Source: Paenibacillus sp. FSL R7-0273
Lineage (GTDB): Bacteria > Bacillota > Bacilli > Paenibacillales > Paenibacillaceae
Assembly: GCF_000758625.1 (NCBI RefSeq)
Contig: NZ_CP009283.1
Coordinates: 5,713,501 to 5,777,500, forward strand
DNA: 64,000 nt
Direction: 5' to 3'
Numbering within the stretch: position 1 is the stretch's first letter; each line of letters begins with the position of its first letter. The position numbers and the translations under genes were made by a program. Below are positions 1-64,000 of the stretch, one piece after another. A model generated the notes under the pieces. That model did no database searches, had not been told where the DNA came from, and was given only the letters and a program-made list of their open reading frames with translations.

Positions 1-1735
1 CCCCGGCGACCGTCAGCTTGTCCGCCAGAGGTTCACTGGTGTACACCACAATATCGCTGCGCAGCTCATGCTTCCGCATATTCTCCGGCTCACGCTCCCC
101 GCTGTCCTGGACAGGGTCCGCCGGATTGTAGATAAATGTATCCGGGACGGAGTCCGCTTCCGGTGCAGACACCAGCCTGCCGTCGCCCAGTGACGAATTC
201 GCCCGGCCCGAACCTGCGAGATAGAACGGCGTAACCACCGCTTCAGCAGGCGTCCAGTCCGCGGACGTTCTCCAGCGGTTTTCACCGACTACATAATAGG
301 AAGCCCGCGGCTCCTCATCGATACCATTCGGTATCTCCTTCAGGAACCGGTCGAACCAGCGCAGCACAGAGACATCATAATCGTAGACAACCGCATCCTC
401 GCCAAAAGCAGCCCCCTGCAGATCCCTGGCCCGGTTCGGCCCGTGCTCCCAGGCGCCTAAGCGGATTTTGCGGTTCGGCACATCATGCTCGGTCAGCATC
501 CGCCAGGTCTCTGATACACCGGGACTGTCCCCGTCATACCAGCCGGAAATCACATACATCGGAACCTTAACCTGATGGCCCAGCTCGGTGAAGGTGCAGT
601 TCCGCCAGAAGTCATCATATTCCGGATGCTGGCTCCACAGCTCCCACGGTCCGGAGGTCTTCCCGATCATCTGCTGCGGAATGTCCCGGATCGGCCTTGC
701 ATCAACCGCTGCTTCCGGGCTTACCGTGATCCCGCCAAAAATATCAAAATCCGTCCGCGTCCCCACCGACTGCGCCAGGGTCCACGACAGCAGCGGCCAG
801 GAGCACAGTGTCCCGCCTTTGCGTGCGGTATCAATAAACGGTGAGCCTACATTCACTTCATCCACAACCGCCTTGAGGTTCGGATGCCCGCTGGTGGCTG
901 CTGCCACAACGACATAGCCGAGATAGGATGCGCCCCACATTCCTACTTTGCCGTCTGACCAGTCCTGGGTGATAATCCAGTCAATCGTGTCGTAGCCGTC
1001 ATCCCGTTCATTATAAAAAGGAATCAGCTCCCCCTCAGAATCCGCCCGGCCCCGCACATCCTGGGAGACTACGGCATAGCCTTTATTCGCCCAGCGCATA
1101 AAAATCTCTTTTTTCCCGTTACGGTCATAGCAGGTGCGCACAAGAATCGTCGGCAGCTTCGTCCCCAGCTGAATGCCCTCCGGCAGAAACACATCGGTCG
1201 CCAGCTTGATGCCGTCACGCATAGGAACCAGGAACGTACCAAGATCATTAACGCCATACTCCGGCTTGGACAGAAGCGGCTCATCATACACCGTCAGCGG
1301 AGTCAGCGCTTCATAGCCTGCCTTGACGATCAGCTCAATCCCGTAACGGTTAGGGGTAAGAAATGCAATAACCTCCCCGTTCAGCGTCACCACATCCAGC
1401 GCCGTATCGCCCCGCAGTGCCCAGACCTGTGATGCCAGCAGCCTTCCGCCAATCTCCGCCTCATAGCTGATATGCTTGTGGTATACCTCGCCGGTGTCCA
1501 GTACAACCTTTTCTCCCGTCCAGTCTGCAGCTTCGTAGGAAGCGAGCTGGCGGGCGATTTTGGCAAAAGGAAGCACATATTTTGCGTTCGGATCAAGCAC
1601 GTTGTCCTGCATTTGCGTGCGGCGGCGGACGTCTACCTTGGCGTGCATAATTGCTTTTTCCGTAAAATGAATCTTGCCGCTATAAATCCCGGAGCAGTAG
1701 AAACGGAAGTCCGTTGTATGTAAATAAATAGTCAT
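1..1735 (-). CDS. CocE/NonD family hydrolase (X-Pro dipeptidyl-peptidase-like), C-terminus cut by window edge
   Basis: This is an open frame of at least 578 residues whose 3' end lies outside the window. It has the alpha/beta-hydrolase layout of the CocE/S15 family. The nucleophile is Ser270 in G-A-S-Y-L-G, the acid is probably Asp401 in G-W-Y-D, and the base is His431 in A-W-E-H-G-P. All three triad residues are present and spaced as in the family. A roughly 165-residue N-terminal extension precedes the catalytic domain, which starts near the stretch P-M-R-D-G-I-K-L. The family cleaves acyl or amide bonds, for example in X-Pro peptides or cocaine-like esters; the real substrate is unknown. 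The start ATG has AGGGGA about 10 bases upstream, overlapping the end of the previous gene, so it is the last gene of a three-gene operon with an M19 dipeptidase and an ornithine cyclodeaminase-like enzyme. There is no signal peptide, so it is probably cytoplasmic. Confidence 0.85.
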   Translation of the reverse strand, partial: MTIYLHTTDFRFYCSGIYSGKIHFTEKAIMHAKVDVRRRTQMQDNVLDPNAKYVLPFAKIARQLASYEAADWTGEKVVLDTGEVYHKHISYEAEIGGRLLASQVWALRGDTALDVVTLNGEVIAFLTPNRYGIELIVKAGYEALTPLTVYDEPLLSKPEYGVNDLGTFLVPMRDGIKLATDVFLPEGIQLGTKLPTILVRTCYDRNGKKEIFMRWANKGYAVVSQDVRGRADSEGELIPFYNERDDGYDTIDWIITQDWSDGKVGMWGASYLGYVVVAAATSGHPNLKAVVDEVNVGSPFIDTARKGGTLCSWPLLSWTLAQSVGTRTDFDIFGGITVSPEAAVDARPIRDIPQQMIGKTSGPWELWSQHPEYDDFWRNCTFTELGHQVKVPMYVISGWYDGDSPGVSETWRMLTEHDVPNRKIRLGAWEHGPNRARDLQGAAFGEDAVVYDYDVSVLRWFDRFLKEIPNGIDEEPRASYYVVGENRWRTSADWTPAEAVVTPFYLAGSGRANSSLGDGRLVSAPEADSVPDTFIYNPADPVQDSGEREPENMRKHELRSDIVVYTSEPLADKLTVAG

Positions 1736-1748
1736 CAGTGCATATCCC

Positions 1749-2909
1749 CTATCCGCAGATTTGTTCAAATACCCGGAGCCAGTTGCCCCCCATGATCTTC
1801 GCGATGTCTTCATCCGTATAGCCGCGTGCTATGAGACCTCTGGTGAAGTTGATAAAGTAGCTGTACTTCTCAAGTCCCGCAACCGTTTCGGTCGAGGGCC
1901 CGTCCCCCGGGGCAAAGCCCAGCTTGGGAGCAATATTCTCTTTAAAATAGACCAGGGACCAGTCAAGGTCACTCATCGGCCAGTCTGTGCCAATGCCCAC
2001 ATGATCTACGCCAGCCAGCCGGATGACGTACTCCATATGATCCAGCACATGTTCGATCGTCGTATGGTCAGGGTCTTCATGGACAAACCACGGCATGGCA
2101 AAAATCCCGATGACGCCGCCGGTTCCGGCAATGGCGAGAATCTCCTCGTCGCTTTTACAGCGCATATGCGGATATATCGCTTCTACTCCGGTGTGTGAGG
2201 CAATGACCGGCGTGCTTGAAACCTTACAGGCATCCAGGGTTGTCTGTTTGCCGCAATGTCCGGTATCGACAATGATGCCCAGCTCGTTCATCCGCTGCAC
2301 GAACCGGACCCCGAAATTCGACAGCCCGCCGTTTGCCTGCTCCGCACAGCCGGAGCCGATCAGATTCTGCTTATTATAGGTCAGCTGCAGAATACGCAGC
2401 CCGAAATGATGCAGCACCTCCAGCAGCTCAAGATTGGTGCCGAGGGCATCCGTCTCCTGCGCCGTTACAATGCCTGCCACCTTGCCTGACTGCTTGGCGC
2501 TGCGGATATCTCCGGCGGTCTGCGCCTTGATCAGCCAGTCATTGGCATCAAACTGCAACTGCACCTCGCCCATGCTCGTAATCAGGCTGTCCATATCGTT
2601 CAGGTGCAGCTCCCGGTTGCCAGCTGTAATGCCGGACTGGAACCACTCCTCTTTATACTGGGGAATGTCACCGCCGGCTGCCAGCTTGGTCACCCATTTG
2701 GCCGGCATAGAGCTGTAGACCATCGGTTCATCCTTGTACGGCTCGCTGAGCTCCCTGATTCTCTCTGAGACAGCAGCGGGAATTGCGCGCGGAGACAGCG
2801 GCCCCTGAAACAGCAGATCAATGTTGATATTCTGCTCATGCAGCCGCTGTGCGCGGAGCTCCTGCTCCTCCGTTAATTTAAAATCATAGAATCCTGCCTG
2901 TAAGCTCAT
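1749..2909 (-). CDS. Membrane dipeptidase (peptidase M19) family protein
   Basis: This 386-residue protein matches the renal dipeptidase family, zinc enzymes that cleave dipeptides and sometimes D-amino-acid-containing ones. Visible family blocks are L-R-I-L-Q-L-T-Y-N, the D-T-G-H and A-S-H-T segments that supply the two later zinc histidines, G-I-G-T-D-W, and the C-terminal G-G-N-W-L-R-V-F. The N-terminal metal motif, normally His-X-Asp, reads N-I-D here, so one zinc ligand is replaced by Asn. Activity may therefore differ from classical dipeptidases. The start has a strong GAGGAGG site. It lies 18 bases after the ornithine cyclodeaminase-like gene and 13 bases before the CocE-type gene, which suggests one transcript for catabolism of an amide or modified amino acid. 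I am confident in the family and not in the substrate. Confidence 0.8.
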   Translation of the reverse strand: MSLQAGFYDFKLTEEQELRAQRLHEQNINIDLLFQGPLSPRAIPAAVSERIRELSEPYKDEPMVYSSMPAKWVTKLAAGGDIPQYKEEWFQSGITAGNRELHLNDMDSLITSMGEVQLQFDANDWLIKAQTAGDIRSAKQSGKVAGIVTAQETDALGTNLELLEVLHHFGLRILQLTYNKQNLIGSGCAEQANGGLSNFGVRFVQRMNELGIIVDTGHCGKQTTLDACKVSSTPVIASHTGVEAIYPHMRCKSDEEILAIAGTGGVIGIFAMPWFVHEDPDHTTIEHVLDHMEYVIRLAGVDHVGIGTDWPMSDLDWSLVYFKENIAPKLGFAPGDGPSTETVAGLEKYSYFINFTRGLIARGYTDEDIAKIMGGNWLRVFEQICG

Positions 2910-2927
2910 CTTTTTTGCCTCCTCAGA

Positions 2928-3902
2928 TTACATCTCAACCTCAACACCCTTACGCAAAAGCACGGCCTGATTGTAAATATAATGCGCCGCAGCCAAATCC
3001 TCAATCGCCAGACCCAGGCCTTTGAACAGGGTAATCTGCTCATGGCTTGTCCTGCCCTGCACGCTTTGCAGGAGCAGCCCGCCGAGCTCCCCGGCGATAT
3101 GGCCTTCGGCTATGGCGCCCTCAGCCAGCGGAATGAGGTAGTCACCTGCTTCGTGGACAGCGGATTCCAGCCGGTCCACGTAGAGCCTGGACCTTGCCAC
3201 CAGCGCCGAGTCCAGCTCCCGCTCATGCGGCCGGCAGGCGCCGACGGCGTTGATATGGGCTCCCTCCGGGACCCATTCGCCATTCAGCACCGGGACACTA
3301 GAAGCTGTCACGGTACAGATAATATCCGCAGCCTGGACCGCCTCGCGTGCGGTAGCCGCTGCCGTTACTTCTATGCCGTATCTGGCGGCCATCTCCGCGG
3401 CAAAACGCTGCACCTTGTCTGGCGTCCTCCCCCAGACGCGGACCTCGCGGATGCTGCGCACCAGCAGCATCGCCTCCAGATGGCTGGCCGCCTGCTCGCC
3501 GGTGCCAAGGATCGCCAGCACGCCGGCATCCTCCCGGGCCAGCAGCTTCGTTGCTGCCGCACTGACCGCCGCTGTGCGGATGGCCGTGATCTGCCGGCCG
3601 TCCACGATGGCGTTCAGCCTGCCGGTCTCTGCATCGAACAGGGCAACCGCCCCCTGATGGGAGGGCAGGCCCCTGTCATGATTGTGCGGGAACACGCTGA
3701 TCAGCTTGGCTCCCGCCGCCGCTTCCTGCCGCAGATAACCCGGCATCAGCCCGAACAGATTCCCGTCCGCGAGCGGCATAACCTGCCGCAGGCTCTGGAC
3801 CGCATCTCCTGAGGAGAGTGCAGCCAGCACCCTCTCCATAACACCGATGCAGGCCTGCATTGTCAGCATTTCCGCCGTTTCTTTTCCGTTAATCACCAGC
3901 AT
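2928..3902 (-). CDS. Ornithine cyclodeaminase / mu-crystallin family protein
   Basis: This 324-residue protein has the two-part fold of the ornithine cyclodeaminase/mu-crystallin family, which includes NAD(P)-dependent deaminases, alanine dehydrogenases and ketimine reductases. The Rossmann motif G-T-G-E-Q-A is near residue 133. The segment A-K-L-I-S-V-F-P-H-N near residue 70 is the usual substrate-side block. The C-terminal part carries the family pattern N-A-V-G-A-C-R-P-H-E-R-E-L-D. The start ATG follows CTGGAGG. It is the first gene of an operon with the dipeptidase and CocE-type genes; a promoter with TTCGCA, 17 bp, TATGAT lies just upstream. The exact substrate cannot be read from the sequence. 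Confidence 0.85.
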   Translation of the reverse strand: MLVINGKETAEMLTMQACIGVMERVLAALSSGDAVQSLRQVMPLADGNLFGLMPGYLRQEAAAGAKLISVFPHNHDRGLPSHQGAVALFDAETGRLNAIVDGRQITAIRTAAVSAAATKLLAREDAGVLAILGTGEQAASHLEAMLLVRSIREVRVWGRTPDKVQRFAAEMAARYGIEVTAAATAREAVQAADIICTVTASSVPVLNGEWVPEGAHINAVGACRPHERELDSALVARSRLYVDRLESAVHEAGDYLIPLAEGAIAEGHIAGELGGLLLQSVQGRTSHEQITLFKGLGLAIEDLAAAHYIYNQAVLLRKGVEVEM

Positions 3903-3946
3903 TTCGCACGGCCTCCAGTCTTATCAGCTATCTTTTTCTTCTATTT

Positions 3947-3975
3947 ATCATAGCGCTATCCTGGTCCTTTGCGAA
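3947..3975 (-). promoter_or_regulatory. Predicted sigma-A promoter of the OCD-dipeptidase-CocE operon
   Basis: On the minus strand, TTCGCA (3970-3975) and TATGAT (3947-3952) are separated by exactly 17 bp, about 45 bases upstream of the ATG at 3902. Confidence 0.5.
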
Positions 3976-4026
3976 ATACCGTAGATAAAATAACCGGGGG
4001 GCTTATCTTTCTGAGCCATCATTTGC

Positions 4027-4073
4027 TATACTCTATAACAGTGGTTGTAAAGTTAAAATTCAAAACAAAGGGG
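4027..4073 (+). promoter_or_regulatory. Predicted -10 box and ribosome-binding site of fabV
   Basis: TATACT at 4027-4032 is a good -10 box; the -35 region (TTATCT-like near 4003) is weak. AAAGGGGA at 4067-4073 sits about nine bases before the ATG at 4083 and decides that start. An upstream ATG-like codon at 3969 in the same frame has no site. Confidence 0.45.
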
Positions 4074-4082
4074 ATTTCCTAT

Positions 4083-5264
4083 ATGATTATCCAGCCCAAA
4101 ACACGCGGCTTCATCTGCACCACGGCGCATCCCGAGGGCTGTGCCCGGCAGGTACAGCAGCAGATCGACTATGTAAAAGCACACAAAAAGCTGAGCGGAC
4201 CCGTTAATGTTCTGGTTGTCGGAGCCTCCACCGGATATGGACTGGCTTCGCGCATTACCGCTGCCTTTGGTGCCGGAGCGAATACGATCGGCGTCTTCTT
4301 CGACAAGCCGGCTGAAGGTGCACGTACGGCTTCGGCAGGCTGGTATAACTCCGCTGCGCTGGAGAAGGCTGCTGCCGAGCAGGGCCTGAAGTCGTTCAGC
4401 ATCGTAGGTGACGCTTTCTCCGACAGCATCAAGACTAAGACAATCGACCTGATCAAGGCCGAATTCGGTAACGTTGACCTCGTAGTGTACAGCGTGGCCT
4501 CCCCGCGCCGCACACATCCGGTTACTGGTGAGGTTTTCTCTTCCGTAATCAAGCCTGTCGGCAACGCTTATACCAACAAAACAATGAATTTCCATTCCGG
4601 CGAAGTAACAAACGTAACCATCGAGCCTGCAACGGACGATGAAGTGCGTCAGACCATTGCCGTTATGGGCGGTGAGGACTGGGGCATGTGGATCGACCAG
4701 CTCCAGGCAGCAGGCGCGCTTGCTGAAGGGGCAACAACAGTAGCCTACTCCTACATCGGACCTGAGGTTACTCACCCGATTTATAAGGACGGAACAATCG
4801 GCCAGGCTAAAATTGACCTGGAGAAAACAGCAATCGCACTGAACGAGAAGCTGAGCGCTTCGAACGGACGGGCTTTTGTCTCGGTTAACAAGGCGCTTGT
4901 AACCCAATCCAGCTCGGCCATTCCGGTTGTGCCGCTCTACATCTCTGCGCTGTACAGAGTGATGAAGGACAAAGAGCTGCATGAAAACTGCATCCAGCAG
5001 ATGTACCGCCTGTTCGCCGAGCACCTGTATAACGGCGAAGCCGGCAACAGCCACCTGATCCGCATCGACGACTGGGAAATGCGCGGGGATGTTCAGGCTG
5101 AGGTCATGAAGCGCTGGAGCGAAATCGAAACAGCCAATGTACCTGATCTGGCGGATCTGCCAGGCTACCAGGATGATTTCTTCAACCTGTTCGGCTTCCG
5201 CACGGAAGGTGTCGATTATGAAGCAGACACCGATCCGGCGGTAGACATCCCGAACCTGGTGTAA
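4083..5264 (+). CDS. fabV: FabV-type enoyl-ACP reductase / trans-2-enoyl-CoA reductase
   Basis: This 393-residue protein matches FabV/TER, a large SDR-derived, NAD(H)-dependent reductase that carries out the last reduction of the fatty acid elongation cycle, or crotonyl-CoA reduction. The N-terminus M-I-I-Q-P-K-T-R-G-F-I-C-T-T-A-H-P-x-G-C is diagnostic. The nucleotide-binding segment V-V-G-A-S-T-G-Y-G-L-A-S-R follows at about residue 45. The active-site Tyr is in Y-S-Y-I-G-P and the following Y-K-D-G-T-I-G-x-A-K supplies the lysine of the Tyr-X8-Lys motif. Length is normal for the family. It is a single gene, divergent from the OCD operon, ending in a strong hairpin terminator. FabV enzymes are known to be insensitive to triclosan; whether this one serves fatty acid synthesis or fermentation is not shown by its context. 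Confidence 0.93.
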   Translation: MIIQPKTRGFICTTAHPEGCARQVQQQIDYVKAHKKLSGPVNVLVVGASTGYGLASRITAAFGAGANTIGVFFDKPAEGARTASAGWYNSAALEKAAAEQGLKSFSIVGDAFSDSIKTKTIDLIKAEFGNVDLVVYSVASPRRTHPVTGEVFSSVIKPVGNAYTNKTMNFHSGEVTNVTIEPATDDEVRQTIAVMGGEDWGMWIDQLQAAGALAEGATTVAYSYIGPEVTHPIYKDGTIGQAKIDLEKTAIALNEKLSASNGRAFVSVNKALVTQSSSAIPVVPLYISALYRVMKDKELHENCIQQMYRLFAEHLYNGEAGNSHLIRIDDWEMRGDVQAEVMKRWSEIETANVPDLADLPGYQDDFFNLFGFRTEGVDYEADTDPAVDIPNLV

Positions 5265-5280
5265 TATCCAGGAACAGCAA

Positions 5281-5317
5281 AGAGGCCGCACCCCTAACCG
5301 GGATGCGGCCTCTTTTT
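5281..5317. terminator. Rho-independent terminator between convergent fabV and BceB-type gene
   Basis: A 13-14 bp stem (AGAGGCCGCA arm against TGCGGCCTCT, one mismatch) with a short loop is followed by TTTTTATA on the plus strand. It lies 16 bases after the fabV stop and just past the end of the convergent permease gene, so it may serve both. Confidence 0.85.
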
Positions 5318-5323
5318 ATACCA

Positions 5324-7207
5324 CTACTGCCTAAGCGCTAACTTCACCTGTCTTGTATAGAAAAGCCGCACAATCAAGAAATAAACTAGCTGGATAATGA
5401 AGAACAGACCCAGCACAAGCGCAGATTCCTTAAGCAATGAATACTGGAACATATGTGACAGGGTCGTAAGCGCCACAGCTCCATGCACCAGCGCTACAAT
5501 AATGGGTGCAAAGAACAGTAAGCTGATCTGGCGGTTCAAGATCCGGCCCAGCTCCTTTTCGCTGAGACCCAGCTTGGATATTGCCTTGAACTTGTGCTTA
5601 TCCTCATCCAGATCGCTGTACAGCCGGAAATACAGAAAGCTGCCCGCCGATACAAAGAACACAATGCCGACAAAGAAACCGACGAACATCATCGGCCCGA
5701 AGTTTTTAACCGTCATGTCCATCTGATAATCCAAGGCCTCGAACTGATAAGCCTCAGCATAAGGCAGCTTGTTCAGCAGTTGTCCCCCGGCAGCCTCAGC
5801 TCCCTTTTGACCAGCGGGTCCGTGCCAGGTATAGTAGTGATCCGCCTTGGTCGGATTGCCGAGGCTTGACAGCAGCGCGTCGGGGACAATCAAATAACTG
5901 CTGACAACACTGACGACCGGAGAAAGAATGGCCCGGTCCGCTTCCACCACGGCCCCCGTCTGTAGCTGCAAAGGCTGATTGAGCATACCCTCTCCGTTAC
6001 GGGACAGCCCGAAATCCACAGCCACCGCCTGCCCCTCTTCCAGCTCTATTGTTTCAAGCTCCATCAGCTCCGCAATATGGTTATATTGACTTTGCTTCAC
6101 CAGCAGCAGCGTTTCGTCCCCTGCCGCAAGCGGATAGTAACTAAGCGTTAGCTCAGCCGGCTCAGCTGTAATCCCCGATTCACTGAGCTTCTGATGGATC
6201 AGCTGCACATGCGCCTGCTCCATACTGTCGCCTTCCCTGGCTAAGTAAGTGAATAAATAAGGATTATGCTGGGGCATTGAACCGTATAGCATCGACTGGA
6301 AGCCGTACAGGGCACCAATGGCGCAGAAGGAGACGGTTGAAATAATCGCCACCAGAAAAAAAGTGCGCGCATTATCCTTCATCCGGTAAGACAGGTCGGA
6401 GAACAGCAGCATATTGGTTCTGAACCAGAAAAAACGGTCCCGGCTCTTCAGCCTCCGGATGATATAGACACTCAGCTGGGTGAACAGCAGATAGGTCGCT
6501 ATAGTAATCATAATTACTACAGGCAGGAGCAGGAGTACGGCCTCCAGCCCTTCCGCCCGCAGCGACAGGAAGTAGCTGATCCCGATTAAGGCTACGACAA
6601 GCAGGGACAGCAGCAGCGAGGCCTTCGGCTCTTTTTTCGGCTGACGGTCTGACTTGATCAGGGTAATCAGCTTGCCGCTGCGCAGCACCGACGAAATGAA
6701 CAGCGAGATCAGCACGAACAGCAGCAGAAAGGAGGCCAGTGTAAGATTAATTGCCTGCAGCGGAAAATAAAAATCCAGCCGTTCGTTGAGCGCGATCACA
6801 TTCTCCCCGGCCAGCAGAATCCCCTTTGCAAACACCAGTCCGAGGCCGATGCCGAAGGTAGTGGCGCTGAAGCCGATCAGCATATTTTCCGTAAAAATCA
6901 TCTTACGCAGCTGTCCGGTGGTCATGCCCTGCAGGATCATCAGGCCGAATTCCTTTTTGCGTGACTGCAGAAAGGCGCTCATCGAATACAGCACAAAGAA
7001 AAAGGAAAACACATAAATAATCCATTTCGAGACGTTCAGCGCAACCACGGTACCCGAATTCAGCCTGTCTGCACTGAGCATCGGATGGAAGGTAAAGATA
7101 GAGAACGTAAAGAACACCATTACCATGAACATGCTGCTGAGAAAATAAGCGGTGTACAGCCGTTTGTTACGGGTGACATTACGGAATGCGAATTGACGGA
7201 ACGTCAT
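5324..7207 (-). CDS. BceB-type ABC transporter permease (FtsX-like)
   Basis: This 627-residue membrane protein is the permease of a peptide-antibiotic resistance transporter. The start is taken at M-T-F-R-Q-F-A-F-R-N-V-T-R-N, the standard BceB N-terminus; an upstream in-frame extension lies inside the BceA gene. The predicted topology is one N-terminal helix, a group of three FtsX helices, a further pair, a large external domain from about residue 310 to 510, then three C-terminal helices. That is the 10-helix BceB plan in which the outer domain senses the peptide. The gene overlaps the ATPase gene by 29 bases. Together with the BceS-like kinase upstream it should form the flux-sensing complex for bacitracin-like or other lipid II-cycle peptides. 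Confidence 0.9.
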   Translation of the reverse strand: MTFRQFAFRNVTRNKRLYTAYFLSSMFMVMVFFTFSIFTFHPMLSADRLNSGTVVALNVSKWIIYVFSFFFVLYSMSAFLQSRKKEFGLMILQGMTTGQLRKMIFTENMLIGFSATTFGIGLGLVFAKGILLAGENVIALNERLDFYFPLQAINLTLASFLLLFVLISLFISSVLRSGKLITLIKSDRQPKKEPKASLLLSLLVVALIGISYFLSLRAEGLEAVLLLLPVVIMITIATYLLFTQLSVYIIRRLKSRDRFFWFRTNMLLFSDLSYRMKDNARTFFLVAIISTVSFCAIGALYGFQSMLYGSMPQHNPYLFTYLAREGDSMEQAHVQLIHQKLSESGITAEPAELTLSYYPLAAGDETLLLVKQSQYNHIAELMELETIELEEGQAVAVDFGLSRNGEGMLNQPLQLQTGAVVEADRAILSPVVSVVSSYLIVPDALLSSLGNPTKADHYYTWHGPAGQKGAEAAGGQLLNKLPYAEAYQFEALDYQMDMTVKNFGPMMFVGFFVGIVFFVSAGSFLYFRLYSDLDEDKHKFKAISKLGLSEKELGRILNRQISLLFFAPIIVALVHGAVALTTLSHMFQYSLLKESALVLGLFFIIQLVYFLIVRLFYTRQVKLALRQ

Positions 7208-7946
7208 TGCCGTATCCCCCCAGCAGCGAAAGTGTATCAATGATTTTCTGGAAAAAGCTCTGGCGGTTGTCTCCGCGGTGAATCTCGGTATAAAACCGCC
7301 CGTCCTTAATGAACACCACCCGATGGCAGTAGCTGGCTGCCACAGCATCATGGGTAACGAGCAGCATCGTCGTTTTTTGCTCCTGGTTGATTGTCATCAG
7401 CAAATCCAGAACATCCTTGGCCGCTTTGGAATCCAGGTTGCCGGTAGGCTCGTCTGCCAGCAGCAGCCTGGGGGAATGAATCATGGCTCTGGCAATAGCC
7501 GTCCGCTGAGACTGGCCACCTGAGATTTCATAAGTACGTTTTTTCATAATAGAGGCTATTCCCAGCTTATCCGCGATCCGCTGTGCCTTCTCCTTCATCT
7601 CACGGACCGGAGTCCCGTCCAGCGTCAGCGGCAGTACTATATTCTCCTCTACCGTCAGCGTGTTCAGCAGATTAAAGTCCTGGAAGACGAAGCCTAGCTG
7701 ACGGCGGCGGAAGACGGCCAGCTCATTTTTGCCCATCGTGCCTATGCTTCTGCCGTCGATCAGAATCTCTCCGGTGGTCGGGCTGTCGACGGTGGCGATC
7801 AGGTTCAGGAGTGTTGTTTTTCCGCTTCCGGACGGCCCCATGATCCCTATGAATTCTCCCTCTTCCACCGTCAGATCAATGTCTGTCAGCGCCCGGTAAG
7901 CGATGTTACCTTCATATATTTTATTGACCTGTTTTACCTGCAGCAT
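7179..7946 (-). CDS. BceA-type ABC transporter ATP-binding protein
   Basis: This 255-residue ATPase has Walker A G-P-S-G-S-G-K-T-T, Q-loop F-Q-D-F-N-L-L, signature S-G-G-Q-S-Q-R, Walker B L-L-L-A-D-E-P-T-G-N-L-D and the switch histidine in V-T-H-D. The signature reads S-G-G-Q-S-Q-R instead of the common S-G-G-Q-Q-Q-R. The start M-L-Q-V-K-Q-V-N is preferred because GAGGAG lies about a dozen bases before it, although a frame extends 15 codons further. It powers the BceB-type permease that follows with overlapping reading frames. Known family role: release of undecaprenyl-pyrophosphate cycle intermediates from antimicrobial peptides, plus signalling to the kinase. Confidence 0.92.
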   Translation of the reverse strand: MLQVKQVNKIYEGNIAYRALTDIDLTVEEGEFIGIMGPSGSGKTTLLNLIATVDSPTTGEILIDGRSIGTMGKNELAVFRRRQLGFVFQDFNLLNTLTVEENIVLPLTLDGTPVREMKEKAQRIADKLGIASIMKKRTYEISGGQSQRTAIARAMIHSPRLLLADEPTGNLDSKAAKDVLDLLMTINQEQKTTMLLVTHDAVAASYCHRVVFIKDGRFYTEIHRGDNRQSFFQKIIDTLSLLGGYGNDVPSIRIP

Positions 7947-8039
7947 CTTTGCTCTTGTCTCCTCTCTATAGCCAGCTGGTTCTGTACCCAATATACAGGG
8001 CAGGCGGAAGCGCCGCTATCGAATAAGGTTTCACTTTTC

Positions 8040-8053
8040 TTACATGCTTGTAA
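8040..8053 (-). promoter_or_regulatory. Candidate BceR-type operator (TTACA-N4-TGTAA)
   Basis: TTACATGCTTGTAA is a perfect 5-4-5 inverted repeat that fits the TNACA-N4-TGTAA sites I recall for BceR-like regulators. It sits directly after the kinase stop codon and about 95 bases upstream of the ATPase start, where such sites control the transporter genes separately from the regulator genes. Confidence 0.6.
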
Positions 8054-8054
8054 G

Positions 8055-9050
8055 CTAAACATTCGCAGCAAAAATAAGCCGGACCGCCGTTCCCTTCCCG
8101 GCCTCAGATTCCAGCTCAATGGCATGCCCGAGCCGGTCGGCAGATTCCTTGGTCAGATAGAGCCCCATCCCTGTAGATTCACGCAGCCCCCGCCCGTTCT
8201 CCCCGGTGAAAAAGGGATCAAATACCCGCTTCAGGTCGGACGCCTGAATGCCGATCCCCTCGTCCCTGACCTCAATAACAGCCTCATTATTCCGCATATA
8301 ACAGGAAACCTTGATTTTTTTATCACCGGACGCTTTGGCCGCTGTGTATTTGATCGCATTGTTGATGAGCTGCGACAGCATGAAGAACAGCCATTTCTCA
8401 TCCGTCTGGACGGAAATGTCCGGATCAGCAGCTTCCACCGCCGGATAGATCCGGTTTCGGATAAACTGGCGTTTGTGCTCGTGCAGAACCTCATGGATCA
8501 GCTGCGGAAGAACCACCTGTCTGATATTAAAATCCTTCTCGAACGCCCGCAGCCTGGCCATGTACAGCACCGTATGCAGGCCGCTGCGCATCCGCTCCAG
8601 CTCCTCCCGGATGCTGGCAAACTCAGGCTCGTCCATATTCTGAACCGTAAGCTCGATAACCGAAAGCGGGGTTTTCATCTGGTGTACCCACTGGTCGATG
8701 AAGCTTAAGTGCTGCTCCTGCTGCTTTTTCATTGTGGTAAGCTGCTGCATGGTATGGCGGTAGTGGGAATGCAGCAGCTCCTCCAGGGCTTTGGATACGG
8801 GGGCTTCCTCTATTTTCTGATAGGCTTCATCCAGTGAATCCAGCGGCCGGCTGAGACGCAGATAAAAACGGCGGCGGGTCACGTACTGGTGGACCAGATA
8901 ACAGGCGAGGAAGAAAAAGCCTATAAAAACAGCATACAAGGCAACCGGCAGCTGGCGGTAGCCGTCCAGCCAGTAAATGGAGATGATCGCCCCGAACTGG
9001 ATCAGCTGAACGGCAATCAGCAGCAGATGCTCGCGTATAAACAGCTTCAT
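8055..9050 (-). CDS. BceS-type intramembrane-sensing histidine kinase
   Basis: This 331-residue kinase has two closely spaced transmembrane helices (about 9-29 and 33-54) with almost no outside loop, the hallmark of intramembrane-sensing kinases. The phospho-acceptor is His123 in F-I-D-Q-W-V-H-Q-M-K-T-P. The ATPase domain has the N box Q-L-I-N-N-A-I-K-Y-T and G boxes D-E-G-I-G-I and S-T-G-M-G-L-Y-L. Lacking an input domain, such kinases are known to depend on the BceAB transporter for signal. The ATG overlaps the regulator stop codon (ATGA). It should phosphorylate the OmpR-type regulator encoded just upstream. Confidence 0.92.
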   Translation of the reverse strand: MKLFIREHLLLIAVQLIQFGAIISIYWLDGYRQLPVALYAVFIGFFFLACYLVHQYVTRRRFYLRLSRPLDSLDEAYQKIEEAPVSKALEELLHSHYRHTMQQLTTMKKQQEQHLSFIDQWVHQMKTPLSVIELTVQNMDEPEFASIREELERMRSGLHTVLYMARLRAFEKDFNIRQVVLPQLIHEVLHEHKRQFIRNRIYPAVEAADPDISVQTDEKWLFFMLSQLINNAIKYTAAKASGDKKIKVSCYMRNNEAVIEVRDEGIGIQASDLKRVFDPFFTGENGRGLRESTGMGLYLTKESADRLGHAIELESEAGKGTAVRLIFAANV

Positions 9051-9754
9051 AGCTCCTTCTCCCCCCAGGTAACATTCAGCCGGTAGCCCGTTCCTCTGAC
9101 CGTTATCACGGCCTCCTCGATCCCAAGCTCCTGCAGCTTCTTACGGACACGGGTGATGTTGACATTCAGTGTATTCTCATCGACAAAGGCCTGCGGCTGG
9201 TCCCACAGCTTCTCCAGCAGCGCTTCCCGGCTGGCTACCCGCGGATAACGCTCCATCAGGCTCTCCAGAATATCCGTTTCCTTTTGCGTAAGACTGACCA
9301 TGTCTTTCCCGAGCTGCAGCTCAAGCCTCTCGGGATACAGGATAAGCCCCTCCTGCTCAAGCACGGCTTCCTGGCGAACTCCGGCATATTCCCCGAACGC
9401 CCGCCGCAGGTGGCTGCGGATTTTGGCCAGCACAACCCCGGAATGAAACGGCTTGGTGATATAATCATCCCCGCCGTTCTCCAGCGCCATGATCTGGTCC
9501 ATCTCTCCCTCCCGAGCTGAAATAAACAGAATCGGGCAGGTGGAGACGCGGCGGATCTGCCGGCACCAGTAATAGCCGTCGTAGCTCGGCAGGTTCACAT
9601 CAAGCAGCACCAGCTCCGGCTGCGCTTGCCGGAATTCCTCCAGCACCTGCTGAAAATCCTGTACCAGCACCGCCTCATACCCGTACTTCCGGATGGCAGA
9701 CTGCAGCAGCTCCGCAATCTTGATGTCATCCTCCACAACCATAATTTTGAACAT
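9047..9754 (-). CDS. BceR-type OmpR/PhoB family response regulator
   Basis: This 235-residue regulator has a receiver domain with acidic pocket V-V-E-D-D, phospho-acceptor Asp52 in L-L-D-V-N-L-P and the conserved lysine in I-T-K-P-F. A C-terminal winged helix (about 130-230) ends in V-R-G-T-G-Y-R-L. The start M-F-K-I-M-V-V-E-D-D is chosen over a nine-codon longer frame because it is the family N-terminus. It overlaps the kinase by four bases. Likely targets are the transporter genes through the TTACA-N4-TGTAA element at 8040-8053. The upstream glycosyltransferase gene ends only 39 bases away, so the genes may be partly co-transcribed. Confidence 0.92.
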   Translation of the reverse strand: MFKIMVVEDDIKIAELLQSAIRKYGYEAVLVQDFQQVLEEFRQAQPELVLLDVNLPSYDGYYWCRQIRRVSTCPILFISAREGEMDQIMALENGGDDYITKPFHSGVVLAKIRSHLRRAFGEYAGVRQEAVLEQEGLILYPERLELQLGKDMVSLTQKETDILESLMERYPRVASREALLEKLWDQPQAFVDENTLNVNITRVRKKLQELGIEEAVITVRGTGYRLNVTWGEKEL

Positions 9755-9793
9755 GAGCACAGCTCTCCTTAACCGTTTCAATCGGCAGAAACA

Positions 9794-11170
9794 TTAATAG
9801 ATTGGATACCCCCATACGAACATTGCCAGATACAGCAGGCTCCCTGCTACACATAATACCGTTATTGCAACGTCCTTAGCCTTACTCTTCGTAAGCAGCA
9901 CAACCGCAAAGGCCAGCGGAAAGGCAGCGGCCAGATAACGCGGTGCAGACAGCAGCCAGGTCGGCCCGGTCACAAATACAAAATATACAATCATATAGGC
10001 GGTATAGGAGGGGTGGAGCTTCTTGGCGCTTCTGAGCATCACATAGAGTGTCGTGAAAATAGCGAGCAGATTCGGCAGCCAGAGCCCGAATAAGCTGCGG
10101 CTGTCCCCTTCCTTAAACTTGCCTACCGCATACTCCATCTGGTACCTCACTGTATCAAAAAACAGATACTGCCGCTGGAACCAGTGCTCCCGCTGGTAAA
10201 TACTGAACTGCAGCGCGTTCCCGTGCACAGCGTAATTGATGTACAGATAGGCCAGCAGGCCAAGCGGCACGATTGCCAGACAGCCGGCGGCAGCTGCCAG
10301 CTTGCGCTTGAACACTTTTTTATGGGCGGATTTGTACGTTTCAGCAAGGTCGCGCCACAGCTCTACAGCAATCGGGACCGCCAGCAGCACACCGGGTGAG
10401 CGCGTAAATCCGGCCAGGGCGGCGCACAGGCAGGCGAACAGCCATTTCTTTTGGCGGACCAGGTAGATGGATAGCAGCGATAACAGCAGGAATAAGGATT
10501 CGGTCATCGGCAGCAGGAAGAAGAAGGCGGCAGGGAAAATAAACATATATTTTACTACCCGGAGCGCATCCTTCCTGTCCATGTCGAGCGCCGCAAGCTC
10601 ATAAGCAACCAGTGCAAACGCAACAGTACAGAGATTAGCTACGGTATAGCCTGCAGCGAGATAATTATTGGTGAAGAAGTGAACCACCTTAATCAGGACC
10701 GGAAAAAAGGGCAGGAACACGATATGGAAGCGGGGATCCCCCTCCGTCACGTACCAGTTCTCGGCAATGCCCAGATAAGACGGCGCATCGATTCCCGTAA
10801 CATGCCAGGCCTGATTTAAATAATCATCCAGACTTCCGGTATATCCGTTTTTTATTATTAAAAAAGCATAAGCGGCGATCAGCAGCAGCACCCGGCTAAG
10901 CAGCACCCAGACAAGAATTTTTGTCCAGGCCTGTCTGCGCAGATCCGCTGCAGCCTCCAGTCTGGCAGACTGCTGAACCCGGCCGGCTGCGATATAACCG
11001 GTGAATGCGGGAATGGCGCGCAGGCCGGCCGCTGTGAACAAGCCATAACAGGCGACGGCGGCCGCTGTGCCCATAAACGTCCAGCTACTGGCATGCGTTG
11101 CCCAGTATACTCCCGCTGCTAACATGATGGCCGTAAAAATTACAGAAATGCTTCGGTTAACCTTCTCCAT
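9794..11170 (-). CDS. PIG-V-like membrane mannosyl/glycosyltransferase
   Basis: This is a polytopic membrane protein of about 458 residues with roughly ten hydrophobic helices. The first extracytoplasmic loop carries the segment Y-L-N-Q-A-W-H-V-T-G-I-D-A-P-S-Y-L-G-I-A-E-N-W-Y and is followed by F-L-P-F-F-P-V-L-I-K. That is the pattern of the bacterial PIG-V/COG5542 family of GT-C enzymes, which use lipid-linked sugars outside the membrane. The start at M-E-K-V-N-R-S-I is supported by AAGGGGGAG just before it; an in-frame extension of 22 codons has no ribosome site. It stands between the GH88 gene (divergent) and the BceR operon. The acceptor is unknown. Confidence 0.7.
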   Translation of the reverse strand: MEKVNRSISVIFTAIMLAAGVYWATHASSWTFMGTAAAVACYGLFTAAGLRAIPAFTGYIAAGRVQQSARLEAAADLRRQAWTKILVWVLLSRVLLLIAAYAFLIIKNGYTGSLDDYLNQAWHVTGIDAPSYLGIAENWYVTEGDPRFHIVFLPFFPVLIKVVHFFTNNYLAAGYTVANLCTVAFALVAYELAALDMDRKDALRVVKYMFIFPAAFFFLLPMTESLFLLLSLLSIYLVRQKKWLFACLCAALAGFTRSPGVLLAVPIAVELWRDLAETYKSAHKKVFKRKLAAAAGCLAIVPLGLLAYLYINYAVHGNALQFSIYQREHWFQRQYLFFDTVRYQMEYAVGKFKEGDSRSLFGLWLPNLLAIFTTLYVMLRSAKKLHPSYTAYMIVYFVFVTGPTWLLSAPRYLAAAFPLAFAVVLLTKSKAKDVAITVLCVAGSLLYLAMFVWGYPIY

Positions 11171-11278
11171 CTGCTCCCCCTTGTGATTCATAACATTATG
11201 CAGGTCTGCTGTATCAGCATAAGTAATTTTTACCATAAGACAAAGGGATTGTCTTCACAATCTTTAACCCGGCAATGC

Positions 11279-11337
11279 TCAAACCGCAATATACCTAAAC
11301 AATTACACAACAAACCGATACCACACCAGATTTATAA
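11279..11337 (+). promoter_or_regulatory. Promoter with CAAACCG direct repeats upstream of first GH88 gene
   Basis: TATAAT at 11332-11337 has no good -35 box. Instead CAAACCG occurs at 11279 and again at 11310, 31 bp apart (about three helical turns), the second copy covering the -35 position. This is typical of a promoter that needs an activator, perhaps of AraC type. The ribosome site TTAGGAGGTT lies before the ATG at 11381. Confidence 0.4.
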
Positions 11338-11380
11338 TGAGGTTAAGAACAATGCAGCGATATTAGGAGGTTATTCTAGC

Positions 11381-12517
11381 ATGAACCGGAAATCCGTAAT
11401 TGAACAGACGCTGGCCACCACCCGCCTTAACATTGAACGATTCGGTAACCGCTTTCCGATAGTCAGTATGGGTGACGGCAAATACTTTTTGACTGACCAG
11501 ACCAACTGGACGGAGGGCTTCTGGTCCGGTATTTTGTGGCTGAGCTATGAATACAGCAAGGAACCCGCGCTTTATTATGCAGCGATCCAGACGGTGGATT
11601 CCTTCCGTGAGCGCATGGAAGCAGGGCAGGAGCTGGACCATCATGATATTGGCTTCCTCTACTCCCTGTCCGCCAAGGCGCGGTGGATCGTGGATAACGA
11701 TGAAGCCTCCCGCCTGCTGGCGCTGCAGGCCGCCGATGTGCTGATGAAGCGCTGGCGTTCAGCACCGCAGGTATTCCAGGCCTGGGGGCCGGAAGGCGAC
11801 GCTGACAACGGCGGGCGGATTATTATCGACTGCCTGATGAATCTCCCGCTGCTCTACTGGGCAGCTGAACAGACCGGAGACCGCAGGTATGCTGAGTGTG
11901 CAACCCTTCAAGCCGACCAAAGCCGCCGGTTCCTGGTGCGGGGGGATGACTCCTCGTACCATACCTTTTATTTTGACCAGGAGAACGGAAATGCCATCCG
12001 CGGCGGAACGGCGCAGGGCTTCCAGGACGGCTCGACCTGGACGCGGGGCCAGGCCTGGGGCGTTTACGGCTTCGCCCTGGCTTACCGCTATACGCGGGAG
12101 GAGCGTTTCCTCGAAACCTCACGGAGGCTGGCCCGCTACTTTCTTGAGCATCTCCCTGAGGACCATGTCGCCTATTGGGATTTCGATGCTCCGCAGGAGG
12201 AAGGCACAGCACGTGACAGCTCGGCCTCAGCCATCTTTGTGTGCGGTGTGCTTGAGCTGCTGGAGCATCTGCCGGAGGGTGACCCGGACCACGCCTTGCT
12301 GAGCGAAGCGGTGAACCAATCGATGGACTCGCTGATCAGCAGCTACTTCACTGCCGGGAACCCGGACGAGGAAGGCTTCCTGCGCCACGGCTCCTACTCC
12401 GTCAGAGGCAACTCCTCCCCCGACGACTTTATGATCTGGGGCGACTACTTCTTCCTGGAGGCGCTGCTGCGCCTGGAGCAGGGCATTCCAGGGTATTGGT
12501 ACGGCCGGCAGGATTAG
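11381..12517 (+). CDS. Unsaturated glucuronyl hydrolase (glycoside hydrolase family 88/105 type)
   Basis: This 378-residue (alpha/alpha)6-barrel enzyme removes the 4,5-unsaturated uronic acid that polysaccharide lyases leave at the non-reducing end, by hydrating the double bond. The two catalytic aspartates of the Bacillus GL1 enzyme (88 and 149) are matched by Asp89 in H-H-D-I-G-F and Asp150 in I-I-D-C-L-M. Other family blocks are G-P-E-G-D-A-D-N-G-G, G-S-T-W-T-R-G-Q-A-W-G and R-D-S-S-A-S-A. There is no signal peptide, so it works inside the cell on imported oligosaccharides. The start is fixed by a perfect AGGAGG. A clear paralogue with the same motifs lies at 53361-54491. No sugar gene is adjacent on the same strand, so it may be a stand-alone member of the regulon. 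Confidence 0.92.
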   Translation: MNRKSVIEQTLATTRLNIERFGNRFPIVSMGDGKYFLTDQTNWTEGFWSGILWLSYEYSKEPALYYAAIQTVDSFRERMEAGQELDHHDIGFLYSLSAKARWIVDNDEASRLLALQAADVLMKRWRSAPQVFQAWGPEGDADNGGRIIIDCLMNLPLLYWAAEQTGDRRYAECATLQADQSRRFLVRGDDSSYHTFYFDQENGNAIRGGTAQGFQDGSTWTRGQAWGVYGFALAYRYTREERFLETSRRLARYFLEHLPEDHVAYWDFDAPQEEGTARDSSASAIFVCGVLELLEHLPEGDPDHALLSEAVNQSMDSLISSYFTAGNPDEEGFLRHGSYSVRGNSSPDDFMIWGDYFFLEALLRLEQGIPGYWYGRQD

Positions 12518-12619
12518 GGGGCGTGGTAGGTGGGAGTGAGGCGCGGGGAGCTGGCTGGGGACTGGTGATTGGTGATTGGAATTGTGGAGAGTTGGGTGGG
12601 TGTGTCTGGTGAGAGTGTG
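12518..12619 (+). other. G-rich intergenic tract downstream of GH88 gene
   Basis: About 100 bases of strongly G-skewed sequence with GGTGATTGG repeated at once and several GGG runs directly follow the stop codon. I see no gene and no terminator hairpin with a T tract here. Confidence 0.5.
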
Positions 12620-12756
12620 GGGCGGAGTGATGAGCGGGTGAATATTCTGGATGAGTGTGTGGGGCAGTAGGCGACAAAGTCAGGGTTTAGCTGAAAGGTA
12701 GGCTGGATAGTTAGTTAAGAGTAACCAGTCTTTTTGCCTCTCATTTCACACTTTTC
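12620..12756. repeat. Direct repeat copy 1 (137 bp, offset 302 bp)
   Basis: This stretch recurs at 12922-13058 with a constant 302-bp offset and only scattered substitutions. It contains the phrases GGGGCAGTAGGCGACAAAG and GATAGTTAGTTAAGAG and runs into the 51-bp dyad repeat. Confidence 0.85.
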
Positions 12757-12792
12757 CCCACATCCGCCGGAATCAGAGGCATTTTTGCCTCT
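12736..12792. repeat. 51-bp dyad repeat, single unit (array 1a)
   Basis: One full unit from GCCTCT (12736) to GCCTCT (12787) is present. The dyad AGAGGCATTTTTGCCTCT at 12775-12792 is a perfect 6-bp stem with a 6-base loop. A 33-bp pyrimidine-rich spacer joins neighbouring dyads. Confidence 0.85.
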
Positions 12793-12807
12793 ATTGCGAC
12801 GGGCGAC

Positions 12808-12945
12808 GGGCGGAGTGCTTAGCGCGTGACTTTGGCGAGTGCGTCGGGCGGAGTGCTGAGCACGTGAGTTTGGTGAGTGCGTCGGGCGGAGTGCTGAGCG
12901 CGTGAGTTCGGTGAATGTGTCGGGTGGAGTGCTGAGCTGGTTAGT
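12808..12945. repeat. 38-bp tandem repeat, four units
   Basis: GGGCGGAGTGCT-type starts fall at 12808, 12846, 12884 and 12922, exactly 38 bp apart. The last unit forms the beginning of the second copy of the 302-bp offset repeat, so the 38-bp expansion seems to sit inside the larger duplication. Confidence 0.85.
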
Positions 12946-13058
12946 ATTCTGGATGAGTGTGTGGGGCAGTAGGCGACAAAGTCAGAGTTTAGCTGAAAGG
13001 TAGGCTGGATAGTTAGTTAAGAGTAACCAGTCTTTTTGCCTCTCATTTCGCCCAATCT
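12922..13058. repeat. Direct repeat copy 2 (137 bp)
   Basis: This is the second copy of 12620-12756. It leads into a longer, three-unit version of the 51-bp dyad array. Confidence 0.85.
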
Positions 13059-13196
13059 CTCTCATCCGCCGGAATCAGAGGCACTTTTGCCTCTCATTTC
13101 GCCCAATTCCCCTCATCCGCCGGAATCAGAGGCATTTTTGCCTTTCATTTTGCCCATTTCCCCTCATCCGCCGGAATCAGAGGCATTTTTCCCTCT
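13038..13196. repeat. 51-bp dyad repeat array, three units (array 1b)
   Basis: Units begin at 13038, 13089 and 13140 and the next arm falls at 13191, an exact 51-bp step each time. Each unit contains a spacer with CATTTCGCCC, CCTCATCCGCC and GGAATC, then AGAGGC, a T-rich loop, and GCCTCT (or a variant). Because 51 is a multiple of three the array is open in one frame as a 17-residue repeat, but there is no ribosome site and the sister array at 23771 has 52-bp steps, so I read it as a DNA or RNA element. Confidence 0.9.
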
Positions 13197-13325
13197 ATTG
13201 CGACGGTCAACTTTTACCTGGTTACTTGGGGCTGCATAGTTACTTGAGCGCGGAGATGAAACGGTATCTTTTTGCCGGACGGCTACTTATACTAAAAGTA
13301 ATACTGGTTGATGAGGGAGCGCTGC

Positions 13326-14186
13326 ATGAACAGGAACGATTACCTGCCCCAGGGGCTGGAGCCCGGGTTGTTTATGTACAAGTATAAGGTTGAAGATGCG
13401 GAAGCCCATTGGTTTCACGCGCACAGGGGCATTGAAATGCTGTACATTTATAGCGGACATGGCGAAATTATGGCAGAGAATCAGACGTATGCGATCCGGG
13501 ATCACACCCTTGTCTGGTTTCAGCCATATCAGCTGCACCGTGTGCTTGTTCCTGCGGCCGAGGGCCATTCGTATATCCGGACCAATCTGACCTTTGATCC
13601 CGGCTTTTTGGAGCGTTACCTTGCGGCTTTTCCTTTACTGGAGAAGTTTTTCCGCAGCCTGTGGAGGGGAAGCCTGCAGCGTCCGGTTGTATATGACATG
13701 CACAATACGCCGGTTGCCGCTGTGCTGGAGGAATTGCATTACGCCGATAATAGCCCCGCTGCAGACCGAGAAGAAAATATGGGGCTCCTGATGCTCCAGT
13801 TAATCCGTCTGCTGCAAAAAAACATGTCCGGCGTGTTGCCCGAGAATTCCGATAACCAGTCACGCGGAGGTTCGCATGTTGAACGGATTACCGGCTGGCT
13901 GGATGAACACTATAAAGAGCCTTTTAGCCTGGAGACGCTGGCCGCCGCGATGCACCTGTCACCGTACCATATTTCACATTTGTTTAAGGATTATGCCGGG
14001 TTCACCCTGTCTGAATATGTGATACAGCGGCGTGTACGGGAAGCCAGTATTCTGCTCGCCAACACCACCAGGTCTGTTCAGGAGATTGCGGCAGAGGTGG
14101 GCGGCTATTCTCCGTCGTATTTTAGCCAAATGTTCAAAAAGCAAAAAGGAATCTCGCCGGAGAAATACAGAAAGAGCATCCGCTAA
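13326..14186 (+). CDS. AraC family transcriptional regulator with N-terminal cupin
   Basis: This 286-residue regulator has an N-terminal AraC-type cupin (about 20-100, with the metal- or sugar-side stretch H-W-F-H-A-H-R-G-I-E-M-L-Y) and a C-terminal double helix-turn-helix (about 185-284). The second helix-turn-helix contains V-Q-E-I-A-A-E-V-G-G-Y-S-P-S-Y-F-S-Q-M-F-K-K, the family signature. The ATG at 13326 is preferred because GAGGGAG lies six bases before it. It is convergent with the TetR gene, only 10 bases separating the stops. Its targets are unknown; it could serve the neighbouring GH88 gene or the GH94/GH2 operon. Confidence 0.88.
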   Translation: MNRNDYLPQGLEPGLFMYKYKVEDAEAHWFHAHRGIEMLYIYSGHGEIMAENQTYAIRDHTLVWFQPYQLHRVLVPAAEGHSYIRTNLTFDPGFLERYLAAFPLLEKFFRSLWRGSLQRPVVYDMHNTPVAAVLEELHYADNSPAADREENMGLLMLQLIRLLQKNMSGVLPENSDNQSRGGSHVERITGWLDEHYKEPFSLETLAAAMHLSPYHISHLFKDYAGFTLSEYVIQRRVREASILLANTTRSVQEIAAEVGGYSPSYFSQMFKKQKGISPEKYRKSIR

Positions 14187-14196
14187 ACGAAGCTCA

Positions 14197-14775
14197 TTAC
14201 AAATGGGACAACGATACCTCAACCGCATTATCGACAAAAGACCGGTCGGGCCGGGACTTCAGCAATACCGTGATACCGATTAAGGATACAACGAGACTTT
14301 GAGCCAGAGCTTTGGCGTTTGTCTCTTGATTTAGCTCGCCTGACCGGATGCCGCGCTCGAGCGTTTCTTGAAACAGGACGGCAAGGTACATCTGATGCTC
14401 CCGCGTAATAATTTCAAATTTCTCATCATGAGGCGACAGCTCGACCATTGTATTGATGCAAAAGCACCCCAGGCTCCCCTCCCCCGCGTACTCCTCGTCA
14501 ACTAAATTTTTGAAATAATTACGAAAGGCTTCCCGGACAGAATGGTTACTTTCAAGCTTCTTCCGTATCCTTGCGGCGTGCCATTGGGTGTACTTGCGCA
14601 GAGTGGTTTCAAACAGCTGTTTTTTATCGCCAAAAGCTAAATAAAGACTGGGCCGCTGAATCGCCATGGCCGAGGTTAAATCGTTAATAGAAGTAGCCTC
14701 ATAGCCCTTCTCCCAAAAAACACGCATCGCCGCTTGAAGCACCTTTTCCTCGTCAAACTCCCTGAGCCGGACCAT
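14197..14775 (-). CDS. TetR/AcrR family transcriptional regulator
   Basis: This 192-residue regulator starts with a TetR DNA-binding domain (about 8-55) containing V-L-Q-A-A-M-R-V-F-W-E-K-G-Y-E-A-T-S-I-N-D-L and P-S-L-Y-L-A-F-G-D-K-K-Q-L-F. The all-helical remainder should bind an inducer. It is divergent from the MFS transporter gene at 14965, the classical layout of a repressor controlling an efflux pump. Two dyads lie in the shared intergenic region, one near each gene. Confidence 0.9.
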   Translation of the reverse strand: MVRLREFDEEKVLQAAMRVFWEKGYEATSINDLTSAMAIQRPSLYLAFGDKKQLFETTLRKYTQWHAARIRKKLESNHSVREAFRNYFKNLVDEEYAGEGSLGCFCINTMVELSPHDEKFEIITREHQMYLAVLFQETLERGIRSGELNQETNAKALAQSLVVSLIGITVLLKSRPDRSFVDNAVEVSLSHL

Positions 14776-14792
14776 TGTTCACCCTCCATATC

Positions 14793-14806
14793 ATACTACT
14801 TGGTAT
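14793..14806. promoter_or_regulatory. Possible TetR operator near the repressor gene
   Basis: ATAC and GTAT arms flank six bases (ATACTACTTGGTAT), about 20 bases upstream of the tetR start. This is a weak, short dyad. Confidence 0.35.
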
Positions 14807-14861
14807 ATTAAAAATTCTATAATTACGCCGTCGGATTGTCAAACTCCTCTTAAAATTCGCC

Positions 14862-14928
14862 TTGACTATGTTTATTAAAGGAGTTATTTTTATTCCATGC
14901 TTTTTGTACCGATCAGTATATTATACTG
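14862..14928 (+). promoter_or_regulatory. Promoter and candidate TetR operator of the MFS gene
   Basis: TTGACT (14862-14867), 17 bp, TATTTT (14885-14890) form a likely sigma-A promoter. Downstream, CAGTATATTATACTG at 14914-14928 is a perfect 7-1-7 palindrome placed where a bound repressor would block transcription. Confidence 0.6.
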
Positions 14929-14964
14929 TAAAGTACATTTACCATGAGAGGAGTGTGAAACCAT

Positions 14965-16197
14965 TTGGGCAAGCTGCAAATTAGCGAAAAGGCGAGGATA
15001 AAAAAGGGAACGGGGAAACCCGGCACAACTGCCGGACGGCCTGCATCAATGCAGCGTAGTGTAACTTTATTATTCGCCATAGCCTGCGGGCTGTCTGTTG
15101 CAAATGTGTATTACGCCCAGCCGCTGCTGGATGTCATCGCGGAGGAGTTCGCTATAGCCCCTTCATCCGTTGGTATTGTTATCACGGTTACCCAAATTTG
15201 TTATGCGGTTGGCCTTTTTTTGCTGGTGCCCCTTGGCGATATTCTTAACAAGCGGCTGCTGATTCCCGGTCAGATGCTTTTATCCGTGCTGGCCTTATCT
15301 GCGATCTCCTTCGCGCCGGATGTCAGCGTGTTTTTTTCGGGGCTGGCCATTGTGGGGCTATTGGCCGTTGTTACACAAACATTAGTTGCTTATGCTGCAA
15401 CGTTAGCCGCCCCCTCCGAAAGAGGGCGTACGGTTGGAATGGTAACCGGCGGGGTTGTCATTGGTATTTTGCTGGCGAGAACCGCTGCAGGAGTACTGAC
15501 GGACGTAGCAGGCTGGCGCTCGGTCTATCTTCTGTCCGCAGTCTGTATTCTTGCAATTGCAATAATGCTGCTGCGGATCATGCCTCAGGAGGAGCGAAAA
15601 ACCACCCTTAACTATTTCCAGCTGCTGCGTTCCGTACTGGGCATGTATAAAGAAGAGCGTATTTTGCGTATCCGCTCCTTGCTTTGCATGTTCATTTTTG
15701 CCGCTTTCAGCATCTTGTGGACTTCACTTGTGTTACCGCTCAGCCAGCCTCCGCTGTCACTGTCTCACTCTGCCATCGGAGCCTTCGGCTTAGCCGGAGT
15801 TGCCGGGGCGTTAGGGGCAACCCGTGCCGGACGGCTGGCCGACCGCGGATATGGACAAATCACAACCGGAATTGCGCTCGTGCTGCTCCTCTTTTCCTGG
15901 CTGCCTATCAGCTATACGGAGCGCTCCCTGGCAGCGCTTGTTATCGGAATCTTAGTTCTGGACATGGCTGTTCAGGCGGTACATGTTACGAATCAGAGTA
16001 TGATTTTTAATGTGCGTCCCGAGGCCCGCAGCCGTCTCACCGCCGCTTATATGATCTTTTATTCAATCGGCAGCTCAGCCGGCTCTATTGCCGCAACAGG
16101 CATGTACGCCTATGCCGGGTGGAACGGAGTATGCTGGCTCGGAGCCGGTGTAAGTGCACTTGCTCTATTATTCTGGGCCATAACCAGACGTAAATAA
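14965..16197 (+). CDS. MFS transporter (probable drug/metabolite efflux)
   Basis: This 410-residue protein has about twelve transmembrane helices and the major facilitator pattern. The first helix region reads A-C-G-L-S-V-A-N-V-Y-Y-A-Q-P-L-L, the loop between helices 2 and 3 is P-L-G-D-I-L-N-K-R, and G-A-T-R-A-G-R-L-A-D-R-G-Y lies in the second half. I take the TTG at 14965 because AGAGGAG lies 11 bases upstream; an ATG 28 codons later is the alternative. Control by the divergent TetR regulator is likely. The substrate is unknown. Confidence 0.88.
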   Translation: MGKLQISEKARIKKGTGKPGTTAGRPASMQRSVTLLFAIACGLSVANVYYAQPLLDVIAEEFAIAPSSVGIVITVTQICYAVGLFLLVPLGDILNKRLLIPGQMLLSVLALSAISFAPDVSVFFSGLAIVGLLAVVTQTLVAYAATLAAPSERGRTVGMVTGGVVIGILLARTAAGVLTDVAGWRSVYLLSAVCILAIAIMLLRIMPQEERKTTLNYFQLLRSVLGMYKEERILRIRSLLCMFIFAAFSILWTSLVLPLSQPPLSLSHSAIGAFGLAGVAGALGATRAGRLADRGYGQITTGIALVLLLFSWLPISYTERSLAALVIGILVLDMAVQAVHVTNQSMIFNVRPEARSRLTAAYMIFYSIGSSAGSIAATGMYAYAGWNGVCWLGAGVSALALLFWAITRRK

Positions 16198-16221
16198 TTA
16201 AGCAGGCAGCAACCACAAAGA

Positions 16222-16272
16222 ACCGCCCTTAGGCAAATGGAAGGCTAAACAGCCATTTTGCTTAAGGGCGGT
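16222..16272. terminator. Hairpin between convergent MFS and GH94 genes
   Basis: ACCGCCCTTA and TAAGGGCGGT form a 10-bp stem, extended by partly paired GCAAA/TTTTGC bases. No long T tract follows, so it may act as a weak bidirectional terminator. Confidence 0.5.
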
Positions 16273-16320
16273 ATGCTCAAACACTAAATACAGTCCGTTG
16301 AATAAGATAAGCCTGTTGTT

Positions 16321-18714
16321 CTACAGAACGACCTCAACCTTGACGGATGAGCGTCCGGGATATGCAGGAAGTATGTTGCCTTCCAGCAGTACGCCGTCGG
16401 CGGTGATGCTTTTGACACCTTTGCAGACCTTATTGGCATTGGTAACCGAGATATCGTAGACGCAGCCCCGGAAACGCCGCTTGACCGTGAACCCTTCCCA
16501 GTCAGCCGGAATGCACGGGTCGATGGACAGCCCATTCAATACCGGCTTTACCCCGAGAATATACTGGGTAACAGCCACGTACATCCAGGCAGCGGTACCG
16601 GTCAGCCAGGAGACGTTAGCCAATCCGAACTTGTCGGACTCCGGCCCGAACAGGTTGGAGGCATAGACATAAGGCTCGGCTTTGTAGCGCCACAAGCCCG
16701 CTTTGTCCATGGCAACATTCGGCAGCAGCTGGCGGTAATATTTATAAGCCAGATCCCCGCGGCCCAGCAGGCATTCCGCGATAATCGCCCAGGTGTTGGC
16801 GTGGCAGAAGACAGCTCCGTTCTCTCCAGTCCCCTTGTTGTAATTGGTCAGAGGGTCGGCAGGATCGGGGAAGGTGGTGATGGACGGGTGGATTTTTTTG
16901 ATGCCGAGCTCGGTGTCCAGCATTTCCCGCACACTGTCCATCGCCTGCAGCCCCTTATCGACGTCTGCCATACCGGAGATGGTGGCCCAGGTCTGGGCGT
17001 TAAGCCAGATTTTGGCCTCGTCGTGTTCATCGCTGCCGAGGAACCGGCCGTCATCCATGATCGCCCGGCGGAACCAGCGGCCGTCCCAGCCGATGCTGTT
17101 GACCAGCTCACGCTGAAGCTCATACATTGCCCCGTACCGGACGGTATCCTCCGGATGCCCGGCAGCCGCGGCAAGGTCAATCATCCGCAGCAGTACGGTT
17201 CCGAGCTGCATCGAGGTCCAGATGCTTTCCCCTTTTCCCTCGCGGCAGACCCGGAACAGCTGGTCATTCCAGTCCGAGCGCAGCATCAGCGGAAAACCAC
17301 GGGAGCCAAGCTGGGAGGCCGTAAAATCTATAGCCGCCCGTAGATGCTCATATACTGTACCCTCACCGCCGTCATAATAAGGCACCTTTGCCTGCAGGAA
17401 CGCAGCATCCCCTGTCTCCGCCAGCAGGTCCCAGGCCGAAAGCGCCGTCCACAGATGATCATCCGAGTGAATGCTCGTTACTGGCTCCCAGCCCTCGTTC
17501 GGGAAGAAATAATGGTTCACATGCCCGTCCCTGTACTGCTGGCCGAGCAGCAGCTTCAGCTTGTCTAAAGCAAGCTCCGTATCAAAGGGCACAACCGAGA
17601 GTATATCCTGGGCCGTATCCCGGTAGCCTACACCGCGGAACGTCCCGGTCGCATAAAAGGAAATATTGCGTGAAAATAAAAAGTTGCGGTGCGCCTGATA
17701 CGGATTCCAGATATTGATCATCCGCTCGGCGTCCTGATCCGGCAGCCGGCTCTCCCAGGCGCCCAGGTAGCCGGACCAGTTCTCCTTTAGCGCCTGGAAG
17801 GAGGCTTCTACAAATCCGGCTTCCCTGGAATGGAATATAGCCCGCGACACCTCCGTCTCATCAGTTGCCGTACCGAGAAACACATTGATCGTCCGGCTCT
17901 CTCCCGGCTGAAGCGTAACATTGAACTGCAGCGCGCCGCACGGGTCGCCGCCCAGCAGCGTCGATCCGGTACAGCCGCCATTCTCGATTGCGGCCGGATT
18001 GGTTTCACTGCGGTAGCTGCCGATAAACTCCTCACGGTCACCGTCATAGCCGGCAAGCGGTGTATCCGCAGCCAGATAGACAAGCGGCGTCTCCTCAGGC
18101 TTCGGCTGGTTCTCCACCCCGTAACGGTAGACCAGGGCCTCACCCTCATGATACTGCACAGACACCTGATGCTTGTTATAGCACTGCCACTGCAGCTCAC
18201 GCATAAATTCCATCATCCCGAATTCAGCGTAAGCGTAGACCTTCAGCTCTTTTGCTTCGGTCCCTTCATTAGTCAGGTTCAGATTCCAGATCAGCGAGTT
18301 CTCATGCGGTCCGACAAAATACACCGTCCGGGCCGCGATACCGCCGCGCTTTGCCTCAAAGCGGGTGTAGCCCATCCCGTGGGCGCTTTTCCATTCCTCG
18401 GGCTTATCCAGGGCGGGCTCGCTGGTCGGGCACCAGTAGCTGCCCGTCTTGGCATCCTGAACATAGATGTACGGGCCGGAACGGTCCATCGGCAGATGGA
18501 AGAAACGGTAGCGTGTAATCCGCCAGATCTGGGGCGACTTATAAAATGCCACCCCTCCGCCGGCATGCGACAGCATCGTATGGAAGGTGCCGTTCGACAG
18601 ATAGTTCATCCACGGCGTCGGCATGTCATGCCGCTTGAATTCGACCTCTTTTTCCTCATCCCTGAAGGTATAGTATGCTTTCGAATCGTTATTTCTGGTA
18701 AGCTCCGCATTCAC
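16321..18714 (-). CDS. GH94 family glycoside phosphorylase (cellobiose phosphorylase-like)
   Basis: This 797-residue protein has the size and layout of GH94: an N-terminal beta-sandwich (about 1-280), a helical linker and an (alpha/alpha)6 barrel. The catalytic general acid is expected in S-D-W-N-D (residues 480-484), the family motif. Substrate-site blocks include R-G-V-G-Y-R-D-T-A-Q-D, W-E-P-V-T-S-I-H-S-D-D-H-L-W and N-G-A-V-F-C-H-A-N-T-W. GH94 enzymes use phosphate to split beta-linked disaccharides such as cellobiose, laminaribiose or chitobiose, releasing a sugar-1-phosphate and saving ATP. No signal peptide is present. It lies 31 bases after the GH2 gene, so the two probably act in sequence. 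The acceptor sugar could be a uronic acid given the setting, but this is a guess. Confidence 0.88.
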   Translation of the reverse strand: MNAELTRNNDSKAYYTFRDEEKEVEFKRHDMPTPWMNYLSNGTFHTMLSHAGGGVAFYKSPQIWRITRYRFFHLPMDRSGPYIYVQDAKTGSYWCPTSEPALDKPEEWKSAHGMGYTRFEAKRGGIAARTVYFVGPHENSLIWNLNLTNEGTEAKELKVYAYAEFGMMEFMRELQWQCYNKHQVSVQYHEGEALVYRYGVENQPKPEETPLVYLAADTPLAGYDGDREEFIGSYRSETNPAAIENGGCTGSTLLGGDPCGALQFNVTLQPGESRTINVFLGTATDETEVSRAIFHSREAGFVEASFQALKENWSGYLGAWESRLPDQDAERMINIWNPYQAHRNFLFSRNISFYATGTFRGVGYRDTAQDILSVVPFDTELALDKLKLLLGQQYRDGHVNHYFFPNEGWEPVTSIHSDDHLWTALSAWDLLAETGDAAFLQAKVPYYDGGEGTVYEHLRAAIDFTASQLGSRGFPLMLRSDWNDQLFRVCREGKGESIWTSMQLGTVLLRMIDLAAAAGHPEDTVRYGAMYELQRELVNSIGWDGRWFRRAIMDDGRFLGSDEHDEAKIWLNAQTWATISGMADVDKGLQAMDSVREMLDTELGIKKIHPSITTFPDPADPLTNYNKGTGENGAVFCHANTWAIIAECLLGRGDLAYKYYRQLLPNVAMDKAGLWRYKAEPYVYASNLFGPESDKFGLANVSWLTGTAAWMYVAVTQYILGVKPVLNGLSIDPCIPADWEGFTVKRRFRGCVYDISVTNANKVCKGVKSITADGVLLEGNILPAYPGRSSVKVEVVL

Positions 18715-18745
18715 CGGGCTTCAGCTCCTCTATAATGTAATGGGG

Positions 18746-21700
18746 TTATTTCGGCTCGACCTCATCCAGGGTCAGACGGTATTCCAGGCCCTTCATGTAG
18801 GTGCCATCCCGGTTCAAAAAGGTCAGGCCGAACGCCAGATCTCCGCCCGTTCCCTGCAGGATGGCGATCAGCCGGTTAAGCCCGGTCTGCAGCGTAAGCT
18901 CCCGTTCCGGCTCAGCTGCAAGCTCACCGTTCAGGTAGATTTCATAGGGGACGTCCGTGTTGATCCGCAGCCGGCCCGGGTAATGCTGAGCAGCCTTCCC
19001 TGCTTGTTCGGGAACATGTACAAAACAGCTCAGAAACCAGCGGTTATCCCCTGCATTTGCTATGCGAAGAGTGCCGTCGCCGGGGCGGCGCTCTTTTTTC
19101 TGCATCCAGCCGTACAGGCCTTCACCCAGATTATTTAATGAAAATTCCGGGTCAATGTAGTACGCCTTCATCTCTTCATAATTAATGTGGGGCAGGCATG
19201 GCAGGGCCATCATCGTTTCTACGGCCCACTCCCCGTCCCCCTTCACGCTGTCCAGCAGGCCGTCATCAAAGGACGCGCTTAGATTGGCCAGCAGCCGGGT
19301 ATACAGGCGGACCGCCTTGTCATTGCCGGGATCAGTCAGCAGCTGGGAGCAGATTACAGCCCCTTTGCCTAACTTGACTTCAGCCACGAAGGTTCCCGCA
19401 GGGCGGGCCTTTCTGCGGTTCAGCTCGACCAGTGCCAGCCGGCTGTATTCAGCCGTGTAGCCATGCACGAAATAGTCCTTCCAGGCTGTTCCCTCAACGC
19501 TTGTGCAGAGTGCGTCCGCACCGGCAATGTCCAGGCTATGCGCAGCCAGCACATGGTTCCTGACCTCGCGCGGCGACAAAAACACCTTGTCGAAGCCGAA
19601 CAGGTCGACAGGGCTGAACCCCTGCACGGCGGCGTAATCATATTCCGCCGCCAGGTGGTACGCCTCGTGCGGCTGTACGCGCACGGGCCGGTCCAGCAGG
19701 CTGCCGAGCGCCGCCTGCTGCCCTGGCTCAGCCGGCAGCAGCACCAGCTGCCCGCCGGCCTCGGCGTAGTGCCGGAGCGCCGCGGCTGTGCCCGGCGCTT
19801 CAAGCATGCAGGCTTCGGCTATAATTAAGCCGAAGTCCTGCAGGTTCTGGCGCGCCGCTGCGTCAGGCGCGCCCGGCAGTGCCGGCGCTGGGGCCTCCAG
19901 CGCCGTGTACCGCAGCCGCAGCCCCGCCAGGAGGGCTGCGGCCTCACCGCCGGCGCGGACCAGCGCGGCGGCGGACTTGCCGGGGCGCGCCAGCGGCGCC
20001 CCGGGGAGGGGCTGGCATGCGCCGGCGGTGCCCCCGGCGTGGGCCAGCAGGTTCCGCAGCAGCAGGCAGGCCTGCGGGACTTGCTCCAGATTGGCCATCA
20101 GCTCCAGCTGATTGGCCAGGAGCAGGCCCGCTCCGCTGCGGTACTCCAGCAGCGGCGACCACAGATCGCCGCCGTCGCCGAAATCGCCCGAGCTGCATTC
20201 CAGCAGCAGGGTGAAAGCGCCGGTCACCGGCTTCTCGAAGGCCGCGCGGATGATTGGCAGCGGCCCTTCTTCACGCAGCTCCGCGTGCCAGAACATGAGG
20301 CTGCTGTCGTCGAAGCCCTCCAGCACCGGATGCCGGTAGCTGCCGGCATGGGCGCGGAGGAATGGCCGCCGTGAGAGCGGCAGCCTGCCGGGCGACAAGC
20401 TGCTCTGCTCCAGCAGCAGCACCCGTCCGCCCCGCGCGGCGAAGGCCTGCAGCCCGGCCTCAAGCGTGCCGTCCGTATCCTCCGCATAGCTGCCGATAAT
20501 CAGCAGCGAGCCGGGAGCAAGTCCGGACACCTCAGCGGAGTCCACCCTCTTACAGCCCGCAACCAGCCTGCGGATATAAGCAAAATCAGCGTCTGATCCG
20601 TAATAGGCTGCCTGCCGCCGCAGGTTCAGCGGCTGCTCCAGCAGGCCTGCGGACACCATTCTGTATTCCAGACGCAGCTCATGCAGCTGCTGTCCGTTAT
20701 GGAACAAAAGTGCCGTCAGCTCTGCCTGTTCCCCGTCACCGGCCGGAAGAGGCATCCACTCCAGCCCGATGACCTTATGTTCGGCAGGCTGTTGAACGAA
20801 CTGGAAGGTCTGCTCATGGATGCTCTTGCCGCCCTGGCGGATCACGACCTCAACCCGGACATCCTGGCTTGAATACGTATCGTTATAAACATCAAAACTG
20901 CGGACAACCGGCTTATCATCATAAAACCAGCTGTTGTATTCAGCCGCCATAATCGTTACGGGCTTGAAGGCTTCAGCCATAATGGCAAAGGCGGGGTTGG
21001 GAATATACAGCGGATATTCCTCCGGCAGCATGCCGTTGTTAATCGTCAGTGAATAGGCAGGGACCGTCTTCGGTTTCACTCCTGGCGTAGCCGGATCAGC
21101 AAACGGCAGTACCAGTTCCCGTTCCGGCATCGCCCGCATGAAATAATGGGCGAAATTAAAGGTAGATATGCCGGATACCCCTTGCCGTCTGGCATACTCC
21201 ACAAACAGCCGCTCCTTCTGGGCCAGCCCCGCAGTGCTCTCATCCGTTCCCCGGTAGACCTCAAGGCCGGTGTACATGCTGCTGTTCTGCGGGCAGATAT
21301 ACCACCAGCCGCCGTGTTCCCCGAACGTCAGCGGAGCCGTCCGGTCCCATTGGCTGATGGTCCCGTCGATGTTATAGTGGCGGCTCTCCACCTCCGTATG
21401 CTCCTTGGCCAGCAGCCGGTTGTCCCCTTCGGCGATGATCAGCCGGGTAGGGTCAAGCCTGCGGATCTCCTCCATCAGGCCGGGCATGTGCAGCTTGAAG
21501 CCGTCCCGCCCGTCCACCCAGCGCATTTCATTCTGCAGGCTCCAGAGGATGACGGACGGATGGTTTTTGTCACGCCGGACCAGCCGCCGCACATGCTGCC
21601 GGCAGTTCTCCACATATGCCGGATGGTCAGCCAGCATCGATTTGCCCGAGCCGTAAATCGCGGTCTCGTCAACAATCAGCATGCCTTCCTCATCGGCAAT

Positions 21701-22957
21701 GCGCAGATAATCAGCCGGATAAGGCTCGGCATGCAGCCGGATGCTGTTAATGCCAACGCTGCGGCAGATCCGGTACCAGTTGCGGATATACGCCTCTGTC
21801 ATCTGCAGTCCGCCCTGAAAATGCCAGGAGTCACCGCGCAGATTGACCGGAATGCCGTTCAGCATAAACTGCGGCCCTTCGCTCCAAAATTCGCGGAAGC
21901 CAAAATCCTCAGTGTAACGGTCAACAACCGTCTCGCCCTCCAGCAGCTCCAGCACCGCAGTGTAGAGAAACGGCTGATCCGGACTCCACAGCCTGGCACT
22001 GTCCCAATCCAGCTGGAGGGAGGCGCTGTATACAGCTCCGTCCTGCGCGTTCTCACAAAGTCTGAGCTTCCGGGCAGCCTTCGCATCTGTAGGCTTAGCC
22101 GTATTTTCCACGGACAGGACCGGACCGGCAGCAGCTCCCGGTACTCCCCCGGCTCCAAGCTCATTCAGCTCTTTCAGCCCTTCCGGCTCCCCAGTATGCT
22201 CATCTATTCCCCGCACATCAGGCCCTTCCGCGCCGTTCTCACCCCGCCGCAGCACGACCTTCTCCCAGACGCTCAGCCTTACCTTTAACGGACCTCGGCC
22301 AGCCGCAGCTTCCTCCGCCCCGGCTGCAACCGCCTGAACCTCTAACCGCCCTTCCCTGACAGAGGTGCGGATCGTTACATCCTCCAGCGCAAGCACAGGA
22401 TAGCCTTCCAGATACACATCCTGCCAGATGCCCCGGCTGATTCTGCCGTACCAGGAGCCCATCAGTCCGGTGATCTTGGACGTTCCATTCGGCAGGAGGA
22501 CTGTATCAAAGCTGCTGCACACCACCTGCAGCTGATGCTCCCGTCCCTGCTCCACCATGGAAGTGATATCGAGCCTGAGCGGAAGATAGCCGTCTTCCCA
22601 TATACCTGCTTCCTGGCCGTCTATGTAGATGACAGCCTTCTGCATAATCCCGTCCAGCCGCAGCACGATCCGCTGTCCCGCCATGCTCTCCGGAACCCGG
22701 AAGCTGCGGTGCAGCACTCCTGACTCAGCGGAGTCCCACTCCTCCGGGTAACCGTACAGGTCAAACGGTGCATAATCATATTCCGGGATTTTCCCGAAGG
22801 TTTTGCCATCCGGCTGCGGATAGGTCCGTCTCCAGCTGGAGGGTACCAGCACCTTACATTCTTCGTACACGATGGTTTCCGGCAGACTGCGGCATTGCGG
22901 CTGATCGTACAGGGGCATGAAATCCCACTCCCCGTTCAGGCAAAACAAATTACGCAT
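18746..22957 (-). CDS. Very large GH2 family glycoside hydrolase (beta-galactosidase/beta-glucuronidase-like)
   Basis: This 1403-residue enzyme begins with a jelly-roll (1-185), an Ig-like sandwich and a TIM barrel (about 360-640) as in GH2. The acid/base is Glu477 in W-S-L-Q-N-E and the likely nucleophile is Glu547 in F-G-E-H-G-G-W. Residues about 205-300 form a low-complexity, Glu/Gly/Ala-rich insertion within the Ig-like domain. The C-terminal 650 residues have a sandwich segment, then two Rossmann-like GATase-type segments (for example S-L-L-I-I-G-S-Y and G-G-R-V-L-L-L-E-Q), and an end domain. The part around 19840-20060 is very GC-rich and Ala/Pro-rich. No signal peptide is visible. It overlaps the preceding mutarotase-like gene by eight bases and is followed by the GH94 phosphorylase. 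The exact sugar specificity cannot be fixed. Confidence 0.85.
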   Translation of the reverse strand: MRNLFCLNGEWDFMPLYDQPQCRSLPETIVYEECKVLVPSSWRRTYPQPDGKTFGKIPEYDYAPFDLYGYPEEWDSAESGVLHRSFRVPESMAGQRIVLRLDGIMQKAVIYIDGQEAGIWEDGYLPLRLDITSMVEQGREHQLQVVCSSFDTVLLPNGTSKITGLMGSWYGRISRGIWQDVYLEGYPVLALEDVTIRTSVREGRLEVQAVAAGAEEAAAGRGPLKVRLSVWEKVVLRRGENGAEGPDVRGIDEHTGEPEGLKELNELGAGGVPGAAAGPVLSVENTAKPTDAKAARKLRLCENAQDGAVYSASLQLDWDSARLWSPDQPFLYTAVLELLEGETVVDRYTEDFGFREFWSEGPQFMLNGIPVNLRGDSWHFQGGLQMTEAYIRNWYRICRSVGINSIRLHAEPYPADYLRIADEEGMLIVDETAIYGSGKSMLADHPAYVENCRQHVRRLVRRDKNHPSVILWSLQNEMRWVDGRDGFKLHMPGLMEEIRRLDPTRLIIAEGDNRLLAKEHTEVESRHYNIDGTISQWDRTAPLTFGEHGGWWYICPQNSSMYTGLEVYRGTDESTAGLAQKERLFVEYARRQGVSGISTFNFAHYFMRAMPERELVLPFADPATPGVKPKTVPAYSLTINNGMLPEEYPLYIPNPAFAIMAEAFKPVTIMAAEYNSWFYDDKPVVRSFDVYNDTYSSQDVRVEVVIRQGGKSIHEQTFQFVQQPAEHKVIGLEWMPLPAGDGEQAELTALLFHNGQQLHELRLEYRMVSAGLLEQPLNLRRQAAYYGSDADFAYIRRLVAGCKRVDSAEVSGLAPGSLLIIGSYAEDTDGTLEAGLQAFAARGGRVLLLEQSSLSPGRLPLSRRPFLRAHAGSYRHPVLEGFDDSSLMFWHAELREEGPLPIIRAAFEKPVTGAFTLLLECSSGDFGDGGDLWSPLLEYRSGAGLLLANQLELMANLEQVPQACLLLRNLLAHAGGTAGACQPLPGAPLARPGKSAAALVRAGGEAAALLAGLRLRYTALEAPAPALPGAPDAAARQNLQDFGLIIAEACMLEAPGTAAALRHYAEAGGQLVLLPAEPGQQAALGSLLDRPVRVQPHEAYHLAAEYDYAAVQGFSPVDLFGFDKVFLSPREVRNHVLAAHSLDIAGADALCTSVEGTAWKDYFVHGYTAEYSRLALVELNRRKARPAGTFVAEVKLGKGAVICSQLLTDPGNDKAVRLYTRLLANLSASFDDGLLDSVKGDGEWAVETMMALPCLPHINYEEMKAYYIDPEFSLNNLGEGLYGWMQKKERRPGDGTLRIANAGDNRWFLSCFVHVPEQAGKAAQHYPGRLRINTDVPYEIYLNGELAAEPERELTLQTGLNRLIAILQGTGGDLAFGLTFLNRDGTYMKGLEYRLTLDEVEPK

Positions 22958-23633
22958 GCCGCACCCCCTGCTTTCCGCTCAGAGAGCGCAGCTCAAGCAG
23001 CAGCTCCATGTTCTTCCACAGCTCCTGCCCAACCGGCGCACCTTCCCATCTCATAAAATGCGGCTCCATCACTTCTCCCCAATTATCGGGACGCAGCGAG
23101 GTTTTCAGCTTGCCTTCATAGGGGGTAGGCTCCCAGGTATCCGGCTTCTCGGCATAAAAAAACAGCACATTCTCATGCAGCCCGATAATCCCGTACTTAT
23201 CCCCGTCCCCCGGCCGCTCCTCTTGATACTGATAGTGATAGTAAATGTAGCTTGCCGCCGCTTCCGGCTTCAGCATAGCCAGCCGGCCATAAGGCCTGCC
23301 AGCAGCGTTCCGCCGCTGCCAATGCTCAGCCGACACAGGCTGCTGGTAATGAAAAATATCGGTCAACGGTGCCCAGCGCCGTCCCTGCTCCCCTCCCGGC
23401 CAGACTTCGAGCCTCTGTGAGGCATCCGGCAGCAGCAGCTCCGGTATAACTGGTTCTGCCAGGCACTCATAATACAGAAACAGCTGTTTACCGGCGGCAA
23501 ACAGGCTTAAATGATCCACACGCAGACCTACCATCGCTTCTTGAAATGAAGCAGTGAGTTCACCGCTCCCGAAAAAAGCAGCAGCCTCCTTCTCTTCCCC
23601 GAGCCATTCGGCCCTATACAAACAGCGCTTCAT
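22950..23633 (-). CDS. Uncharacterised protein, possibly two fused L-rhamnose mutarotase-like domains
   Basis: This 227-residue protein is not one I recognise. The start M-K-R-C-L-Y-R-A-E-W is fixed by GGGAGGT six bases upstream. The first half has the pattern of a small alpha/beta-barrel mutarotase: a strand, a helix ending G-L-R-V-D-H-L-S-L-F, then the strand Q-L-F-L-Y-Y-E-C. The second half repeats the idea with a helix ending Y-G-I-I-G-L-H-E-N-V, then L-F-F-Y-A-E, and a final M-E-P-H-F-M-R-W-E. This suggests two RhaM-like domains in one chain, possibly helping a sugar change between anomers. The gene is the first of an operon with GH2 and GH94 and overlaps GH2 by eight bases. The family call is an inference. 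Confidence 0.45.
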   Translation of the reverse strand: MKRCLYRAEWLGEEKEAAAFFGSGELTASFQEAMVGLRVDHLSLFAAGKQLFLYYECLAEPVIPELLLPDASQRLEVWPGGEQGRRWAPLTDIFHYQQPVSAEHWQRRNAAGRPYGRLAMLKPEAAASYIYYHYQYQEERPGDGDKYGIIGLHENVLFFYAEKPDTWEPTPYEGKLKTSLRPDNWGEVMEPHFMRWEGAPVGQELWKNMELLLELRSLSGKQGVRHA

Positions 23634-23664
23634 GCTGCACCTCCCAAACGTTGTGTTCTTCTTC

Positions 23665-23725
23665 ATGTTACCGCATACAACCTTGCATCGCCTTGACGAT
23701 GCTGCCCTTGTTTAGCATGATAACG
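23665..23725 (-). promoter_or_regulatory. Promoter with shared 37-bp activator-type motif (copy A)
   Basis: On the plus strand 23689-23725 reads CGCCTTGACGAT, three variable bases, GCCCTT, two variable bases, TTAGCAT, one variable base, ATA. Copy B lies at 35246-35282. The minus-strand -10 candidate TAACAT (23665-23670) is 19 bp from the motif, the same distance as in copy B, and leads to the mutarotase-like/GH2/GH94 operon. Confidence 0.55.
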
Positions 23726-23770
23726 ACATCTGCTACCCCACTATTAGGTAAGGATTTCAGCGCCTGACCA

Positions 23771-24175
23771 CTCTAGCTATCGCAGGCCTAATTAACGGGA
23801 TTTCTACCGTTATTTCAGTCTCCTCCAGCCATCGCAGGCAAATTAACGGGATTTTTACCGTTATTTCTGCCCCCTCCAGCTATCGCAGGCCTAATTAACG
23901 GGATTTCTACCGTTATTCCGGCCCTCTCCAGCCATCGCAGGCCGATTTAACGGGATTTTTACCGTTATTTCTGCCCACTCCAGCCATCACAGGCCTAATT
24001 AACGGGATTTCTACCGTTATTCCGGCCCTCTCCAGCCATCGCAGTCCGATTTAACGGGATTTCTACCGTTATTTCCACCCACTCCAGCCATCGCAGGCTG
24101 ATTTAACGGGATTTCTACCGTTATTTCTGCCCTCTCCAGCCACGGCAGGCTGATTTAACGGGATTTCTACCATTA
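23771..24175. repeat. 52-bp dyad repeat array, eight units (array 2)
   Basis: TAACGGGA starts fall at 23793, 23844, 23896, 23948, 24000, 24052, 24104 and 24156, that is steps of 51 once and 52 six times. The dyad is AACGG, GATTTCTA (or GATTTTTA), CCGTT. The spacer contains ATTTCTGCCC, CTCCAGCCATCGCAGG and a TAATT or GATT end. The last unit is degenerate. There are no reading frames worth calling, and the 52-bp step shifts frame. Confidence 0.92.
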
Positions 24176-24179
24176 ATAT

Positions 24180-24333
24180 CATCCAGATTCAACGTTTCTC
24201 TCCCCGTCTCAGCCCTTCCTCCCTACTTTTCCAGCCCTCTTGCTCCTACACACTCCTCACCAAATCTCCCCCGCCCTTCCCTGCTCCTACCCACTCCCAC
24301 TAACTCTCCCCGCTCTTCCGTTACCCCAGAAAC
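24180..24333 (-). other. C-rich (minus strand G-rich) intergenic tract with G-quadruplex potential
   Basis: The plus strand is almost pure pyrimidine. 24268-24298 contains five C-runs of three to five bases, so the minus strand (the sense strand of the gene ending at 24387) has GGG, GGG, GGG, GGG and GGGGG separated by short loops (one of about eight bases). I see no gene here. Confidence 0.5.
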
Positions 24334-24360
24334 CAAAAAGCCCTCCCCGCAGGGAGGGCT
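24334..24360 (-). terminator. Rho-independent terminator of the beta-helix gene
   Basis: On the minus strand a 9-bp stem (AGCCCTCCC with GGGAGGGCT) is followed by TTTTTGG. It lies 27 bases after the stop codon. Confidence 0.9.
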
Positions 24361-24386
24361 CGGAGGACCCAGCAAGCCTCAACCAT

Positions 24387-27300
24387 TCAAGGCATAACCG
24401 AGAACACAATGTCGTCGAACAGCATATAGTCAAAGCCGCTGGTGTAGAAGCCGACCTTGCCCGAAGGCCGGTGGCCCGGATCGCTGCCGGCCAGCCTTAG
24501 CGCGCCGTCTACATATACGCTGATATCGCCGTCCTTGGCCGTCAGCTTCACCGTATATTCCGTATCCGGCTGCAGGTCATGCCCCGGCAGGACGGACTCG
24601 GTCAGCTTCAGCCAGGCAGTATTGTACAGAATCCAGGCCGAGGTGCCGTCTGCCCGGGTCCGGTAGCCGATCCGGGTCGAGCCGGCGCTGTCCTGGCGGT
24701 CAAAGAGATAGAGAATCCCGTTATCCGGCATCACGGACGGTGTCTTCAGTTTGAACTCCAGCTGGTAGGACGTAAAGCTGCGCTCGAGCAGCGCAGTAGC
24801 CCCGTTCAGCAGCTTGTAACGCCGGTTCCCGTCAGGATCGGCAGAAATGCTGCGGTTAGGGTCCACCGGCCAGCCGTTGCCGCCGTTCTCAAAGGTAGTC
24901 TCATGCATGATATTAGAGACGGTTACGGCAATATCTGCCTTAATCAGCGGATTTGCCACTGATACCGCTGTAATTACTGTGTTTCCTTCATACACGGCGC
25001 TGACGACTCCTGTGTGATCTACAGCAGCTACCGCCGGGTTGGCCGACTGCCAGGTAACTCCCGTGTCAGGCGTATCCGAAGGATCGAAGGACAGGTGCAG
25101 CTGCTGCTGTTCCCCGGCGGCAAGCCGCACCTCTCTCTCCGCCGGAATGATTCCGGCCAGCTCCGTGGTCGGGGCCTTGAACTGAATGTCATCGAACAGC
25201 ATGTGGCTGACATTATTGACGTAGAAGCCGACCTTCCCCGCCGCATTATGTCCGGGGTCATTGCCTTTCAGGCGGAATTCCCCGTCGAGATAGAGGCTGA
25301 TGTCTCCGCCTTTTACGAGCATTTTGACGTTATATTCCGTATCCGGCAGCAGGTCATTCTCTGGCAGCTTCACTTCCTTCAGCACTGTCCAGGCTGAATT
25401 GTAGAGCAGCCAGGCCGAGCTGCCGTCAGCCCGCGTCTTATAACCGATCCGGCTGGAGCCGCTGCCGGCCTGCCGGTCAAACACATATAGGGTCACATTG
25501 TCGCCCATCACCGCCGGCGTTTTCAGCCGGAAGCTCAGCTCATATTCGGAGAAGCTTTTGGCGCTGAGTGACGAGGCCCCGTTCAGCACCTTGTACCAGC
25601 GGTTCCCGCCGATCTTCTCGATGCTGCGGTAGGCATCCTGGCTCCAGCCGTTCGCCCCCGATTCGAAATTGGTGAAATCCATTACGCCGTCGCCCGCCTC
25701 CACGGTCACGCTAACCTGGGCTGTAAGCAGCGGATTTTCCGCTGAAGCCACCGTAATCACCGTGCTGCCTACAACCGCTCCTCCGGTAACGACACCAGCA
25801 CTGTCCACGGATGCGACAGCAGGATCAGCAGAGGTAAAGGTCAGCGCAGGATGATCCGCATTCCACGGCAGAACCGCCGTGCGCAGCTTGACTGTTTTCC
25901 AGCGGTCTACTTTAACCGCATTATCGTAAACCACTACCTCCTGTACTGGATAGCTACCCGCTCCTGCAGTTGTGCCCGCTTTGCCGTTGATGCCGATGTC
26001 GGCGAACGGAATGTCCGGGAAGCCCGGTATGGCACTGAATACCTCTGCATCCGGACGCAGAGACAGATCTCCTCCGGCCAGATTGGTGAAGCCAGGGTCT
26101 GCTGTGGTTACCCAGTTATCCGCATATTGCACCAGCCCGAATTTGTCATACGCCCCGTACACATTGGTGGTTACACTGCGCGTTACCACCGGATTGTAAA
26201 TGACATTTCCCTGGAACGTGTTGGTATCAGGATAATAACGGTTTTCCGTGAAAAAGTCCGCCAGCTCGGGATACTTCGCCATGTAAGGCGTACCTGTAAA
26301 ATTGTTGTTCGCTGCGAACAGCGCCTGCCACTTTGGCATGTAATTTAACGGCACCTGGTCATCCGGCTCGTCGCCGAGGTACAGGTCGGCATAATCGTAC
26401 GGAATTTTGCTGTCGATAAAAATATTGTTCCGGGTCTGGATGTGTGCGCCGCCGTTATTTTTAATGGCCGAATTGCCCATTTTATAAAAAATATTCTCGT
26501 CAATGGTCAGCCCCATCGTGAAGTTGTCGGGATAGACGCCCTCTACCCCCGCCTTGCTCTCCCCGATGTTATGGAAGTAGTTGCGCTTAATGACGGTGCC
26601 CCGCTCATGGGGCTGCTCGCCCGCATTCATATAGATCGCGCCGAGGTCGGAAAAGGTGGTGCACACATCATAGATCTCGTTATAATCCACGGTGTGGTCG
26701 TTGCCGAAGATCAGCACGCCGGGATGGGGCGCGTCATGCAGCTCGTTATGTGACATCCGGTTGCCGACACCGGATAGCAGAACCCCCGGATTATAAGCCT
26801 TGTGGTAATAGGCAAAATCATGGATATGCGAGTTCTCCACGGCGTTGTTTCCCGGCTGCAGTGTTGTTTTGTTGCCGCCTGTCAATGTAACGGCCGTGCC
26901 GCCGATATGATGGATATGGGTGCTGATAATGTCGTGATCGGTTCCGGGTGCGCCTTCAAAGTTGTTATAGTAGAAACGGCTTTGCGTATTGATCAGTACG
27001 CCGCTGTTGTTGAAATTGCGGATCTCGCTGTTCAGGATACGCATATGGCTGCCGCCCATGAATACCGCAGCCGAATCGCGGCCGTTCTCCAGCACAAGCT
27101 CCGAGAAGTCGATGTATGAGGCGTTGAGCGCGTTGATCATTGGTGTTTTGAGCATCGTGACTTCAATATCCGGGTCTGCTGAAGCTGTAAAGCTGGCATT
27201 GGGCAGGAAGTACAGCTTGCCTGCGGTACGGTCGATGTAATACTCACCGGGCATGTCGATCTCTTCAAGCAGATTTTGCGCAAAATGAAAATCCGGATAC

Positions 27301-28166
27301 CAGTTCTTGAACAGCCCGCTCATCTCCCCGTAACGGAGGGTGATCGTTTTGGCGGCTGTATCGATTGAGGCGATTTTGTTGTACGACCATTCCCAGCTGT
27401 AGCCGAAAATCCCGTCCAGCCAGATATCCTCAGCCTCTGTCCAGTACTGGGGCCGGTCATACGTGTAGGTAAAGGTGCCGCCGCGCGTGTGAACCTCCCC
27501 GTTCGGATCACGCCGCGTCGGACCCGGATCAATAATTTCATCCATCTGGACAGTGGACTCATTAGGCCAGCGGGCCAGTGTCATCCCTTCCCCGGCCACA
27601 TACAGCTCCATCGGCGGCACCTCGCTCAGATCATTCGCCAGATAATAGCCGTGGCGGCTGAGCTGGCCGTAATCGGTAATGCCCAGCGCTGCCAGATCGG
27701 CAGCCAGCACCTTGGTTCTCGCATCCGGGCTGATAATGCGGCTAAGTATTGCCGAATCAGTGACCGGGACGAATGCCGACTTCGCCAGGTGCTTAGAGCC
27801 GGATAACGTTACGGACTCTCCCGGATAAGCCGTGTAAATGATAGGCTTGCCCGCTTCACCTGAATCCTGCTGGCGCAGCTCGAAGCTTGCGGTCCGCTCA
27901 TACCGGCCTTCGCGCAGCATGACCGTTACTCCGCCCTCCGGCAGCCCGTCCTCCGTTTTCAGCGTACGGATGGTGTCACGCGCTTTTTCCAGCGTCAGAA
28001 ACGGGGCATTCAGCGTCCCACTATTGGAATCGCTTCCATTTGTAGCTACATAAAACGTCATTCCAGGATTTGTACCTTCCGCAGACACAGAAGACGTTAC
28101 GGCCGGAACGGGGATCGTCATGAACAGCAGACCAGCCATAAGCGCTGCAAGCAACCTTTTTTTCAC
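24387..28166 (-). CDS. Secreted right-handed beta-helix protein with tandem Big_2 and jelly-roll modules
   Basis: This is a protein of about 1259 residues with a Sec signal peptide (K-K-R-L-L-A-A-L-M-A-G-L-L-F-M and cleavage near S-V-S-A-E). The mature N-terminus F-Y-V-A-T-N-G-S-D-S-N-S-G-T introduces a parallel beta-helix (about 35-770) rich in N-x-I and H-N-x-I turns, as in polysaccharide-active families such as GH141 or beta-helix lyases. It is followed by a Big_2 Ig-like domain and a jelly-roll (about 775-1010), then the same pair again (about 1015-1258). The two pairs are clearly related, sharing G-Y-x-T-R-A-D-G-x-S-A-W and M-L-F-D-D-I. The start is GTG (or the TTG before it) behind GAGGAG. 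It follows the LplABC-type importer and probably attacks the polymer outside the cell. The enzymatic activity is not proven by motif. Confidence 0.8.
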   Translation of the reverse strand: MKKRLLAALMAGLLFMTIPVPAVTSSVSAEGTNPGMTFYVATNGSDSNSGTLNAPFLTLEKARDTIRTLKTEDGLPEGGVTVMLREGRYERTASFELRQQDSGEAGKPIIYTAYPGESVTLSGSKHLAKSAFVPVTDSAILSRIISPDARTKVLAADLAALGITDYGQLSRHGYYLANDLSEVPPMELYVAGEGMTLARWPNESTVQMDEIIDPGPTRRDPNGEVHTRGGTFTYTYDRPQYWTEAEDIWLDGIFGYSWEWSYNKIASIDTAAKTITLRYGEMSGLFKNWYPDFHFAQNLLEEIDMPGEYYIDRTAGKLYFLPNASFTASADPDIEVTMLKTPMINALNASYIDFSELVLENGRDSAAVFMGGSHMRILNSEIRNFNNSGVLINTQSRFYYNNFEGAPGTDHDIISTHIHHIGGTAVTLTGGNKTTLQPGNNAVENSHIHDFAYYHKAYNPGVLLSGVGNRMSHNELHDAPHPGVLIFGNDHTVDYNEIYDVCTTFSDLGAIYMNAGEQPHERGTVIKRNYFHNIGESKAGVEGVYPDNFTMGLTIDENIFYKMGNSAIKNNGGAHIQTRNNIFIDSKIPYDYADLYLGDEPDDQVPLNYMPKWQALFAANNNFTGTPYMAKYPELADFFTENRYYPDTNTFQGNVIYNPVVTRSVTTNVYGAYDKFGLVQYADNWVTTADPGFTNLAGGDLSLRPDAEVFSAIPGFPDIPFADIGINGKAGTTAGAGSYPVQEVVVYDNAVKVDRWKTVKLRTAVLPWNADHPALTFTSADPAVASVDSAGVVTGGAVVGSTVITVASAENPLLTAQVSVTVEAGDGVMDFTNFESGANGWSQDAYRSIEKIGGNRWYKVLNGASSLSAKSFSEYELSFRLKTPAVMGDNVTLYVFDRQAGSGSSRIGYKTRADGSSAWLLYNSAWTVLKEVKLPENDLLPDTEYNVKMLVKGGDISLYLDGEFRLKGNDPGHNAAGKVGFYVNNVSHMLFDDIQFKAPTTELAGIIPAEREVRLAAGEQQQLHLSFDPSDTPDTGVTWQSANPAVAAVDHTGVVSAVYEGNTVITAVSVANPLIKADIAVTVSNIMHETTFENGGNGWPVDPNRSISADPDGNRRYKLLNGATALLERSFTSYQLEFKLKTPSVMPDNGILYLFDRQDSAGSTRIGYRTRADGTSAWILYNTAWLKLTESVLPGHDLQPDTEYTVKLTAKDGDISVYVDGALRLAGSDPGHRPSGKVGFYTSGFDYMLFDDIVFSVMP

Positions 28167-28190
28167 CAAAGCTCCTCTTCCTTTCGGATT

Positions 28191-28235
28191 AAAATAAGAA
28201 CGGCCCTGCCAGCATGTTTAAATGGGCAAAGCCGT
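28191..28235 (-). terminator. Hairpin between binding-protein gene and beta-helix gene
   Basis: On the minus strand ACGGCTTTGCC and GGCAGGGCCGT form an 11-bp stem with two G-U pairs, followed by TTCTTATTTT. It may be an attenuator that lowers expression of the beta-helix gene relative to the importer. Confidence 0.6.
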
Positions 28236-28277
28236 CAATGAGCAGCAGGTTTCTCCAGTATTGCAGTGTCTCTAGTC

Positions 28278-29825
28278 TTACTTCTTCAAGCCTTTATCCT
28301 TCAGGAACTGCTCGAATTGCTTCGTTACTTCCGCCACGTATTTCTCTTCGCCTGCTTCCTTCAGCTTGCCGTACAGCGCAGGCCAGGTTTCTTCAAAATC
28401 CAGTGTGCCTGTAACCAGCCCGCGCTTATATTCGCCCCAGACAGCGTTCAGGTTGGCGATCTCTGTATTGACCGGCTCGGAGTTGAACTTGAAGGCGCCG
28501 ACAGGATTGACCTCGGAATCGGAATTGATCTTCTTCGTCTCTTCCCAGACATTCTCCGGCTGGCCTTCCTTCAGGTAGGAGTTGAAGACGCTGCCAAAAA
28601 CCCAGTCCATATTCGGCACATAACGCGAATCCGCGAGTGCCTTGATGTAGTCACCTGTTGTCTTCTCGTAGTGGACACCTTCTACGCCGTTGCAGAGCAG
28701 ATTGTACAGCTCCTTGTCGGTATTCACCAGATTCAGCAGCATCATGGCCCGTTCAGGATTCGCAGCCGTGCGGCTGATCGACTGGTTGGTCGTTGCCGAA
28801 TAGCCGTTGGAGAACCAGTCGCTCAGCGGAACCGTAATGACCTCGTTGCCTCCGTTTTTGGCCTTTACCTCTGCCTCAACACCCGGCTTGAGCGTAACGT
28901 TGAAGTCAACGGCAATCTGGCCTTTGGTCAGATAATCGTTCATTTTTTCTGTAGCGGCATCTTTGTAGATATAGCCTTCCTTATACCATTTGCTGGCCAG
29001 CCGGAAATTGTCGAGCTCCTCCTCCGGGTAACGGTGCAGCGTGTAAGTTGGATCATCGGTTTTGATATAGAAATGGTCATCCAGGCCGGGAACTACCCAG
29101 TACTGGTCATCATGCGACTGCGGATTGATAAAGGAGGTGCCGAATACGCCGAATGGAATAATGTCCGGCTCGTTCTGCTTGATTTGGGCCAGGAACGGCT
29201 CGATATCGGCGAGCTTTTTGATGGAAGCGGTATCAAGATTGTACTTGTCGGCAAAACGCTTCTGGATAATGAACCCGTAACGCGAGCCGTTGATCTGCTG
29301 GTTCGGAATCCCGTAGATTTCCCCGTCCACCGAGAGACCGTCCCACATCACCTGCGGCACATCGGCCTTCAGCTCAGGAGCATATTGATCTAGCAGATTA
29401 TCCATCGGCTGAATGGCGCCTTTGCGGACCAGCTCCTCCGGCTTCAGCATGTACCCGGTCCAGAGAATGTCGAACTTCTCGCCTGCGGCCAGCACCGTGT
29501 TCATCTTCTGCACATAATCCCCGACAGCGACCGGCATCAGCTTGACTGTGGCATTGATTTTTTCCTTCACAATCTTGTTGACTTCCTCCTGCACCTTGGC
29601 CTGGTCGGCCTGCAGCTGCGACAGCGGATAATACCAGGTCAGCTCGACCGGCTTCAGCTCCTCTGTACCGGAATCCGTAGCCGGAGCTGCCGTCTGCGCG
29701 CCTTCCGTGGCAGTGCCCTCTGCACTGTTCCCGTTGTTTCCATTGTTGCCGTTACCGCCGCAGGCGCTAAGCACCGATGCTGCCAGCAATACGAGCGCCA
29801 GAACTCCAAACAGCCTTTTTTTCAT
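28278..29825 (-). CDS. Extracellular solute-binding lipoprotein (LplA-type)
   Basis: This 515-residue lipoprotein has a signal peptide ending in the lipobox L-S-A-C-G-G, then an Asn/Gly/Ser-rich linker and a large family 1-type solute-binding domain. The start M-K-K-R-L-F-G-V-L is fixed by CAGGAGGT. Its size (over 500 residues) is typical of Paenibacillus LplA-like proteins that bind oligosaccharides larger than disaccharides. It is the third gene after two permeases; no ATPase gene is present, so a shared MsmK-type ATPase encoded elsewhere is presumably used. The ligand is probably a fragment of the glycan attacked by the neighbouring enzymes. Confidence 0.9.
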   Translation of the reverse strand: MKKRLFGVLALVLLAASVLSACGGNGNNGNNGNSAEGTATEGAQTAAPATDSGTEELKPVELTWYYPLSQLQADQAKVQEEVNKIVKEKINATVKLMPVAVGDYVQKMNTVLAAGEKFDILWTGYMLKPEELVRKGAIQPMDNLLDQYAPELKADVPQVMWDGLSVDGEIYGIPNQQINGSRYGFIIQKRFADKYNLDTASIKKLADIEPFLAQIKQNEPDIIPFGVFGTSFINPQSHDDQYWVVPGLDDHFYIKTDDPTYTLHRYPEEELDNFRLASKWYKEGYIYKDAATEKMNDYLTKGQIAVDFNVTLKPGVEAEVKAKNGGNEVITVPLSDWFSNGYSATTNQSISRTAANPERAMMLLNLVNTDKELYNLLCNGVEGVHYEKTTGDYIKALADSRYVPNMDWVFGSVFNSYLKEGQPENVWEETKKINSDSEVNPVGAFKFNSEPVNTEIANLNAVWGEYKRGLVTGTLDFEETWPALYGKLKEAGEEKYVAEVTKQFEQFLKDKGLKK

Positions 29826-29861
29826 GTGTGTGACCTCCTGTACTTTGTACATGATTGTATG

Positions 29862-30749
29862 TTAACCCTTTAGGGAGCCAACCGTAAGCCCTTTGACAAA
29901 AAAACGCTGGAAAAACGGGAAGATCACCAGCATCGGACCGCCGGCCAGCACCGCAATCGCCATCCGCGCCGAGCTGTTCGGGAAGCTGGACAAATCAATG
30001 CCAAGCTGTCCGGTAAACTCTGAATTGGTTGTGAGAAACTCAATACTGTTGAGCGTGCGCACCAGCAGCAGCTGCAGCGGCACCTTATTCGGATCATCGA
30101 TATAGAGCATCGCGTTAAACCATTCGTTCCAGTAGGTGAAGGAAATCAGCAGGCCCAGTGTCGCCAGCGCCGGAGTGGAGAGCGGCAGAATGATCCGGAA
30201 AAAGATGCGGAACTCCCGCGCCCCGTCGATTTTGGCCGATTCAATGATCTCCAGCGGAATCTTGGACATGAACCCTTTCATGACCATGATGTTGAACGGG
30301 GACAGGAGGATCGGCAGAATCAGCGCCCACAGACTGTCCTTCAGATGCAGGTATTGCGTAATGAGGATGTAGGAGGGAACGAGCCCGCCGCTGAACAGCA
30401 TCGTAAAAAACACATAAAAGGTGGTCACCCGGTTATACCGGTAATCCTGCCGGGAAATAACGTACGCGGTCATCGCGGTCAGCAGCAGTCCTAATAGCGC
30501 TCCGACTATGGTTATGGTGATGGTCACCCCGTAAGCACGGAACAGGATATCCGGGGCGTCCAGCAGATAGCGGTAGGCGTCCAGACTGAATGTTTCCGGG
30601 ATGAACTGGTATCCGTTGGCGGTCAGCGACTTTTCGTCCGTCAGCGACACGGCAACGACCAGCAGAAACGGCAGAATGACTATAAGCGAGAGCACCGTAA
30701 ACAGCAGGTTAATGAACAGCTTGGAGAATTCGAATTTTTTTCGGGCCAC
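29862..30749 (-). CDS. Carbohydrate ABC transporter permease (LplC/YtcP-type)
   Basis: This 295-residue inner-membrane permease has six helices. The cytoplasmic loop reads E-S-A-K-I-D-G-A-R-E-F-R-I-F-F-R-I-I-L-P-L-S-T-P, the EAA motif that contacts the ATPase. I choose the GTG at 30749 because AAGGAGGT stands eight bases before it; an ATG 21 bases upstream lies on top of that site. It ends in the usual K-G-L-T-V-G-S-L-K-G. It pairs with the permease encoded just upstream. Confidence 0.92.
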   Translation of the reverse strand: MARKKFEFSKLFINLLFTVLSLIVILPFLLVVAVSLTDEKSLTANGYQFIPETFSLDAYRYLLDAPDILFRAYGVTITITIVGALLGLLLTAMTAYVISRQDYRYNRVTTFYVFFTMLFSGGLVPSYILITQYLHLKDSLWALILPILLSPFNIMVMKGFMSKIPLEIIESAKIDGAREFRIFFRIILPLSTPALATLGLLISFTYWNEWFNAMLYIDDPNKVPLQLLLVRTLNSIEFLTTNSEFTGQLGIDLSSFPNSSARMAIAVLAGGPMLVIFPFFQRFFVKGLTVGSLKG

Positions 30750-30763
30750 TGTCTGGCACCTCC

Positions 30764-31750
30764 TTACCATAGAGAGTTATCGGGATCGACTTTGCGCACA
30801 ATGCCGTTGGCCGTCAGCACCAGCACCAGCCCGACAACCGACTGGTAGAAGCCTGTAGCCGCAGACATGCTCACATTGCCGACTTCACGCAGCGCACGGT
30901 ACACATAAGTATCAATAATATCTGTAGAGCCGTAGAGAAAGCCTGAATTGTTCGGGATAAAATAGTGCAGGCCGAAGTCGCCGCGGAACATATTGCCGAT
31001 GGACAGGATCAGCATGATGATGATGATCGGAGCCATGAGCGGGATGGTGATTTTGAACGCCATCTGCCGTTTGGTTGCCCCGTCAATCCGCGCCGCCTCG
31101 TAATATTCACTGTTGATTCCAATAATGCCGGCAAAATAAATCAGCGTGTTGAAGCCAACCACCTTCCATAATTGCACCAGGATGAGGATAAACGGCCACG
31201 GCGCGGAATCCTGATACCAGCTGACCGGATCAAGGCCGAACGATTCCAGCGTGCGGTTGATGAAGCCGTCGGAATGGTTCAGAAAGGCGTAAGCGACATA
31301 CCCGACCAGTACCCATGACAGAAAATGGGGCAGAAACAGCGCCGTCTGATAGAACTTGCTCACTTTGGCCTTGATTTCGTTCATCAGGATCGCCAGCAGC
31401 AGCGCCGCCGAGGTCCCCACCAGAATATAAGCGGTATTATAAAGAACGGTGTTGCGGGTAATCCGCCATGCTGTATCGGTGGTGAACAAATAACGAAAAT
31501 TATCCAGCCCTACCCACTCGCTGCCGAAGATGCCCAGATCATAGCGGTAGTTTTTGAAGGCGATAATCAGGCCGATCATGGGAATATAGGCAAAAATCAA
31601 TTTGTACAAAATCCCCGGCAGGGAGAGCAGAAACAGCTCACGGTTGTTCTTAAAATGATGCAGCTCTCTTCCCGCCCATGACTTCCCGCGCTTTCCCGGC
31701 GGCGCACCCGCTTGTGCCCCCTGCCCGGTGAGTGAAACGTTCTTCTGCAT
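30764..31750 (-). CDS. Carbohydrate ABC transporter permease (LplB-type)
   Basis: This 328-residue permease has six helices after a hydrophilic N-terminal stretch of about 40 residues. The EAA loop is E-A-A-R-I-D-G-A-T-K-R-Q-M-A-F-K-I-T-I-P. The ATG at 31750 follows GGAAGGGG by eight bases. The last residues D-P-D-N-S-L-W are typical of the LplB branch. It is the first gene of the importer operon and lies downstream of a region with repeated CTGTACA sequences. Confidence 0.92.
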   Translation of the reverse strand: MQKNVSLTGQGAQAGAPPGKRGKSWAGRELHHFKNNRELFLLSLPGILYKLIFAYIPMIGLIIAFKNYRYDLGIFGSEWVGLDNFRYLFTTDTAWRITRNTVLYNTAYILVGTSAALLLAILMNEIKAKVSKFYQTALFLPHFLSWVLVGYVAYAFLNHSDGFINRTLESFGLDPVSWYQDSAPWPFILILVQLWKVVGFNTLIYFAGIIGINSEYYEAARIDGATKRQMAFKITIPLMAPIIIIMLILSIGNMFRGDFGLHYFIPNNSGFLYGSTDIIDTYVYRALREVGNVSMSAATGFYQSVVGLVLVLTANGIVRKVDPDNSLW

Positions 31751-31811
31751 AACCAAAGCCCCTTCCTTTCTTCGTTAACGGCTGCCTGTGTGTCAGGCTT
31801 TGCATGGCCTT

Positions 31812-31882
31812 AGAATAGCGCAGCAGCAGGCATTTACGGTACTGTACAATCGCAAGAATGCTGTAAATCCGGGCTGTACAGT
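31812..31882 (-). promoter_or_regulatory. Regulated promoter region of the importer operon, CTGTACA repeats
   Basis: CTGTACA occurs at 31842 and 31874 and CTGTAAA at 31861. The outer two form the inverted arms ACTGTACA and TGTACAGT. A minus-strand -10 candidate TATTCT lies just left at about 31812-31817 without a good -35 box, fitting activation by the AraC-type regulator encoded upstream. Confidence 0.45.
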
Positions 31883-31935
31883 TCCCTGATTTCTGTTCCG
31901 GGCAGAGGCGTGCTGCCGCTGTGCGGCAAAAGGCC

Positions 31936-31974
31936 AAAAAGGCCCGCTGAATGAAAAAATCTCACTCGCGGGCC
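31936..31974 (-). terminator. Terminator after the transmembrane AraC regulator
   Basis: On the minus strand GGCCCGC and GCGGGCC arms, with TGA/TTCA partly paired inside, are followed by TTTTTGG. The hairpin starts 14 bases after the stop codon at 31988. Confidence 0.85.
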
Positions 31975-31987
31975 CGGCACTCCGTTC

Positions 31988-34333
31988 TTATTTGCTGCGG
32001 TCAATGGCTGATTTCAGGCGGTATTCCTTCGGGGTCGTCCCGTATCGGCGTTTGAACAGCCGGTAAAAATAGCTTTCGTTGCCGAAGCCGACCTTCTCCA
32101 TAATCTCTGTCACGGTCAAATCCTTCTGCTCCAGATAATCCCTGGCATAGGCCAGGCGAGCCGCATTGATCTGGTCAACCACCGTTATACCCTCCTGCGC
32201 CTTGAACACCTGGCCCAGATAAACGGAGCTCATCTTCAGCATGTCGGCAATCCGCTGCACATTGAGATCCGGGTCGGCATAGTGCCGGTCGATAATCTCC
32301 TTCACGGTTTCGGCCAGCAGACGGCTCTTGTCCTCGCGGCCGCTCCGCCGCTGCTCGGCAACCTCGCGCACGACCTCCAGCAGCACGGCTTCTATTTCGT
32401 CAAGCGTCTCTTTCTCCAGAATCCGCCGGTTAATCGCCTGCAGATTGACGGATACGGGATTGACGTTATGGCTGTTCATCTCACCTAATGTGTTGCTCAG
32501 GGTAACTGCCAGATGCAGCACCGCCGAGAACATATTCTCGTAGCTGAAGCTGCCGAGCAGCTCCCGCCAGCTGCGGATCGCCTGCTCCGTCTCCTGCAGA
32601 TCGCCGCCCTTCAGCCCTTCCATCAGCTGCCGCTCCAGCTCCTGCGGGATGCGCAGCGTCTCATTCTGCTCATTCTCAAGCAGATTCTCCGGCTCAAGCA
32701 CCGCCCCCTTGCCGTAGATCATCCGGTAATGGGAATGGCGGACCGCCAGATTATAATACCGGGTAATGCTGCGGTAGTCCGTAAACACATCACTGAGCGT
32801 AACCGTAAAGGTAATGCGGTAATAAGTCTGAACCGTTTGCTGAAGCTCTCTGAATTTCTCGCCCAGCTGCTCCAGCGCCCCGGCTCCGCCGCTTTCACTG
32901 CCTCCACCTGCTGCGCTTTCCCTGCTGCCTACGATAAAGACGAGATGCCCGCTTTTCATGTCTACAGCTTCGCATGAACCGTCCTGGCGCAGCAGTTCCT
33001 GGCCGATATTGGCGATGGCAAAATACAGCAGGGACTCCATCGCAGCGCCCTGGCCGGCGGCAAGCCCCTGAAGATCGTCAATCTGCACCAGAGCCAGCCG
33101 CAGCGGGGCCGGATAAGCAATATCTAAGCCATACTGCTCCCTGATCTGCAGGAACGCACTCTCGTCTACACTCCCGCTTGCCCCGACCAGGCTGCGCAGC
33201 TGGTACACCTTGGCGATATTCGACTGTGAGGCCCGCTCCTGCTCAAGCCCCTTCAGCTTGCCGATCATCTCGGTTACATTGGCCGCAATCAGCGACAGCT
33301 CATCCTGGCCCTGCGGGGCACCGCGTTCATTCTGCGGCACCAGCGTCAGCAGCTGGCCCACCGGCTTATACAGCCGCAGTGAAAAGAACACGGACAGCAT
33401 GACCGCAAGCAGAACCACAGACAGCGTGACCGCCACCTCAGTCCACTTCATCTGCCGCACGCTGCCCAGCACCACATCATAATCCTGCAGGCTGACAATC
33501 TGCCAGTTATTCAGCGCCTTGCTTAAATAAGTGACCTTGTATTTCCGGTCTTCATGATTGTAGATAAAGGAATCCACCGGCTTCTCCGACGGCGTGAGCC
33601 GCGGCAGCAGATCCTGCCTGATGTTAAGCCCTGCTGGCAGCAGCCCGTCGGTCGAAATCAGCACCTCGCCCTCACTGTCGGTAATGAACAGCACATCATT
33701 TTGCCGCTCCGCCACCAGATTAAGCGCTTTCACGTTATCCAGCATCCAGTCCGGCTTCACCGTCAGAATCAGCACATTGTCATTAATGGAGCCCAGCGCC
33801 TCCCCGTCATAGAGAAAAAAGGCAAACACGTCGATCCCGTCGTTCTTGCCGTCAAGATCCAGAGGAATCAGCTGCAGCTTTGGCAGGTCGGACCTTGAGG
33901 CCATATAGCTCTCCAAAGCCCCATACAAGGTACTGTTATTAATGTCATGATTCAGTGACGAGAAGAACCGCTGCTGCGCGCCGTTATAAAAGACTGCGGC
34001 GTGCAGATACGGCGATGAGGCAACGGTATGATTCAATCGTTCAATTTTTAGAATGCTCTGCCTGTAATCTGCACCTGACTTCAGCGCGAGCAGCTCTTCG
34101 TCGTTGTACAGCGATACGGCCAAATCCCTCACGATGCCGTTCATATTCTCAACGTTATAGTTGATCTGGGTCAGCAGCTTCCGGTCAGCTTCATTCTGCA
34201 GGCTGAGCACCCGGCTGCGGGCACTGGCATTCAAAAAAAGCGAGGCAACAGCAAGTGTGGCAACCACCAGCATAAAGCTGAGCAAAATCCGCTGCAGATA
34301 TTTGCGTGACCGGATCGTCTGGAGTACATTCAT
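31988..34333 (-). CDS. Transmembrane AraC family regulator (sensor plus helix-turn-helix)
   Basis: This 781-residue protein joins a membrane sensor to a DNA-binding domain. It has one helix at about 14-34, an extracytoplasmic Cache-like domain, a second helix near 290-315, a linker, a middle region resembling a degenerate GGDEF fold, and a C-terminal AraC double helix-turn-helix (about 680-775) with V-T-E-I-M-E-K-V-G-F-G-N-E-S-Y-F-Y-R-L-F-K-R. This is the layout found next to Lpl-type importers in Paenibacillus, where it is thought to sense an extracellular sugar signal and activate the importer. The ATG follows GGGGGAG. It has its own strong promoter with flanking GGTSACC elements. Confidence 0.88.
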   Translation of the reverse strand: MNVLQTIRSRKYLQRILLSFMLVVATLAVASLFLNASARSRVLSLQNEADRKLLTQINYNVENMNGIVRDLAVSLYNDEELLALKSGADYRQSILKIERLNHTVASSPYLHAAVFYNGAQQRFFSSLNHDINNSTLYGALESYMASRSDLPKLQLIPLDLDGKNDGIDVFAFFLYDGEALGSINDNVLILTVKPDWMLDNVKALNLVAERQNDVLFITDSEGEVLISTDGLLPAGLNIRQDLLPRLTPSEKPVDSFIYNHEDRKYKVTYLSKALNNWQIVSLQDYDVVLGSVRQMKWTEVAVTLSVVLLAVMLSVFFSLRLYKPVGQLLTLVPQNERGAPQGQDELSLIAANVTEMIGKLKGLEQERASQSNIAKVYQLRSLVGASGSVDESAFLQIREQYGLDIAYPAPLRLALVQIDDLQGLAAGQGAAMESLLYFAIANIGQELLRQDGSCEAVDMKSGHLVFIVGSRESAAGGGSESGGAGALEQLGEKFRELQQTVQTYYRITFTVTLSDVFTDYRSITRYYNLAVRHSHYRMIYGKGAVLEPENLLENEQNETLRIPQELERQLMEGLKGGDLQETEQAIRSWRELLGSFSYENMFSAVLHLAVTLSNTLGEMNSHNVNPVSVNLQAINRRILEKETLDEIEAVLLEVVREVAEQRRSGREDKSRLLAETVKEIIDRHYADPDLNVQRIADMLKMSSVYLGQVFKAQEGITVVDQINAARLAYARDYLEQKDLTVTEIMEKVGFGNESYFYRLFKRRYGTTPKEYRLKSAIDRSK

Positions 34334-34352
34334 GGGTTCACTCCCCCTGCGC

Positions 34353-34412
34353 TTAGGTGACCTAACTATAATCCCGGCTGATTTTGCCTGTCAATCCGTC
34401 CTTTGGGTCACC
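34353..34412 (-). promoter_or_regulatory. Strong sigma-A promoter with two GGTSACC elements
   Basis: On the minus strand TTGACA (34389-34394), 17 bp, TTATAG (34366-34371) form a near-consensus promoter for the transmembrane AraC gene. The 6-1-6 palindrome TTAGGTGACCTAA (34353-34365) covers the start point, and GGTCACC at 34406-34412 lies about 50 bp upstream. The pair suggests autoregulation. Confidence 0.6.
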
Positions 34413-34441
34413 TTTGGTTATTCCCGGCACACATCCGGCCA

Positions 34442-35155
34442 TCATTCCGTCTCTGCACCAAAGAGCTCCTGTAAAAGCGTATGCGCTATAACTCCGTGAC
34501 CCGAGGCATCCGGATGTATCCCGTCACCGTAACGGTAAGCGGCGTTAAGCGTCCGCTCCTGCCTGATGTGCTTCAGCAGCGGCGTGCGCAGGTCAATGAC
34601 CTGATCAGCCGGACAGCCGCCGGATAACAGCCAGCCCGCATAATGCTCCAGCACCCGGTCGTAATCCTTGTAGGGTTCCAGATAGCTGAAGCCGTCCGCC
34701 TCCGCAGGCAGCAGCAGGCCGTTCATGGAGAGGGCATCGAACGGCGGCGGGGTCAGCAGAACCACCTTGGCTCCGGCTTCATGGATTTGTGCGCTCAGCC
34801 GCCTCATTCCGTCCTGATAGGCGGTGAATCTTTCAGCGGAGTAAGGATGATAGATTCCGTCATTCATTCCGTAACAGGCCACGACTACATCCGGGGAGGC
34901 TTCGGCAAGCTCCCTTGTGAGCCGCTCGTGGATACACGGCCGCGGAAACGGATGTGCCGCTTCGCTGAGTCCCGAGGCCGTCTCGCTCGGCACTCCCCAT
35001 GCCGACAGCCGGACTCCTGGGTGCGGCCGGTGCTCCTTCAGCCATTCTCCGGCCAGCCGGATATATTGACCGTCAGCCGTGATGCTGTCTCCAAGAAACA
35101 GGACGTGCGGCTGTACGGAATTCTGGTTTTCTTTATCAGTAAATAAATGCAGCAT
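34442..35155 (-). CDS. SGNH/GDSL family hydrolase (probable carbohydrate esterase)
   Basis: This 237-residue enzyme has all SGNH blocks: Ser24 in F-L-G-D-S-I, Asn98 in Y-G-M-N-D, and the Asp211/His214 pair in G-D-G-I-H-P-D. The family removes acetyl or other acyl groups, often from polysaccharides. No signal peptide is seen, so it should act on imported oligosaccharides. The start is fixed by CAGGAGGG. It stands alone on the minus strand behind a promoter that shares a 37-bp motif with the GH2/GH94 operon, so it belongs to the same regulon by that evidence. Confidence 0.88.
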   Translation of the reverse strand: MLHLFTDKENQNSVQPHVLFLGDSITADGQYIRLAGEWLKEHRPHPGVRLSAWGVPSETASGLSEAAHPFPRPCIHERLTRELAEASPDVVVACYGMNDGIYHPYSAERFTAYQDGMRRLSAQIHEAGAKVVLLTPPPFDALSMNGLLLPAEADGFSYLEPYKDYDRVLEHYAGWLLSGGCPADQVIDLRTPLLKHIRQERTLNAAYRYGDGIHPDASGHGVIAHTLLQELFGAETE

Positions 35156-35221
35156 GCTTTTCCCTCCTGACAATTACGCGAAGGCGTGTGGCTTCCCTTA
35201 CGGCGGTATGCCCGCAACCTA

Positions 35222-35282
35222 ATGGTAGCGCTGCCTGCCCTTTTCCGCCTTGACGATATCGCCCTTCCTTAGCATAATATTG
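35222..35282. promoter_or_regulatory. Shared 37-bp motif (copy B), cre-like site and divergent promoters
   Basis: 35246-35282 repeats the motif of 23689-23725. On the minus strand TACCAT (35222-35227) lies 19 bp from it, exactly as TAACAT does in copy A, and would serve the SGNH gene. On the plus strand TTGACG (35250-35255), 17 bp, CATAAT (35273-35278) would start transcription at or one base before the ATG at 35285. TGGTAGCGCTGCCT at 35223-35236 resembles a cre site with its last base changed. Confidence 0.55.
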
Positions 35283-35284
35283 CC

Positions 35285-36163
35285 ATGACAACCAAATTAT
35301 TAGCGCGGGACATCGGACTTGAGCCCGGATTTACCTTCCGGATCCAGAAATGTCCGCTGACGCATGATTACTATGTACACAGCCATGATTTTTCTGAGCT
35401 TGTCGTCATTCTGTCGGGAAGCGCCGTGCATATCATCGAAGGGAGAGAGTATCCGGTTACGGCCGGCCAGGTTTTTCTGATCCACAGCGGTGTTTCCCAT
35501 GGTTACAAGAATGTCGAGGACATTGAGTATGTGAACGTTATGTTTCAGCCCGAGGAGCTGCTGCAGCAGCCCGAGCTCAGGCTGCTTCCGGGCTTCCAGG
35601 CGCTGTTCTACATCGAGCCCTTTTACCGTCAGGAGATGTATTTCAAAGGCATGCTTACGCTGGATGCCGAGCAGCTGCTGGAGGCTACACGGCTGCTTGA
35701 TCTGATTCTGGGTGAACATGAGCGCAGGGAGGATGGCTACCGGCTGATGGTCCGCACCTATTTTACCGCCCTGGTGGGCATGCTCTCCCGTTATTATCAG
35801 AACAGCAGCGGGCGCGAGGACAACAAGGCGCTGCGGATCGGTGAGGCGGTTACCTATATTGAGGAGCATTTCCTTCAGCCGGTTACCCTGCAATCCATGG
35901 CAGATATGGCTTATATGTCAACCCGCCAGTTTCTGAGGGTCTTCACCCGTAACTACAAAACCACGCCCATGGACTATGTCATCCGCAAGCGGCTGGACTA
36001 TTCCTGCACGCTGCTGCGGAATCCGGACCTTCCGGTATCCCGGGTGGCCATGGACAGCGGCTTCCATGACCAGAACTATTACGCCCGCCAGTTCCGCAAA
36101 TTATATAACTGCACGCCAACCGAATACCGTGAACGGATCAGCGGCTCCGGGGAAGAGGGATAA
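35285..36163 (+). CDS. AraC family transcriptional regulator (RhaS/RhaR-like cupin type), possibly leaderless mRNA
   Basis: This 292-residue regulator has an N-terminal cupin (about 15-90; H-S-H-D-F-S-E-L-V-V-I-L-S-G and H-S-G-V-S-H-G-Y) as in sugar-binding RhaR-like proteins. A C-terminal double helix-turn-helix (about 185-285) includes V-S-R-V-A-M-D-S-G-F-H-D-Q-N-Y-Y-A-R-Q-F-R-K. No Shine-Dalgarno sequence precedes the ATG; instead a -10 box lies 7-12 bases before it, so the transcript may begin at the start codon. Its gene abuts the next, convergent AraC gene with touching stop codons. It may control the divergent SGNH gene and, through the shared motif, the GH2/GH94 operon. Confidence 0.88.
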   Translation: MTTKLLARDIGLEPGFTFRIQKCPLTHDYYVHSHDFSELVVILSGSAVHIIEGREYPVTAGQVFLIHSGVSHGYKNVEDIEYVNVMFQPEELLQQPELRLLPGFQALFYIEPFYRQEMYFKGMLTLDAEQLLEATRLLDLILGEHERREDGYRLMVRTYFTALVGMLSRYYQNSSGREDNKALRIGEAVTYIEEHFLQPVTLQSMADMAYMSTRQFLRVFTRNYKTTPMDYVIRKRLDYSCTLLRNPDLPVSRVAMDSGFHDQNYYARQFRKLYNCTPTEYRERISGSGEEG

Positions 36164-37069
36164 TTACTCCCTGCCCTCTCCTGCGGCGGCGGCTTCCTCC
36201 CGCTGGCGCTGCCGCCGCCGGTAGGCTGCTGGAGTCACGCCGAATCTTGCGCTGAACAGCCGGGTCAGATAATTCACATCACGGATGCCTATCCTTTCAG
36301 CAATATCCGATACACTGAGTACGGTACCGCTGAGCAGCTTCTTGGCTTCCTCCAGCCGCCGCTGCAGCACATACTGCAGCGGCGTTGTGCCGATATGCTG
36401 CTTCATGCATCTCGTAATATAATCCGCTTGGAAATGCAGCTCCTCCTGCAGCCCCGTCACCTGAAACGGCTCCTTCCAATGCCTGTCGAGATAAGCCGCC
36501 GCTGCCCGGGCCAGCCGGACCGCCGGCTCCGGCAGCGCCGTGCGGGCGCATTCCGCCTGCAGCGCCGCCATCAGCTCAGCCAGGAGAACGTGGAGCCGCA
36601 GGGCATTTTCGGCATTCAGCCGGCTGTGAATCTCGTTCATCTCATCCAGAATCGGCTCCAGCGCCTCTACGTCTACGGCAGCAAATTTCGGCATATACAG
36701 CCGCTGCTGCGCAGAGGGCTCCTCATCCTCTACCGTTCCTTTGGCCAGCAGTGCAGACCAGGGAATCTCCTCCTGCAGAATATAAGCCGGCTTCCCCTCA
36801 TGGATGAAATGCACCCAGTAAATCTCCGTATCCTCTTCACATACCCGGTAGCCCTCGTGCGGCAGCCCTGCTTCAAGCACAAGCAGCCTGCCCGGGCCGA
36901 TTGCATATTCCTTCCCCTGTTCAGCCATATAGAGCGTTCCTCGCTTAACCAGCAGCAGATCATATACCCCGAAGGTACGGGCAAAATGCCGGTCACCCGG
37001 CGACCAGACGGCCAGCCCCACCGTGACAAACTTTGGCAGCGGCGGAATCGTAAATTCCAGACAGAGCAC
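36164..37069 (-). CDS. AraC family transcriptional regulator
   Basis: This 301-residue regulator has an N-terminal cupin-like part (about 10-90, with L-P-H-E-G-Y) and a C-terminal double helix-turn-helix (about 190-285) with V-S-D-I-A-E-R-I-G-I-R-D-V-N-Y-L-T-R-L-F-S-A-R-F-G. The start is GTG behind AAGGAGGGG. A short Ala/Glu/Arg-rich tail follows the DNA-binding domain. It is divergent from the GHL6-type glycosidase at 37203 and shares a control region with a cre-like site, so it is likely to regulate that enzyme. Confidence 0.88.
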   Translation of the reverse strand: MLCLEFTIPPLPKFVTVGLAVWSPGDRHFARTFGVYDLLLVKRGTLYMAEQGKEYAIGPGRLLVLEAGLPHEGYRVCEEDTEIYWVHFIHEGKPAYILQEEIPWSALLAKGTVEDEEPSAQQRLYMPKFAAVDVEALEPILDEMNEIHSRLNAENALRLHVLLAELMAALQAECARTALPEPAVRLARAAAAYLDRHWKEPFQVTGLQEELHFQADYITRCMKQHIGTTPLQYVLQRRLEEAKKLLSGTVLSVSDIAERIGIRDVNYLTRLFSARFGVTPAAYRRRQRQREEAAAAGEGRE

Positions 37070-37115
37070 TGTATCCCCTCCTTATCTCAAAGTCGGTTTT
37101 GTGCTATTTCAAGTC

Positions 37116-37140
37116 TATAATATCACTGGTAGCGCTTGCA
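37116..37140. promoter_or_regulatory. TATAAT box and cre-like catabolite control site
   Basis: TATAAT at 37116-37121 lies between the two divergent genes. TGGTAGCGCTTGCA at 37127-37140 fits the CcpA consensus TGNNARCGNNNNCA and would sit just downstream of a plus-strand start or overlap the minus-strand promoter. Confidence 0.5.
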
Positions 37141-37202
37141 GAAAAGAGGTACATTGACTGGGAATCGCTTTATATCCAATTTCTATAAGGGGCTGTTCAT
37201 CC

Positions 37203-39191
37203 ATGCGTTTCCGTCAGGTTCATCTCGACTTCCATACCTCCGAGGCCATTCCCGGCATCGGAAAAGATTTCAGCAAAGCCCAGTTCCAGTCCATGCTGCG
37301 CGCCGGCCATGTCGATTCCATCACTGTATTCTCCAAATGCCATCACGGCTGGGCCTACCATCCCAGCGAAGCCAATGAGATCCATCCGCATCTTGATTTC
37401 GATCTGCTGGGGGAAATGATTGAGGCTGCCCACGAAATAGGGGTCCGTACACCAGTCTATTTATCTGCCGGCCTGGACGAAAAGCTGGCCCGCCGTCATC
37501 CCGAATGGCTGATCCGCGACGCGGAGGACCGCACGCGCTGGGTGAAGGATTTCATGACGCCGGGCTACCATGAGTTCTGCCTGGGCACGCCTTATCTGGA
37601 TATTCTGCTGGCCCAGCTTCATGAGGTGGTCACCCGTTACGATGCGGACGGCATCTTCCTCGACATCGTCGGCGCACGCAAATGCCGCTGCCAGTACTGC
37701 GTCGCTGCCCTGCTTGCAGAGGGCAAGGACCCGCGTGACGAAGACGCCGCCCGCCGCCTGGGCGAGCAGACTTACCTCAACTATGCGCGCCGCGTCCGCG
37801 AGACCATCGATGCCGTGAAGCCCGGCCTGCCGGTCTATCACAACAACGGCCATCAGCAGCGGGGCCGGCGGGACCTCGTCCATGTCAACACTCACCTTGA
37901 GCTGGAATCGCTCCCGACCGGGGGCTGGGGCTACGACCACTTTCCGCTGTCCGCCCGTTATGCCCAGCCGCTCGGCCTGGAATTTCTCGGCATGACCGGC
38001 AAATTTCATACCTCCTGGGGCGAATTCGGCGGCTACAAGCATCCGAACGCGCTGCGCTATGAAGCCGCGCTCAGCCTCGCCCACGGCGCGAAGTGCTCCA
38101 TCGGCGACCAGCTTCACCCGTCCGGCCTGATGGATGAGGCCACTTATGCCCTGATCGGAGCCGCCTATACCGAGGTCGAGGCGAAGGAGCCGTGGTGCAG
38201 CGGCGTTACCTCCGTCGCCGACATCGCCGTCCTGTCCCTGGAGGCTGCGCGCGAAGCCTGCCCCGGCGGCGAGGCGCTGAAGGGGACACGCAACAATCTG
38301 GCCGATGCCGGAGCGGTGCGCATCCTGACCGAAGGCCATTATCTGTATGACATTGTCGATACAGATAGCGACTGGTCAGCATACAAGGTGCTGGTGCTGC
38401 CGGATGAGGTGCCGGTCTGGCCTGAGCTGGCGGCAGCTATTGCCGCCTTTACCTCCGCAGGCGGCAAAGTGCTGGCTACCGGCAGGTCCGGCCTGAACCC
38501 GGCCGGGGATGCTTTTGCGCTGGAGCTGGGAGTGAGCTGGCTGGGAACGAATACGTACCGCCCGTCCTATTTCCGTCCGCACTTCACTCCCGGTGCGCTG
38601 CAGCCCGCTTCCTTTGTTATGTACGGCGAGGGTCACCTGGTGGAGCTGAACGGCGGGAACTCCCTCGGCCATCTGGAGAATCCGTATTTCAACCGGGATG
38701 TCTTCACCTTCTGCTCGCATCAGCATACACCGGGTGCCCGTGAGGACAACGGGCCGGCCATGGTCGAAAGCGGCAGCGGAATCTACATCGCCTGGGATGT
38801 ATTCAGCGAATATGCGGACGGCGGCCATCTTATTCTGAAGGCGATGGTGCTCCATGCGCTGTCCCGGCTGCTGCCGCAGCCAGTCCTCAGCACCAGCCTC
38901 CCGGCGCGGGGCATCACCACCCTGCAGTATCAGCAGGCTGAGCGCCGCTACGTGAATCACCTGCTCTATGCTGCTCCGGCGCTGAAGGGCCGCATCGAGG
39001 TGATCGAGGACATCGTGCCGCTGCGCGATATCTCCGTCAGCCTGCGGCTCCCGTCCGCTGCAGGCGTCAAGCGGGTCTATCTGGCCCCGGCGATGAGTGA
39101 GCTGCCGTTCACGGCAGACCAGGACGGCGGGATCACTTTCACTGTCCCGCAGCTTGAGAATCACCAGATGGCTGTGATCGAGCTGGCTTAG
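37203..39191 (+). CDS. GHL6-type putative glycosidase with beta-galactosidase trimerisation-like domain
   Basis: This 662-residue protein starts with a TIM-barrel domain (about 5-340) that matches hypothetical glycosyl hydrolase 6 (GHL6). Family landmarks are H-L-D-F-H-T, the acidic block D-A-D-G-I-F-L-D-I-V with Asp154, and a C-R-C-Q-Y-C cluster at 161-166 that could bind metal. The middle part (about 345-540) has the look of the GH42 trimerisation domain, and a sandwich domain closes the chain. No signal peptide is present. Known relatives are poorly characterised, so the substrate is open. AAGGGGC precedes the ATG. A strong hairpin terminator follows the gene. Confidence 0.75.
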   Translation: MRFRQVHLDFHTSEAIPGIGKDFSKAQFQSMLRAGHVDSITVFSKCHHGWAYHPSEANEIHPHLDFDLLGEMIEAAHEIGVRTPVYLSAGLDEKLARRHPEWLIRDAEDRTRWVKDFMTPGYHEFCLGTPYLDILLAQLHEVVTRYDADGIFLDIVGARKCRCQYCVAALLAEGKDPRDEDAARRLGEQTYLNYARRVRETIDAVKPGLPVYHNNGHQQRGRRDLVHVNTHLELESLPTGGWGYDHFPLSARYAQPLGLEFLGMTGKFHTSWGEFGGYKHPNALRYEAALSLAHGAKCSIGDQLHPSGLMDEATYALIGAAYTEVEAKEPWCSGVTSVADIAVLSLEAAREACPGGEALKGTRNNLADAGAVRILTEGHYLYDIVDTDSDWSAYKVLVLPDEVPVWPELAAAIAAFTSAGGKVLATGRSGLNPAGDAFALELGVSWLGTNTYRPSYFRPHFTPGALQPASFVMYGEGHLVELNGGNSLGHLENPYFNRDVFTFCSHQHTPGAREDNGPAMVESGSGIYIAWDVFSEYADGGHLILKAMVLHALSRLLPQPVLSTSLPARGITTLQYQQAERRYVNHLLYAAPALKGRIEVIEDIVPLRDISVSLRLPSAAGVKRVYLAPAMSELPFTADQDGGITFTVPQLENHQMAVIELA

Positions 39192-39240
39192 GGCAGTACA
39201 GGGATTACACCGCAGCACAAGCTCCCCTCTCCTTGCATGC

Positions 39241-39286
39241 AAAAGGCAGCAGCCCGAGACTAAATAGTCTAAGGCTGCTGCTTTTA
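39241..39286. terminator. Hairpin terminator after GHL6-type gene
   Basis: AAGGCAGCAGCC (39243-39254) pairs with GGCTGCTGCTT (39273 on), with an inner GACTA/TAGTC stem, followed by TTTTACTTA. A-rich bases on the left allow function on the other strand. Confidence 0.85.
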
Positions 39287-39336
39287 CTTACTATGTTTTT
39301 CGAATATCACCCGGAGGAGGATGCTCCCAGCAACAT

Positions 39337-39523
39337 TTAGTTTGATTTTCGCCACCTAATTCCCTCATTCCCCCGAATCTGCAGTAATTAGCTGTAAAAA
39401 CGCCAGTTAAATCGGGCAATTTACCGCTCCGCCAGCATTTCCGGCGAAATTAAGTAACCTTTTTCCAGCTAAAGTTCCGTTAGCAGGCTTCACCGGAGAA
39501 TTAACTGACTATTTTCCAGTTAA
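39337..39523. repeat. 51-bp dyad repeat array, four units (array 3)
   Basis: TTA-starting dyads of 23 bp begin at 39337, 39388, 39450 and 39501, giving steps of 51, 62 and 51. The best unit has TTAACTG and CAGTTAA arms around ACTATTTTC. 62 is 51 plus one helical turn. The first spacer contains TTTCGCC, AATTCCC, TCAT and GAATC, resembling the spacer of array 1. The array fills the space between two convergent genes; 39524-39646 shows nothing further. Confidence 0.7.
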
Positions 39524-39646
39524 TTTTACTCTGATGAGCCTTTCCTGCATATCAGTCCCCGCAGAGAATGTTACCGGGAAACCGGCCGGATCATCTGCCT
39601 ATTTTACCGCTGACTCCCTTTATATGAACGCTCTATCCTGACACCC

Positions 39647-40441
39647 TTAATAAATCGTCGGCACCATTCCCCCGTCCATCCGCACAGCCGAGCCTCTGAA
39701 CGCCGCTCCGTAAGGGCTGCAGATAAAAGCCGCCAGCTTCCCGATCTCAGACGGTCTGATAAAGCGCTGGAGCTCCGACTGCGGCAGGTTCCCCGCCATG
39801 AATTTCTTTTCTTTTTCCTCGAAGGGGATATTGTCAGCGGCGTAGATTCCCTCAATGATCTGCTGCACATTTTCAGACAGTGTCGGTCCCGGCATGATCG
39901 TGTTGACTGTCACTTCAGTTCCTGCGGTCAATCTGGACAAGCTTCTGGAAAGGGAGAGCAGCGCCGATTTGGTCACTGCATACTGCGGCATCTGGCCTGA
40001 AGGCATGACCGCCTCCTCACTCGCAATAAAGATTACGCGGCCATTGTTATTCTCCAGCATCCTTGGCAGGTAGAATCTGCATAATGCGTTAGCGGCGAGC
40101 ACATTCGTACGGAAATATTTTTCCCAGATTTCATCGGTTGCGTCGGCATAGCCCATGATTTCATAGATGCCCATATTGTTCACCAGAATGTCCACCTGCG
40201 GGTGCTGTTCAAACAAGGCTTCTCTCTGTGTAATATCTGTAAGGTCTGCAGCAGCTGCCTGCGGAGAAGTCTCCGGAAATGCCTTGCGGATCTCGTCCAC
40301 AGTCCGTTCTGCTTCCTCCCGGCTTCTGCTGTTAATCAGTACATTCACGCCTTCGCTCGCCAGCTCCAGGGCAACCGCTTTGCCGATTCCCTTCGTTGAT
40401 CCTGTTACTAAGGCCGTTTTTCCCTGCAAATTCATATCCAT
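39647..40441 (-). CDS. SDR family oxidoreductase
   Basis: This 264-residue short-chain dehydrogenase has the NAD(P)-binding motif T-G-S-T-K-G-I-G (13-20), N-N-M-G (88-91), and the catalytic Ser141, Tyr154 and Lys158. The third and fourth residues of N-N-A-G are changed to N-N-M-G, which is tolerated. The C-terminus M-D-G-G-M-V-P-T is standard. GGGGAG precedes the ATG. It has its own promoter (TATGAT with TTACCC, near 40496-40523) and lies after an AraC gene on the same strand. The substrate is unknown. Confidence 0.88.
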   Translation of the reverse strand: MDMNLQGKTALVTGSTKGIGKAVALELASEGVNVLINSRSREEAERTVDEIRKAFPETSPQAAAADLTDITQREALFEQHPQVDILVNNMGIYEIMGYADATDEIWEKYFRTNVLAANALCRFYLPRMLENNNGRVIFIASEEAVMPSGQMPQYAVTKSALLSLSRSLSRLTAGTEVTVNTIMPGPTLSENVQQIIEGIYAADNIPFEEKEKKFMAGNLPQSELQRFIRPSEIGKLAAFICSPYGAAFRGSAVRMDGGMVPTIY

Positions 40442-40541
40442 AGCGCATGTCTCCCCAATGATGTATTCCAGAACCTGAATGTTCCGTCAGGGATAATCAT
40501 ACTTTACCGGGAGTGCCGGGTAACTAGCCTGCCGTGCCAAT

Positions 40542-41573
40542 CTACTTGCAGAACACGCCATCTTCCTGCTGAACCGTATGCTCCAGACGCCAGCGGGCCG
40601 GCGTAGCCCCTTCCCATATCCTGAATGCGCGGTAAAATGAATTCTGATCCTCATAGCCGACCAGACAGGCGACTTCTTTAATGTCGAGCGAAGGATCTGA
40701 CAGGTACTCCCTGGCCTGCTCATGCCTGGCTTGCGTCAGCAGCGCCTTGAAGCTTGCCCCATCCTCCCTCAGCCGCCGCTGCAGCGTCCGGTCACTCATG
40801 TTGAGCTCCCGGGCCACAGCCTGGATATCATAATGTCCGCCCATGAGGCTCCGCCTGATGATCCATTTTACTGTCTCTGCAACTGATGGGCTGCCCTGCT
40901 GCTCGTTCAATGTCCGGTCCAGCGCGGGTGTCAGTATAGCCAGCAGCTCTTCATTATAGGTGGTAAAAGGAAGGTCCAGGTCGCTGCGCCGCAGAATGAG
41001 CCGGTTCCTTCCCGTTCCGGTCTGTACAGGGCTCCCGAAATACGCCTCCAGCGCTGTTACATCAGCAGCCGGATGTGAGAACTCTACCCTGCGGGCTGTT
41101 ATAGCCTGTCCTGTTCCCCTCCGGCCGAGCTCCAGAAGATACGCCAGCGTAACCCCGATCAGAATCTGCGGGATGGCTGACTCTGCATGCTGCCATTGCA
41201 GCTCAACCCTGCATTCCTCATCCGCCTCCGTTATAATCAGCTGCTCGGGCGGGCACATTTGTTTATATCTGGCCATGCGGTTGAGCGCATCACGGTAATC
41301 ACGGGCATGATACGTGGCCAGCACATCCGGCGGATAGTGTACCGTTTCAAAAGATGTTACCAGCCCGGTGATCCCCTCTCCAATATCCGGAGCCAGCTCT
41401 TCAAAAGCCTGCCAGACCGCAAAATACTCTGCAGCACTAACCTTGGGCTCTTTAATGATCGAAAGCGGAAGCCGGGCCTGCCGGACTATCTCTGCGGGGG
41501 CAATTCCTAATTGCTGTACCCCCGACCAGAAGCCAAACGGGAATTTAATATATTTTTCGGTATGCAGCATCAT
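40542..41573 (-). CDS. AraC family regulator with arabinose-binding-like N-terminal domain (OruR/ToxR-type)
   Basis: This 343-residue regulator carries the all-helical Arabinose_bd-type N-terminal domain (about 20-210) found in OruR- and ArgR-like AraC proteins, not a cupin. The C-terminal helix-turn-helix pair (about 235-330) has I-Q-A-V-A-R-E-L-N-M-S-D-R-T-L-Q-R-R-L and I-K-E-V-A-C-L-V-G-Y-E-D-Q-N-S-F-Y-R-A-F. AAGGAG stands eight bases before the ATG. It may control the SDR gene 100 bases downstream. Its inducer is unknown. Confidence 0.87.
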   Translation of the reverse strand: MMLHTEKYIKFPFGFWSGVQQLGIAPAEIVRQARLPLSIIKEPKVSAAEYFAVWQAFEELAPDIGEGITGLVTSFETVHYPPDVLATYHARDYRDALNRMARYKQMCPPEQLIITEADEECRVELQWQHAESAIPQILIGVTLAYLLELGRRGTGQAITARRVEFSHPAADVTALEAYFGSPVQTGTGRNRLILRRSDLDLPFTTYNEELLAILTPALDRTLNEQQGSPSVAETVKWIIRRSLMGGHYDIQAVARELNMSDRTLQRRLREDGASFKALLTQARHEQAREYLSDPSLDIKEVACLVGYEDQNSFYRAFRIWEGATPARWRLEHTVQQEDGVFCK

Positions 41574-41794
41574 ACAGGATTCTCCTTATACAGCATGGCA
41601 ATGCGTGTTTTATATAAAAGCATACTCTTTAACCTGTTCAAAAGTCTAACTTTGCCGGACCTTTTCCATACTTGTACCGGTTTATGATATTCTCTATAAA
41701 TTACTGCTTGCCTTAATGTGTACATTAACCTTTAAGCTTTATAAAGCAAGCCGCCAGGGATACCTGATGTAAGCCGGAGAGGAGGATAATAAGC

Positions 41795-41897
41795 ATGGCA
41801 TTTTCTATAAAAGAAGCCTCTGACCGCCTGCTGCCGGGCCCACAAAATCCGTTATTACGAAAAAGAGGGGCTGCTTCCTTATATTCAAAGGGATTAG
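41795..41897 (+). pseudogene. Decayed MerR-type regulator, N-terminal fragment with frameshift
   Basis: The frame opens with M-A-F-S-I-K-E-A-S-D-R, the start of a MerR helix-turn-helix, behind GGAGAGGAGG. After a one-base shift near 41830-41840 the next frame reads H-K-I-R-Y-Y-E-K-E-G-L-L-P-Y-I-Q-R-D and hits a TAG. The remaining 80 or so residues of a MerR protein are missing. It is followed at once by the aldo-keto reductase remnant, its usual partner. Confidence 0.8.
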
Positions 41898-41900
41898 CAT

Positions 41901-42230
41901 ATGAAGCACAGAGAATTGGGAAACAGCGGAATTTCCGTTTCAGCAGTCGGACTGGGAGTTATGGGCATGTCACCCGGCATGTACGGGGAAACCAATGATG
42001 CGGAGTCTATTAAAACCATTCAGCACGCACTTGATATCGGGGTCACACTCTTTGACACTGCCGATGTATACGGAAACGGGCACAACGAGGAGCAGCTTGG
42101 AACAGCGGTCAAAGGCCGCGGCCATTGAACTGACAGCAGAGGAGCTGGCCCGCATTGAACAGGTAAGCCCCAAGGCGGGGTCCACGGAACCCGCTATATG
42201 AAAGAGCTGATGTCTCAGCTGAACGGCTGA
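41901..42230 (+). pseudogene. Aldo/keto reductase remnant with large internal deletion
   Basis: The first 73 codons encode a good aldo/keto reductase N-terminus (M-K-H-R-E-L-G-N-S-G-I-S-V-S-A-V-G-L-G, then F-D-T-A-D-V-Y-G-N-G-H-N-E-E with the catalytic Asp and Tyr). At about 42118 the sequence jumps, in another frame, to the C-terminal segment E-L-T-A-E-E-L-A-R-I-E-Q-V-S-P-K-A-G, and after one more shift near 42180 to Y-M-K-E-L-M-S-Q-L-N-G and the stop. About 200 or more residues that should carry the catalytic Lys and His are gone, so the product cannot work. Confidence 0.85.
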
Positions 42231-42258
42231 GCCGCAGCTGTCCTATAAATCAGCAATC

Positions 42259-42298
42259 AGGGAGGCTGTACAGCTTATTGTAGCTGCAGAGCCTCCCT
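42259..42298. terminator. Hairpin downstream of GH35 gene
   Basis: AGGGAGGCT (42259-42267) and AGCCTCCCT (42290-42298) form a 9-bp stem with an inner CAGCT/AGCTG pairing. The following bases are CTTCTC on the plus strand and GATTGCTGATTT on the minus strand, so the T tract is poor. Confidence 0.6.
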
Positions 42299-42336
42299 CT
42301 TCTCATGCTGCTTCCCTTTCAGGCAATTTTCTCAGC

Positions 42337-44166
42337 TTACTCTTCCTGCACAAAATTCAGTACCCGCTCGTCCACAGCGGCAGACTCACCGAGGTCAGGC
42401 ACATCTGTGAGCACAATTTCCCGGTCTCCAGCCGGACCGTGCAGCTCCAGCAGAACAATTTCGTTACGGCCTTTGCGGAGCAGGGGACCCGGTATATACA
42501 AAGTGCGCTGCGGACCGGCCTTCCAGTACCTGCCAAGGTTAAAGCCGTTGATCCAGGCTATTCCTTTATTCCAGCCGTCAAACCGCAGGAACGTGTCCGC
42601 CACAGCCTCCGCATCAAAGGTTCCCCGGTAGAAGGCCGGGCGTTCCTCCGGCAGTATTACCGGTTCTTCTGAACTGACCTCATAATCCACCTGTTCCAGC
42701 ACAGCCGGCTCCATCGGCAGCGTATAAATACTCCAGTTCGATTGGAACTGGTTATCGATCAGCACTCCTTCAGTAATGCCTTTTGGGTCCCGGAGCCACG
42801 GCCCATAGTTGATGCGTCCCATATTCTCAACCAGAATATCCAGCCTTGCCCCTTCAGGAGGAATATTCAGCTCGAGCGGCAGCGGATTCCACCTCTCTAC
42901 TATACCAAGCAGCTTGCCGTCCAGAAAAACCTGGGCACGGTCATGAACCTCGCGCAGATGCAGCTTTTGACCGGTTCTTGGTCCTTTAATCATTGTGGAA
43001 TACAGGATCAGGCCATATGCCTGATCCAGCTGCTCCATCGGCTGGACCGTGACCGATTGGGTGCGGCTGGCGGCCAGGGTATCCAGCTGCTTCAGCAGGT
43101 CCGCCGTTTCAGCCAGCCTTACCCGTCCATAAGCCAGTTTCGGAAGCGGCTCTGGAAGCGGGCAGCCTGCGTCGATACCGTGCTTCCCGAGCACCTGCCG
43201 GATCGCCCTGTATTTATCGGTCGGGTCACCCCATTCGGTCAACGGGGCATCGTAATCATAGCTGGTCACGGTCGGTTCATATCCTTCACCATGGTTGGCT
43301 CCGCTATAGAAGCCAAAATTGGTTCCGCCATGGAACATATAGAGATTCACCGAAGAGCCCTGCTCCAGCATTTCATCCAGTACCAGGGCAACATCCCCGG
43401 CTTCCCGGACATGATGGGGCTGCATCCAGTGGTCAAACCAGCCCAGCCAATATTCCATTACCATCAGCGGCTCGTCCTGCCGGTACTTCCGGTATTTGCC
43501 GAAAGACTCCGCGACCCGGGACCCGAAGTTGACAGTGGCATGCAGCCCTTCCACGGTGCCGCCAATCAGCATCTCATCAGTAGGTCCATCTGATGTGAAC
43601 AGCAGGCAGTCTACCCCGCGCGAGATCAGCCCGTCGCGCACATATTCCAGATAAGCTGTATCATTGCCGTAACTCCCGTATTCGTTCTCCACCTGCACAG
43701 CCACAACAGGCCCGCCGTTCGTGCAGAGCAGAGGCACCAGCAGCGGAATCAGCACATCGTAATACCGGTCCACCTTCTCCAGATATTCAGCGTCCATGCA
43801 GCGCAGTCCCATCCCCGATTTCAACAGCCATGCTGGAAGCCCGCCAAATTCCCATTCCGCACAAATATACGGACTAGGACGGACAATGACATGCAATCCG
43901 AGCGCTCCCGCTATTTTAATAAAACCGGTGACATCGGCCATTCCGTCAAACCGGAAGCTTCCTTCCGCCGGTTCATGAAAATTCCAGGGGATATAGGTCT
44001 CGACTGTATTAAAGCCACAGGCCTTCAGCTTCAGCAGACGGTCGGCCCAGTACTCCGGAACAATCCGGAAATAGTGCAGCGCCCCGGACAATATCCGATG
44101 CTCCCGGCCATCCAGCAGGTATTTATGATCTTTCCATTCCAATCGGCTCAAGCTCGCCGCCCCCAT
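42337..44166 (-). CDS. GH35 family beta-galactosidase
   Basis: This 609-residue enzyme is a compact GH35 beta-galactosidase. The TIM barrel (about 10-340) has the family stretch F-N-T-V-E-T-Y-I-P-W-N-F-H-E-P, acid/base Glu162 in V-E-N-E-Y-G and nucleophile Glu238 in M-V-M-E-Y-W, plus N-L-Y-M-F-H-G-G-T-N-F-G. Sandwich domains fill the rest. It releases terminal beta-linked galactose. No signal peptide is present, so it is intracellular. The ATG at 44166 has AGGAG almost touching it; a TTG five codons later is a possible alternative. It is the last gene after the binding protein and shares its operon. Confidence 0.93.
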   Translation of the reverse strand: MGAASLSRLEWKDHKYLLDGREHRILSGALHYFRIVPEYWADRLLKLKACGFNTVETYIPWNFHEPAEGSFRFDGMADVTGFIKIAGALGLHVIVRPSPYICAEWEFGGLPAWLLKSGMGLRCMDAEYLEKVDRYYDVLIPLLVPLLCTNGGPVVAVQVENEYGSYGNDTAYLEYVRDGLISRGVDCLLFTSDGPTDEMLIGGTVEGLHATVNFGSRVAESFGKYRKYRQDEPLMVMEYWLGWFDHWMQPHHVREAGDVALVLDEMLEQGSSVNLYMFHGGTNFGFYSGANHGEGYEPTVTSYDYDAPLTEWGDPTDKYRAIRQVLGKHGIDAGCPLPEPLPKLAYGRVRLAETADLLKQLDTLAASRTQSVTVQPMEQLDQAYGLILYSTMIKGPRTGQKLHLREVHDRAQVFLDGKLLGIVERWNPLPLELNIPPEGARLDILVENMGRINYGPWLRDPKGITEGVLIDNQFQSNWSIYTLPMEPAVLEQVDYEVSSEEPVILPEERPAFYRGTFDAEAVADTFLRFDGWNKGIAWINGFNLGRYWKAGPQRTLYIPGPLLRKGRNEIVLLELHGPAGDREIVLTDVPDLGESAAVDERVLNFVQEE

Positions 44167-44246
44167 TCTCCTGTAAGAACAGGAAAGCTCCGGAGCAGCC
44201 GGCAGGCTGTCCCCGAAGCTCTCTTGTTCTCCGTGTAATCACTAAG

Positions 44247-45641
44247 CTACTTGCTTTCCTTTTCATTAATAATTTTGCCTGCTTCGTCAACCATCCATTT
44301 CTGCACATCATCAATGGATTCGTCGCTGAGCATGAATTTGCTGAAGCCGTCATTGATTACCTTCGTCAATTCTGAAGTAGAAACGGTAATTACACTGGAA
44401 GCGTCCAGATACTGGATATCATCGCCGAATAGTGTATTCTGCAGGGACTCGACGTCGTACAGCTCCCTGTCTTCACCAATCAGACGGTCAAGCACGACTT
44501 GATTGTCTGCCTTCTTCCAGCCGGAGAATTCCAGTCTGGATTCCGAATCCGCTGTTGTCATATAACGCATCAGCTTAAAGGACGCTTCCTTATGCTTGGT
44601 GGTGGCGCCCATGACCACCTGGGTGCCGCTGGTAAAATATTTACCGCCTTCATAATCCTTCGGTTCAGCATTTGCCGGAGGCAGAGGAACCGGAGCAAAG
44701 GCCGTAGTGAAGCTGTGCGGATATTGCTCCTGATTGCCAGGGTCAGGAATGGTCCAGCTGCCCGTCAGTACCATAGCGGCTTCCTCATTAAAGAACTCGG
44801 TCCGGTAATTCAGCTTGGCCGCCAGCACATCAGCGTAAGGCTTGGCCGACTGATCGGCAGCCTCCATATCTTTCCGGAGCTGGAAAAAGTATTTGTAGGT
44901 CGGGTCTGCTAAAATTGTGGAGCCGTCATCATAACGGAACGGGTCCTTCATCACCGTCTGCGCCGGGGCATTCATGTATAGCTCCCATGTATGAAAGTAT
45001 GTTCCGTAGCGCTTGTCTACCCCCTCGCCTTTGTTCAGCTTTTTGGCGTAATCGCGGTAGTCATCCCAGGTCCAGCCGTAGGCCGGCACCGGCAAACCGG
45101 CTTCGTCCAGAGCATCCTTGTTAAGCAGGACATAGTTAAAGCTTGAAGTAAGCTGCATGCCGTAGTACTGGTCATCGATTTTTGGATTGACGTAATATTC
45201 TTCCTCGGGAACAAGGCTGTTCTGTTCGTACAATTCATTAAGCGGCGACAGGGCCCCTCTTGTAGCCCGTTCATATACTGCACCCAGGTTCGGCAGTGCA
45301 ACTACGTCTACCGCTTCACCTGAAGAGATCAGAAAGTCCAGCTTCTTCAGCATTTCAACAGAGTCTCCCGGTACCAGCACCACATGCTCTACCTTGATAT
45401 CCGGATTCTGCTTCATAAAGTCTGCAAGCATGGCGTCGGTGCCCGCCGTTTGCGCTTCATTATCCCAGTTATAGTACTTGATGCTTACCGGCTCCGATGC
45501 GCTGCCCGGGTTACCGGCCGAGCCGCCGTTTGAGGCCTCCTGCGAGCCCGCTGAATTGCCCCCGCACCCGCTGACTGCAATGGCGCCGGTCAGCAATAAG
45601 GCCAGCGCTGCCGCTGCTCTGCGTTTTGACATTTGTTTCAT
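44247..45641 (-). CDS. Extracellular sugar-binding lipoprotein (ABC transporter)
   Basis: This 464-residue lipoprotein has a signal peptide with lipobox V-S-G-C-G-G, then a Ser/Gly/Asn-rich spacer and a family 1 solute-binding domain (I-K-Y-Y-N-W-D-N-E-A-Q-T at the start of the first strand). AAGGGGG precedes the ATG. Its own promoter region carries ATTTTGA-type repeats, like the permease and lyase operons nearby. Next to two permeases and a GH35 enzyme, it most likely captures a galactose- or fucose-containing oligosaccharide. Confidence 0.92.
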   Translation of the reverse strand: MKQMSKRRAAAALALLLTGAIAVSGCGGNSAGSQEASNGGSAGNPGSASEPVSIKYYNWDNEAQTAGTDAMLADFMKQNPDIKVEHVVLVPGDSVEMLKKLDFLISSGEAVDVVALPNLGAVYERATRGALSPLNELYEQNSLVPEEEYYVNPKIDDQYYGMQLTSSFNYVLLNKDALDEAGLPVPAYGWTWDDYRDYAKKLNKGEGVDKRYGTYFHTWELYMNAPAQTVMKDPFRYDDGSTILADPTYKYFFQLRKDMEAADQSAKPYADVLAAKLNYRTEFFNEEAAMVLTGSWTIPDPGNQEQYPHSFTTAFAPVPLPPANAEPKDYEGGKYFTSGTQVVMGATTKHKEASFKLMRYMTTADSESRLEFSGWKKADNQVVLDRLIGEDRELYDVESLQNTLFGDDIQYLDASSVITVSTSELTKVINDGFSKFMLSDESIDDVQKWMVDEAGKIINEKESK

Positions 45642-45691
45642 CCTGTTTTCCCCCTTGACCGTAAATGGATGATGCTCCTCTTTGCTACCTT

Positions 45692-45756
45692 AGTATATCG
45701 GGCTGCCCTGACAGCCAAGTGTATAATTTTGAGGTGCAACGGGGAGATTTTTTACC
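45692..45756 (-). promoter_or_regulatory. Promoter of sugar-binding protein gene with ATTTTGA repeats
   Basis: GTATAATTTTGAG (45721-45733) and GAGATTTTTTACC (from 45744) place their T-runs 21 bp apart. The minus-strand -10 candidate is TATACT (45692-45697). The motif is 80 bases from the start codon. Confidence 0.5.
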
Positions 45757-45781
45757 TTCTTCGGACACCGCCCTGCAAGGT

Positions 45782-46618
45782 CTAGCCTTTCACCCCGCCC
45801 AGGGCTATCCCGTTAATGACCTGCTTCTGCATGACAATAAAGACTGCCAGCAGCGGAATGATTGCCGACAGGGCAGCCATCATCATAATGGCATAGTTGT
45901 TTGTGTAGTCGTCGCGGAACAGCGTAATCCCCAGCGGAATGGTATACAGCTTCTTGCTCATCAGGAAAATCAGCGGGTTCTGGTAATCGTTCCAGGTCCA
46001 GATGAATTTAATTATGGCTACAGTAGCAAGCACCGGTTTGCACAGCGGAATCATAATAGAAGCAAATGTGCGCAAATGTCCTGCCCCGTCAATCCGTGCA
46101 GCCTCAATGTATTCATCGCTGATGTCCATCATAAATTGACGGAGCAGAAAGGTAAAATAAATCGAGAACATACTCATCAGGATAATAGCCGCATGAGTAT
46201 CGTACAATCCGAGCCAGCGGATAATCAGAAACCGCGGAATCAGCGTTGCCTGATCAGGAATAATCATAAAGGACAGCAGCGCCAGAAAAATCAGATTTCT
46301 GCCCTTGAAATGCAGCTTCGTCAGCCCGTAAGCAGACATTGAGGAGATAATAATGGTAAGCAGCGTCGTAATAACAGCTACCTTCAAAGAATTGAAGTAG
46401 AAATCGTAAAACGGCACCCGGCCCATCCACACCGCTTTGAAATTGTAAATGACATTGATATTATCGGGAATCCACTGGATCGGAAAACGCATAACATCCT
46501 TTTCAAATTTAAAGGCTGCAGAGACCATCCAGATCAGCGGGACCAGGAAAACTATGGACACAACCCCCATCACAAGGGTCAGAATCGATTTCGAGATATT
46601 TTTGCTTATGATTTGCAT
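45782..46618 (-). CDS. Carbohydrate ABC transporter permease (MalG-type)
   Basis: This 278-residue permease has six helices and the EAA loop E-A-A-R-I-D-G-A-G-H-L-R-T-F-A-S-I-M-I-P-L. The start M-Q-I-I-S-K-N-I is fixed by AAGGGAGG; the open frame continues 18 codons upstream into the previous gene's stop region without a site. It ends V-I-N-G-I-A-L-G-G-V-K-G as usual. With the MalF-type partner and the binding protein it forms an importer that borrows its ATPase from elsewhere. Confidence 0.92.
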   Translation of the reverse strand: MQIISKNISKSILTLVMGVVSIVFLVPLIWMVSAAFKFEKDVMRFPIQWIPDNINVIYNFKAVWMGRVPFYDFYFNSLKVAVITTLLTIIISSMSAYGLTKLHFKGRNLIFLALLSFMIIPDQATLIPRFLIIRWLGLYDTHAAIILMSMFSIYFTFLLRQFMMDISDEYIEAARIDGAGHLRTFASIMIPLCKPVLATVAIIKFIWTWNDYQNPLIFLMSKKLYTIPLGITLFRDDYTNNYAIMMMAALSAIIPLLAVFIVMQKQVINGIALGGVKG

Positions 46619-46637
46619 GTTTAATCCCTCCCTTATC

Positions 46638-47576
46638 CTAAGCTTGTTCGTTCCGCAGCTTCCAGGTCGCAACTGTAATCACACCGATAATTGCGAACAG
46701 AAGCCAGGAAATGGCCGAAGCATAGCCCATATCATAGTTGGTGAAGCCTTCTTCATAAATACGGTAGACAAGCACTGTCGATGAATTGTTCGGTCCGCCC
46801 TCGGTCAGGTAGGAAATAATATCGAATACCTTGAAGGAGCCGATCAGCATCGTAATGAGCAGGAAAAAGGTAGTCGGGCGCAGCAGCGGAACCGTAATCC
46901 GCAGAAATTTCCTGACCGGCGTCGCGCCGTCAATATCAGCCGCTTCATAAATTTCACTGGATATGTTAGTCAGGCCGGCTGTATAGATAATGATTGTATA
47001 TCCCAGGCTCGCCCAGGTGCTGATAATGGCGATGGACAATAGCGAGGTGCTCGGATCTACCAGCCATTTGGGCGGCGAGTCAATGCCAAGCTGCATCAGC
47101 ACCTGGTTAACCGGCCCCAGCGACGGATGCAGCAGCGCGCTCCATACAGCCGCGATGGCAATAATCGATGAGATATACGGGATAAAGAAGACAACCTTGA
47201 AATAGCTCTTCAAAAAAACACTGTTATTGATAACAACAGCCAGCACCAGTGCGACAGCGATGGGAACAGGCACCGTCATTACAGTGTAGAGCAGGTTATT
47301 CTTCAGCGCTTCAATGACTGCAGGGTCCCGGAACAGCTCGGCGTAATTCCCCAGCCCGATCCATTCGATGCCGGACACGCCGGACAGCATATCCCATTTG
47401 GAAAAGCTCAGATACAGCGAGAACCCCAGCGCGAACACATTCAATAGCAGCATGCCGATAATTTCAGGGGTCAGAAACAGCCAGCCGACCAGCGCTTCCT
47501 TCCGCTTCGGCGTCCAGAATTTTTTGCCTGCGGTCCGGTTTTGGCCGGTCAGTGCGGCTTTTTTTACAGCTTCCAC
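46638..47576 (-). CDS. Carbohydrate ABC transporter permease (MalF-type)
   Basis: This permease of about 312 residues has six helices after a short cytoplasmic tail, and the EAA loop E-A-A-D-I-D-G-A-T-P-V-R-K-F-L-R-I-T-V-P. I take the GTG at 47576 because AGAGGT lies seven bases before it; a GTG three codons earlier overlaps that site. The MalG-type permease follows after 19 bases. The upstream region has ATTTTGACC repeats shared with two other units of this locus. Confidence 0.91.
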   Translation of the reverse strand: MEAVKKAALTGQNRTAGKKFWTPKRKEALVGWLFLTPEIIGMLLLNVFALGFSLYLSFSKWDMLSGVSGIEWIGLGNYAELFRDPAVIEALKNNLLYTVMTVPVPIAVALVLAVVINNSVFLKSYFKVVFFIPYISSIIAIAAVWSALLHPSLGPVNQVLMQLGIDSPPKWLVDPSTSLLSIAIISTWASLGYTIIIYTAGLTNISSEIYEAADIDGATPVRKFLRITVPLLRPTTFFLLITMLIGSFKVFDIISYLTEGGPNNSSTVLVYRIYEEGFTNYDMGYASAISWLLFAIIGVITVATWKLRNEQA

Positions 47577-47608
47577 ATCGATCACCTCTAACTTGATTTG
47601 TTGAAATA

Positions 47609-47682
47609 ATCATACGGGAAGGACCCCAATTTCAAGGGCCGGATTCTGACCGGTAACAGGTAAGATTTTGACCTTTTTGACA
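47609..47682 (-). promoter_or_regulatory. Promoter of permease operon with ATTTTGACC repeats
   Basis: ATTCTGACC (47643), ATTTTGACC (47665) and TTTTTGACA (47674) lie upstream; the first two are 22 bp apart. The minus-strand -10 box TATGAT is at 47609-47614. The main motif is 46 bp from the -10 box and 84 bases from the start codon. Confidence 0.55.
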
Positions 47683-47714
47683 GGGGCTTAATCGGGAAAG
47701 GGGACATACAAACA

Positions 47715-47734
47715 GCCGCGCATATATGCGCGGC
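47715..47734 (-). terminator. Perfect 20-bp palindrome after the response regulator gene
   Basis: GCCGCGCATATATGCGCGGC is a perfect palindrome 35 bases past the regulator stop. On the minus strand it is followed by TGTTTGTATG, so it may terminate the two-component operon before the permease operon begins. Confidence 0.65.
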
Positions 47735-47768
47735 AGGTCATACGGAGGCAGGACTGGAGCTGAAGCAT

Positions 47769-49364
47769 TCAGGGAGTCCGCCGGAGCTGCTTCTTCTGTT
47801 TGTAATCGCTTGGGGTCACTCCGATATATTTTTTGAAAACCTTGGAGAAGTAGGCCCTATCGGAATAGCCCAGGCCCATCGCCAGCATTTCCAGCGTCTG
47901 GCTTGAGTTTTTCAGCATATTGGCCGCAATTTTCATTTTGTACTGATGCACATAATCGGTGAAGCTTAGACCCGTCAGGCGCTTGAAATACCGGGAGAAA
48001 TAGCTTGGATTCAGGTACAGATACTGTGCAATGTCAATAGAAGTAATATTCTCCGTCAGATGCTGGTCGATGAACGCCTGAATAACCTGAAGCCTCGGCT
48101 CACTTGCAGGTACAGGTGAAGAATACATCCCCTGCTCTCTTACAAGCTGCTCCATCCGTCCAAAGGCAAGCCCCAGCGTGTCCTCAGCGGTTCTTGCTTC
48201 GCCGAGATAGTAATAAATATCCTCATCCGGCTTCCGGCGCGCGAACAGCACCTCCGCACCGCGCATCAGCTGGATCAGCTCACCGATCCACTCCTCAGGC
48301 TCTGTCCTGCGGCTTAGCGCCTCCTGTCCGAACTGCTCCAGGACCAGACGGATAGCCTCAACCTCCTTCTCAAGGATAGCCTGCTCCAGCTTATAGCGGA
48401 ACGGATCGGCAAATCCTTGAGGTGCCGGATAGAACATGTTCTCCAGCAGCTGGCCGCAGGGCGCCATAACAAGCTGTTCCGCGCTGTAGAACTCTGGCCG
48501 GCCCAGCCGGATTTGCTGATAGACCGCTCCGGCGGCCTGAAGCGCCAGCCGGTCCGATACCGCAACAATCTGCAGGGTAAGCTTGAGGTAGGCGGAGCTC
48601 TGGGCAATCAGCTCCTCCAGATAAGAATGAAAATATGCTGCATCGTTACCGGCCAGATTATGACGGTAATTGTACAGAATTATAAACTGCTCCTGTTCAA
48701 TGAACGGGGTAATCCCTTCGTAGGACTCCGCAATTTCAAGCGCGATATTGTAGACCGCATAGCGGATAAGCGGCAGATTGCTCCGGTTGTAAAATGGCTC
48801 ATAGGCACAGTAGCGGAGATTGACGATGCCCATCATAAACCAGGGATAGCTCCAGGATATTCCCAGCCGGGCGGCATGCGGACGGACCCGCTCCAGATCT
48901 GCGCCATCCACGATCATCTGCAGAAGCGCACGTCTCAGCAGCCCCCCGTTATTCGGCATGCTCTCCAGCTGGCTTCCCGCAATTCCTGATTTCAGGCGGG
49001 AAACCGATTTGCGCAGGCTTGCCTCCAGCTGCTCTGCAGACAGCTTGTCCTTAAGCAGATAGTCATCAGCATCCAGCCTTACCGCTGCCTGAGCGTAGTG
49101 AAAATCCTCATGGCAGGTCAGGAAGATAATCCTCACATCGGGCTTCATTGCTGTAAACTCTGCAGCCAGCTCAATTCCTGATTTCTTAGGCAGCCCGATA
49201 TCTGTAATAACGATATCAGGCTGCGTCTCCCTGAATATATGGAGCGCCTTGGCGCTGGAATACGTGCTTCCGGCCACATGCAGGTCCAATTCCTCCCAGT
49301 TAATCATCTGCTGCAGCACCTTAAGCATTGGAATATCGTCATCGATCAGCATGACTCTGTACAT
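47769..49364 (-). CDS. YesN-type response regulator with AraC DNA-binding domain
   Basis: This 531-residue regulator has an N-terminal receiver (1-120) with D-D-D at 8-10, phospho-acceptor Asp55 in I-V-I-T-D-I-G-L-P and K in L-L-K-D. A long middle region follows, and a C-terminal AraC double helix-turn-helix (about 425-525) contains L-E-M-L-A-M-G-L-G-Y-S-D-R-A-Y-F-S-K-V-F-K-K. The family controls sugar uptake operons on command of a YesM kinase, which is encoded 21 bases upstream. It is the best candidate to bind the ATTTTGACC repeats found in front of three neighbouring units. Confidence 0.92.
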   Translation of the reverse strand: MYRVMLIDDDIPMLKVLQQMINWEELDLHVAGSTYSSAKALHIFRETQPDIVITDIGLPKKSGIELAAEFTAMKPDVRIIFLTCHEDFHYAQAAVRLDADDYLLKDKLSAEQLEASLRKSVSRLKSGIAGSQLESMPNNGGLLRRALLQMIVDGADLERVRPHAARLGISWSYPWFMMGIVNLRYCAYEPFYNRSNLPLIRYAVYNIALEIAESYEGITPFIEQEQFIILYNYRHNLAGNDAAYFHSYLEELIAQSSAYLKLTLQIVAVSDRLALQAAGAVYQQIRLGRPEFYSAEQLVMAPCGQLLENMFYPAPQGFADPFRYKLEQAILEKEVEAIRLVLEQFGQEALSRRTEPEEWIGELIQLMRGAEVLFARRKPDEDIYYYLGEARTAEDTLGLAFGRMEQLVREQGMYSSPVPASEPRLQVIQAFIDQHLTENITSIDIAQYLYLNPSYFSRYFKRLTGLSFTDYVHQYKMKIAANMLKNSSQTLEMLAMGLGYSDRAYFSKVFKKYIGVTPSDYKQKKQLRRTP

Positions 49365-49385
49365 AATGTTAACCTCCTGTGATCT

Positions 49386-51080
49386 TTAACGTTCCGGTAC
49401 CGGAATACTGAGAACAGCCGAAATGCCGCCTTGTGCGTTTGTACACAGCTCCATCGCCGCACCCGGTCCAAAGGTCAGACGCAGCCGTTGTATCACGTTC
49501 CGCAAGCCGACTCTCCGGTAGGCGGCATACTCTTCCGATTCCGGGTCATTCAGCTGGCGGTTCAGTGCCACAAGCAGCTCTTCCTCCATTCCCCAGCCAT
49601 TGTCGGCAATGATTATAGTGACGATGCCCTGCTCCCTGGATGCACTTAGCGCAATCCGGGGATTCTCACGGTCAACCAGGCCATGTACAATGGCATTCTC
49701 CACAAGCGGCTGAAGCACCAGCTTCGGGACAGCGAACTTCTCCAGATCAGGCGTCAGCCCGAATTCCAGCTGCAGCTCCATTTCATTGCGTACATTCATG
49801 ATATCGGCATAATATCCGAGCAGCCGGCATTCCTCTTCCAGCGTAGAAGACTCACTAACCTTCAGGTAAGCACGGAGCAGGCCCATCAGCGAATCGATAA
49901 CACTGCTGTGCAGCTGATCATCATTCAGGATCAGGCTGCATTTGATTGAATTCAGGGTATTGATCAGAAAATGCGGCCGGATTTGCATGAACAGGGCCTC
50001 CAGCTCAATTACCCGCTTCTGCTCCTGTTCCTGCTCGATATTGGCTATCAGCACCTCAATTTCATCCAGCATCAGGTTAAAGGAGGAGCCCAGCTCCGCA
50101 ATATCATCCTTGCCGACGATATCCAGCCGCATGTCCCGGTTACCCATAGTGAACTGGCGAGCCACCCGCTGCAGCTTTCGGATCGGGCTGTGCAGCCTTT
50201 TCGCAAAGAAAAGCGAGATAATGGAGAACAGCAGGGTAAAGAGCAGCACCAGACCAATTCCAGTGTAAAATGCACGCGAAATCTGCCCGGTCAGCGCTTC
50301 CTCGGACGTTTCGTAGACGAGTGTCCAGTCTGTTTTGTCCAGTACCGTCTCCAGACGGAGCTTTGCGTCCGGCGTTTTCTCCGGCTGCAAAGCCATATCC
50401 GGGCTACCGGCGATCGGCACTCCGCTGCCGTCAAACAAGGCTGGCGAGCCAAACTCCACCCGGTTGAGCAGCTGCTCAAAATAAGACGTCCTGATAGCGA
50501 TCAGCAGCACTGACGTATAAGGCTGTGATGCTCCCCCGCCGATGACTCTGGCGATATAATAAGTCCCCTTGCCATCCGCCTCATCCTTTAAAAGGCCAAG
50601 CCACTGCAGTACGGCAGGCCTGGAAGGGTCAACCTTAGCCAGCAGCTGATCCAGCCGCCCGCTCATTGCCTTCAGATTCTCTGAATCAGGCGAGATGACA
50701 AACCCTGCCCGGTTGACCAGATACATGCGGATGCTGTTATTTAAGGGCTTGGAGGTAATGAGTGAAAAGCTGTCCTTGATTTTCATAAACCGGGTATAGT
50801 CTGTGTATGTGTTTATCCGGGCGGTATCTGCAAAATTATCCAGTGAAGCACGGAGGCCGGTATCGTTAACAATATAATGCGAGGCAAAGGTCACATCATC
50901 AATGGTCCGCTCGATTTCTCCGGCAATAACATTCAGCATGCTGCTGTTGCTCAGCTGGAATTTCTCGATCATATTCTGCTTCAGCAGGGTATACGAGAAG
51001 ACGGAAACAGCGAGGATCGGCAAAATAATGAACAGCAGAAACGACAGCTGGATTCTCCGGTAGTAGGTAAGTTTATGCAT
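49386..51080 (-). CDS. YesM-type sensor histidine kinase
   Basis: This 564-residue kinase has a first membrane helix (about 12-33), an extracytoplasmic Cache-like sensor (about 40-265), a second helix (about 272-293), a HAMP segment and a HisKA_YesM-type core. The phospho-acceptor is His370 in Q-I-R-P-H-F-L-I-N-T-L-N. The ATPase domain shows V-E-N-A-I-V-H-G and D-N-G-W-G-M. The start at M-H-K-L-T-Y-Y-R follows GAGGCC; the longer frame adds eleven codons. With the YesN-type regulator it should respond to an extracellular sugar or to the loaded binding protein. Confidence 0.92.
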   Translation of the reverse strand: MHKLTYYRRIQLSFLLFIILPILAVSVFSYTLLKQNMIEKFQLSNSSMLNVIAGEIERTIDDVTFASHYIVNDTGLRASLDNFADTARINTYTDYTRFMKIKDSFSLITSKPLNNSIRMYLVNRAGFVISPDSENLKAMSGRLDQLLAKVDPSRPAVLQWLGLLKDEADGKGTYYIARVIGGGASQPYTSVLLIAIRTSYFEQLLNRVEFGSPALFDGSGVPIAGSPDMALQPEKTPDAKLRLETVLDKTDWTLVYETSEEALTGQISRAFYTGIGLVLLFTLLFSIISLFFAKRLHSPIRKLQRVARQFTMGNRDMRLDIVGKDDIAELGSSFNLMLDEIEVLIANIEQEQEQKRVIELEALFMQIRPHFLINTLNSIKCSLILNDDQLHSSVIDSLMGLLRAYLKVSESSTLEEECRLLGYYADIMNVRNEMELQLEFGLTPDLEKFAVPKLVLQPLVENAIVHGLVDRENPRIALSASREQGIVTIIIADNGWGMEEELLVALNRQLNDPESEEYAAYRRVGLRNVIQRLRLTFGPGAAMELCTNAQGGISAVLSIPVPER

Positions 51081-51199
51081 GCTCTGGCCTCTTTCGTTTC
51101 GGGTCATTTTCATCTATTGTAACAGCTCCCGGCAGCGGATGGACATCCCCGGGAGACCCCGGCCCTCAGGAAAAATGCTACGCTGCCTACCCATTAATA

Positions 51200-53374
51200 C
51201 TACTTTATAACCCTGGCCTGGCTTCCGGGCTTGCCCGGCTCAATCACAACAACCTCCCCGAAGACCTGTATGCCTTCAACCACGAGTGAATCGGCATGCA
51301 GAGACGGCGGACGGTGGCAGATCAGCACGATCATCTCCGGTTGTCCGGGAAGCAGTATGCGGAACGCCTCTGCCTGTGCAGCCGTTACCAGCTCGCCGGT
51401 ATAGCGGTATACCGGAACATTCTCCAGAAGCGGCAGCGCTGCTGAACCCGCCGGCAGCGGATACAGCAGCTGCGTGATGGACACAGTGCCGGATCCGGCT
51501 ATTTCATAGACTGCACAGGAAGCGGCTTCAATCCGATTGTACTCGTACGACACGCTGCTCTCTTCCATTGTTGCGGCAAGCCCTGGATTGGCGGCAGGGA
51601 TCACGCAAAGATTGGCTGAGTCAGCATTGCGGGTCAGGCATACTCCCGTATCCCGGGAAAGACTGACCTGTCCGGGAGGGAAATGAAAATACTGCCTGAA
51701 ACGATGCTCCCCCGAGCAGTCAAAGGTGTCTATCAGCAGCCAGCAGTGCGGCTTGAGGAACAGAATCCGCCTGCGCGGATATACCGGGTCCTCCAGCCGG
51801 CGGTAGCCGTCATGGCTGGCCTCTGCGTAATCGAAATCCGGCTGTGAAATCCAGCGTACACCGGCAGGAAAGGCGATATGGCCGAACTCCCAGGTATCCA
51901 GGATTTCCGTAAAATCAGTCTCATCTACAACCGTTGTGTTATGGGCAGACGGACGCTTCAGCTTAGTCCGCAACGGCTCTTCATTGCTGTAGCTGTAGCG
52001 GCCCAGATCGGTAAGCAGCTCTTTGCCGTAGGCGTACAGATCGATATGCAGAGAATCGGCATGGCCATGCCCGCCGCCAAGCGGTGCACAGCGCAGCAGC
52101 AGGAACAATGCCTGCTCATCCCAGCCCGAACGCATGCAGTAATTGCCCGAATAAGGAAACGGCCGGGACAGCAGCGGCGGCAATTCGGGGCCAAGCCGTT
52201 CATACTGTCTCAGCCCCGCGGCGCCGAACAGCCAGGCATTGTCATAGCCGGGACAATCGCCGCCTCCGAAGCGAAGTACGGGATCCTTAAAAATAAGCGC
52301 GGCTGCCGCTATCACCGTCGAGATATCCAAGCTGTCGCTGTCCCCTGTCATCGTCTGACGCCGGTCCGGACGCGAGGCGTCCAGCGAAGCGCGGGCCATC
52401 CGGTGTACGGCGTCCGTTGCCGCTTCATCTGCCCGGAGTCCGCCGCTATGGCACAGATGCAGCATTTCCAGGTAACAGTGCAGCACTTCATGATGGTAGG
52501 TTGGCGACTGCTCCCAGTGCATTCCATCCGGAAGGATCTGCAGGGAGGCAGTGGCATTCATTCTCGCAAGCGCCAGAGCCGTCCACTCCCCCGACTGCCG
52601 GAATTCCGGCAGGAACCGGGCGATATGCAGCAGTCCGCAGGACTCCAGCACTCCCCAGTTGCTGATATTCTTCCATCCGTTAAACGATGCGGCCAGATAC
52701 GCAGCATGGGTATGAAGGGACAGCAGGAACTTGCACAGCAGTTCCCCGGTAAGGAACGGGGAGTCCAGAATGTAGGAGACGGCCTTTGTCCAGTTCGTTC
52801 CCCGCAGGCCGGCTTCGATGCTGCGCCAGTTCAGCGAGCCCGCAGGATCTCCGGGCAGCGGATTGCGGTCAATCCAGTCTTCTATCTGCCGGCACAACCG
52901 CTCCGCATAACACTCACCGCCAGTGAGCACTGATGCCTGGCCCAAGGCAATCCAGTAGCGGTGGCGGTTCAGCATATAGGGCCATTCAACATCTCCGGAC
53001 GGAACATGATTCCAGTCTATCTTCTCTGTAAAAACAACCGGGATGCGTGTTCGTTCCATATCCCAGGGAAACCGGAACAGAAAGGTCTGCTTCAGCACCT
53101 CATCAGCCGTGCGGAGCACCAGCCCGAGCTCCTCCGGACAATGCTCCCGGACGTATGCCGGGATAACAGTCCGGTCAGCATGAGCGGGAAAGCCCCCGGG
53201 TACCGGACGATTAATGAAATACGCCCGCAGCTCTGCCAGTGCCTCAGAGTACCGCTCATATCGAGCCGCTTCCTTCACCTTTTCCAAGCCGGGGTAATCA
53301 AGGTTCAACAGAGTCAACAAGGTTTCCATTGACGGCAAGTGATCTGCTTCCAAAGCTCCGCTATCCCCGCTCAT
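51200..53374 (-). CDS. Heparinase II/III-like polysaccharide lyase family protein
   Basis: This protein of about 724 residues has an N-terminal (alpha/alpha) toroid (about 60-400) and a C-terminal beta-sandwich with the Hepar_II_III signature G-G-G-H-G-H-A-D-S-L-H-I-D-L-Y-A-Y-G-K-E-L-L-T-D-L-G-R. Conserved toroid residues include S-N-W-G-V-L-E-S and E-Q-S-P-T-Y-H-H-E-V with the probable catalytic Tyr-His pair. Family members cut uronic-acid-containing chains by beta-elimination, which creates the substrate of the GH88 enzyme. The start is set at M-S-G-D-S-G because GGAGG is eight bases upstream; it overlaps the GH88 stop by 14 bases. No signal peptide is visible, so it may act on imported oligosaccharides. 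The substrate is unknown. Confidence 0.85.
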   Translation of the reverse strand: MSGDSGALEADHLPSMETLLTLLNLDYPGLEKVKEAARYERYSEALAELRAYFINRPVPGGFPAHADRTVIPAYVREHCPEELGLVLRTADEVLKQTFLFRFPWDMERTRIPVVFTEKIDWNHVPSGDVEWPYMLNRHRYWIALGQASVLTGGECYAERLCRQIEDWIDRNPLPGDPAGSLNWRSIEAGLRGTNWTKAVSYILDSPFLTGELLCKFLLSLHTHAAYLAASFNGWKNISNWGVLESCGLLHIARFLPEFRQSGEWTALALARMNATASLQILPDGMHWEQSPTYHHEVLHCYLEMLHLCHSGGLRADEAATDAVHRMARASLDASRPDRRQTMTGDSDSLDISTVIAAAALIFKDPVLRFGGGDCPGYDNAWLFGAAGLRQYERLGPELPPLLSRPFPYSGNYCMRSGWDEQALFLLLRCAPLGGGHGHADSLHIDLYAYGKELLTDLGRYSYSNEEPLRTKLKRPSAHNTTVVDETDFTEILDTWEFGHIAFPAGVRWISQPDFDYAEASHDGYRRLEDPVYPRRRILFLKPHCWLLIDTFDCSGEHRFRQYFHFPPGQVSLSRDTGVCLTRNADSANLCVIPAANPGLAATMEESSVSYEYNRIEAASCAVYEIAGSGTVSITQLLYPLPAGSAALPLLENVPVYRYTGELVTAAQAEAFRILLPGQPEMIVLICHRPPSLHADSLVVEGIQVFGEVVVIEPGKPGSQARVIK

Positions 53375-54491
53375 ACCAATAGCCTCCGATCCCATTCTCC
53401 AGTCTCAGCAATGCTTCCAGGTAGAAATAATCTCCCCAGATCATATACTCATCAGGCGCCTGACCTCCGCGGACATGATAAGAACCATGCTTAAGCAGCC
53501 CTTCCGCCTGCTCGTCGCCTATCGTGGAGTAATGCGACACCAGCGCTTCCATTGTGTTGAGCAGCCCGCTGCGTAAATAGGCATATCCGGGCTCTTTTTC
53601 ATCCAAATGAGATAACAGCTCATGCAGTCCGGCAGCAGCGATGGCCGATGCGGAGCTGTCGCGGTACGGGCGCTCTGCATCCGGCGGCAGATTGAAGTCC
53701 CAGTAAGCCACCCCGTCCTCCGGCAGATGCTCAAGGAAATACCGGGCCATCCGTTTGGAGGTATCCAGGAACTGCGGATCGCCGGTTAAACGATACGACA
53801 GCGCAAAGCCGTAAATGCCCCAGGCCTGTCCCCTTGTCCACGTTGATCCGTTTGTGTATCCCTGATGAGTCGCGCCTCCAATGGGCTCCCCGGTCTCCTG
53901 ATTGAAGAAAAAGGTATGATACGAGCTGGCGTCACCCCTCACCAGATAACGCCGGCTTTTGTTAGCCTGAAGCTCTGCCGCCGTCTTATAAACCGGCTTC
54001 CCGGTTTGCTCCGAGGCCCAGTAGAGCAGAGGCAGATTGAGCAGGCAATCAATAATAATCCGCCCGCCTTCCGCAGTATCACCTTCCGGGCCCCAGGCCT
54101 GAAAGTATTCTCCCTGCCTGCGCCAGCGGGCCATCAGGCAGTCTGCTGCCAGCAGTGTCAGCTCACGCGCATTTGTATCGCGTTCCACAATCCACTGCGC
54201 TTTGGAGGACAGTGAATACAGGAAGCCGATATCATGATGGTCGAGCACGATTCCCTGCTCCATTCGGCTGCGGAAGCTGTCAACCGTTTTCCTGGCTGCG
54301 TCAAGAAGCCGCCTGTCTCCCGAATATTCATAACCAAGCCACAGCATTCCGCTCCAGAAGCCGTTGGTCCAATCCTCGTTCTCAATCAATGAATACTGCC
54401 GGCCATTTCCTACATGGGGGTAACGGTCTCCGAAACGGCCGATATTGCGCTGTATTTTGACGATGGCATCCTCAATTGCATGCTTCCACAT
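53361..54491 (-). CDS. Unsaturated glucuronyl hydrolase (GH88/105 type), second copy
   Basis: This 376-residue enzyme is a close paralogue of the protein at 11381-12517, with the same blocks H-H-D-I-G-F-L-Y-S-L-S, G-P-E-G-D-T-A-E-G-G-R-I-I-I-D-C-L, T-W-T-R-G-Q-A-W-G and R-D-S-S-A-S-A. The catalytic aspartates are Asp87 and Asp148. It removes unsaturated uronic acid from lyase products. The start M-W-K-H-A-I is supported by GAGGGAGAG. Translation is probably coupled to the overlapping lyase gene, a strong hint that the two work in sequence. Confidence 0.92.
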   Translation of the reverse strand: MWKHAIEDAIVKIQRNIGRFGDRYPHVGNGRQYSLIENEDWTNGFWSGMLWLGYEYSGDRRLLDAARKTVDSFRSRMEQGIVLDHHDIGFLYSLSSKAQWIVERDTNARELTLLAADCLMARWRRQGEYFQAWGPEGDTAEGGRIIIDCLLNLPLLYWASEQTGKPVYKTAAELQANKSRRYLVRGDASSYHTFFFNQETGEPIGGATHQGYTNGSTWTRGQAWGIYGFALSYRLTGDPQFLDTSKRMARYFLEHLPEDGVAYWDFNLPPDAERPYRDSSASAIAAAGLHELLSHLDEKEPGYAYLRSGLLNTMEALVSHYSTIGDEQAEGLLKHGSYHVRGGQAPDEYMIWGDYFYLEALLRLENGIGGYWYERG

Positions 54492-54527
54492 TATATCTCT
54501 CTCCCTCACTCACACTGCGTTTGCCTT

Positions 54528-54591
54528 ATCGTAAGAGATTGGGGCACCCGCGGAGTAGATAACTTTTGCCGGGAGTGTGTATAATTTTGAC
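54528..54591 (-). promoter_or_regulatory. Promoter of GH88-lyase operon with TTTTGAC repeats
   Basis: GTATAATTTTGAC (54579-54591) and AACTTTTGCC (54561-54570) carry T-runs 21 bp apart. The minus-strand -10 box TACGAT (54528-54533) is 46 bp from the main motif, the same as in the permease operon. The motif is 88 bases from the start codon. Confidence 0.5.
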
Positions 54592-54622
54592 TTCTTTTCT
54601 GCTCTTTCGGCTCTGCACAATC

Positions 54623-54661
54623 AAAAAAAGGCCACAGCACGTGGACATGTCCGCTGTGGCC
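54623..54661 (-). terminator. Rho-independent terminator of the fucose operon
   Basis: On the minus strand GGCCACAGC and GCTGTGGCC form a 9-bp stem, followed by seven T. It ends transcription from fucI-fucU before the GH88 promoter. Confidence 0.93.
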
Positions 54662-54722
54662 TCGCTATTTTCAATTAAAATCCGGTCTTCATAGCATCAT
54701 TCCAGAGGACAGATGAATTTTC

Positions 54723-55160
54723 TTAGCAGCCCTCTGCTGTAACAACACCCTTTTTAATAATGATATTGCCGTAAAGAGCCTCTTCCCCCGTAACCACAAT
54801 AGCGTAGCTCTGCCTGGAGCGGCTGTAAAAGTCAAAACGCTCCTCATATTCAACCGTCGCCGACCCGTCATGCTTCGCAAAAATAGCTTCATACACGGAC
54901 CAGACCTCCGGCACTGACGGATCACCCTCCACTACAGCCATAAAAGCCGCCTGATGCGGCACATAATGATCCAGCGGCAGCAGCTCAAGGACCGCATCAA
55001 GCAGGGCAGGGATTCCCACCCCGTCGTATCTCAGCACTCTGTTATGCAGGGAATGACCCGGAAAATGGGCATCCGCCAGCACCAGCTCATCCCCGTGGCC
55101 CATCTCCATCAGCACGCGGACCAGCTCAGGGGACAGCAGCTTAGGGATTTTCTTCAGCAT
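54723..55160 (-). CDS. fucU: L-fucose mutarotase (RbsD/FucU family)
   Basis: This 145-residue protein is of FucU type, which interconverts alpha- and beta-L-fucose. The family N-terminus M-L-K-K-I-P-K-L-L-S-P-E-L and the catalytic His22 in M-G-H-G-D-E are present, followed by A-D-A-H-F-P-G-H-S. The C-terminal Y-A-I-V-V-T-G-E, Y-G-N-I-I-I-K-K-G-V-V matches too. It is the last gene of the fucose operon, 21 bases after fucA. Confidence 0.93.
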   Translation of the reverse strand: MLKKIPKLLSPELVRVLMEMGHGDELVLADAHFPGHSLHNRVLRYDGVGIPALLDAVLELLPLDHYVPHQAAFMAVVEGDPSVPEVWSVYEAIFAKHDGSATVEYEERFDFYSRSRQSYAIVVTGEEALYGNIIIKKGVVTAEGC

Positions 55161-55181
55161 GCGGCTCCTCCCTTGACGACC

Positions 55182-55832
55182 CTACATCCCATAAAAAGAC
55201 CTCAGGGCAACCAGCTCATCAATCCGGTTCTGCGGCAGCTCGCGCTCCCCCTTGATCATCCGGGTAATGAACGTCAGCTTTGCTGTGTATTCGAGCCGCT
55301 CCATGTTCATGTAGGCGCTCATAACATCCTTGCCCCAGGTCAGGGCGCCGTGGCTTTCCAGCAGGACGGCCGTTTTCTTGCCCAGGAACGGGATCAGCGA
55401 ATCCGGGATTTCTTCCGTAGAAGGTGTCCCGTAAGCCGCCAGTGGAATATCTCCCATTGCTATGACCGACTCCGGCATCATCATTTTATCCAGCGGCTCA
55501 CCCTTGATCGCAAAAGCTGTCGCATAAGGCGGATGGGCATGCACCACCCCGTTCATTTCGGGCAGCTCATTATAGATCCGCAGATGCATCTTCACTTCAG
55601 TGGAAGGGCGGTAGCCCTCGGCTGCTTCAAGGATCTCTCCCTGCAGATTGACCTTAACGAGCATATGAGGCTGCAGATAGCCTTTGCTGACTCCGGTCGG
55701 TGAAGCAAGAACTTCGGTTTCGGACAGACGGGCCGAAATATTCCCGTCATTGGCGGCGATAAAATCCTTGTTGAACAAATTTCTGCCGATATCACAGATC
55801 AGCAGGCGCAGCTCCTGTTCTTTCTGGTTCAT
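55182..55832 (-). CDS. fucA: L-fuculose-1-phosphate aldolase
   Basis: This 216-residue class II aldolase splits L-fuculose-1-phosphate into dihydroxyacetone phosphate and L-lactaldehyde. Zinc ligands His98 and His100 (H-A-H-P-P) and His161 (E-S-H-G) and the catalytic Glu79 (S-T-E-V-K-M-H) are all visible, and A-N-D-G-N-I-S and S-P-T-G-V-S-K are phosphate-site blocks. It overlaps the kinase gene by 41 bases but has its own AAAGGAG site. A rhamnulose-1-phosphate aldolase is a less likely alternative, given the fucI and fucU neighbours. Confidence 0.92.
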   Translation of the reverse strand: MNQKEQELRLLICDIGRNLFNKDFIAANDGNISARLSETEVLASPTGVSKGYLQPHMLVKVNLQGEILEAAEGYRPSTEVKMHLRIYNELPEMNGVVHAHPPYATAFAIKGEPLDKMMMPESVIAMGDIPLAAYGTPSTEEIPDSLIPFLGKKTAVLLESHGALTWGKDVMSAYMNMERLEYTAKLTFITRMIKGERELPQNRIDELVALRSFYGM

Positions 55833-57303
55833 GGTAACTCTCCTTTGTCTGGACGGATAATGACGGATAATAATGGTTGAGCGTGCAGGACTGTGCTACA
55901 AGCTCTCTGAGCGCAGCAGCCCTAACTGCTCCTATAGCGGCTAACTGTACAGCTATATTACCGATCGCGCTGGCTTCGGCAGGCCCGGCGATAATCTCTT
56001 TTCCGGTGGCCTCAGCCGTAAGCTGGCACAGCAGCTCATTGCGGATGCCTCCGCCCACCATGTGGATTGTGCGGATGCTCTGTCCGGTCAGCGTCTCCAG
56101 CTCACTTATTGTTTGGGCATAAGCCGAGGCAAGGCTCTGCAGAATGGTCAGAATAACCTCGCCCTTACTTTCCGGCGGCTGCTGGGCGGTACGGGTACAA
56201 TAGGCTGCAATCCGGCCGGGCATATCCCCCGGCGTGCTGAACAGGACATCATCCGGATCTATGACAGCCGCAGCATAACCTTCGCTACGCGCTTCTGCGG
56301 CAAGCCGGACCGCCTCCTGATGAGACACCGGCTCACCCGCCTGCGCCCAGCCTCTTTGCGTCTCCTGCAAAATCCACAGCCCCGTAATATTCTTCAGCAG
56401 CCGGTTTCCGCCGCCGAAGCAGCCCTCATTGGTAAACCCGAATTCACGGGCCTGATCCGTCAGCACCGGCTGCTCTGTCTCCATGCCTGCCAGGGACCAC
56501 GTCCCGCAGCTGATAAAAGCGGCCGTCTCTGCTCCCGGTCCATAGGGAATGGAAGCCACCGCAGATGCCGTGTCATGGGAAGCCCCGGCAATGACCTGCA
56601 GCGGGCCTATGCCAAGCTCCTCCTGCAGCGCGGGCAGCAGCTGGCCGGTCACGGTTCCGGCAGGAACCAGCTCCGGAATCAGCCTGAGCGGAAGCCGCAG
56701 CCGGTTCATCACCTTGGCGGAAGGAGCAACTGATCCGGCGGCCAGCAGACCGCTGGTGCTCCAGATCGTCTGCTCCCCGGCTGCAGTGCCGGAGAGCAGA
56801 TAATGGAACAGATCCGGCATCAGCAGCATCCGGTCTGCTGTCTCCCTTAGCCAGGGACTCTCCTCCAGATCCGCGAACAGCTGATACACCGTGTTAATTC
56901 TGGCTGACTGATTGCCCGTCAGCTTAAACTGCTCATCCGGCGGCAGCAGCTCCTCAAGAATAGGAGCGTATGCAGCTGTCCGCTGGTCCCGGTAATGATG
57001 CGGGGCGTACAGCAGCTGCCCCTTCCGGTCAATGAAGCCGTAGTCGACGCCCCAGGTATCCACGCTCACGGAGGTCAAAGTCCCGTGCTCTCTGGCCGCC
57101 TTGCGTATTCCCTGCTTCATTTCATAAAACAGCTGCAGCACATCCCAATACAAATGCCCGTGCAGCTCAACCGGCTGATTGGCAAACCGGTGAACCTCCT
57201 CCACCTCAATACGTTTGCCGTCATACAGGCCCAGCATGACCCTGCCCGAGCTCGCTCCCAGGTCCACTGCGAGCAGCTTGATTGTTTCATCCATATCCCG
57301 CAC
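55792..57303 (-). CDS. FGGY family sugar kinase, probable L-fuculokinase of RhaB-like sequence type
   Basis: This 503-residue kinase has the N-terminal A-V-D-L-G-A-S-S-G-R-V-M-L and S-V-D-T-W-G-V-D-Y-G blocks of the rhamnulokinase (RhaB) branch. Phosphate-site motifs I-A-G-A-S-H-D-T-A-S-A and I-S-C-G-T-W-S and adenosine-site V-G-G-G-I-R-N are present. Its position between fucI and fucA makes L-fuculose the expected substrate, although the sequence type is closer to RhaB than to E. coli FucK. The start GTG has GGAGG at eight bases; an ATG three codons later is also possible. About 20 residues at the C-terminus are encoded in the overlap with fucA. Confidence 0.88.
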   Translation of the reverse strand: MRDMDETIKLLAVDLGASSGRVMLGLYDGKRIEVEEVHRFANQPVELHGHLYWDVLQLFYEMKQGIRKAAREHGTLTSVSVDTWGVDYGFIDRKGQLLYAPHHYRDQRTAAYAPILEELLPPDEQFKLTGNQSARINTVYQLFADLEESPWLRETADRMLLMPDLFHYLLSGTAAGEQTIWSTSGLLAAGSVAPSAKVMNRLRLPLRLIPELVPAGTVTGQLLPALQEELGIGPLQVIAGASHDTASAVASIPYGPGAETAAFISCGTWSLAGMETEQPVLTDQAREFGFTNEGCFGGGNRLLKNITGLWILQETQRGWAQAGEPVSHQEAVRLAAEARSEGYAAAVIDPDDVLFSTPGDMPGRIAAYCTRTAQQPPESKGEVILTILQSLASAYAQTISELETLTGQSIRTIHMVGGGIRNELLCQLTAEATGKEIIAGPAEASAIGNIAVQLAAIGAVRAAALRELVAQSCTLNHYYPSLSVQTKESYHEPERTGAAPADL

Positions 57304-57320
57304 CTGCTTTACCTCCGATT

Positions 57321-59087
57321 TTAGTACAGCGGTCCGAAGTTACGGCAGGCCCGGTAATCTGCACTCTCCAGATCCTCTGTTCCGAACAGGGACCACACGC
57401 GCGGTCTGAAAATCCGTTCCTCCTCCACATTGTGCATGCTGACCGGAATCCGCAGGATGGAAGCCAGCGTAATCAGATCTGCACCGATATGCCCGTAGCT
57501 GATGGCGCCATGGTTAGCTCCCCAGTTGTTCATGACATCATAGACGGTTTTGAACGAGCCCTGATCCGTCAGCTTAGGAGCAAACCAAGTCGTCGGCCAG
57601 GTCGGGTCGGTCCGCTCATCCAGCGTCTTATGCACTTCTTCAGGGAGTTCGACAGTATAACCCTCCACAAGCTGAAGCACGGGACCAAGCCCCTTAACCA
57701 GATTTAGCCGGGCCATCGTTACAGGCATTCCGCCCTTTGTTAAATAATCAGTGGAGAAGCCGCCCCCGCGGAAATATTCCTGCGAAGCCGGACGGAACTG
57801 AGTCTCTGCTATACAGCGCTCCGCCTCCTCATCCGTAATCTCCCAAAACGGCTTAATCGCAGGCTTCCCGTCCACACTCTGCTGTCCCGTTCCATCCAGC
57901 GCTGCAGAGCCCGAATTGATCAGATGCAGCAGCCCGTGCGCCGCCTCTCCTTCCAGCTTATATCCGGTCACCCTTTCAACCGCAGCAGGGCTCCAGAACG
58001 TACGTACATCAGCAAAAATCTGTGCCGTATTCGTAAGCAGATAGTTGAACAGCATCGTTACCCCGTTCAGGCTGTCATTCTCAGTAGCCACAATATACGG
58101 AGCGCGCCGGCCGTTCCAGTCAAAGGAGGAATTTAGAATCGTCTCCATGAAATCCCCGTTAGGAAAATGATCCGTCCACTGCCGCTGGCCCTGGAAGCCC
58201 CCGACGATCGCGTTATGACCGTTAGCCTCCTCCTCAAAGCCGAGCTCAGCCAGCCGCGGGTTACCGACCATGAGGTCACGCGCGATGAGCGTCATTTTGA
58301 CACAGGTCTCCCACTGCTGCTCCTTCATTTCATCGCTGATCTGCAGATGCTGCGGATTATTGTCCGCGCCGGTGATGCATTTTTCCTTAACCCAGGCCAG
58401 CGCCTGTGCAAATTCGTCTTTATCATAAATCTCTTCCTCGAACCGGCGCACGTATTCGGACATATCGATATATTCATTCCGCATGCCCAGGTAATCCTGG
58501 AAGAACTGTTCGTTCACAATCGAGCCGGCAATCCCCATCGAGACGGAGCCCATCGACAGATACGATTTACCTTTCATCAGCGCTACTGCCATAGCAGATT
58601 TGGCGAACTGCAGCAGCTTTGCCTGCACATCTGCAGGGATCTCTTCACTGCTGGATTCCTGTACATCCTCCCCGTAAATCCCGAACGCCGGAATTCCCTT
58701 TTGCGCATATGCAGACAGAACAGCCGCCAGATAAACTGCCCCCGGGCGCTCCGTTCCGTTAAATCCCCAGACAGCATGCGGAATCGTTGCATCCATATCC
58801 ATCGTTTCCGAGCCATAACACCAGCAAGGGGTTACTGTAATCGATACGCCGACATTCTGTCCGGCAAATTTCTGTGCGGCAGCCGCTGCTTCCTTAACAC
58901 CGCCGATCGTCGAATCAGCGATAACGCACTCTATAGGAGACCCGTCCGGATAAAAAAGCTTTTCCGCAAGAAACTTAGCCACCCGCTCTGCCATTCCCAT
59001 AGTCTGGGCCTCCAGCGATTCACGGACACCGCGTCTTCTTCCATCAATCGTAGGCCGGATTCCAATCTTCGGATAATTTGTTGCCAC
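57321..59087 (-). CDS. fucI: L-fucose isomerase
   Basis: This 588-residue enzyme converts L-fucose to L-fuculose and needs Mn2+. The N-terminus [21 protein letters not shown] is diagnostic. The metal ligands of the family are expected in [10 protein letters not shown] (Glu, with the following Asp in F-A-D-V-R) and in the C-terminal [14 protein letters not shown] (His). Length matches the E. coli enzyme. GAGGAAC precedes the ATG. It is the first gene of a four-gene fucose operon with a near-consensus promoter about 150 bases upstream and a cre-like site in the leader. Confidence 0.95.
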
Positions 59088-59157
59088 TGCTGTTCCTCCT
59101 CAAATGAATTGGTTGGATATTACGGCAGATCCTTGCAGACGTGAATCCAGTCCCCTT

Positions 59158-59171
59158 TTAAAGCGCTGTCA
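59158..59171. promoter_or_regulatory. cre-like catabolite repression site in fuc leader
   Basis: Read on the minus strand, TGACAGCGCTTTAA fits TGNNARCGNWWWCA except for the last two positions (AA for CA). It lies inside the transcribed leader of fucI, where CcpA can block elongation. Confidence 0.45.
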
Positions 59172-59244
59172 TGAAGGTGTTGTGAGACTGCCCCATCCCG
59201 TGCCGCCTGATCCCGTACTAGATATTAAAATTAAGTTCATGTTT

Positions 59245-59273
59245 ATCATAGAGTCGAAACGATGCAAAGTCAA
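59245..59273 (-). promoter_or_regulatory. Sigma-A promoter of the fucose operon
   Basis: On the minus strand TTGACT (59268-59273), 17 bp, TATGAT (59245-59250). The predicted start near 59238 gives a leader of about 150 bases. Confidence 0.75.
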
Positions 59274-59280
59274 CAACAAA

Positions 59281-59352
59281 CCACATATTTTTAATATATT
59301 TATGTGGTATTATGTGATATTTTAATAATTAATTGTGGATTCACGTGTGAAT
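59281..59352. promoter_or_regulatory. Candidate operators of the DeoR-type fucose regulator
   Basis: CCACATA (59281-59287) and TATGTGG (59301-59307) are exact inverted arms flanking an AT-rich 13-bp centre. A second dyad, ATTCAC-GT-GTGAAT, lies at 59339-59352. They lie between the fucI promoter and the divergent regulator gene. Confidence 0.5.
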
Positions 59353-59423
59353 TCTGACTATCTTGCGCTCAAATGTAGTACACTATGAATAATATATGAT
59401 TTTGTAGACAAGGGTGGGTAAGC

Positions 59424-60218
59424 ATGAAGGCATTTGAACGGAGAGATTTGATCATTAACGAGCTGTACCGGCATAAAAAAGTGCATGTCGCTGACCTCGC
59501 GCAAAAATTCCAGGTGTCCGAGGAAACCATCCGCCGCGATCTGGACAAGCTGGATAAGGAAGGCCTGGCCAAAAAAAACTACGGAGGAGCCATACTAAAC
59601 GCCCATACCAACGAAGACCCCTCCTACGCAAGCAGGCATCAGGTCAACCTGGAGGCTAAAAGCATTATCGCATCGAATGTGCTGGATCTGATCAATGACG
59701 GGGACAGCCTGATGACAGATACAAGCACAACAGCTTTTGAAGCTCTGCGCAAAATCACCGAATCCAAGCACAACCTGACCATCATCACCAATTCACTCGC
59801 TGTTCTATCTGAATTCCAGCATTCCGGCCATAAGCTGATTTCTACCGGAGGTACACTGGGACCGGAGACCAGCTCCTTCGTCGGCCCCACCGCCTCCCAG
59901 ACCATCCAGAAGTACAATGTGGACGTCGCCCTGTTCAGCTGTAAAGCACTGTCGATGACCGGAGGGCTCAGTGATTCCAACGAGGAGGAGAGCGAGCTGA
60001 AGATTCTGATGCAAAAGCAGGCCAGCAAGGTCGTACTGCTCGTTGACCATTCCAAATTTGACCGGATTGCCTTCATTAAGCTGTTCAGCTTCGATAAAGT
60101 CGATTATATTGTGACTGATCAGAAGCCTTCTGAGGAATGGATCAGCTTTCTCAACAGCTATCAGGTATCCGTACTATACAGTGCACCTACTGATGAAATA
60201 CAACCAGCAAAACAATAA
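59424..60218 (+). CDS. DeoR family transcriptional regulator (probable fucose operon regulator)
   Basis: This 264-residue regulator starts with the DeoR helix-turn-helix (6-57; R-R-D-L-I-I-N-E-L, then V-S-E-E-T-I-R-R-D-L-D-K-L) and has a DeoRC sugar-phosphate sensor domain (about 75-235; T-T-A-F-E-A-L, T-N-S, G-G-x-L). It is divergent from the fucose operon, and the spacer holds two palindromes. The likely inducer is L-fuculose-1-phosphate, as in other DeoR systems. A GGGTGG stretch precedes the ATG. Its last 32 bases overlap the convergent membrane protein gene. Confidence 0.92.
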   Translation: MKAFERRDLIINELYRHKKVHVADLAQKFQVSEETIRRDLDKLDKEGLAKKNYGGAILNAHTNEDPSYASRHQVNLEAKSIIASNVLDLINDGDSLMTDTSTTAFEALRKITESKHNLTIITNSLAVLSEFQHSGHKLISTGGTLGPETSSFVGPTASQTIQKYNVDVALFSCKALSMTGGLSDSNEEESELKILMQKQASKVVLLVDHSKFDRIAFIKLFSFDKVDYIVTDQKPSEEWISFLNSYQVSVLYSAPTDEIQPAKQ

Positions 60219-60603
60219 AAACGATGCTCAGCAGGCCGAACAGCTCTGCCACATCTTCCCTGGACCATTTCCTCCGTACGAAAACGATTGAGGGTTGAGC
60301 AAGACCAGCTATCAGGTACAGCAGGGACAGCAGCAAGCCAAAGCTCATCAGCGAAAATAAGGGATTGTCTGCACGGGGTACCCCAATGAAAACCACCAGT
60401 AATATCAAGACCGTCAAGAGCCGCAGCACCCAACGGAAAAACAGAATCACCGGTCCGGGTTGGGGAGGCAGAACGTTTTCGTTCACTTCCTCAACTCTGG
60501 ATTGCTCCTCCTTTAATGCCCGCTCCCATGCCTCCGGGTTTTCTTTGCGTATTTTATGCATTTGATTAGCATTATCGATGCGCCGCTTTATGCTCTTGAA
60601 CAT
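60187..60603 (-). CDS. Small membrane protein of unknown function
   Basis: This 138-residue protein is one I do not recognise. It has a charged N-terminal 45 residues (K-S-I-K-R-R-I-D-N-A-N-Q-M-H-K-I-R-K-E-N-P-style, probably helical) and three hydrophobic segments at about 52-74, 82-102 and 119-137. GAGGAGG precedes the ATG at 60603. It is convergent with the DeoR gene and overlaps its end by 32 bases. Confidence 0.7.
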   Translation of the reverse strand: MFKSIKRRIDNANQMHKIRKENPEAWERALKEEQSRVEEVNENVLPPQPGPVILFFRWVLRLLTVLILLVVFIGVPRADNPLFSLMSFGLLLSLLYLIAGLAQPSIVFVRRKWSREDVAELFGLLSIVFIVLLVVFHQ

Positions 60604-60660
60604 ACAAAAGCCTCCTCTTCTGCATTTTGGCCGCTTTCCGCTTTAATACGCTTTCTCTAA

Positions 60661-60714
60661 TATAAAAAGAACGGAATGGTAAAATTACTTTAATAGTAAT
60701 TCACCATTCCGTTT
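60661..60714 (-). terminator. Terminator of the tRNA operon
   Basis: On the minus strand AACGGAATGGT and ACCATTCCGTT, with an inner AATTACT/AGTAATT stem, are followed by CTTTTTATA. It lies about 75 bases after tRNA-Arg. Confidence 0.9.
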
Positions 60715-60788
60715 CACTGCAAATAATAAAGTTATTCAGACAAAAAAAATAGCCTCTCCGGAGAGATGCTTCTGTTAAGTAAATATGG

Positions 60789-60862
60789 CGCGCCCTGAGA
60801 GATTCGAACTCCCGACCTTTTGATTCGTAGTCAAACGCTCTATCCAGCTGAGCTAAGGGCGC
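60789..60862 (-). tRNA. tRNA-Arg (ACG)
   Basis: The cloverleaf has acceptor arms GCGCCCT/AGGGCGC, D-loop AGCTCAGCTGGATAGAG, anticodon ACG in TGACTACGAATC and T-arm GGGAGTTCGAATCTC. CCA is not encoded. Confidence 0.95.
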
Positions 60863-60871
60863 AAATATTGG

Positions 60872-60943
60872 AGCGGACGACGGGAATCGAACCCGCGACC
60901 CTCGCCTTGGCAAGGCGATGCTCTACCGCTGAGCCACGTCCGC
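60872..60943 (-). tRNA. tRNA-Gly (GCC)
   Basis: The acceptor arms are GCGGACG/CGTCCGC and the anticodon is GCC in CCTTGCCAAGG. The T-arm is CGGGTTCGATTCCCG. CCA is not encoded. Confidence 0.95.
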
Positions 60944-61003
60944 ACACGGTATGTATTTCTGCAATTCCATAGGCTTGTCAGACTATAAACAAAGTACTAA
61001 TGG

Positions 61004-61078
61004 CGGAACCGACGGGATTCGAACCCGCGATCTCCTGCGTGACAGGCAGGCATGTTAGGCCAACTACACCACGGTTCC
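61004..61078 (-). tRNA. tRNA-Asp (GTC)
   Basis: The acceptor arms are GGAACCG/CGGTTCC and the anticodon is GTC in CCTGTCACGC. The T-arm is CGGGTTCGAATCCCG. Confidence 0.95.
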
Positions 61079-61085
61079 AAATGAA

Positions 61086-61159
<74 letters not shown>

Positions 61160-61176
61160 TCAGTAAAAGATATATA

Positions 61177-61252
61177 TGGTGGAGGCTGAGGGGATCGAAC
61201 CCCCGACCCTCTGCTTGTAAGGCAGATGCTCTCCCAGCTGAGCTAAGCCTCC
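61177..61252 (-). tRNA. tRNA-Val (TAC)
   Basis: The acceptor arms are GGAGGCT/AGCCTCC and the anticodon is TAC in GCCTTACAAGC. The 3' CCA is encoded, unlike in the Arg and Gly genes. Confidence 0.95.
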
Positions 61253-61320
61253 ATGGAAGAAGCAACTTAATGATCTTACCATACATTGGTTACAAAAGCA
61301 AACTCTTTTTTTAAAATAAA

Positions 61321-61395
61321 TGGTGACCCGTAGGGGATTCGAACCCCTGTTACCTCCGTGAAAGGGAGGTGTCTTAACCCCTTGACCAACGGGCC
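61321..61395 (-). tRNA. tRNA-Glu (TTC)
   Basis: The acceptor arms are GGCCCGT/ACGGGTC and the anticodon is TTC in CCCTTTCACGG. CCA is encoded. It is the first gene after the tRNA promoter. Confidence 0.95.
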
Positions 61396-61428
61396 ATATC
61401 AACATTGTTGTTTGTGACAACAAAAAAT

Positions 61429-61457
61429 ATTATATCACATATAAATAGGAAGTGCAA
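61429..61457 (-). promoter_or_regulatory. Strong extended -10 promoter of the tRNA operon
   Basis: On the minus strand TTGCAC (61452-61457), 17 bp, TATAAT (61429-61434), preceded by TGA as an extended -10. The start would be about 25 bases before tRNA-Glu. Confidence 0.8.
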
Positions 61458-61648
61458 TAGATTATTCAATAATTTTATGATAGCTGCCGAAAGCACTCTT
61501 ACACTTGATGGGGCCTATGAAGGGAACCGAGTATTTGAAGCCTATCTTAACCTACTGTCTCTGCCCACCTCCATGTCATACTCTTCTGAGGTGCTATCCC
61601 TCTGCCGGTCTAAGCAGCCCGCAGGAGCTCTCCTGCTCCTTCATTGGA
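61458..61648. other. Intergenic stretch without recognisable gene
   Basis: An 82-codon frame crosses this part but has no ribosome site and no family pattern. I see nothing else apart from the repeat block that follows. Confidence 0.5.
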
Positions 61649-61836
61649 GCTAACGGACTCAAGAAGCCAATATCCCTCTAGGATGGACTCAATGGCTGTG
61701 CTAACGGACCGTAGCGCTCTTATTGTCACTGCAGCAGCCGAATTTTGGGGATATTTCCTTAGATAAGAGCACTAGTGTCCGTTAGAATTTAAAAACATCA
61801 CTTATGCTGAAAATAAAGGCTGTTCAGTCCGTTAGA
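61649..61836. repeat. Intergenic repeat with CTAACGGAC elements in both orientations
   Basis: GCTAACGGAC begins at 61649 and 61700 (51 bp apart). GTCCGTTAG begins at 61777 and 61827 (50 bp apart). The inner pair forms a long inverted repeat with matching GCTCTTAT (about 61715) and ATAAGAGC (about 61763). Confidence 0.8.
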
Positions 61837-61917
61837 GATAAGAGCACAACTACAGAGTCTTGCCAGCATCTAGCCATTACTTGTCGTACCCATAATATCT
61901 ACTTAATTCTTAACACA

Positions 61918-61949
61918 AACAAAAAACCACCGCTGTAATCAGCAGTGGT
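61918..61949 (-). terminator. rRNA operon terminator after 5S
   Basis: On the minus strand ACCACTGCTG and CAGCGGTGGT form a 10-bp stem, followed by TTTTTTGTTTG. It separates the rRNA operon from the tRNA operon. Confidence 0.9.
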
Positions 61950-61955
61950 CTTAAG

Positions 61956-62072
61956 TGCTTGGCGGCGTCCTACTCTCCCAGGACCCTTCGGTCCAAGTAC
62001 CATCGGCGCTGGAAGGCTTAACGGTCGTGTTCGGGATGGGTACGCGTGGAACCCTTCCGCTATCGCCACCAA
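61956..62072 (-). rRNA. rrf: 5S ribosomal RNA
   Basis: This is a 117-base gene with the paired ends TTTGGTGGCG and CGCCGCCAAGC, and the conserved CCCATCCCGAACACG and GGAGAGTAGG segments. Exact ends may be off by a few bases. Confidence 0.93.
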
Positions 62073-62291
62073 ACGGGCATTTGCAGTACAAATGCATAAT
62101 ACAGGTATCAGCATCGCCAAATGCTGAATAATCAATCTTCATCATCAGGCCGCTTGTGCCTTCTGAATCAGAACTTGATTCCTGAAAACTGAATCCGAAA
62201 CGAAGATGCGTTCGCCCTTGTTACGGGGCCCCCGGAAAGTAATCGGAATCGGCTTCGTCAGCCTCTTCTTCACTTTTTGGGGTAGCTTTTG
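62073..62291 (-). other. 23S-5S internal spacer
   Basis: About 219 bases separate 23S and 5S. I find no tRNA in it. Confidence 0.7.

Positions 62292-64000
<1,709 letters not shown>

What the first reader, a model, noticed from the sequence alone, without database searches (positions are those of the whole stretch)
12736..39523. Three distant intergenic arrays share a 51-52 bp period and a spacer scaffold but carry different, co-varied dyads
Arrays at 12736-13196, 23771-24175 and 39337-39523 repeat every 51, 52 and 51 bp (one step of 62, which is one helical turn more). Each unit is a short dyad with a T-rich centre plus a 28-34 bp spacer. The dyads differ: AGAGGC/GCCTCT, AACGG/CCGTT and TTAACTG/CAGTTAA, so both arms have changed together. 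The spacers of arrays 1 and 3 both show TTTCGCC, AATTCCC, TCAT and GAATC in order, and array 2 shows ATTTCTGCCC and ATCGCAGG in comparable places. A constant frame with an exchangeable, self-complementary core, phased to five helical turns, looks like a family of modular protein-binding or RNA hairpin arrays. I do not know a described element of this kind.
Basis: partly seen in the sequence, partly recalled or inferred. Interest (0 to 1): 0.85.

Follow-up and report, generated by a model that had tools for sequence, protein, structure and literature searches.

The report
Fork-oriented palindrome arrays in Paenibacillus
A group of soil bacteria carries, between its genes, many short tandem arrays of a palindrome repeated almost exactly every 51-52 bases, and nearly all of those examined point the same way relative to how the chromosome is copied, whichever way the neighbouring genes point.

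Summary
Arrays 1 and 2 are real; array 3 is something else. Arrays 1 (period 51) and 2 (period 52) belong to a large intergenic family in this 7.29-Mb genome: 66 arrays, 435 units in 1.63 Mb examined. Three dyad classes share one frame. Dyad-to-dyad spacing is 50-52 bp in 580 of 585 steps under 98 bp, although spacers of different arrays are only 40% identical.

Best-scoring listed clusters in four related genomes obeyed it in 75 of 75 cases, one skew map having been predicted beforehand. Other methods show exceptions there.

Arrays persist at orthologous sites while unit number changes, and 7 of 8 copies of an IS3-like element lie in them. Array 3 is one copy of a dispersed ~190-bp repeat that is not orientation-locked. 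Arms co-vary between classes but not at the most variable arm position.

Closest known: tandem REP arrays. Function is unproven; I favour protein-binding arrays with fork-imposed polarity.

The parts
13033..13196 (+). Array 1, class I (AGAGGC-ATTTTT-GCCTCT type), period 51, 3.2 copies
   Evidence: TRF; repeats; R1 60.6 bits at 13111-13162
12731..12807 (+). Further class I unit of the same locus, apart from the main array
   Evidence: 73-88% to the other copies; R1 36.5 bits at 12758-12809
12586..13094 (+). 302-bp direct duplication (12586-12792 and 12888-13094, 87% identical) that carries the array 1 units
23764..24175 (+). Array 2, class III (AACGGGATTTCTACCGTT), period 52, 7.9 copies
   Evidence: TRF; 8 profile units, steps 51 then 52 six times; R1 up to 43.1 bits
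39330..39534 (+).
   Evidence: 58 matched places in the genome; no tandem signal; no R1 match above noise

Best explanation
Arrays 1 and 2 are members of a Paenibacillus-group family of head-to-tail tandem arrays of a quasi-palindromic unit, REP/BIME-like in habit. SHOWN: the unit is a dyad (18-bp core) with a T-rich centre, repeated every 51-52 bp; arrays lie mostly between genes; units are alike within an array; arrays persist at orthologous sites and differ there in unit number; spacing hardly changes while spacers diverge; arms change more slowly than spacers; nearly all arrays examined point the same way relative to the fork, independent of gene strand. INFERRED: the active form is double-stranded DNA. 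A dimeric protein, not identified, binds each dyad, and the five-turn spacing keeps successive sites on one face of the helix, which is why length is kept where spacer sequence is not. The asymmetric centre and flanks give the array a direction, and only one direction is tolerated or propagated because forks, or proteins travelling with them, pass in one direction. Unit number changes by slippage or unequal exchange. An IS3-like element uses the arrays as a landing site.
For: Spacing 50-52 in 580 of 585 steps under 98 bp over five sets, while spacer identity is 0.40 between and 0.75 within arrays. Between 12 orthologous G000/G033 arrays substitutions per site are 0.060 in arms, 0.088 in flanks, 0.125 in the loop, 0.182 in spacers, and both members have period 51 in 11 of 12 pairs (the twelfth has two units in G033). 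Orientation: 42 of 43 arrays left of the skew switch on '-', 22 of 23 right of it on '+'; between two co-directional genes 25 of 26 obey, one of each 31 of 31, two head-on genes 5 of 6. G064 skew map predicted and borne out; top-listed clusters in four genomes 75 of 75. Class III folds barely better than shuffles as a single strand (z -1.1 to -1.6), so a hairpin is not the common active form. IS landing in 7 of 8 copies.
Against: No binding protein is known or was searched for. The spacing deviants (40, 61, 61, 70, 89 bp) are too few to show helical phasing. Exceptions to orientation: 4112095, an inverted block in G090 L153 and mixed hits in G064 L129, a G064 array at 4449392 with its T-rich centre on the other strand; 1875233 and 4624304 carry A-rich centres. 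Positions turn over between species, and R1 finds nothing in 38 of 81 genomes of the genus, so no essential role is likely. Constant length could also be inherited from a common ancestor.
Confidence: 0.42

Rival explanations
1. Satellite DNA without function whose orientation is a by-product of replication: structures on the discontinuously copied strand let units expand in one orientation and collapse in the other, as known for CTG/CAG repeats (recalled, no call). Template switching would keep dyads palindromic.
For: Unit number differs at orthologous sites; one unit against 4.6 units with the same flanks after hemY; one against three units in the two halves of the array 1 duplication; orientation follows replication, not genes; units are alike within arrays.
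Against: It does not explain why the period stays 50-52. It predicts many solo remnants, but one of 479 profile hits in 1.63 Mb is a true solo. Computed DNA hairpin energies do not favour the T-centre strand (-8.5/-8.6, -8.0/-8.6, -11.1/-13.4 kcal/mol for the two strands). Class III folds weakly.
Confidence: 0.35
2. RNA hairpin arrays, transcribed and acting as stabilisers, decoys or terminators.
For: Class I and II units fold well as single strands (z -4.7 to -7.2 with DNA parameters); convergent gaps are enriched (23 of 63 arrays against 80 of 411 gaps over 150 bp, p 0.005).
Against: Orientation ignores the strand of both neighbours; class III barely folds; G-T and A-C mismatches in arm pairs 3-9 are about balanced (150 and 182 cells), so no strand is favoured; no Rfam family other than rRNA and tRNA in the window.
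Confidence: 0.08
3. Mobile single-stranded DNA of the REP/RAYT or IS200/IS605 kind, inserted with lagging-strand bias.
For: Strand bias relative to the fork; dispersed palindromes; presence/absence differences between species. PF01797 occurs in some related array-bearing genomes (G003 6, G007 9, G009 1 matches).
Against: No PF01797 match in G000, which has the most hits (controls ring in 5 of 14); almost no solo units; arrays sit at the same sites in two species; no match of one 398-bp class I stretch in phages or plasmids.
Confidence: 0.06
4. Orientation is only strand composition: neutral spacers drift to the skew of their strand.
For: The array strand is pyrimidine-rich (mean 0.606), in the direction of the GC skew.
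Against: Orientation was assigned by homology, and specific asymmetric features are near-fixed (T at centre positions -1 and +1 in 429 and 424 of 435 units), while AT skew is a few per cent in most stretches.
Confidence: 0.05

Closest known systems
Tandem REP arrays / BIMEs, e.g. GI-GIII tandem REP arrays of Pseudomonas fluorescens SBW25 (PMC3116915, section 12 read)
   Same: Extragenic palindromes in regularly spaced arrays; in SBW25 five tandem arrays on one side of the genome are forward and six on the other side reverse; REP elements are targets of IS elements, IS3 family included (PMC1525189 passages).
   Different: Here units are head-to-tail in one orientation, about 51-52 bp, with almost no solo units; BIMEs alternate orientation (PMC2817692 passages); SBW25 spacings are 112 and 72 bp; no Y1 transposase in this genome.
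KOPS / SRS / Chi, polar short chromosomal motifs (recalled)
   Same: Orientation skewed with replication direction.
   Different: Those are short oligomers, also inside genes (recalled); these are tandem palindromic arrays, mostly intergenic.
CRISPR arrays (recalled)
   Same: Repeat with dyad plus spacer of constant length.
   Different: Spacers within an array are alike (0.75 identity) rather than unique.

Membership tests
REP/BIME (REPIN) elements | Extragenic palindromic repeats in more than 100 copies per genome | tested here: met
   435 units in 1.63 Mb; 62 of 66 arrays lie outside ORFs of at least 110 codons, four inside ORFs of 122-214 codons that span the repeat
REP/BIME (REPIN) elements | Regularly spaced copies in alternating orientation (BIME) | tested here: not met
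   Units head-to-tail, 50-52 bp apart
REP/BIME (REPIN) elements | Associated Y1 tyrosine transposase (RAYT) in the genome | tested here: not met
   PF01797: 0 matches in G000; 7 of 21 genomes searched have matches
REP/BIME (REPIN) elements | Target of insertion sequences | tested here: met
   7 of 8 IS3-like copies in arrays, 4-bp duplications
REP/BIME (REPIN) elements | Binding of gyrase, IHF or Pol I | not testable with these tools
   Needs an experiment
CRISPR array | Unique spacers between near-identical repeats | tested here: not met
   Spacer identity within arrays 0.75
KOPS/SRS-like polar motif | Orientation switches at origin and terminus | tested here: met
KOPS/SRS-like polar motif | Recognised by a DNA translocase | not testable with these tools
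   Needs an experiment

The most novel reading that the evidence does not exclude
A new kind of polar chromosome landmark: phased arrays of palindromic protein-binding sites, one orientation per chromosome arm, dispersed around the chromosome, read by a protein that moves with or after the replication fork (segregation, fork passage or chromosome folding), with recognition sequence and protein co-evolving so that the dyad class changes while spacing, centre and polarity stay.
Probability: 0.22. Interest if true: 0.92.

Novelty: new variant of a known kind. Interest (0 to 1): 0.72.

Why it matters
Dispersed bacterial repeats are often treated as debris. Here a family with a nearly invariant period is locked to the direction of DNA replication in several species, independently of gene direction. 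This gives a natural, testable case of how forks shape or use repetitive DNA, a sequence-level readout of replication direction in draft genomes of this group, and a ready set of arrays for finding the protein or process that keeps the spacing.

Tried and rejected
Rejected: array 3 as a member. Coding repeat: 51 is 17 codons but 52 is not a multiple of 3. Y1/RAYT mobility: no PF01797 in G000. Single-strand hairpin as the common active form: class III folds weakly, and the T-centre strand is not the more stable one by computed DNA energies (the class III piece from the window was cut one pair short, the L060 piece was whole). Strand of an RNA structure from G-T against A-C mismatches: no clear preference. 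Helical phasing from spacing deviants: too few to decide. Phage or plasmid carriage: no match for one 398-bp class I stretch in blastn 'distant' mode. Exact IS target point: 2 of 7 in the dyad centre, the others elsewhere in the unit, so regional rather than point targeting (my reading). Literature: nine searches listed no title or abstract that describes such arrays in Paenibacillus; most subscription journals are not held. The P. vortex genome paper (PMC3012674, passages only) counts 231 tandem repeats without describing them in the passages shown.

Limits: 40 of the 100 G000 stretches were chosen because they hold homology hits, so density comes only from the 60 evenly spaced ones (15 clusters in 1.2 Mb, 12 after merging transposon-split pairs). 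Flanking genes are greedy ORFs of at least 110 codons, not annotations, and the IS itself is a neighbour of split arrays. Background gaps include the gaps that hold arrays. Covariance-model listings are cut at about 150 rows, so cross-genome counts cover best-scoring hits only; cluster positions for one search were read off the rows by hand. The 12 orthologous pairs come from two array-selected sets and were compared without gaps by design. My notebook gives wrong left/right counts (45:1 and 19:1); the right ones, recounted, are 42 of 43 and 22 of 23, the total 64 of 66 being unchanged.
Full report
1. What is in the window. Array 1 is a class I array of period 51 at 13033-13196, with one more unit at 12731-12807 in the upstream half of a 302-bp direct duplication. 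Array 2 is a period-52 array of 7.9 copies at 23764-24175. Array 3 is not detected as tandem by TRF or autocorrelation and does not match the covariance model of the family above noise. A genome search places it among 58 matched places of a dispersed repeat; the nine longest other matches cover 169-197 bp at 68-72% identity, on both strands of both arms. Of its 35 rows at E up to 1e-3, self-match included, 26 follow the orientation rule described below and 9 do not.

2. The family in the genome. The window is part of a 7,288,921-bp single contig. A unit of array 1 finds 248 matches there, of which about 150 were listed. I fetched 60 evenly spaced 20-kb stretches. Among TRF periods with at least two copies 51 is the commonest (13 rows, plus 4 of 52), and a profile finds 15 clusters, 12 after merging transposon-split pairs. 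Adding 40 stretches chosen for homology hits and the window gives 66 arrays and 435 units in 1.63 Mb: 43 class I (AAAGGCA-YTTT-TGCCTTT type), 15 class II (AAAGGGATTTTTCCCTTT) and 8 class III (AACGGGAYTTTTACCGTT) by a simple rule. Classes can adjoin in register (1712252-1712987). With a covariance model (R1) the matches at E below 0.01 in the unbiased 1.2 Mb lie in arrays, except a lone unit that is the window's own 12758-12809. A dyad profile gives one true solo among 479 hits in 1.63 Mb; five others listed as solo are array dyads read on the other strand.

3. Spacing. Over five sets (G000, G033, G064, G090, 28 hemY loci) 580 of 585 spacings under 98 bp are 50-52; the others are 40, 61, 61, 70 and 89. 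Spacer identity is 0.40 between and 0.75 within arrays. In 12 orthologous G000/G033 array pairs, compared in register, substitutions per site are 0.060 in arms, 0.088 in flanks, 0.125 in the loop and 0.182 in spacers; both members have period 51 in 11 pairs, the twelfth having two units in G033. So unit length and arms are kept while spacers drift.

4. Do the arms co-vary? Between classes, yes: pair 4 is CG in 41, GC in 15 and GA in 8 of 66 consensi. At pair 8 the sides are independent (AT 30, AC 15, GT 12, GC 9), and pair 10 is mostly a C/C mismatch (35 of 66). On one unit per array, paired cells, double-changed cells and covariation score exceed all 500 shuffles and the slid controls, whereas the number of double-changed pairs (9 against 9.6) and of pair types does not. 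Between orthologous arrays two arm pairs changed on both sides, both staying Watson-Crick, against none at six shifted pairings. The constraint looks more like a purine-pyrimidine palindrome of a given class than like free pairing.

5. Orientation. GC skew turns from positive to negative between 3.91 and 4.01 Mb. Left of it 42 of 43 arrays are on '-', right of it 22 of 23 on '+' (recounted), 64 of 66 in all. One exception (1875233) has by inspection only its T-rich centre inverted; the other (4112095) is inverted as a whole although local skew is negative. Merging transposon-split pairs gives 57 of 59. Neighbouring genes do not explain it: between two co-directional genes 25 of 26 arrays obey, one of each 31 of 31, two head-on genes 5 of 6, and 3 of 3 with one known neighbour; 877 of 1253 ORFs are co-directional. 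Against a 74% bias by gene length, 64 of 66 has probability 8e-7 and 57 of 59 5e-6, while the unbiased 15 of 15 alone gives only 0.011. Convergent gaps are enriched (23 of 63 against 80 of 411, p 0.005) and divergent ones depleted (8 of 63 against 110 of 411, p 0.02).

6. Other genomes. R1 matches 43 of 81 genomes of the genus at E up to 0.01, G000 included. In an order-wide draw 18 of 119 match at E up to 1e-4: 15 in the genus and three outside with 1-2 hits each. In G064 listed hits are '+' at 0.32-1.46 Mb and '-' at 2.98-6.10 Mb. I wrote down the skew this predicts before fetching DNA; the 20 stretches agree (negative up to 2.39 Mb and at 6.47 Mb, positive from 2.73 to 6.13 Mb). Top-listed clusters obey in G064 19/19, G090 26/26, G072 9/9 and G033 21/21 (skew from 20, 20, 10 and 10 stretches). 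Against the rule: an inverted block in G090 (L153), mixed weak hits in G064 (L129), and a 52-bp G064 array (4449392) with its T-rich centre on the other strand.

7. History of arrays. One genome-contig scan with the hemY protein gave 28 named loci, 27 titled Paenibacillus and one Bacillus sp.. Nine carry 50-52-bp TRF arrays; 12 of 13 rows there have a T-rich dyad by eye, all on '-' in contigs of positive skew, though several are orthologous to one another; four species share a further dyad class (TTGTATKNGGTTTTTCNCATACATT, period 52). In the gap after hemY, G000 has a class III array, strain DMB5 a class II array of 4.6 units, P. typhae and PastM-3 one degenerate unit with the same flanks, and P. 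camerounensis, P. ihuae and P. auburnensis none. Twelve of the 19 G033 array loci examined have flanks matching G000 arrays, mostly with other unit numbers. Arrays are thus long-lived but differ in unit number and, over longer times, in class.

8. IS landing. An IS3-like element (orfA with HTH, orfB with rve domains) has 8 full copies. Seven split a 51/52-bp array, each with a 4-bp target duplication. The eighth lies in an array-3-type repeat. In the unbiased sample TRF arrays cover 4,652 of 1.2 million bases, rows possibly overlapping. A different transposase (PF13751, PF05598) splits another array. REP elements of other bacteria are known IS targets, IS3 family included (PMC1525189 passages).

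9. Interpretation. The nearest described thing that I found is the tandem REP array; in P. fluorescens SBW25 five such arrays are forward at about 2 Mbp and six reverse at about 4 Mbp (PMC3116915 section 12). Two usual traits fail here: alternating units and a Y1 transposase (0 in G000). I favour double-stranded protein-binding arrays with a fork-imposed direction, because length is conserved where sequence is not and because class III barely folds as a single strand. A functionless satellite kept in one orientation by replication is nearly as likely. Neither is proven. That no description was found rests on nine searches of an open-access library.

Noticed in passing
G000:C1 243492, 1844244, 1875580, 2347025, 2567253, 4596641, 4880060, 5280487: Eight near-identical IS3-like copies; seven inside 51/52-bp arrays with 4-bp duplications, one inside an array-3-type repeat.
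   Followed up: partly
window 39330-39534: Copy of a dispersed ~190-205-bp repeat with 58 matched places in the genome; its own nature is unexplained.
   Followed up: partly
window 12803-12937: 38-bp G-rich tandem repeat, 3.6 copies, between the two halves of the array 1 duplication.
   Followed up: no
window 24241-24319: 41-bp tandem repeat, 2.0 copies, just beyond array 2.
   Followed up: no
L047 3379-4833 (G000:C1:3647839-3649293): A 484-aa transposase (PF13751, PF05598) also splits an array.
   Followed up: partly
L230 (G033:C1:5710569-5710908): 64-bp tandem repeat, 5.3 copies, about 0.7 kb from a 51-bp array.
   Followed up: no
window 60789-64000: Six tRNA genes, 5S and part of 23S rRNA, all on the minus strand.
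   Followed up: no
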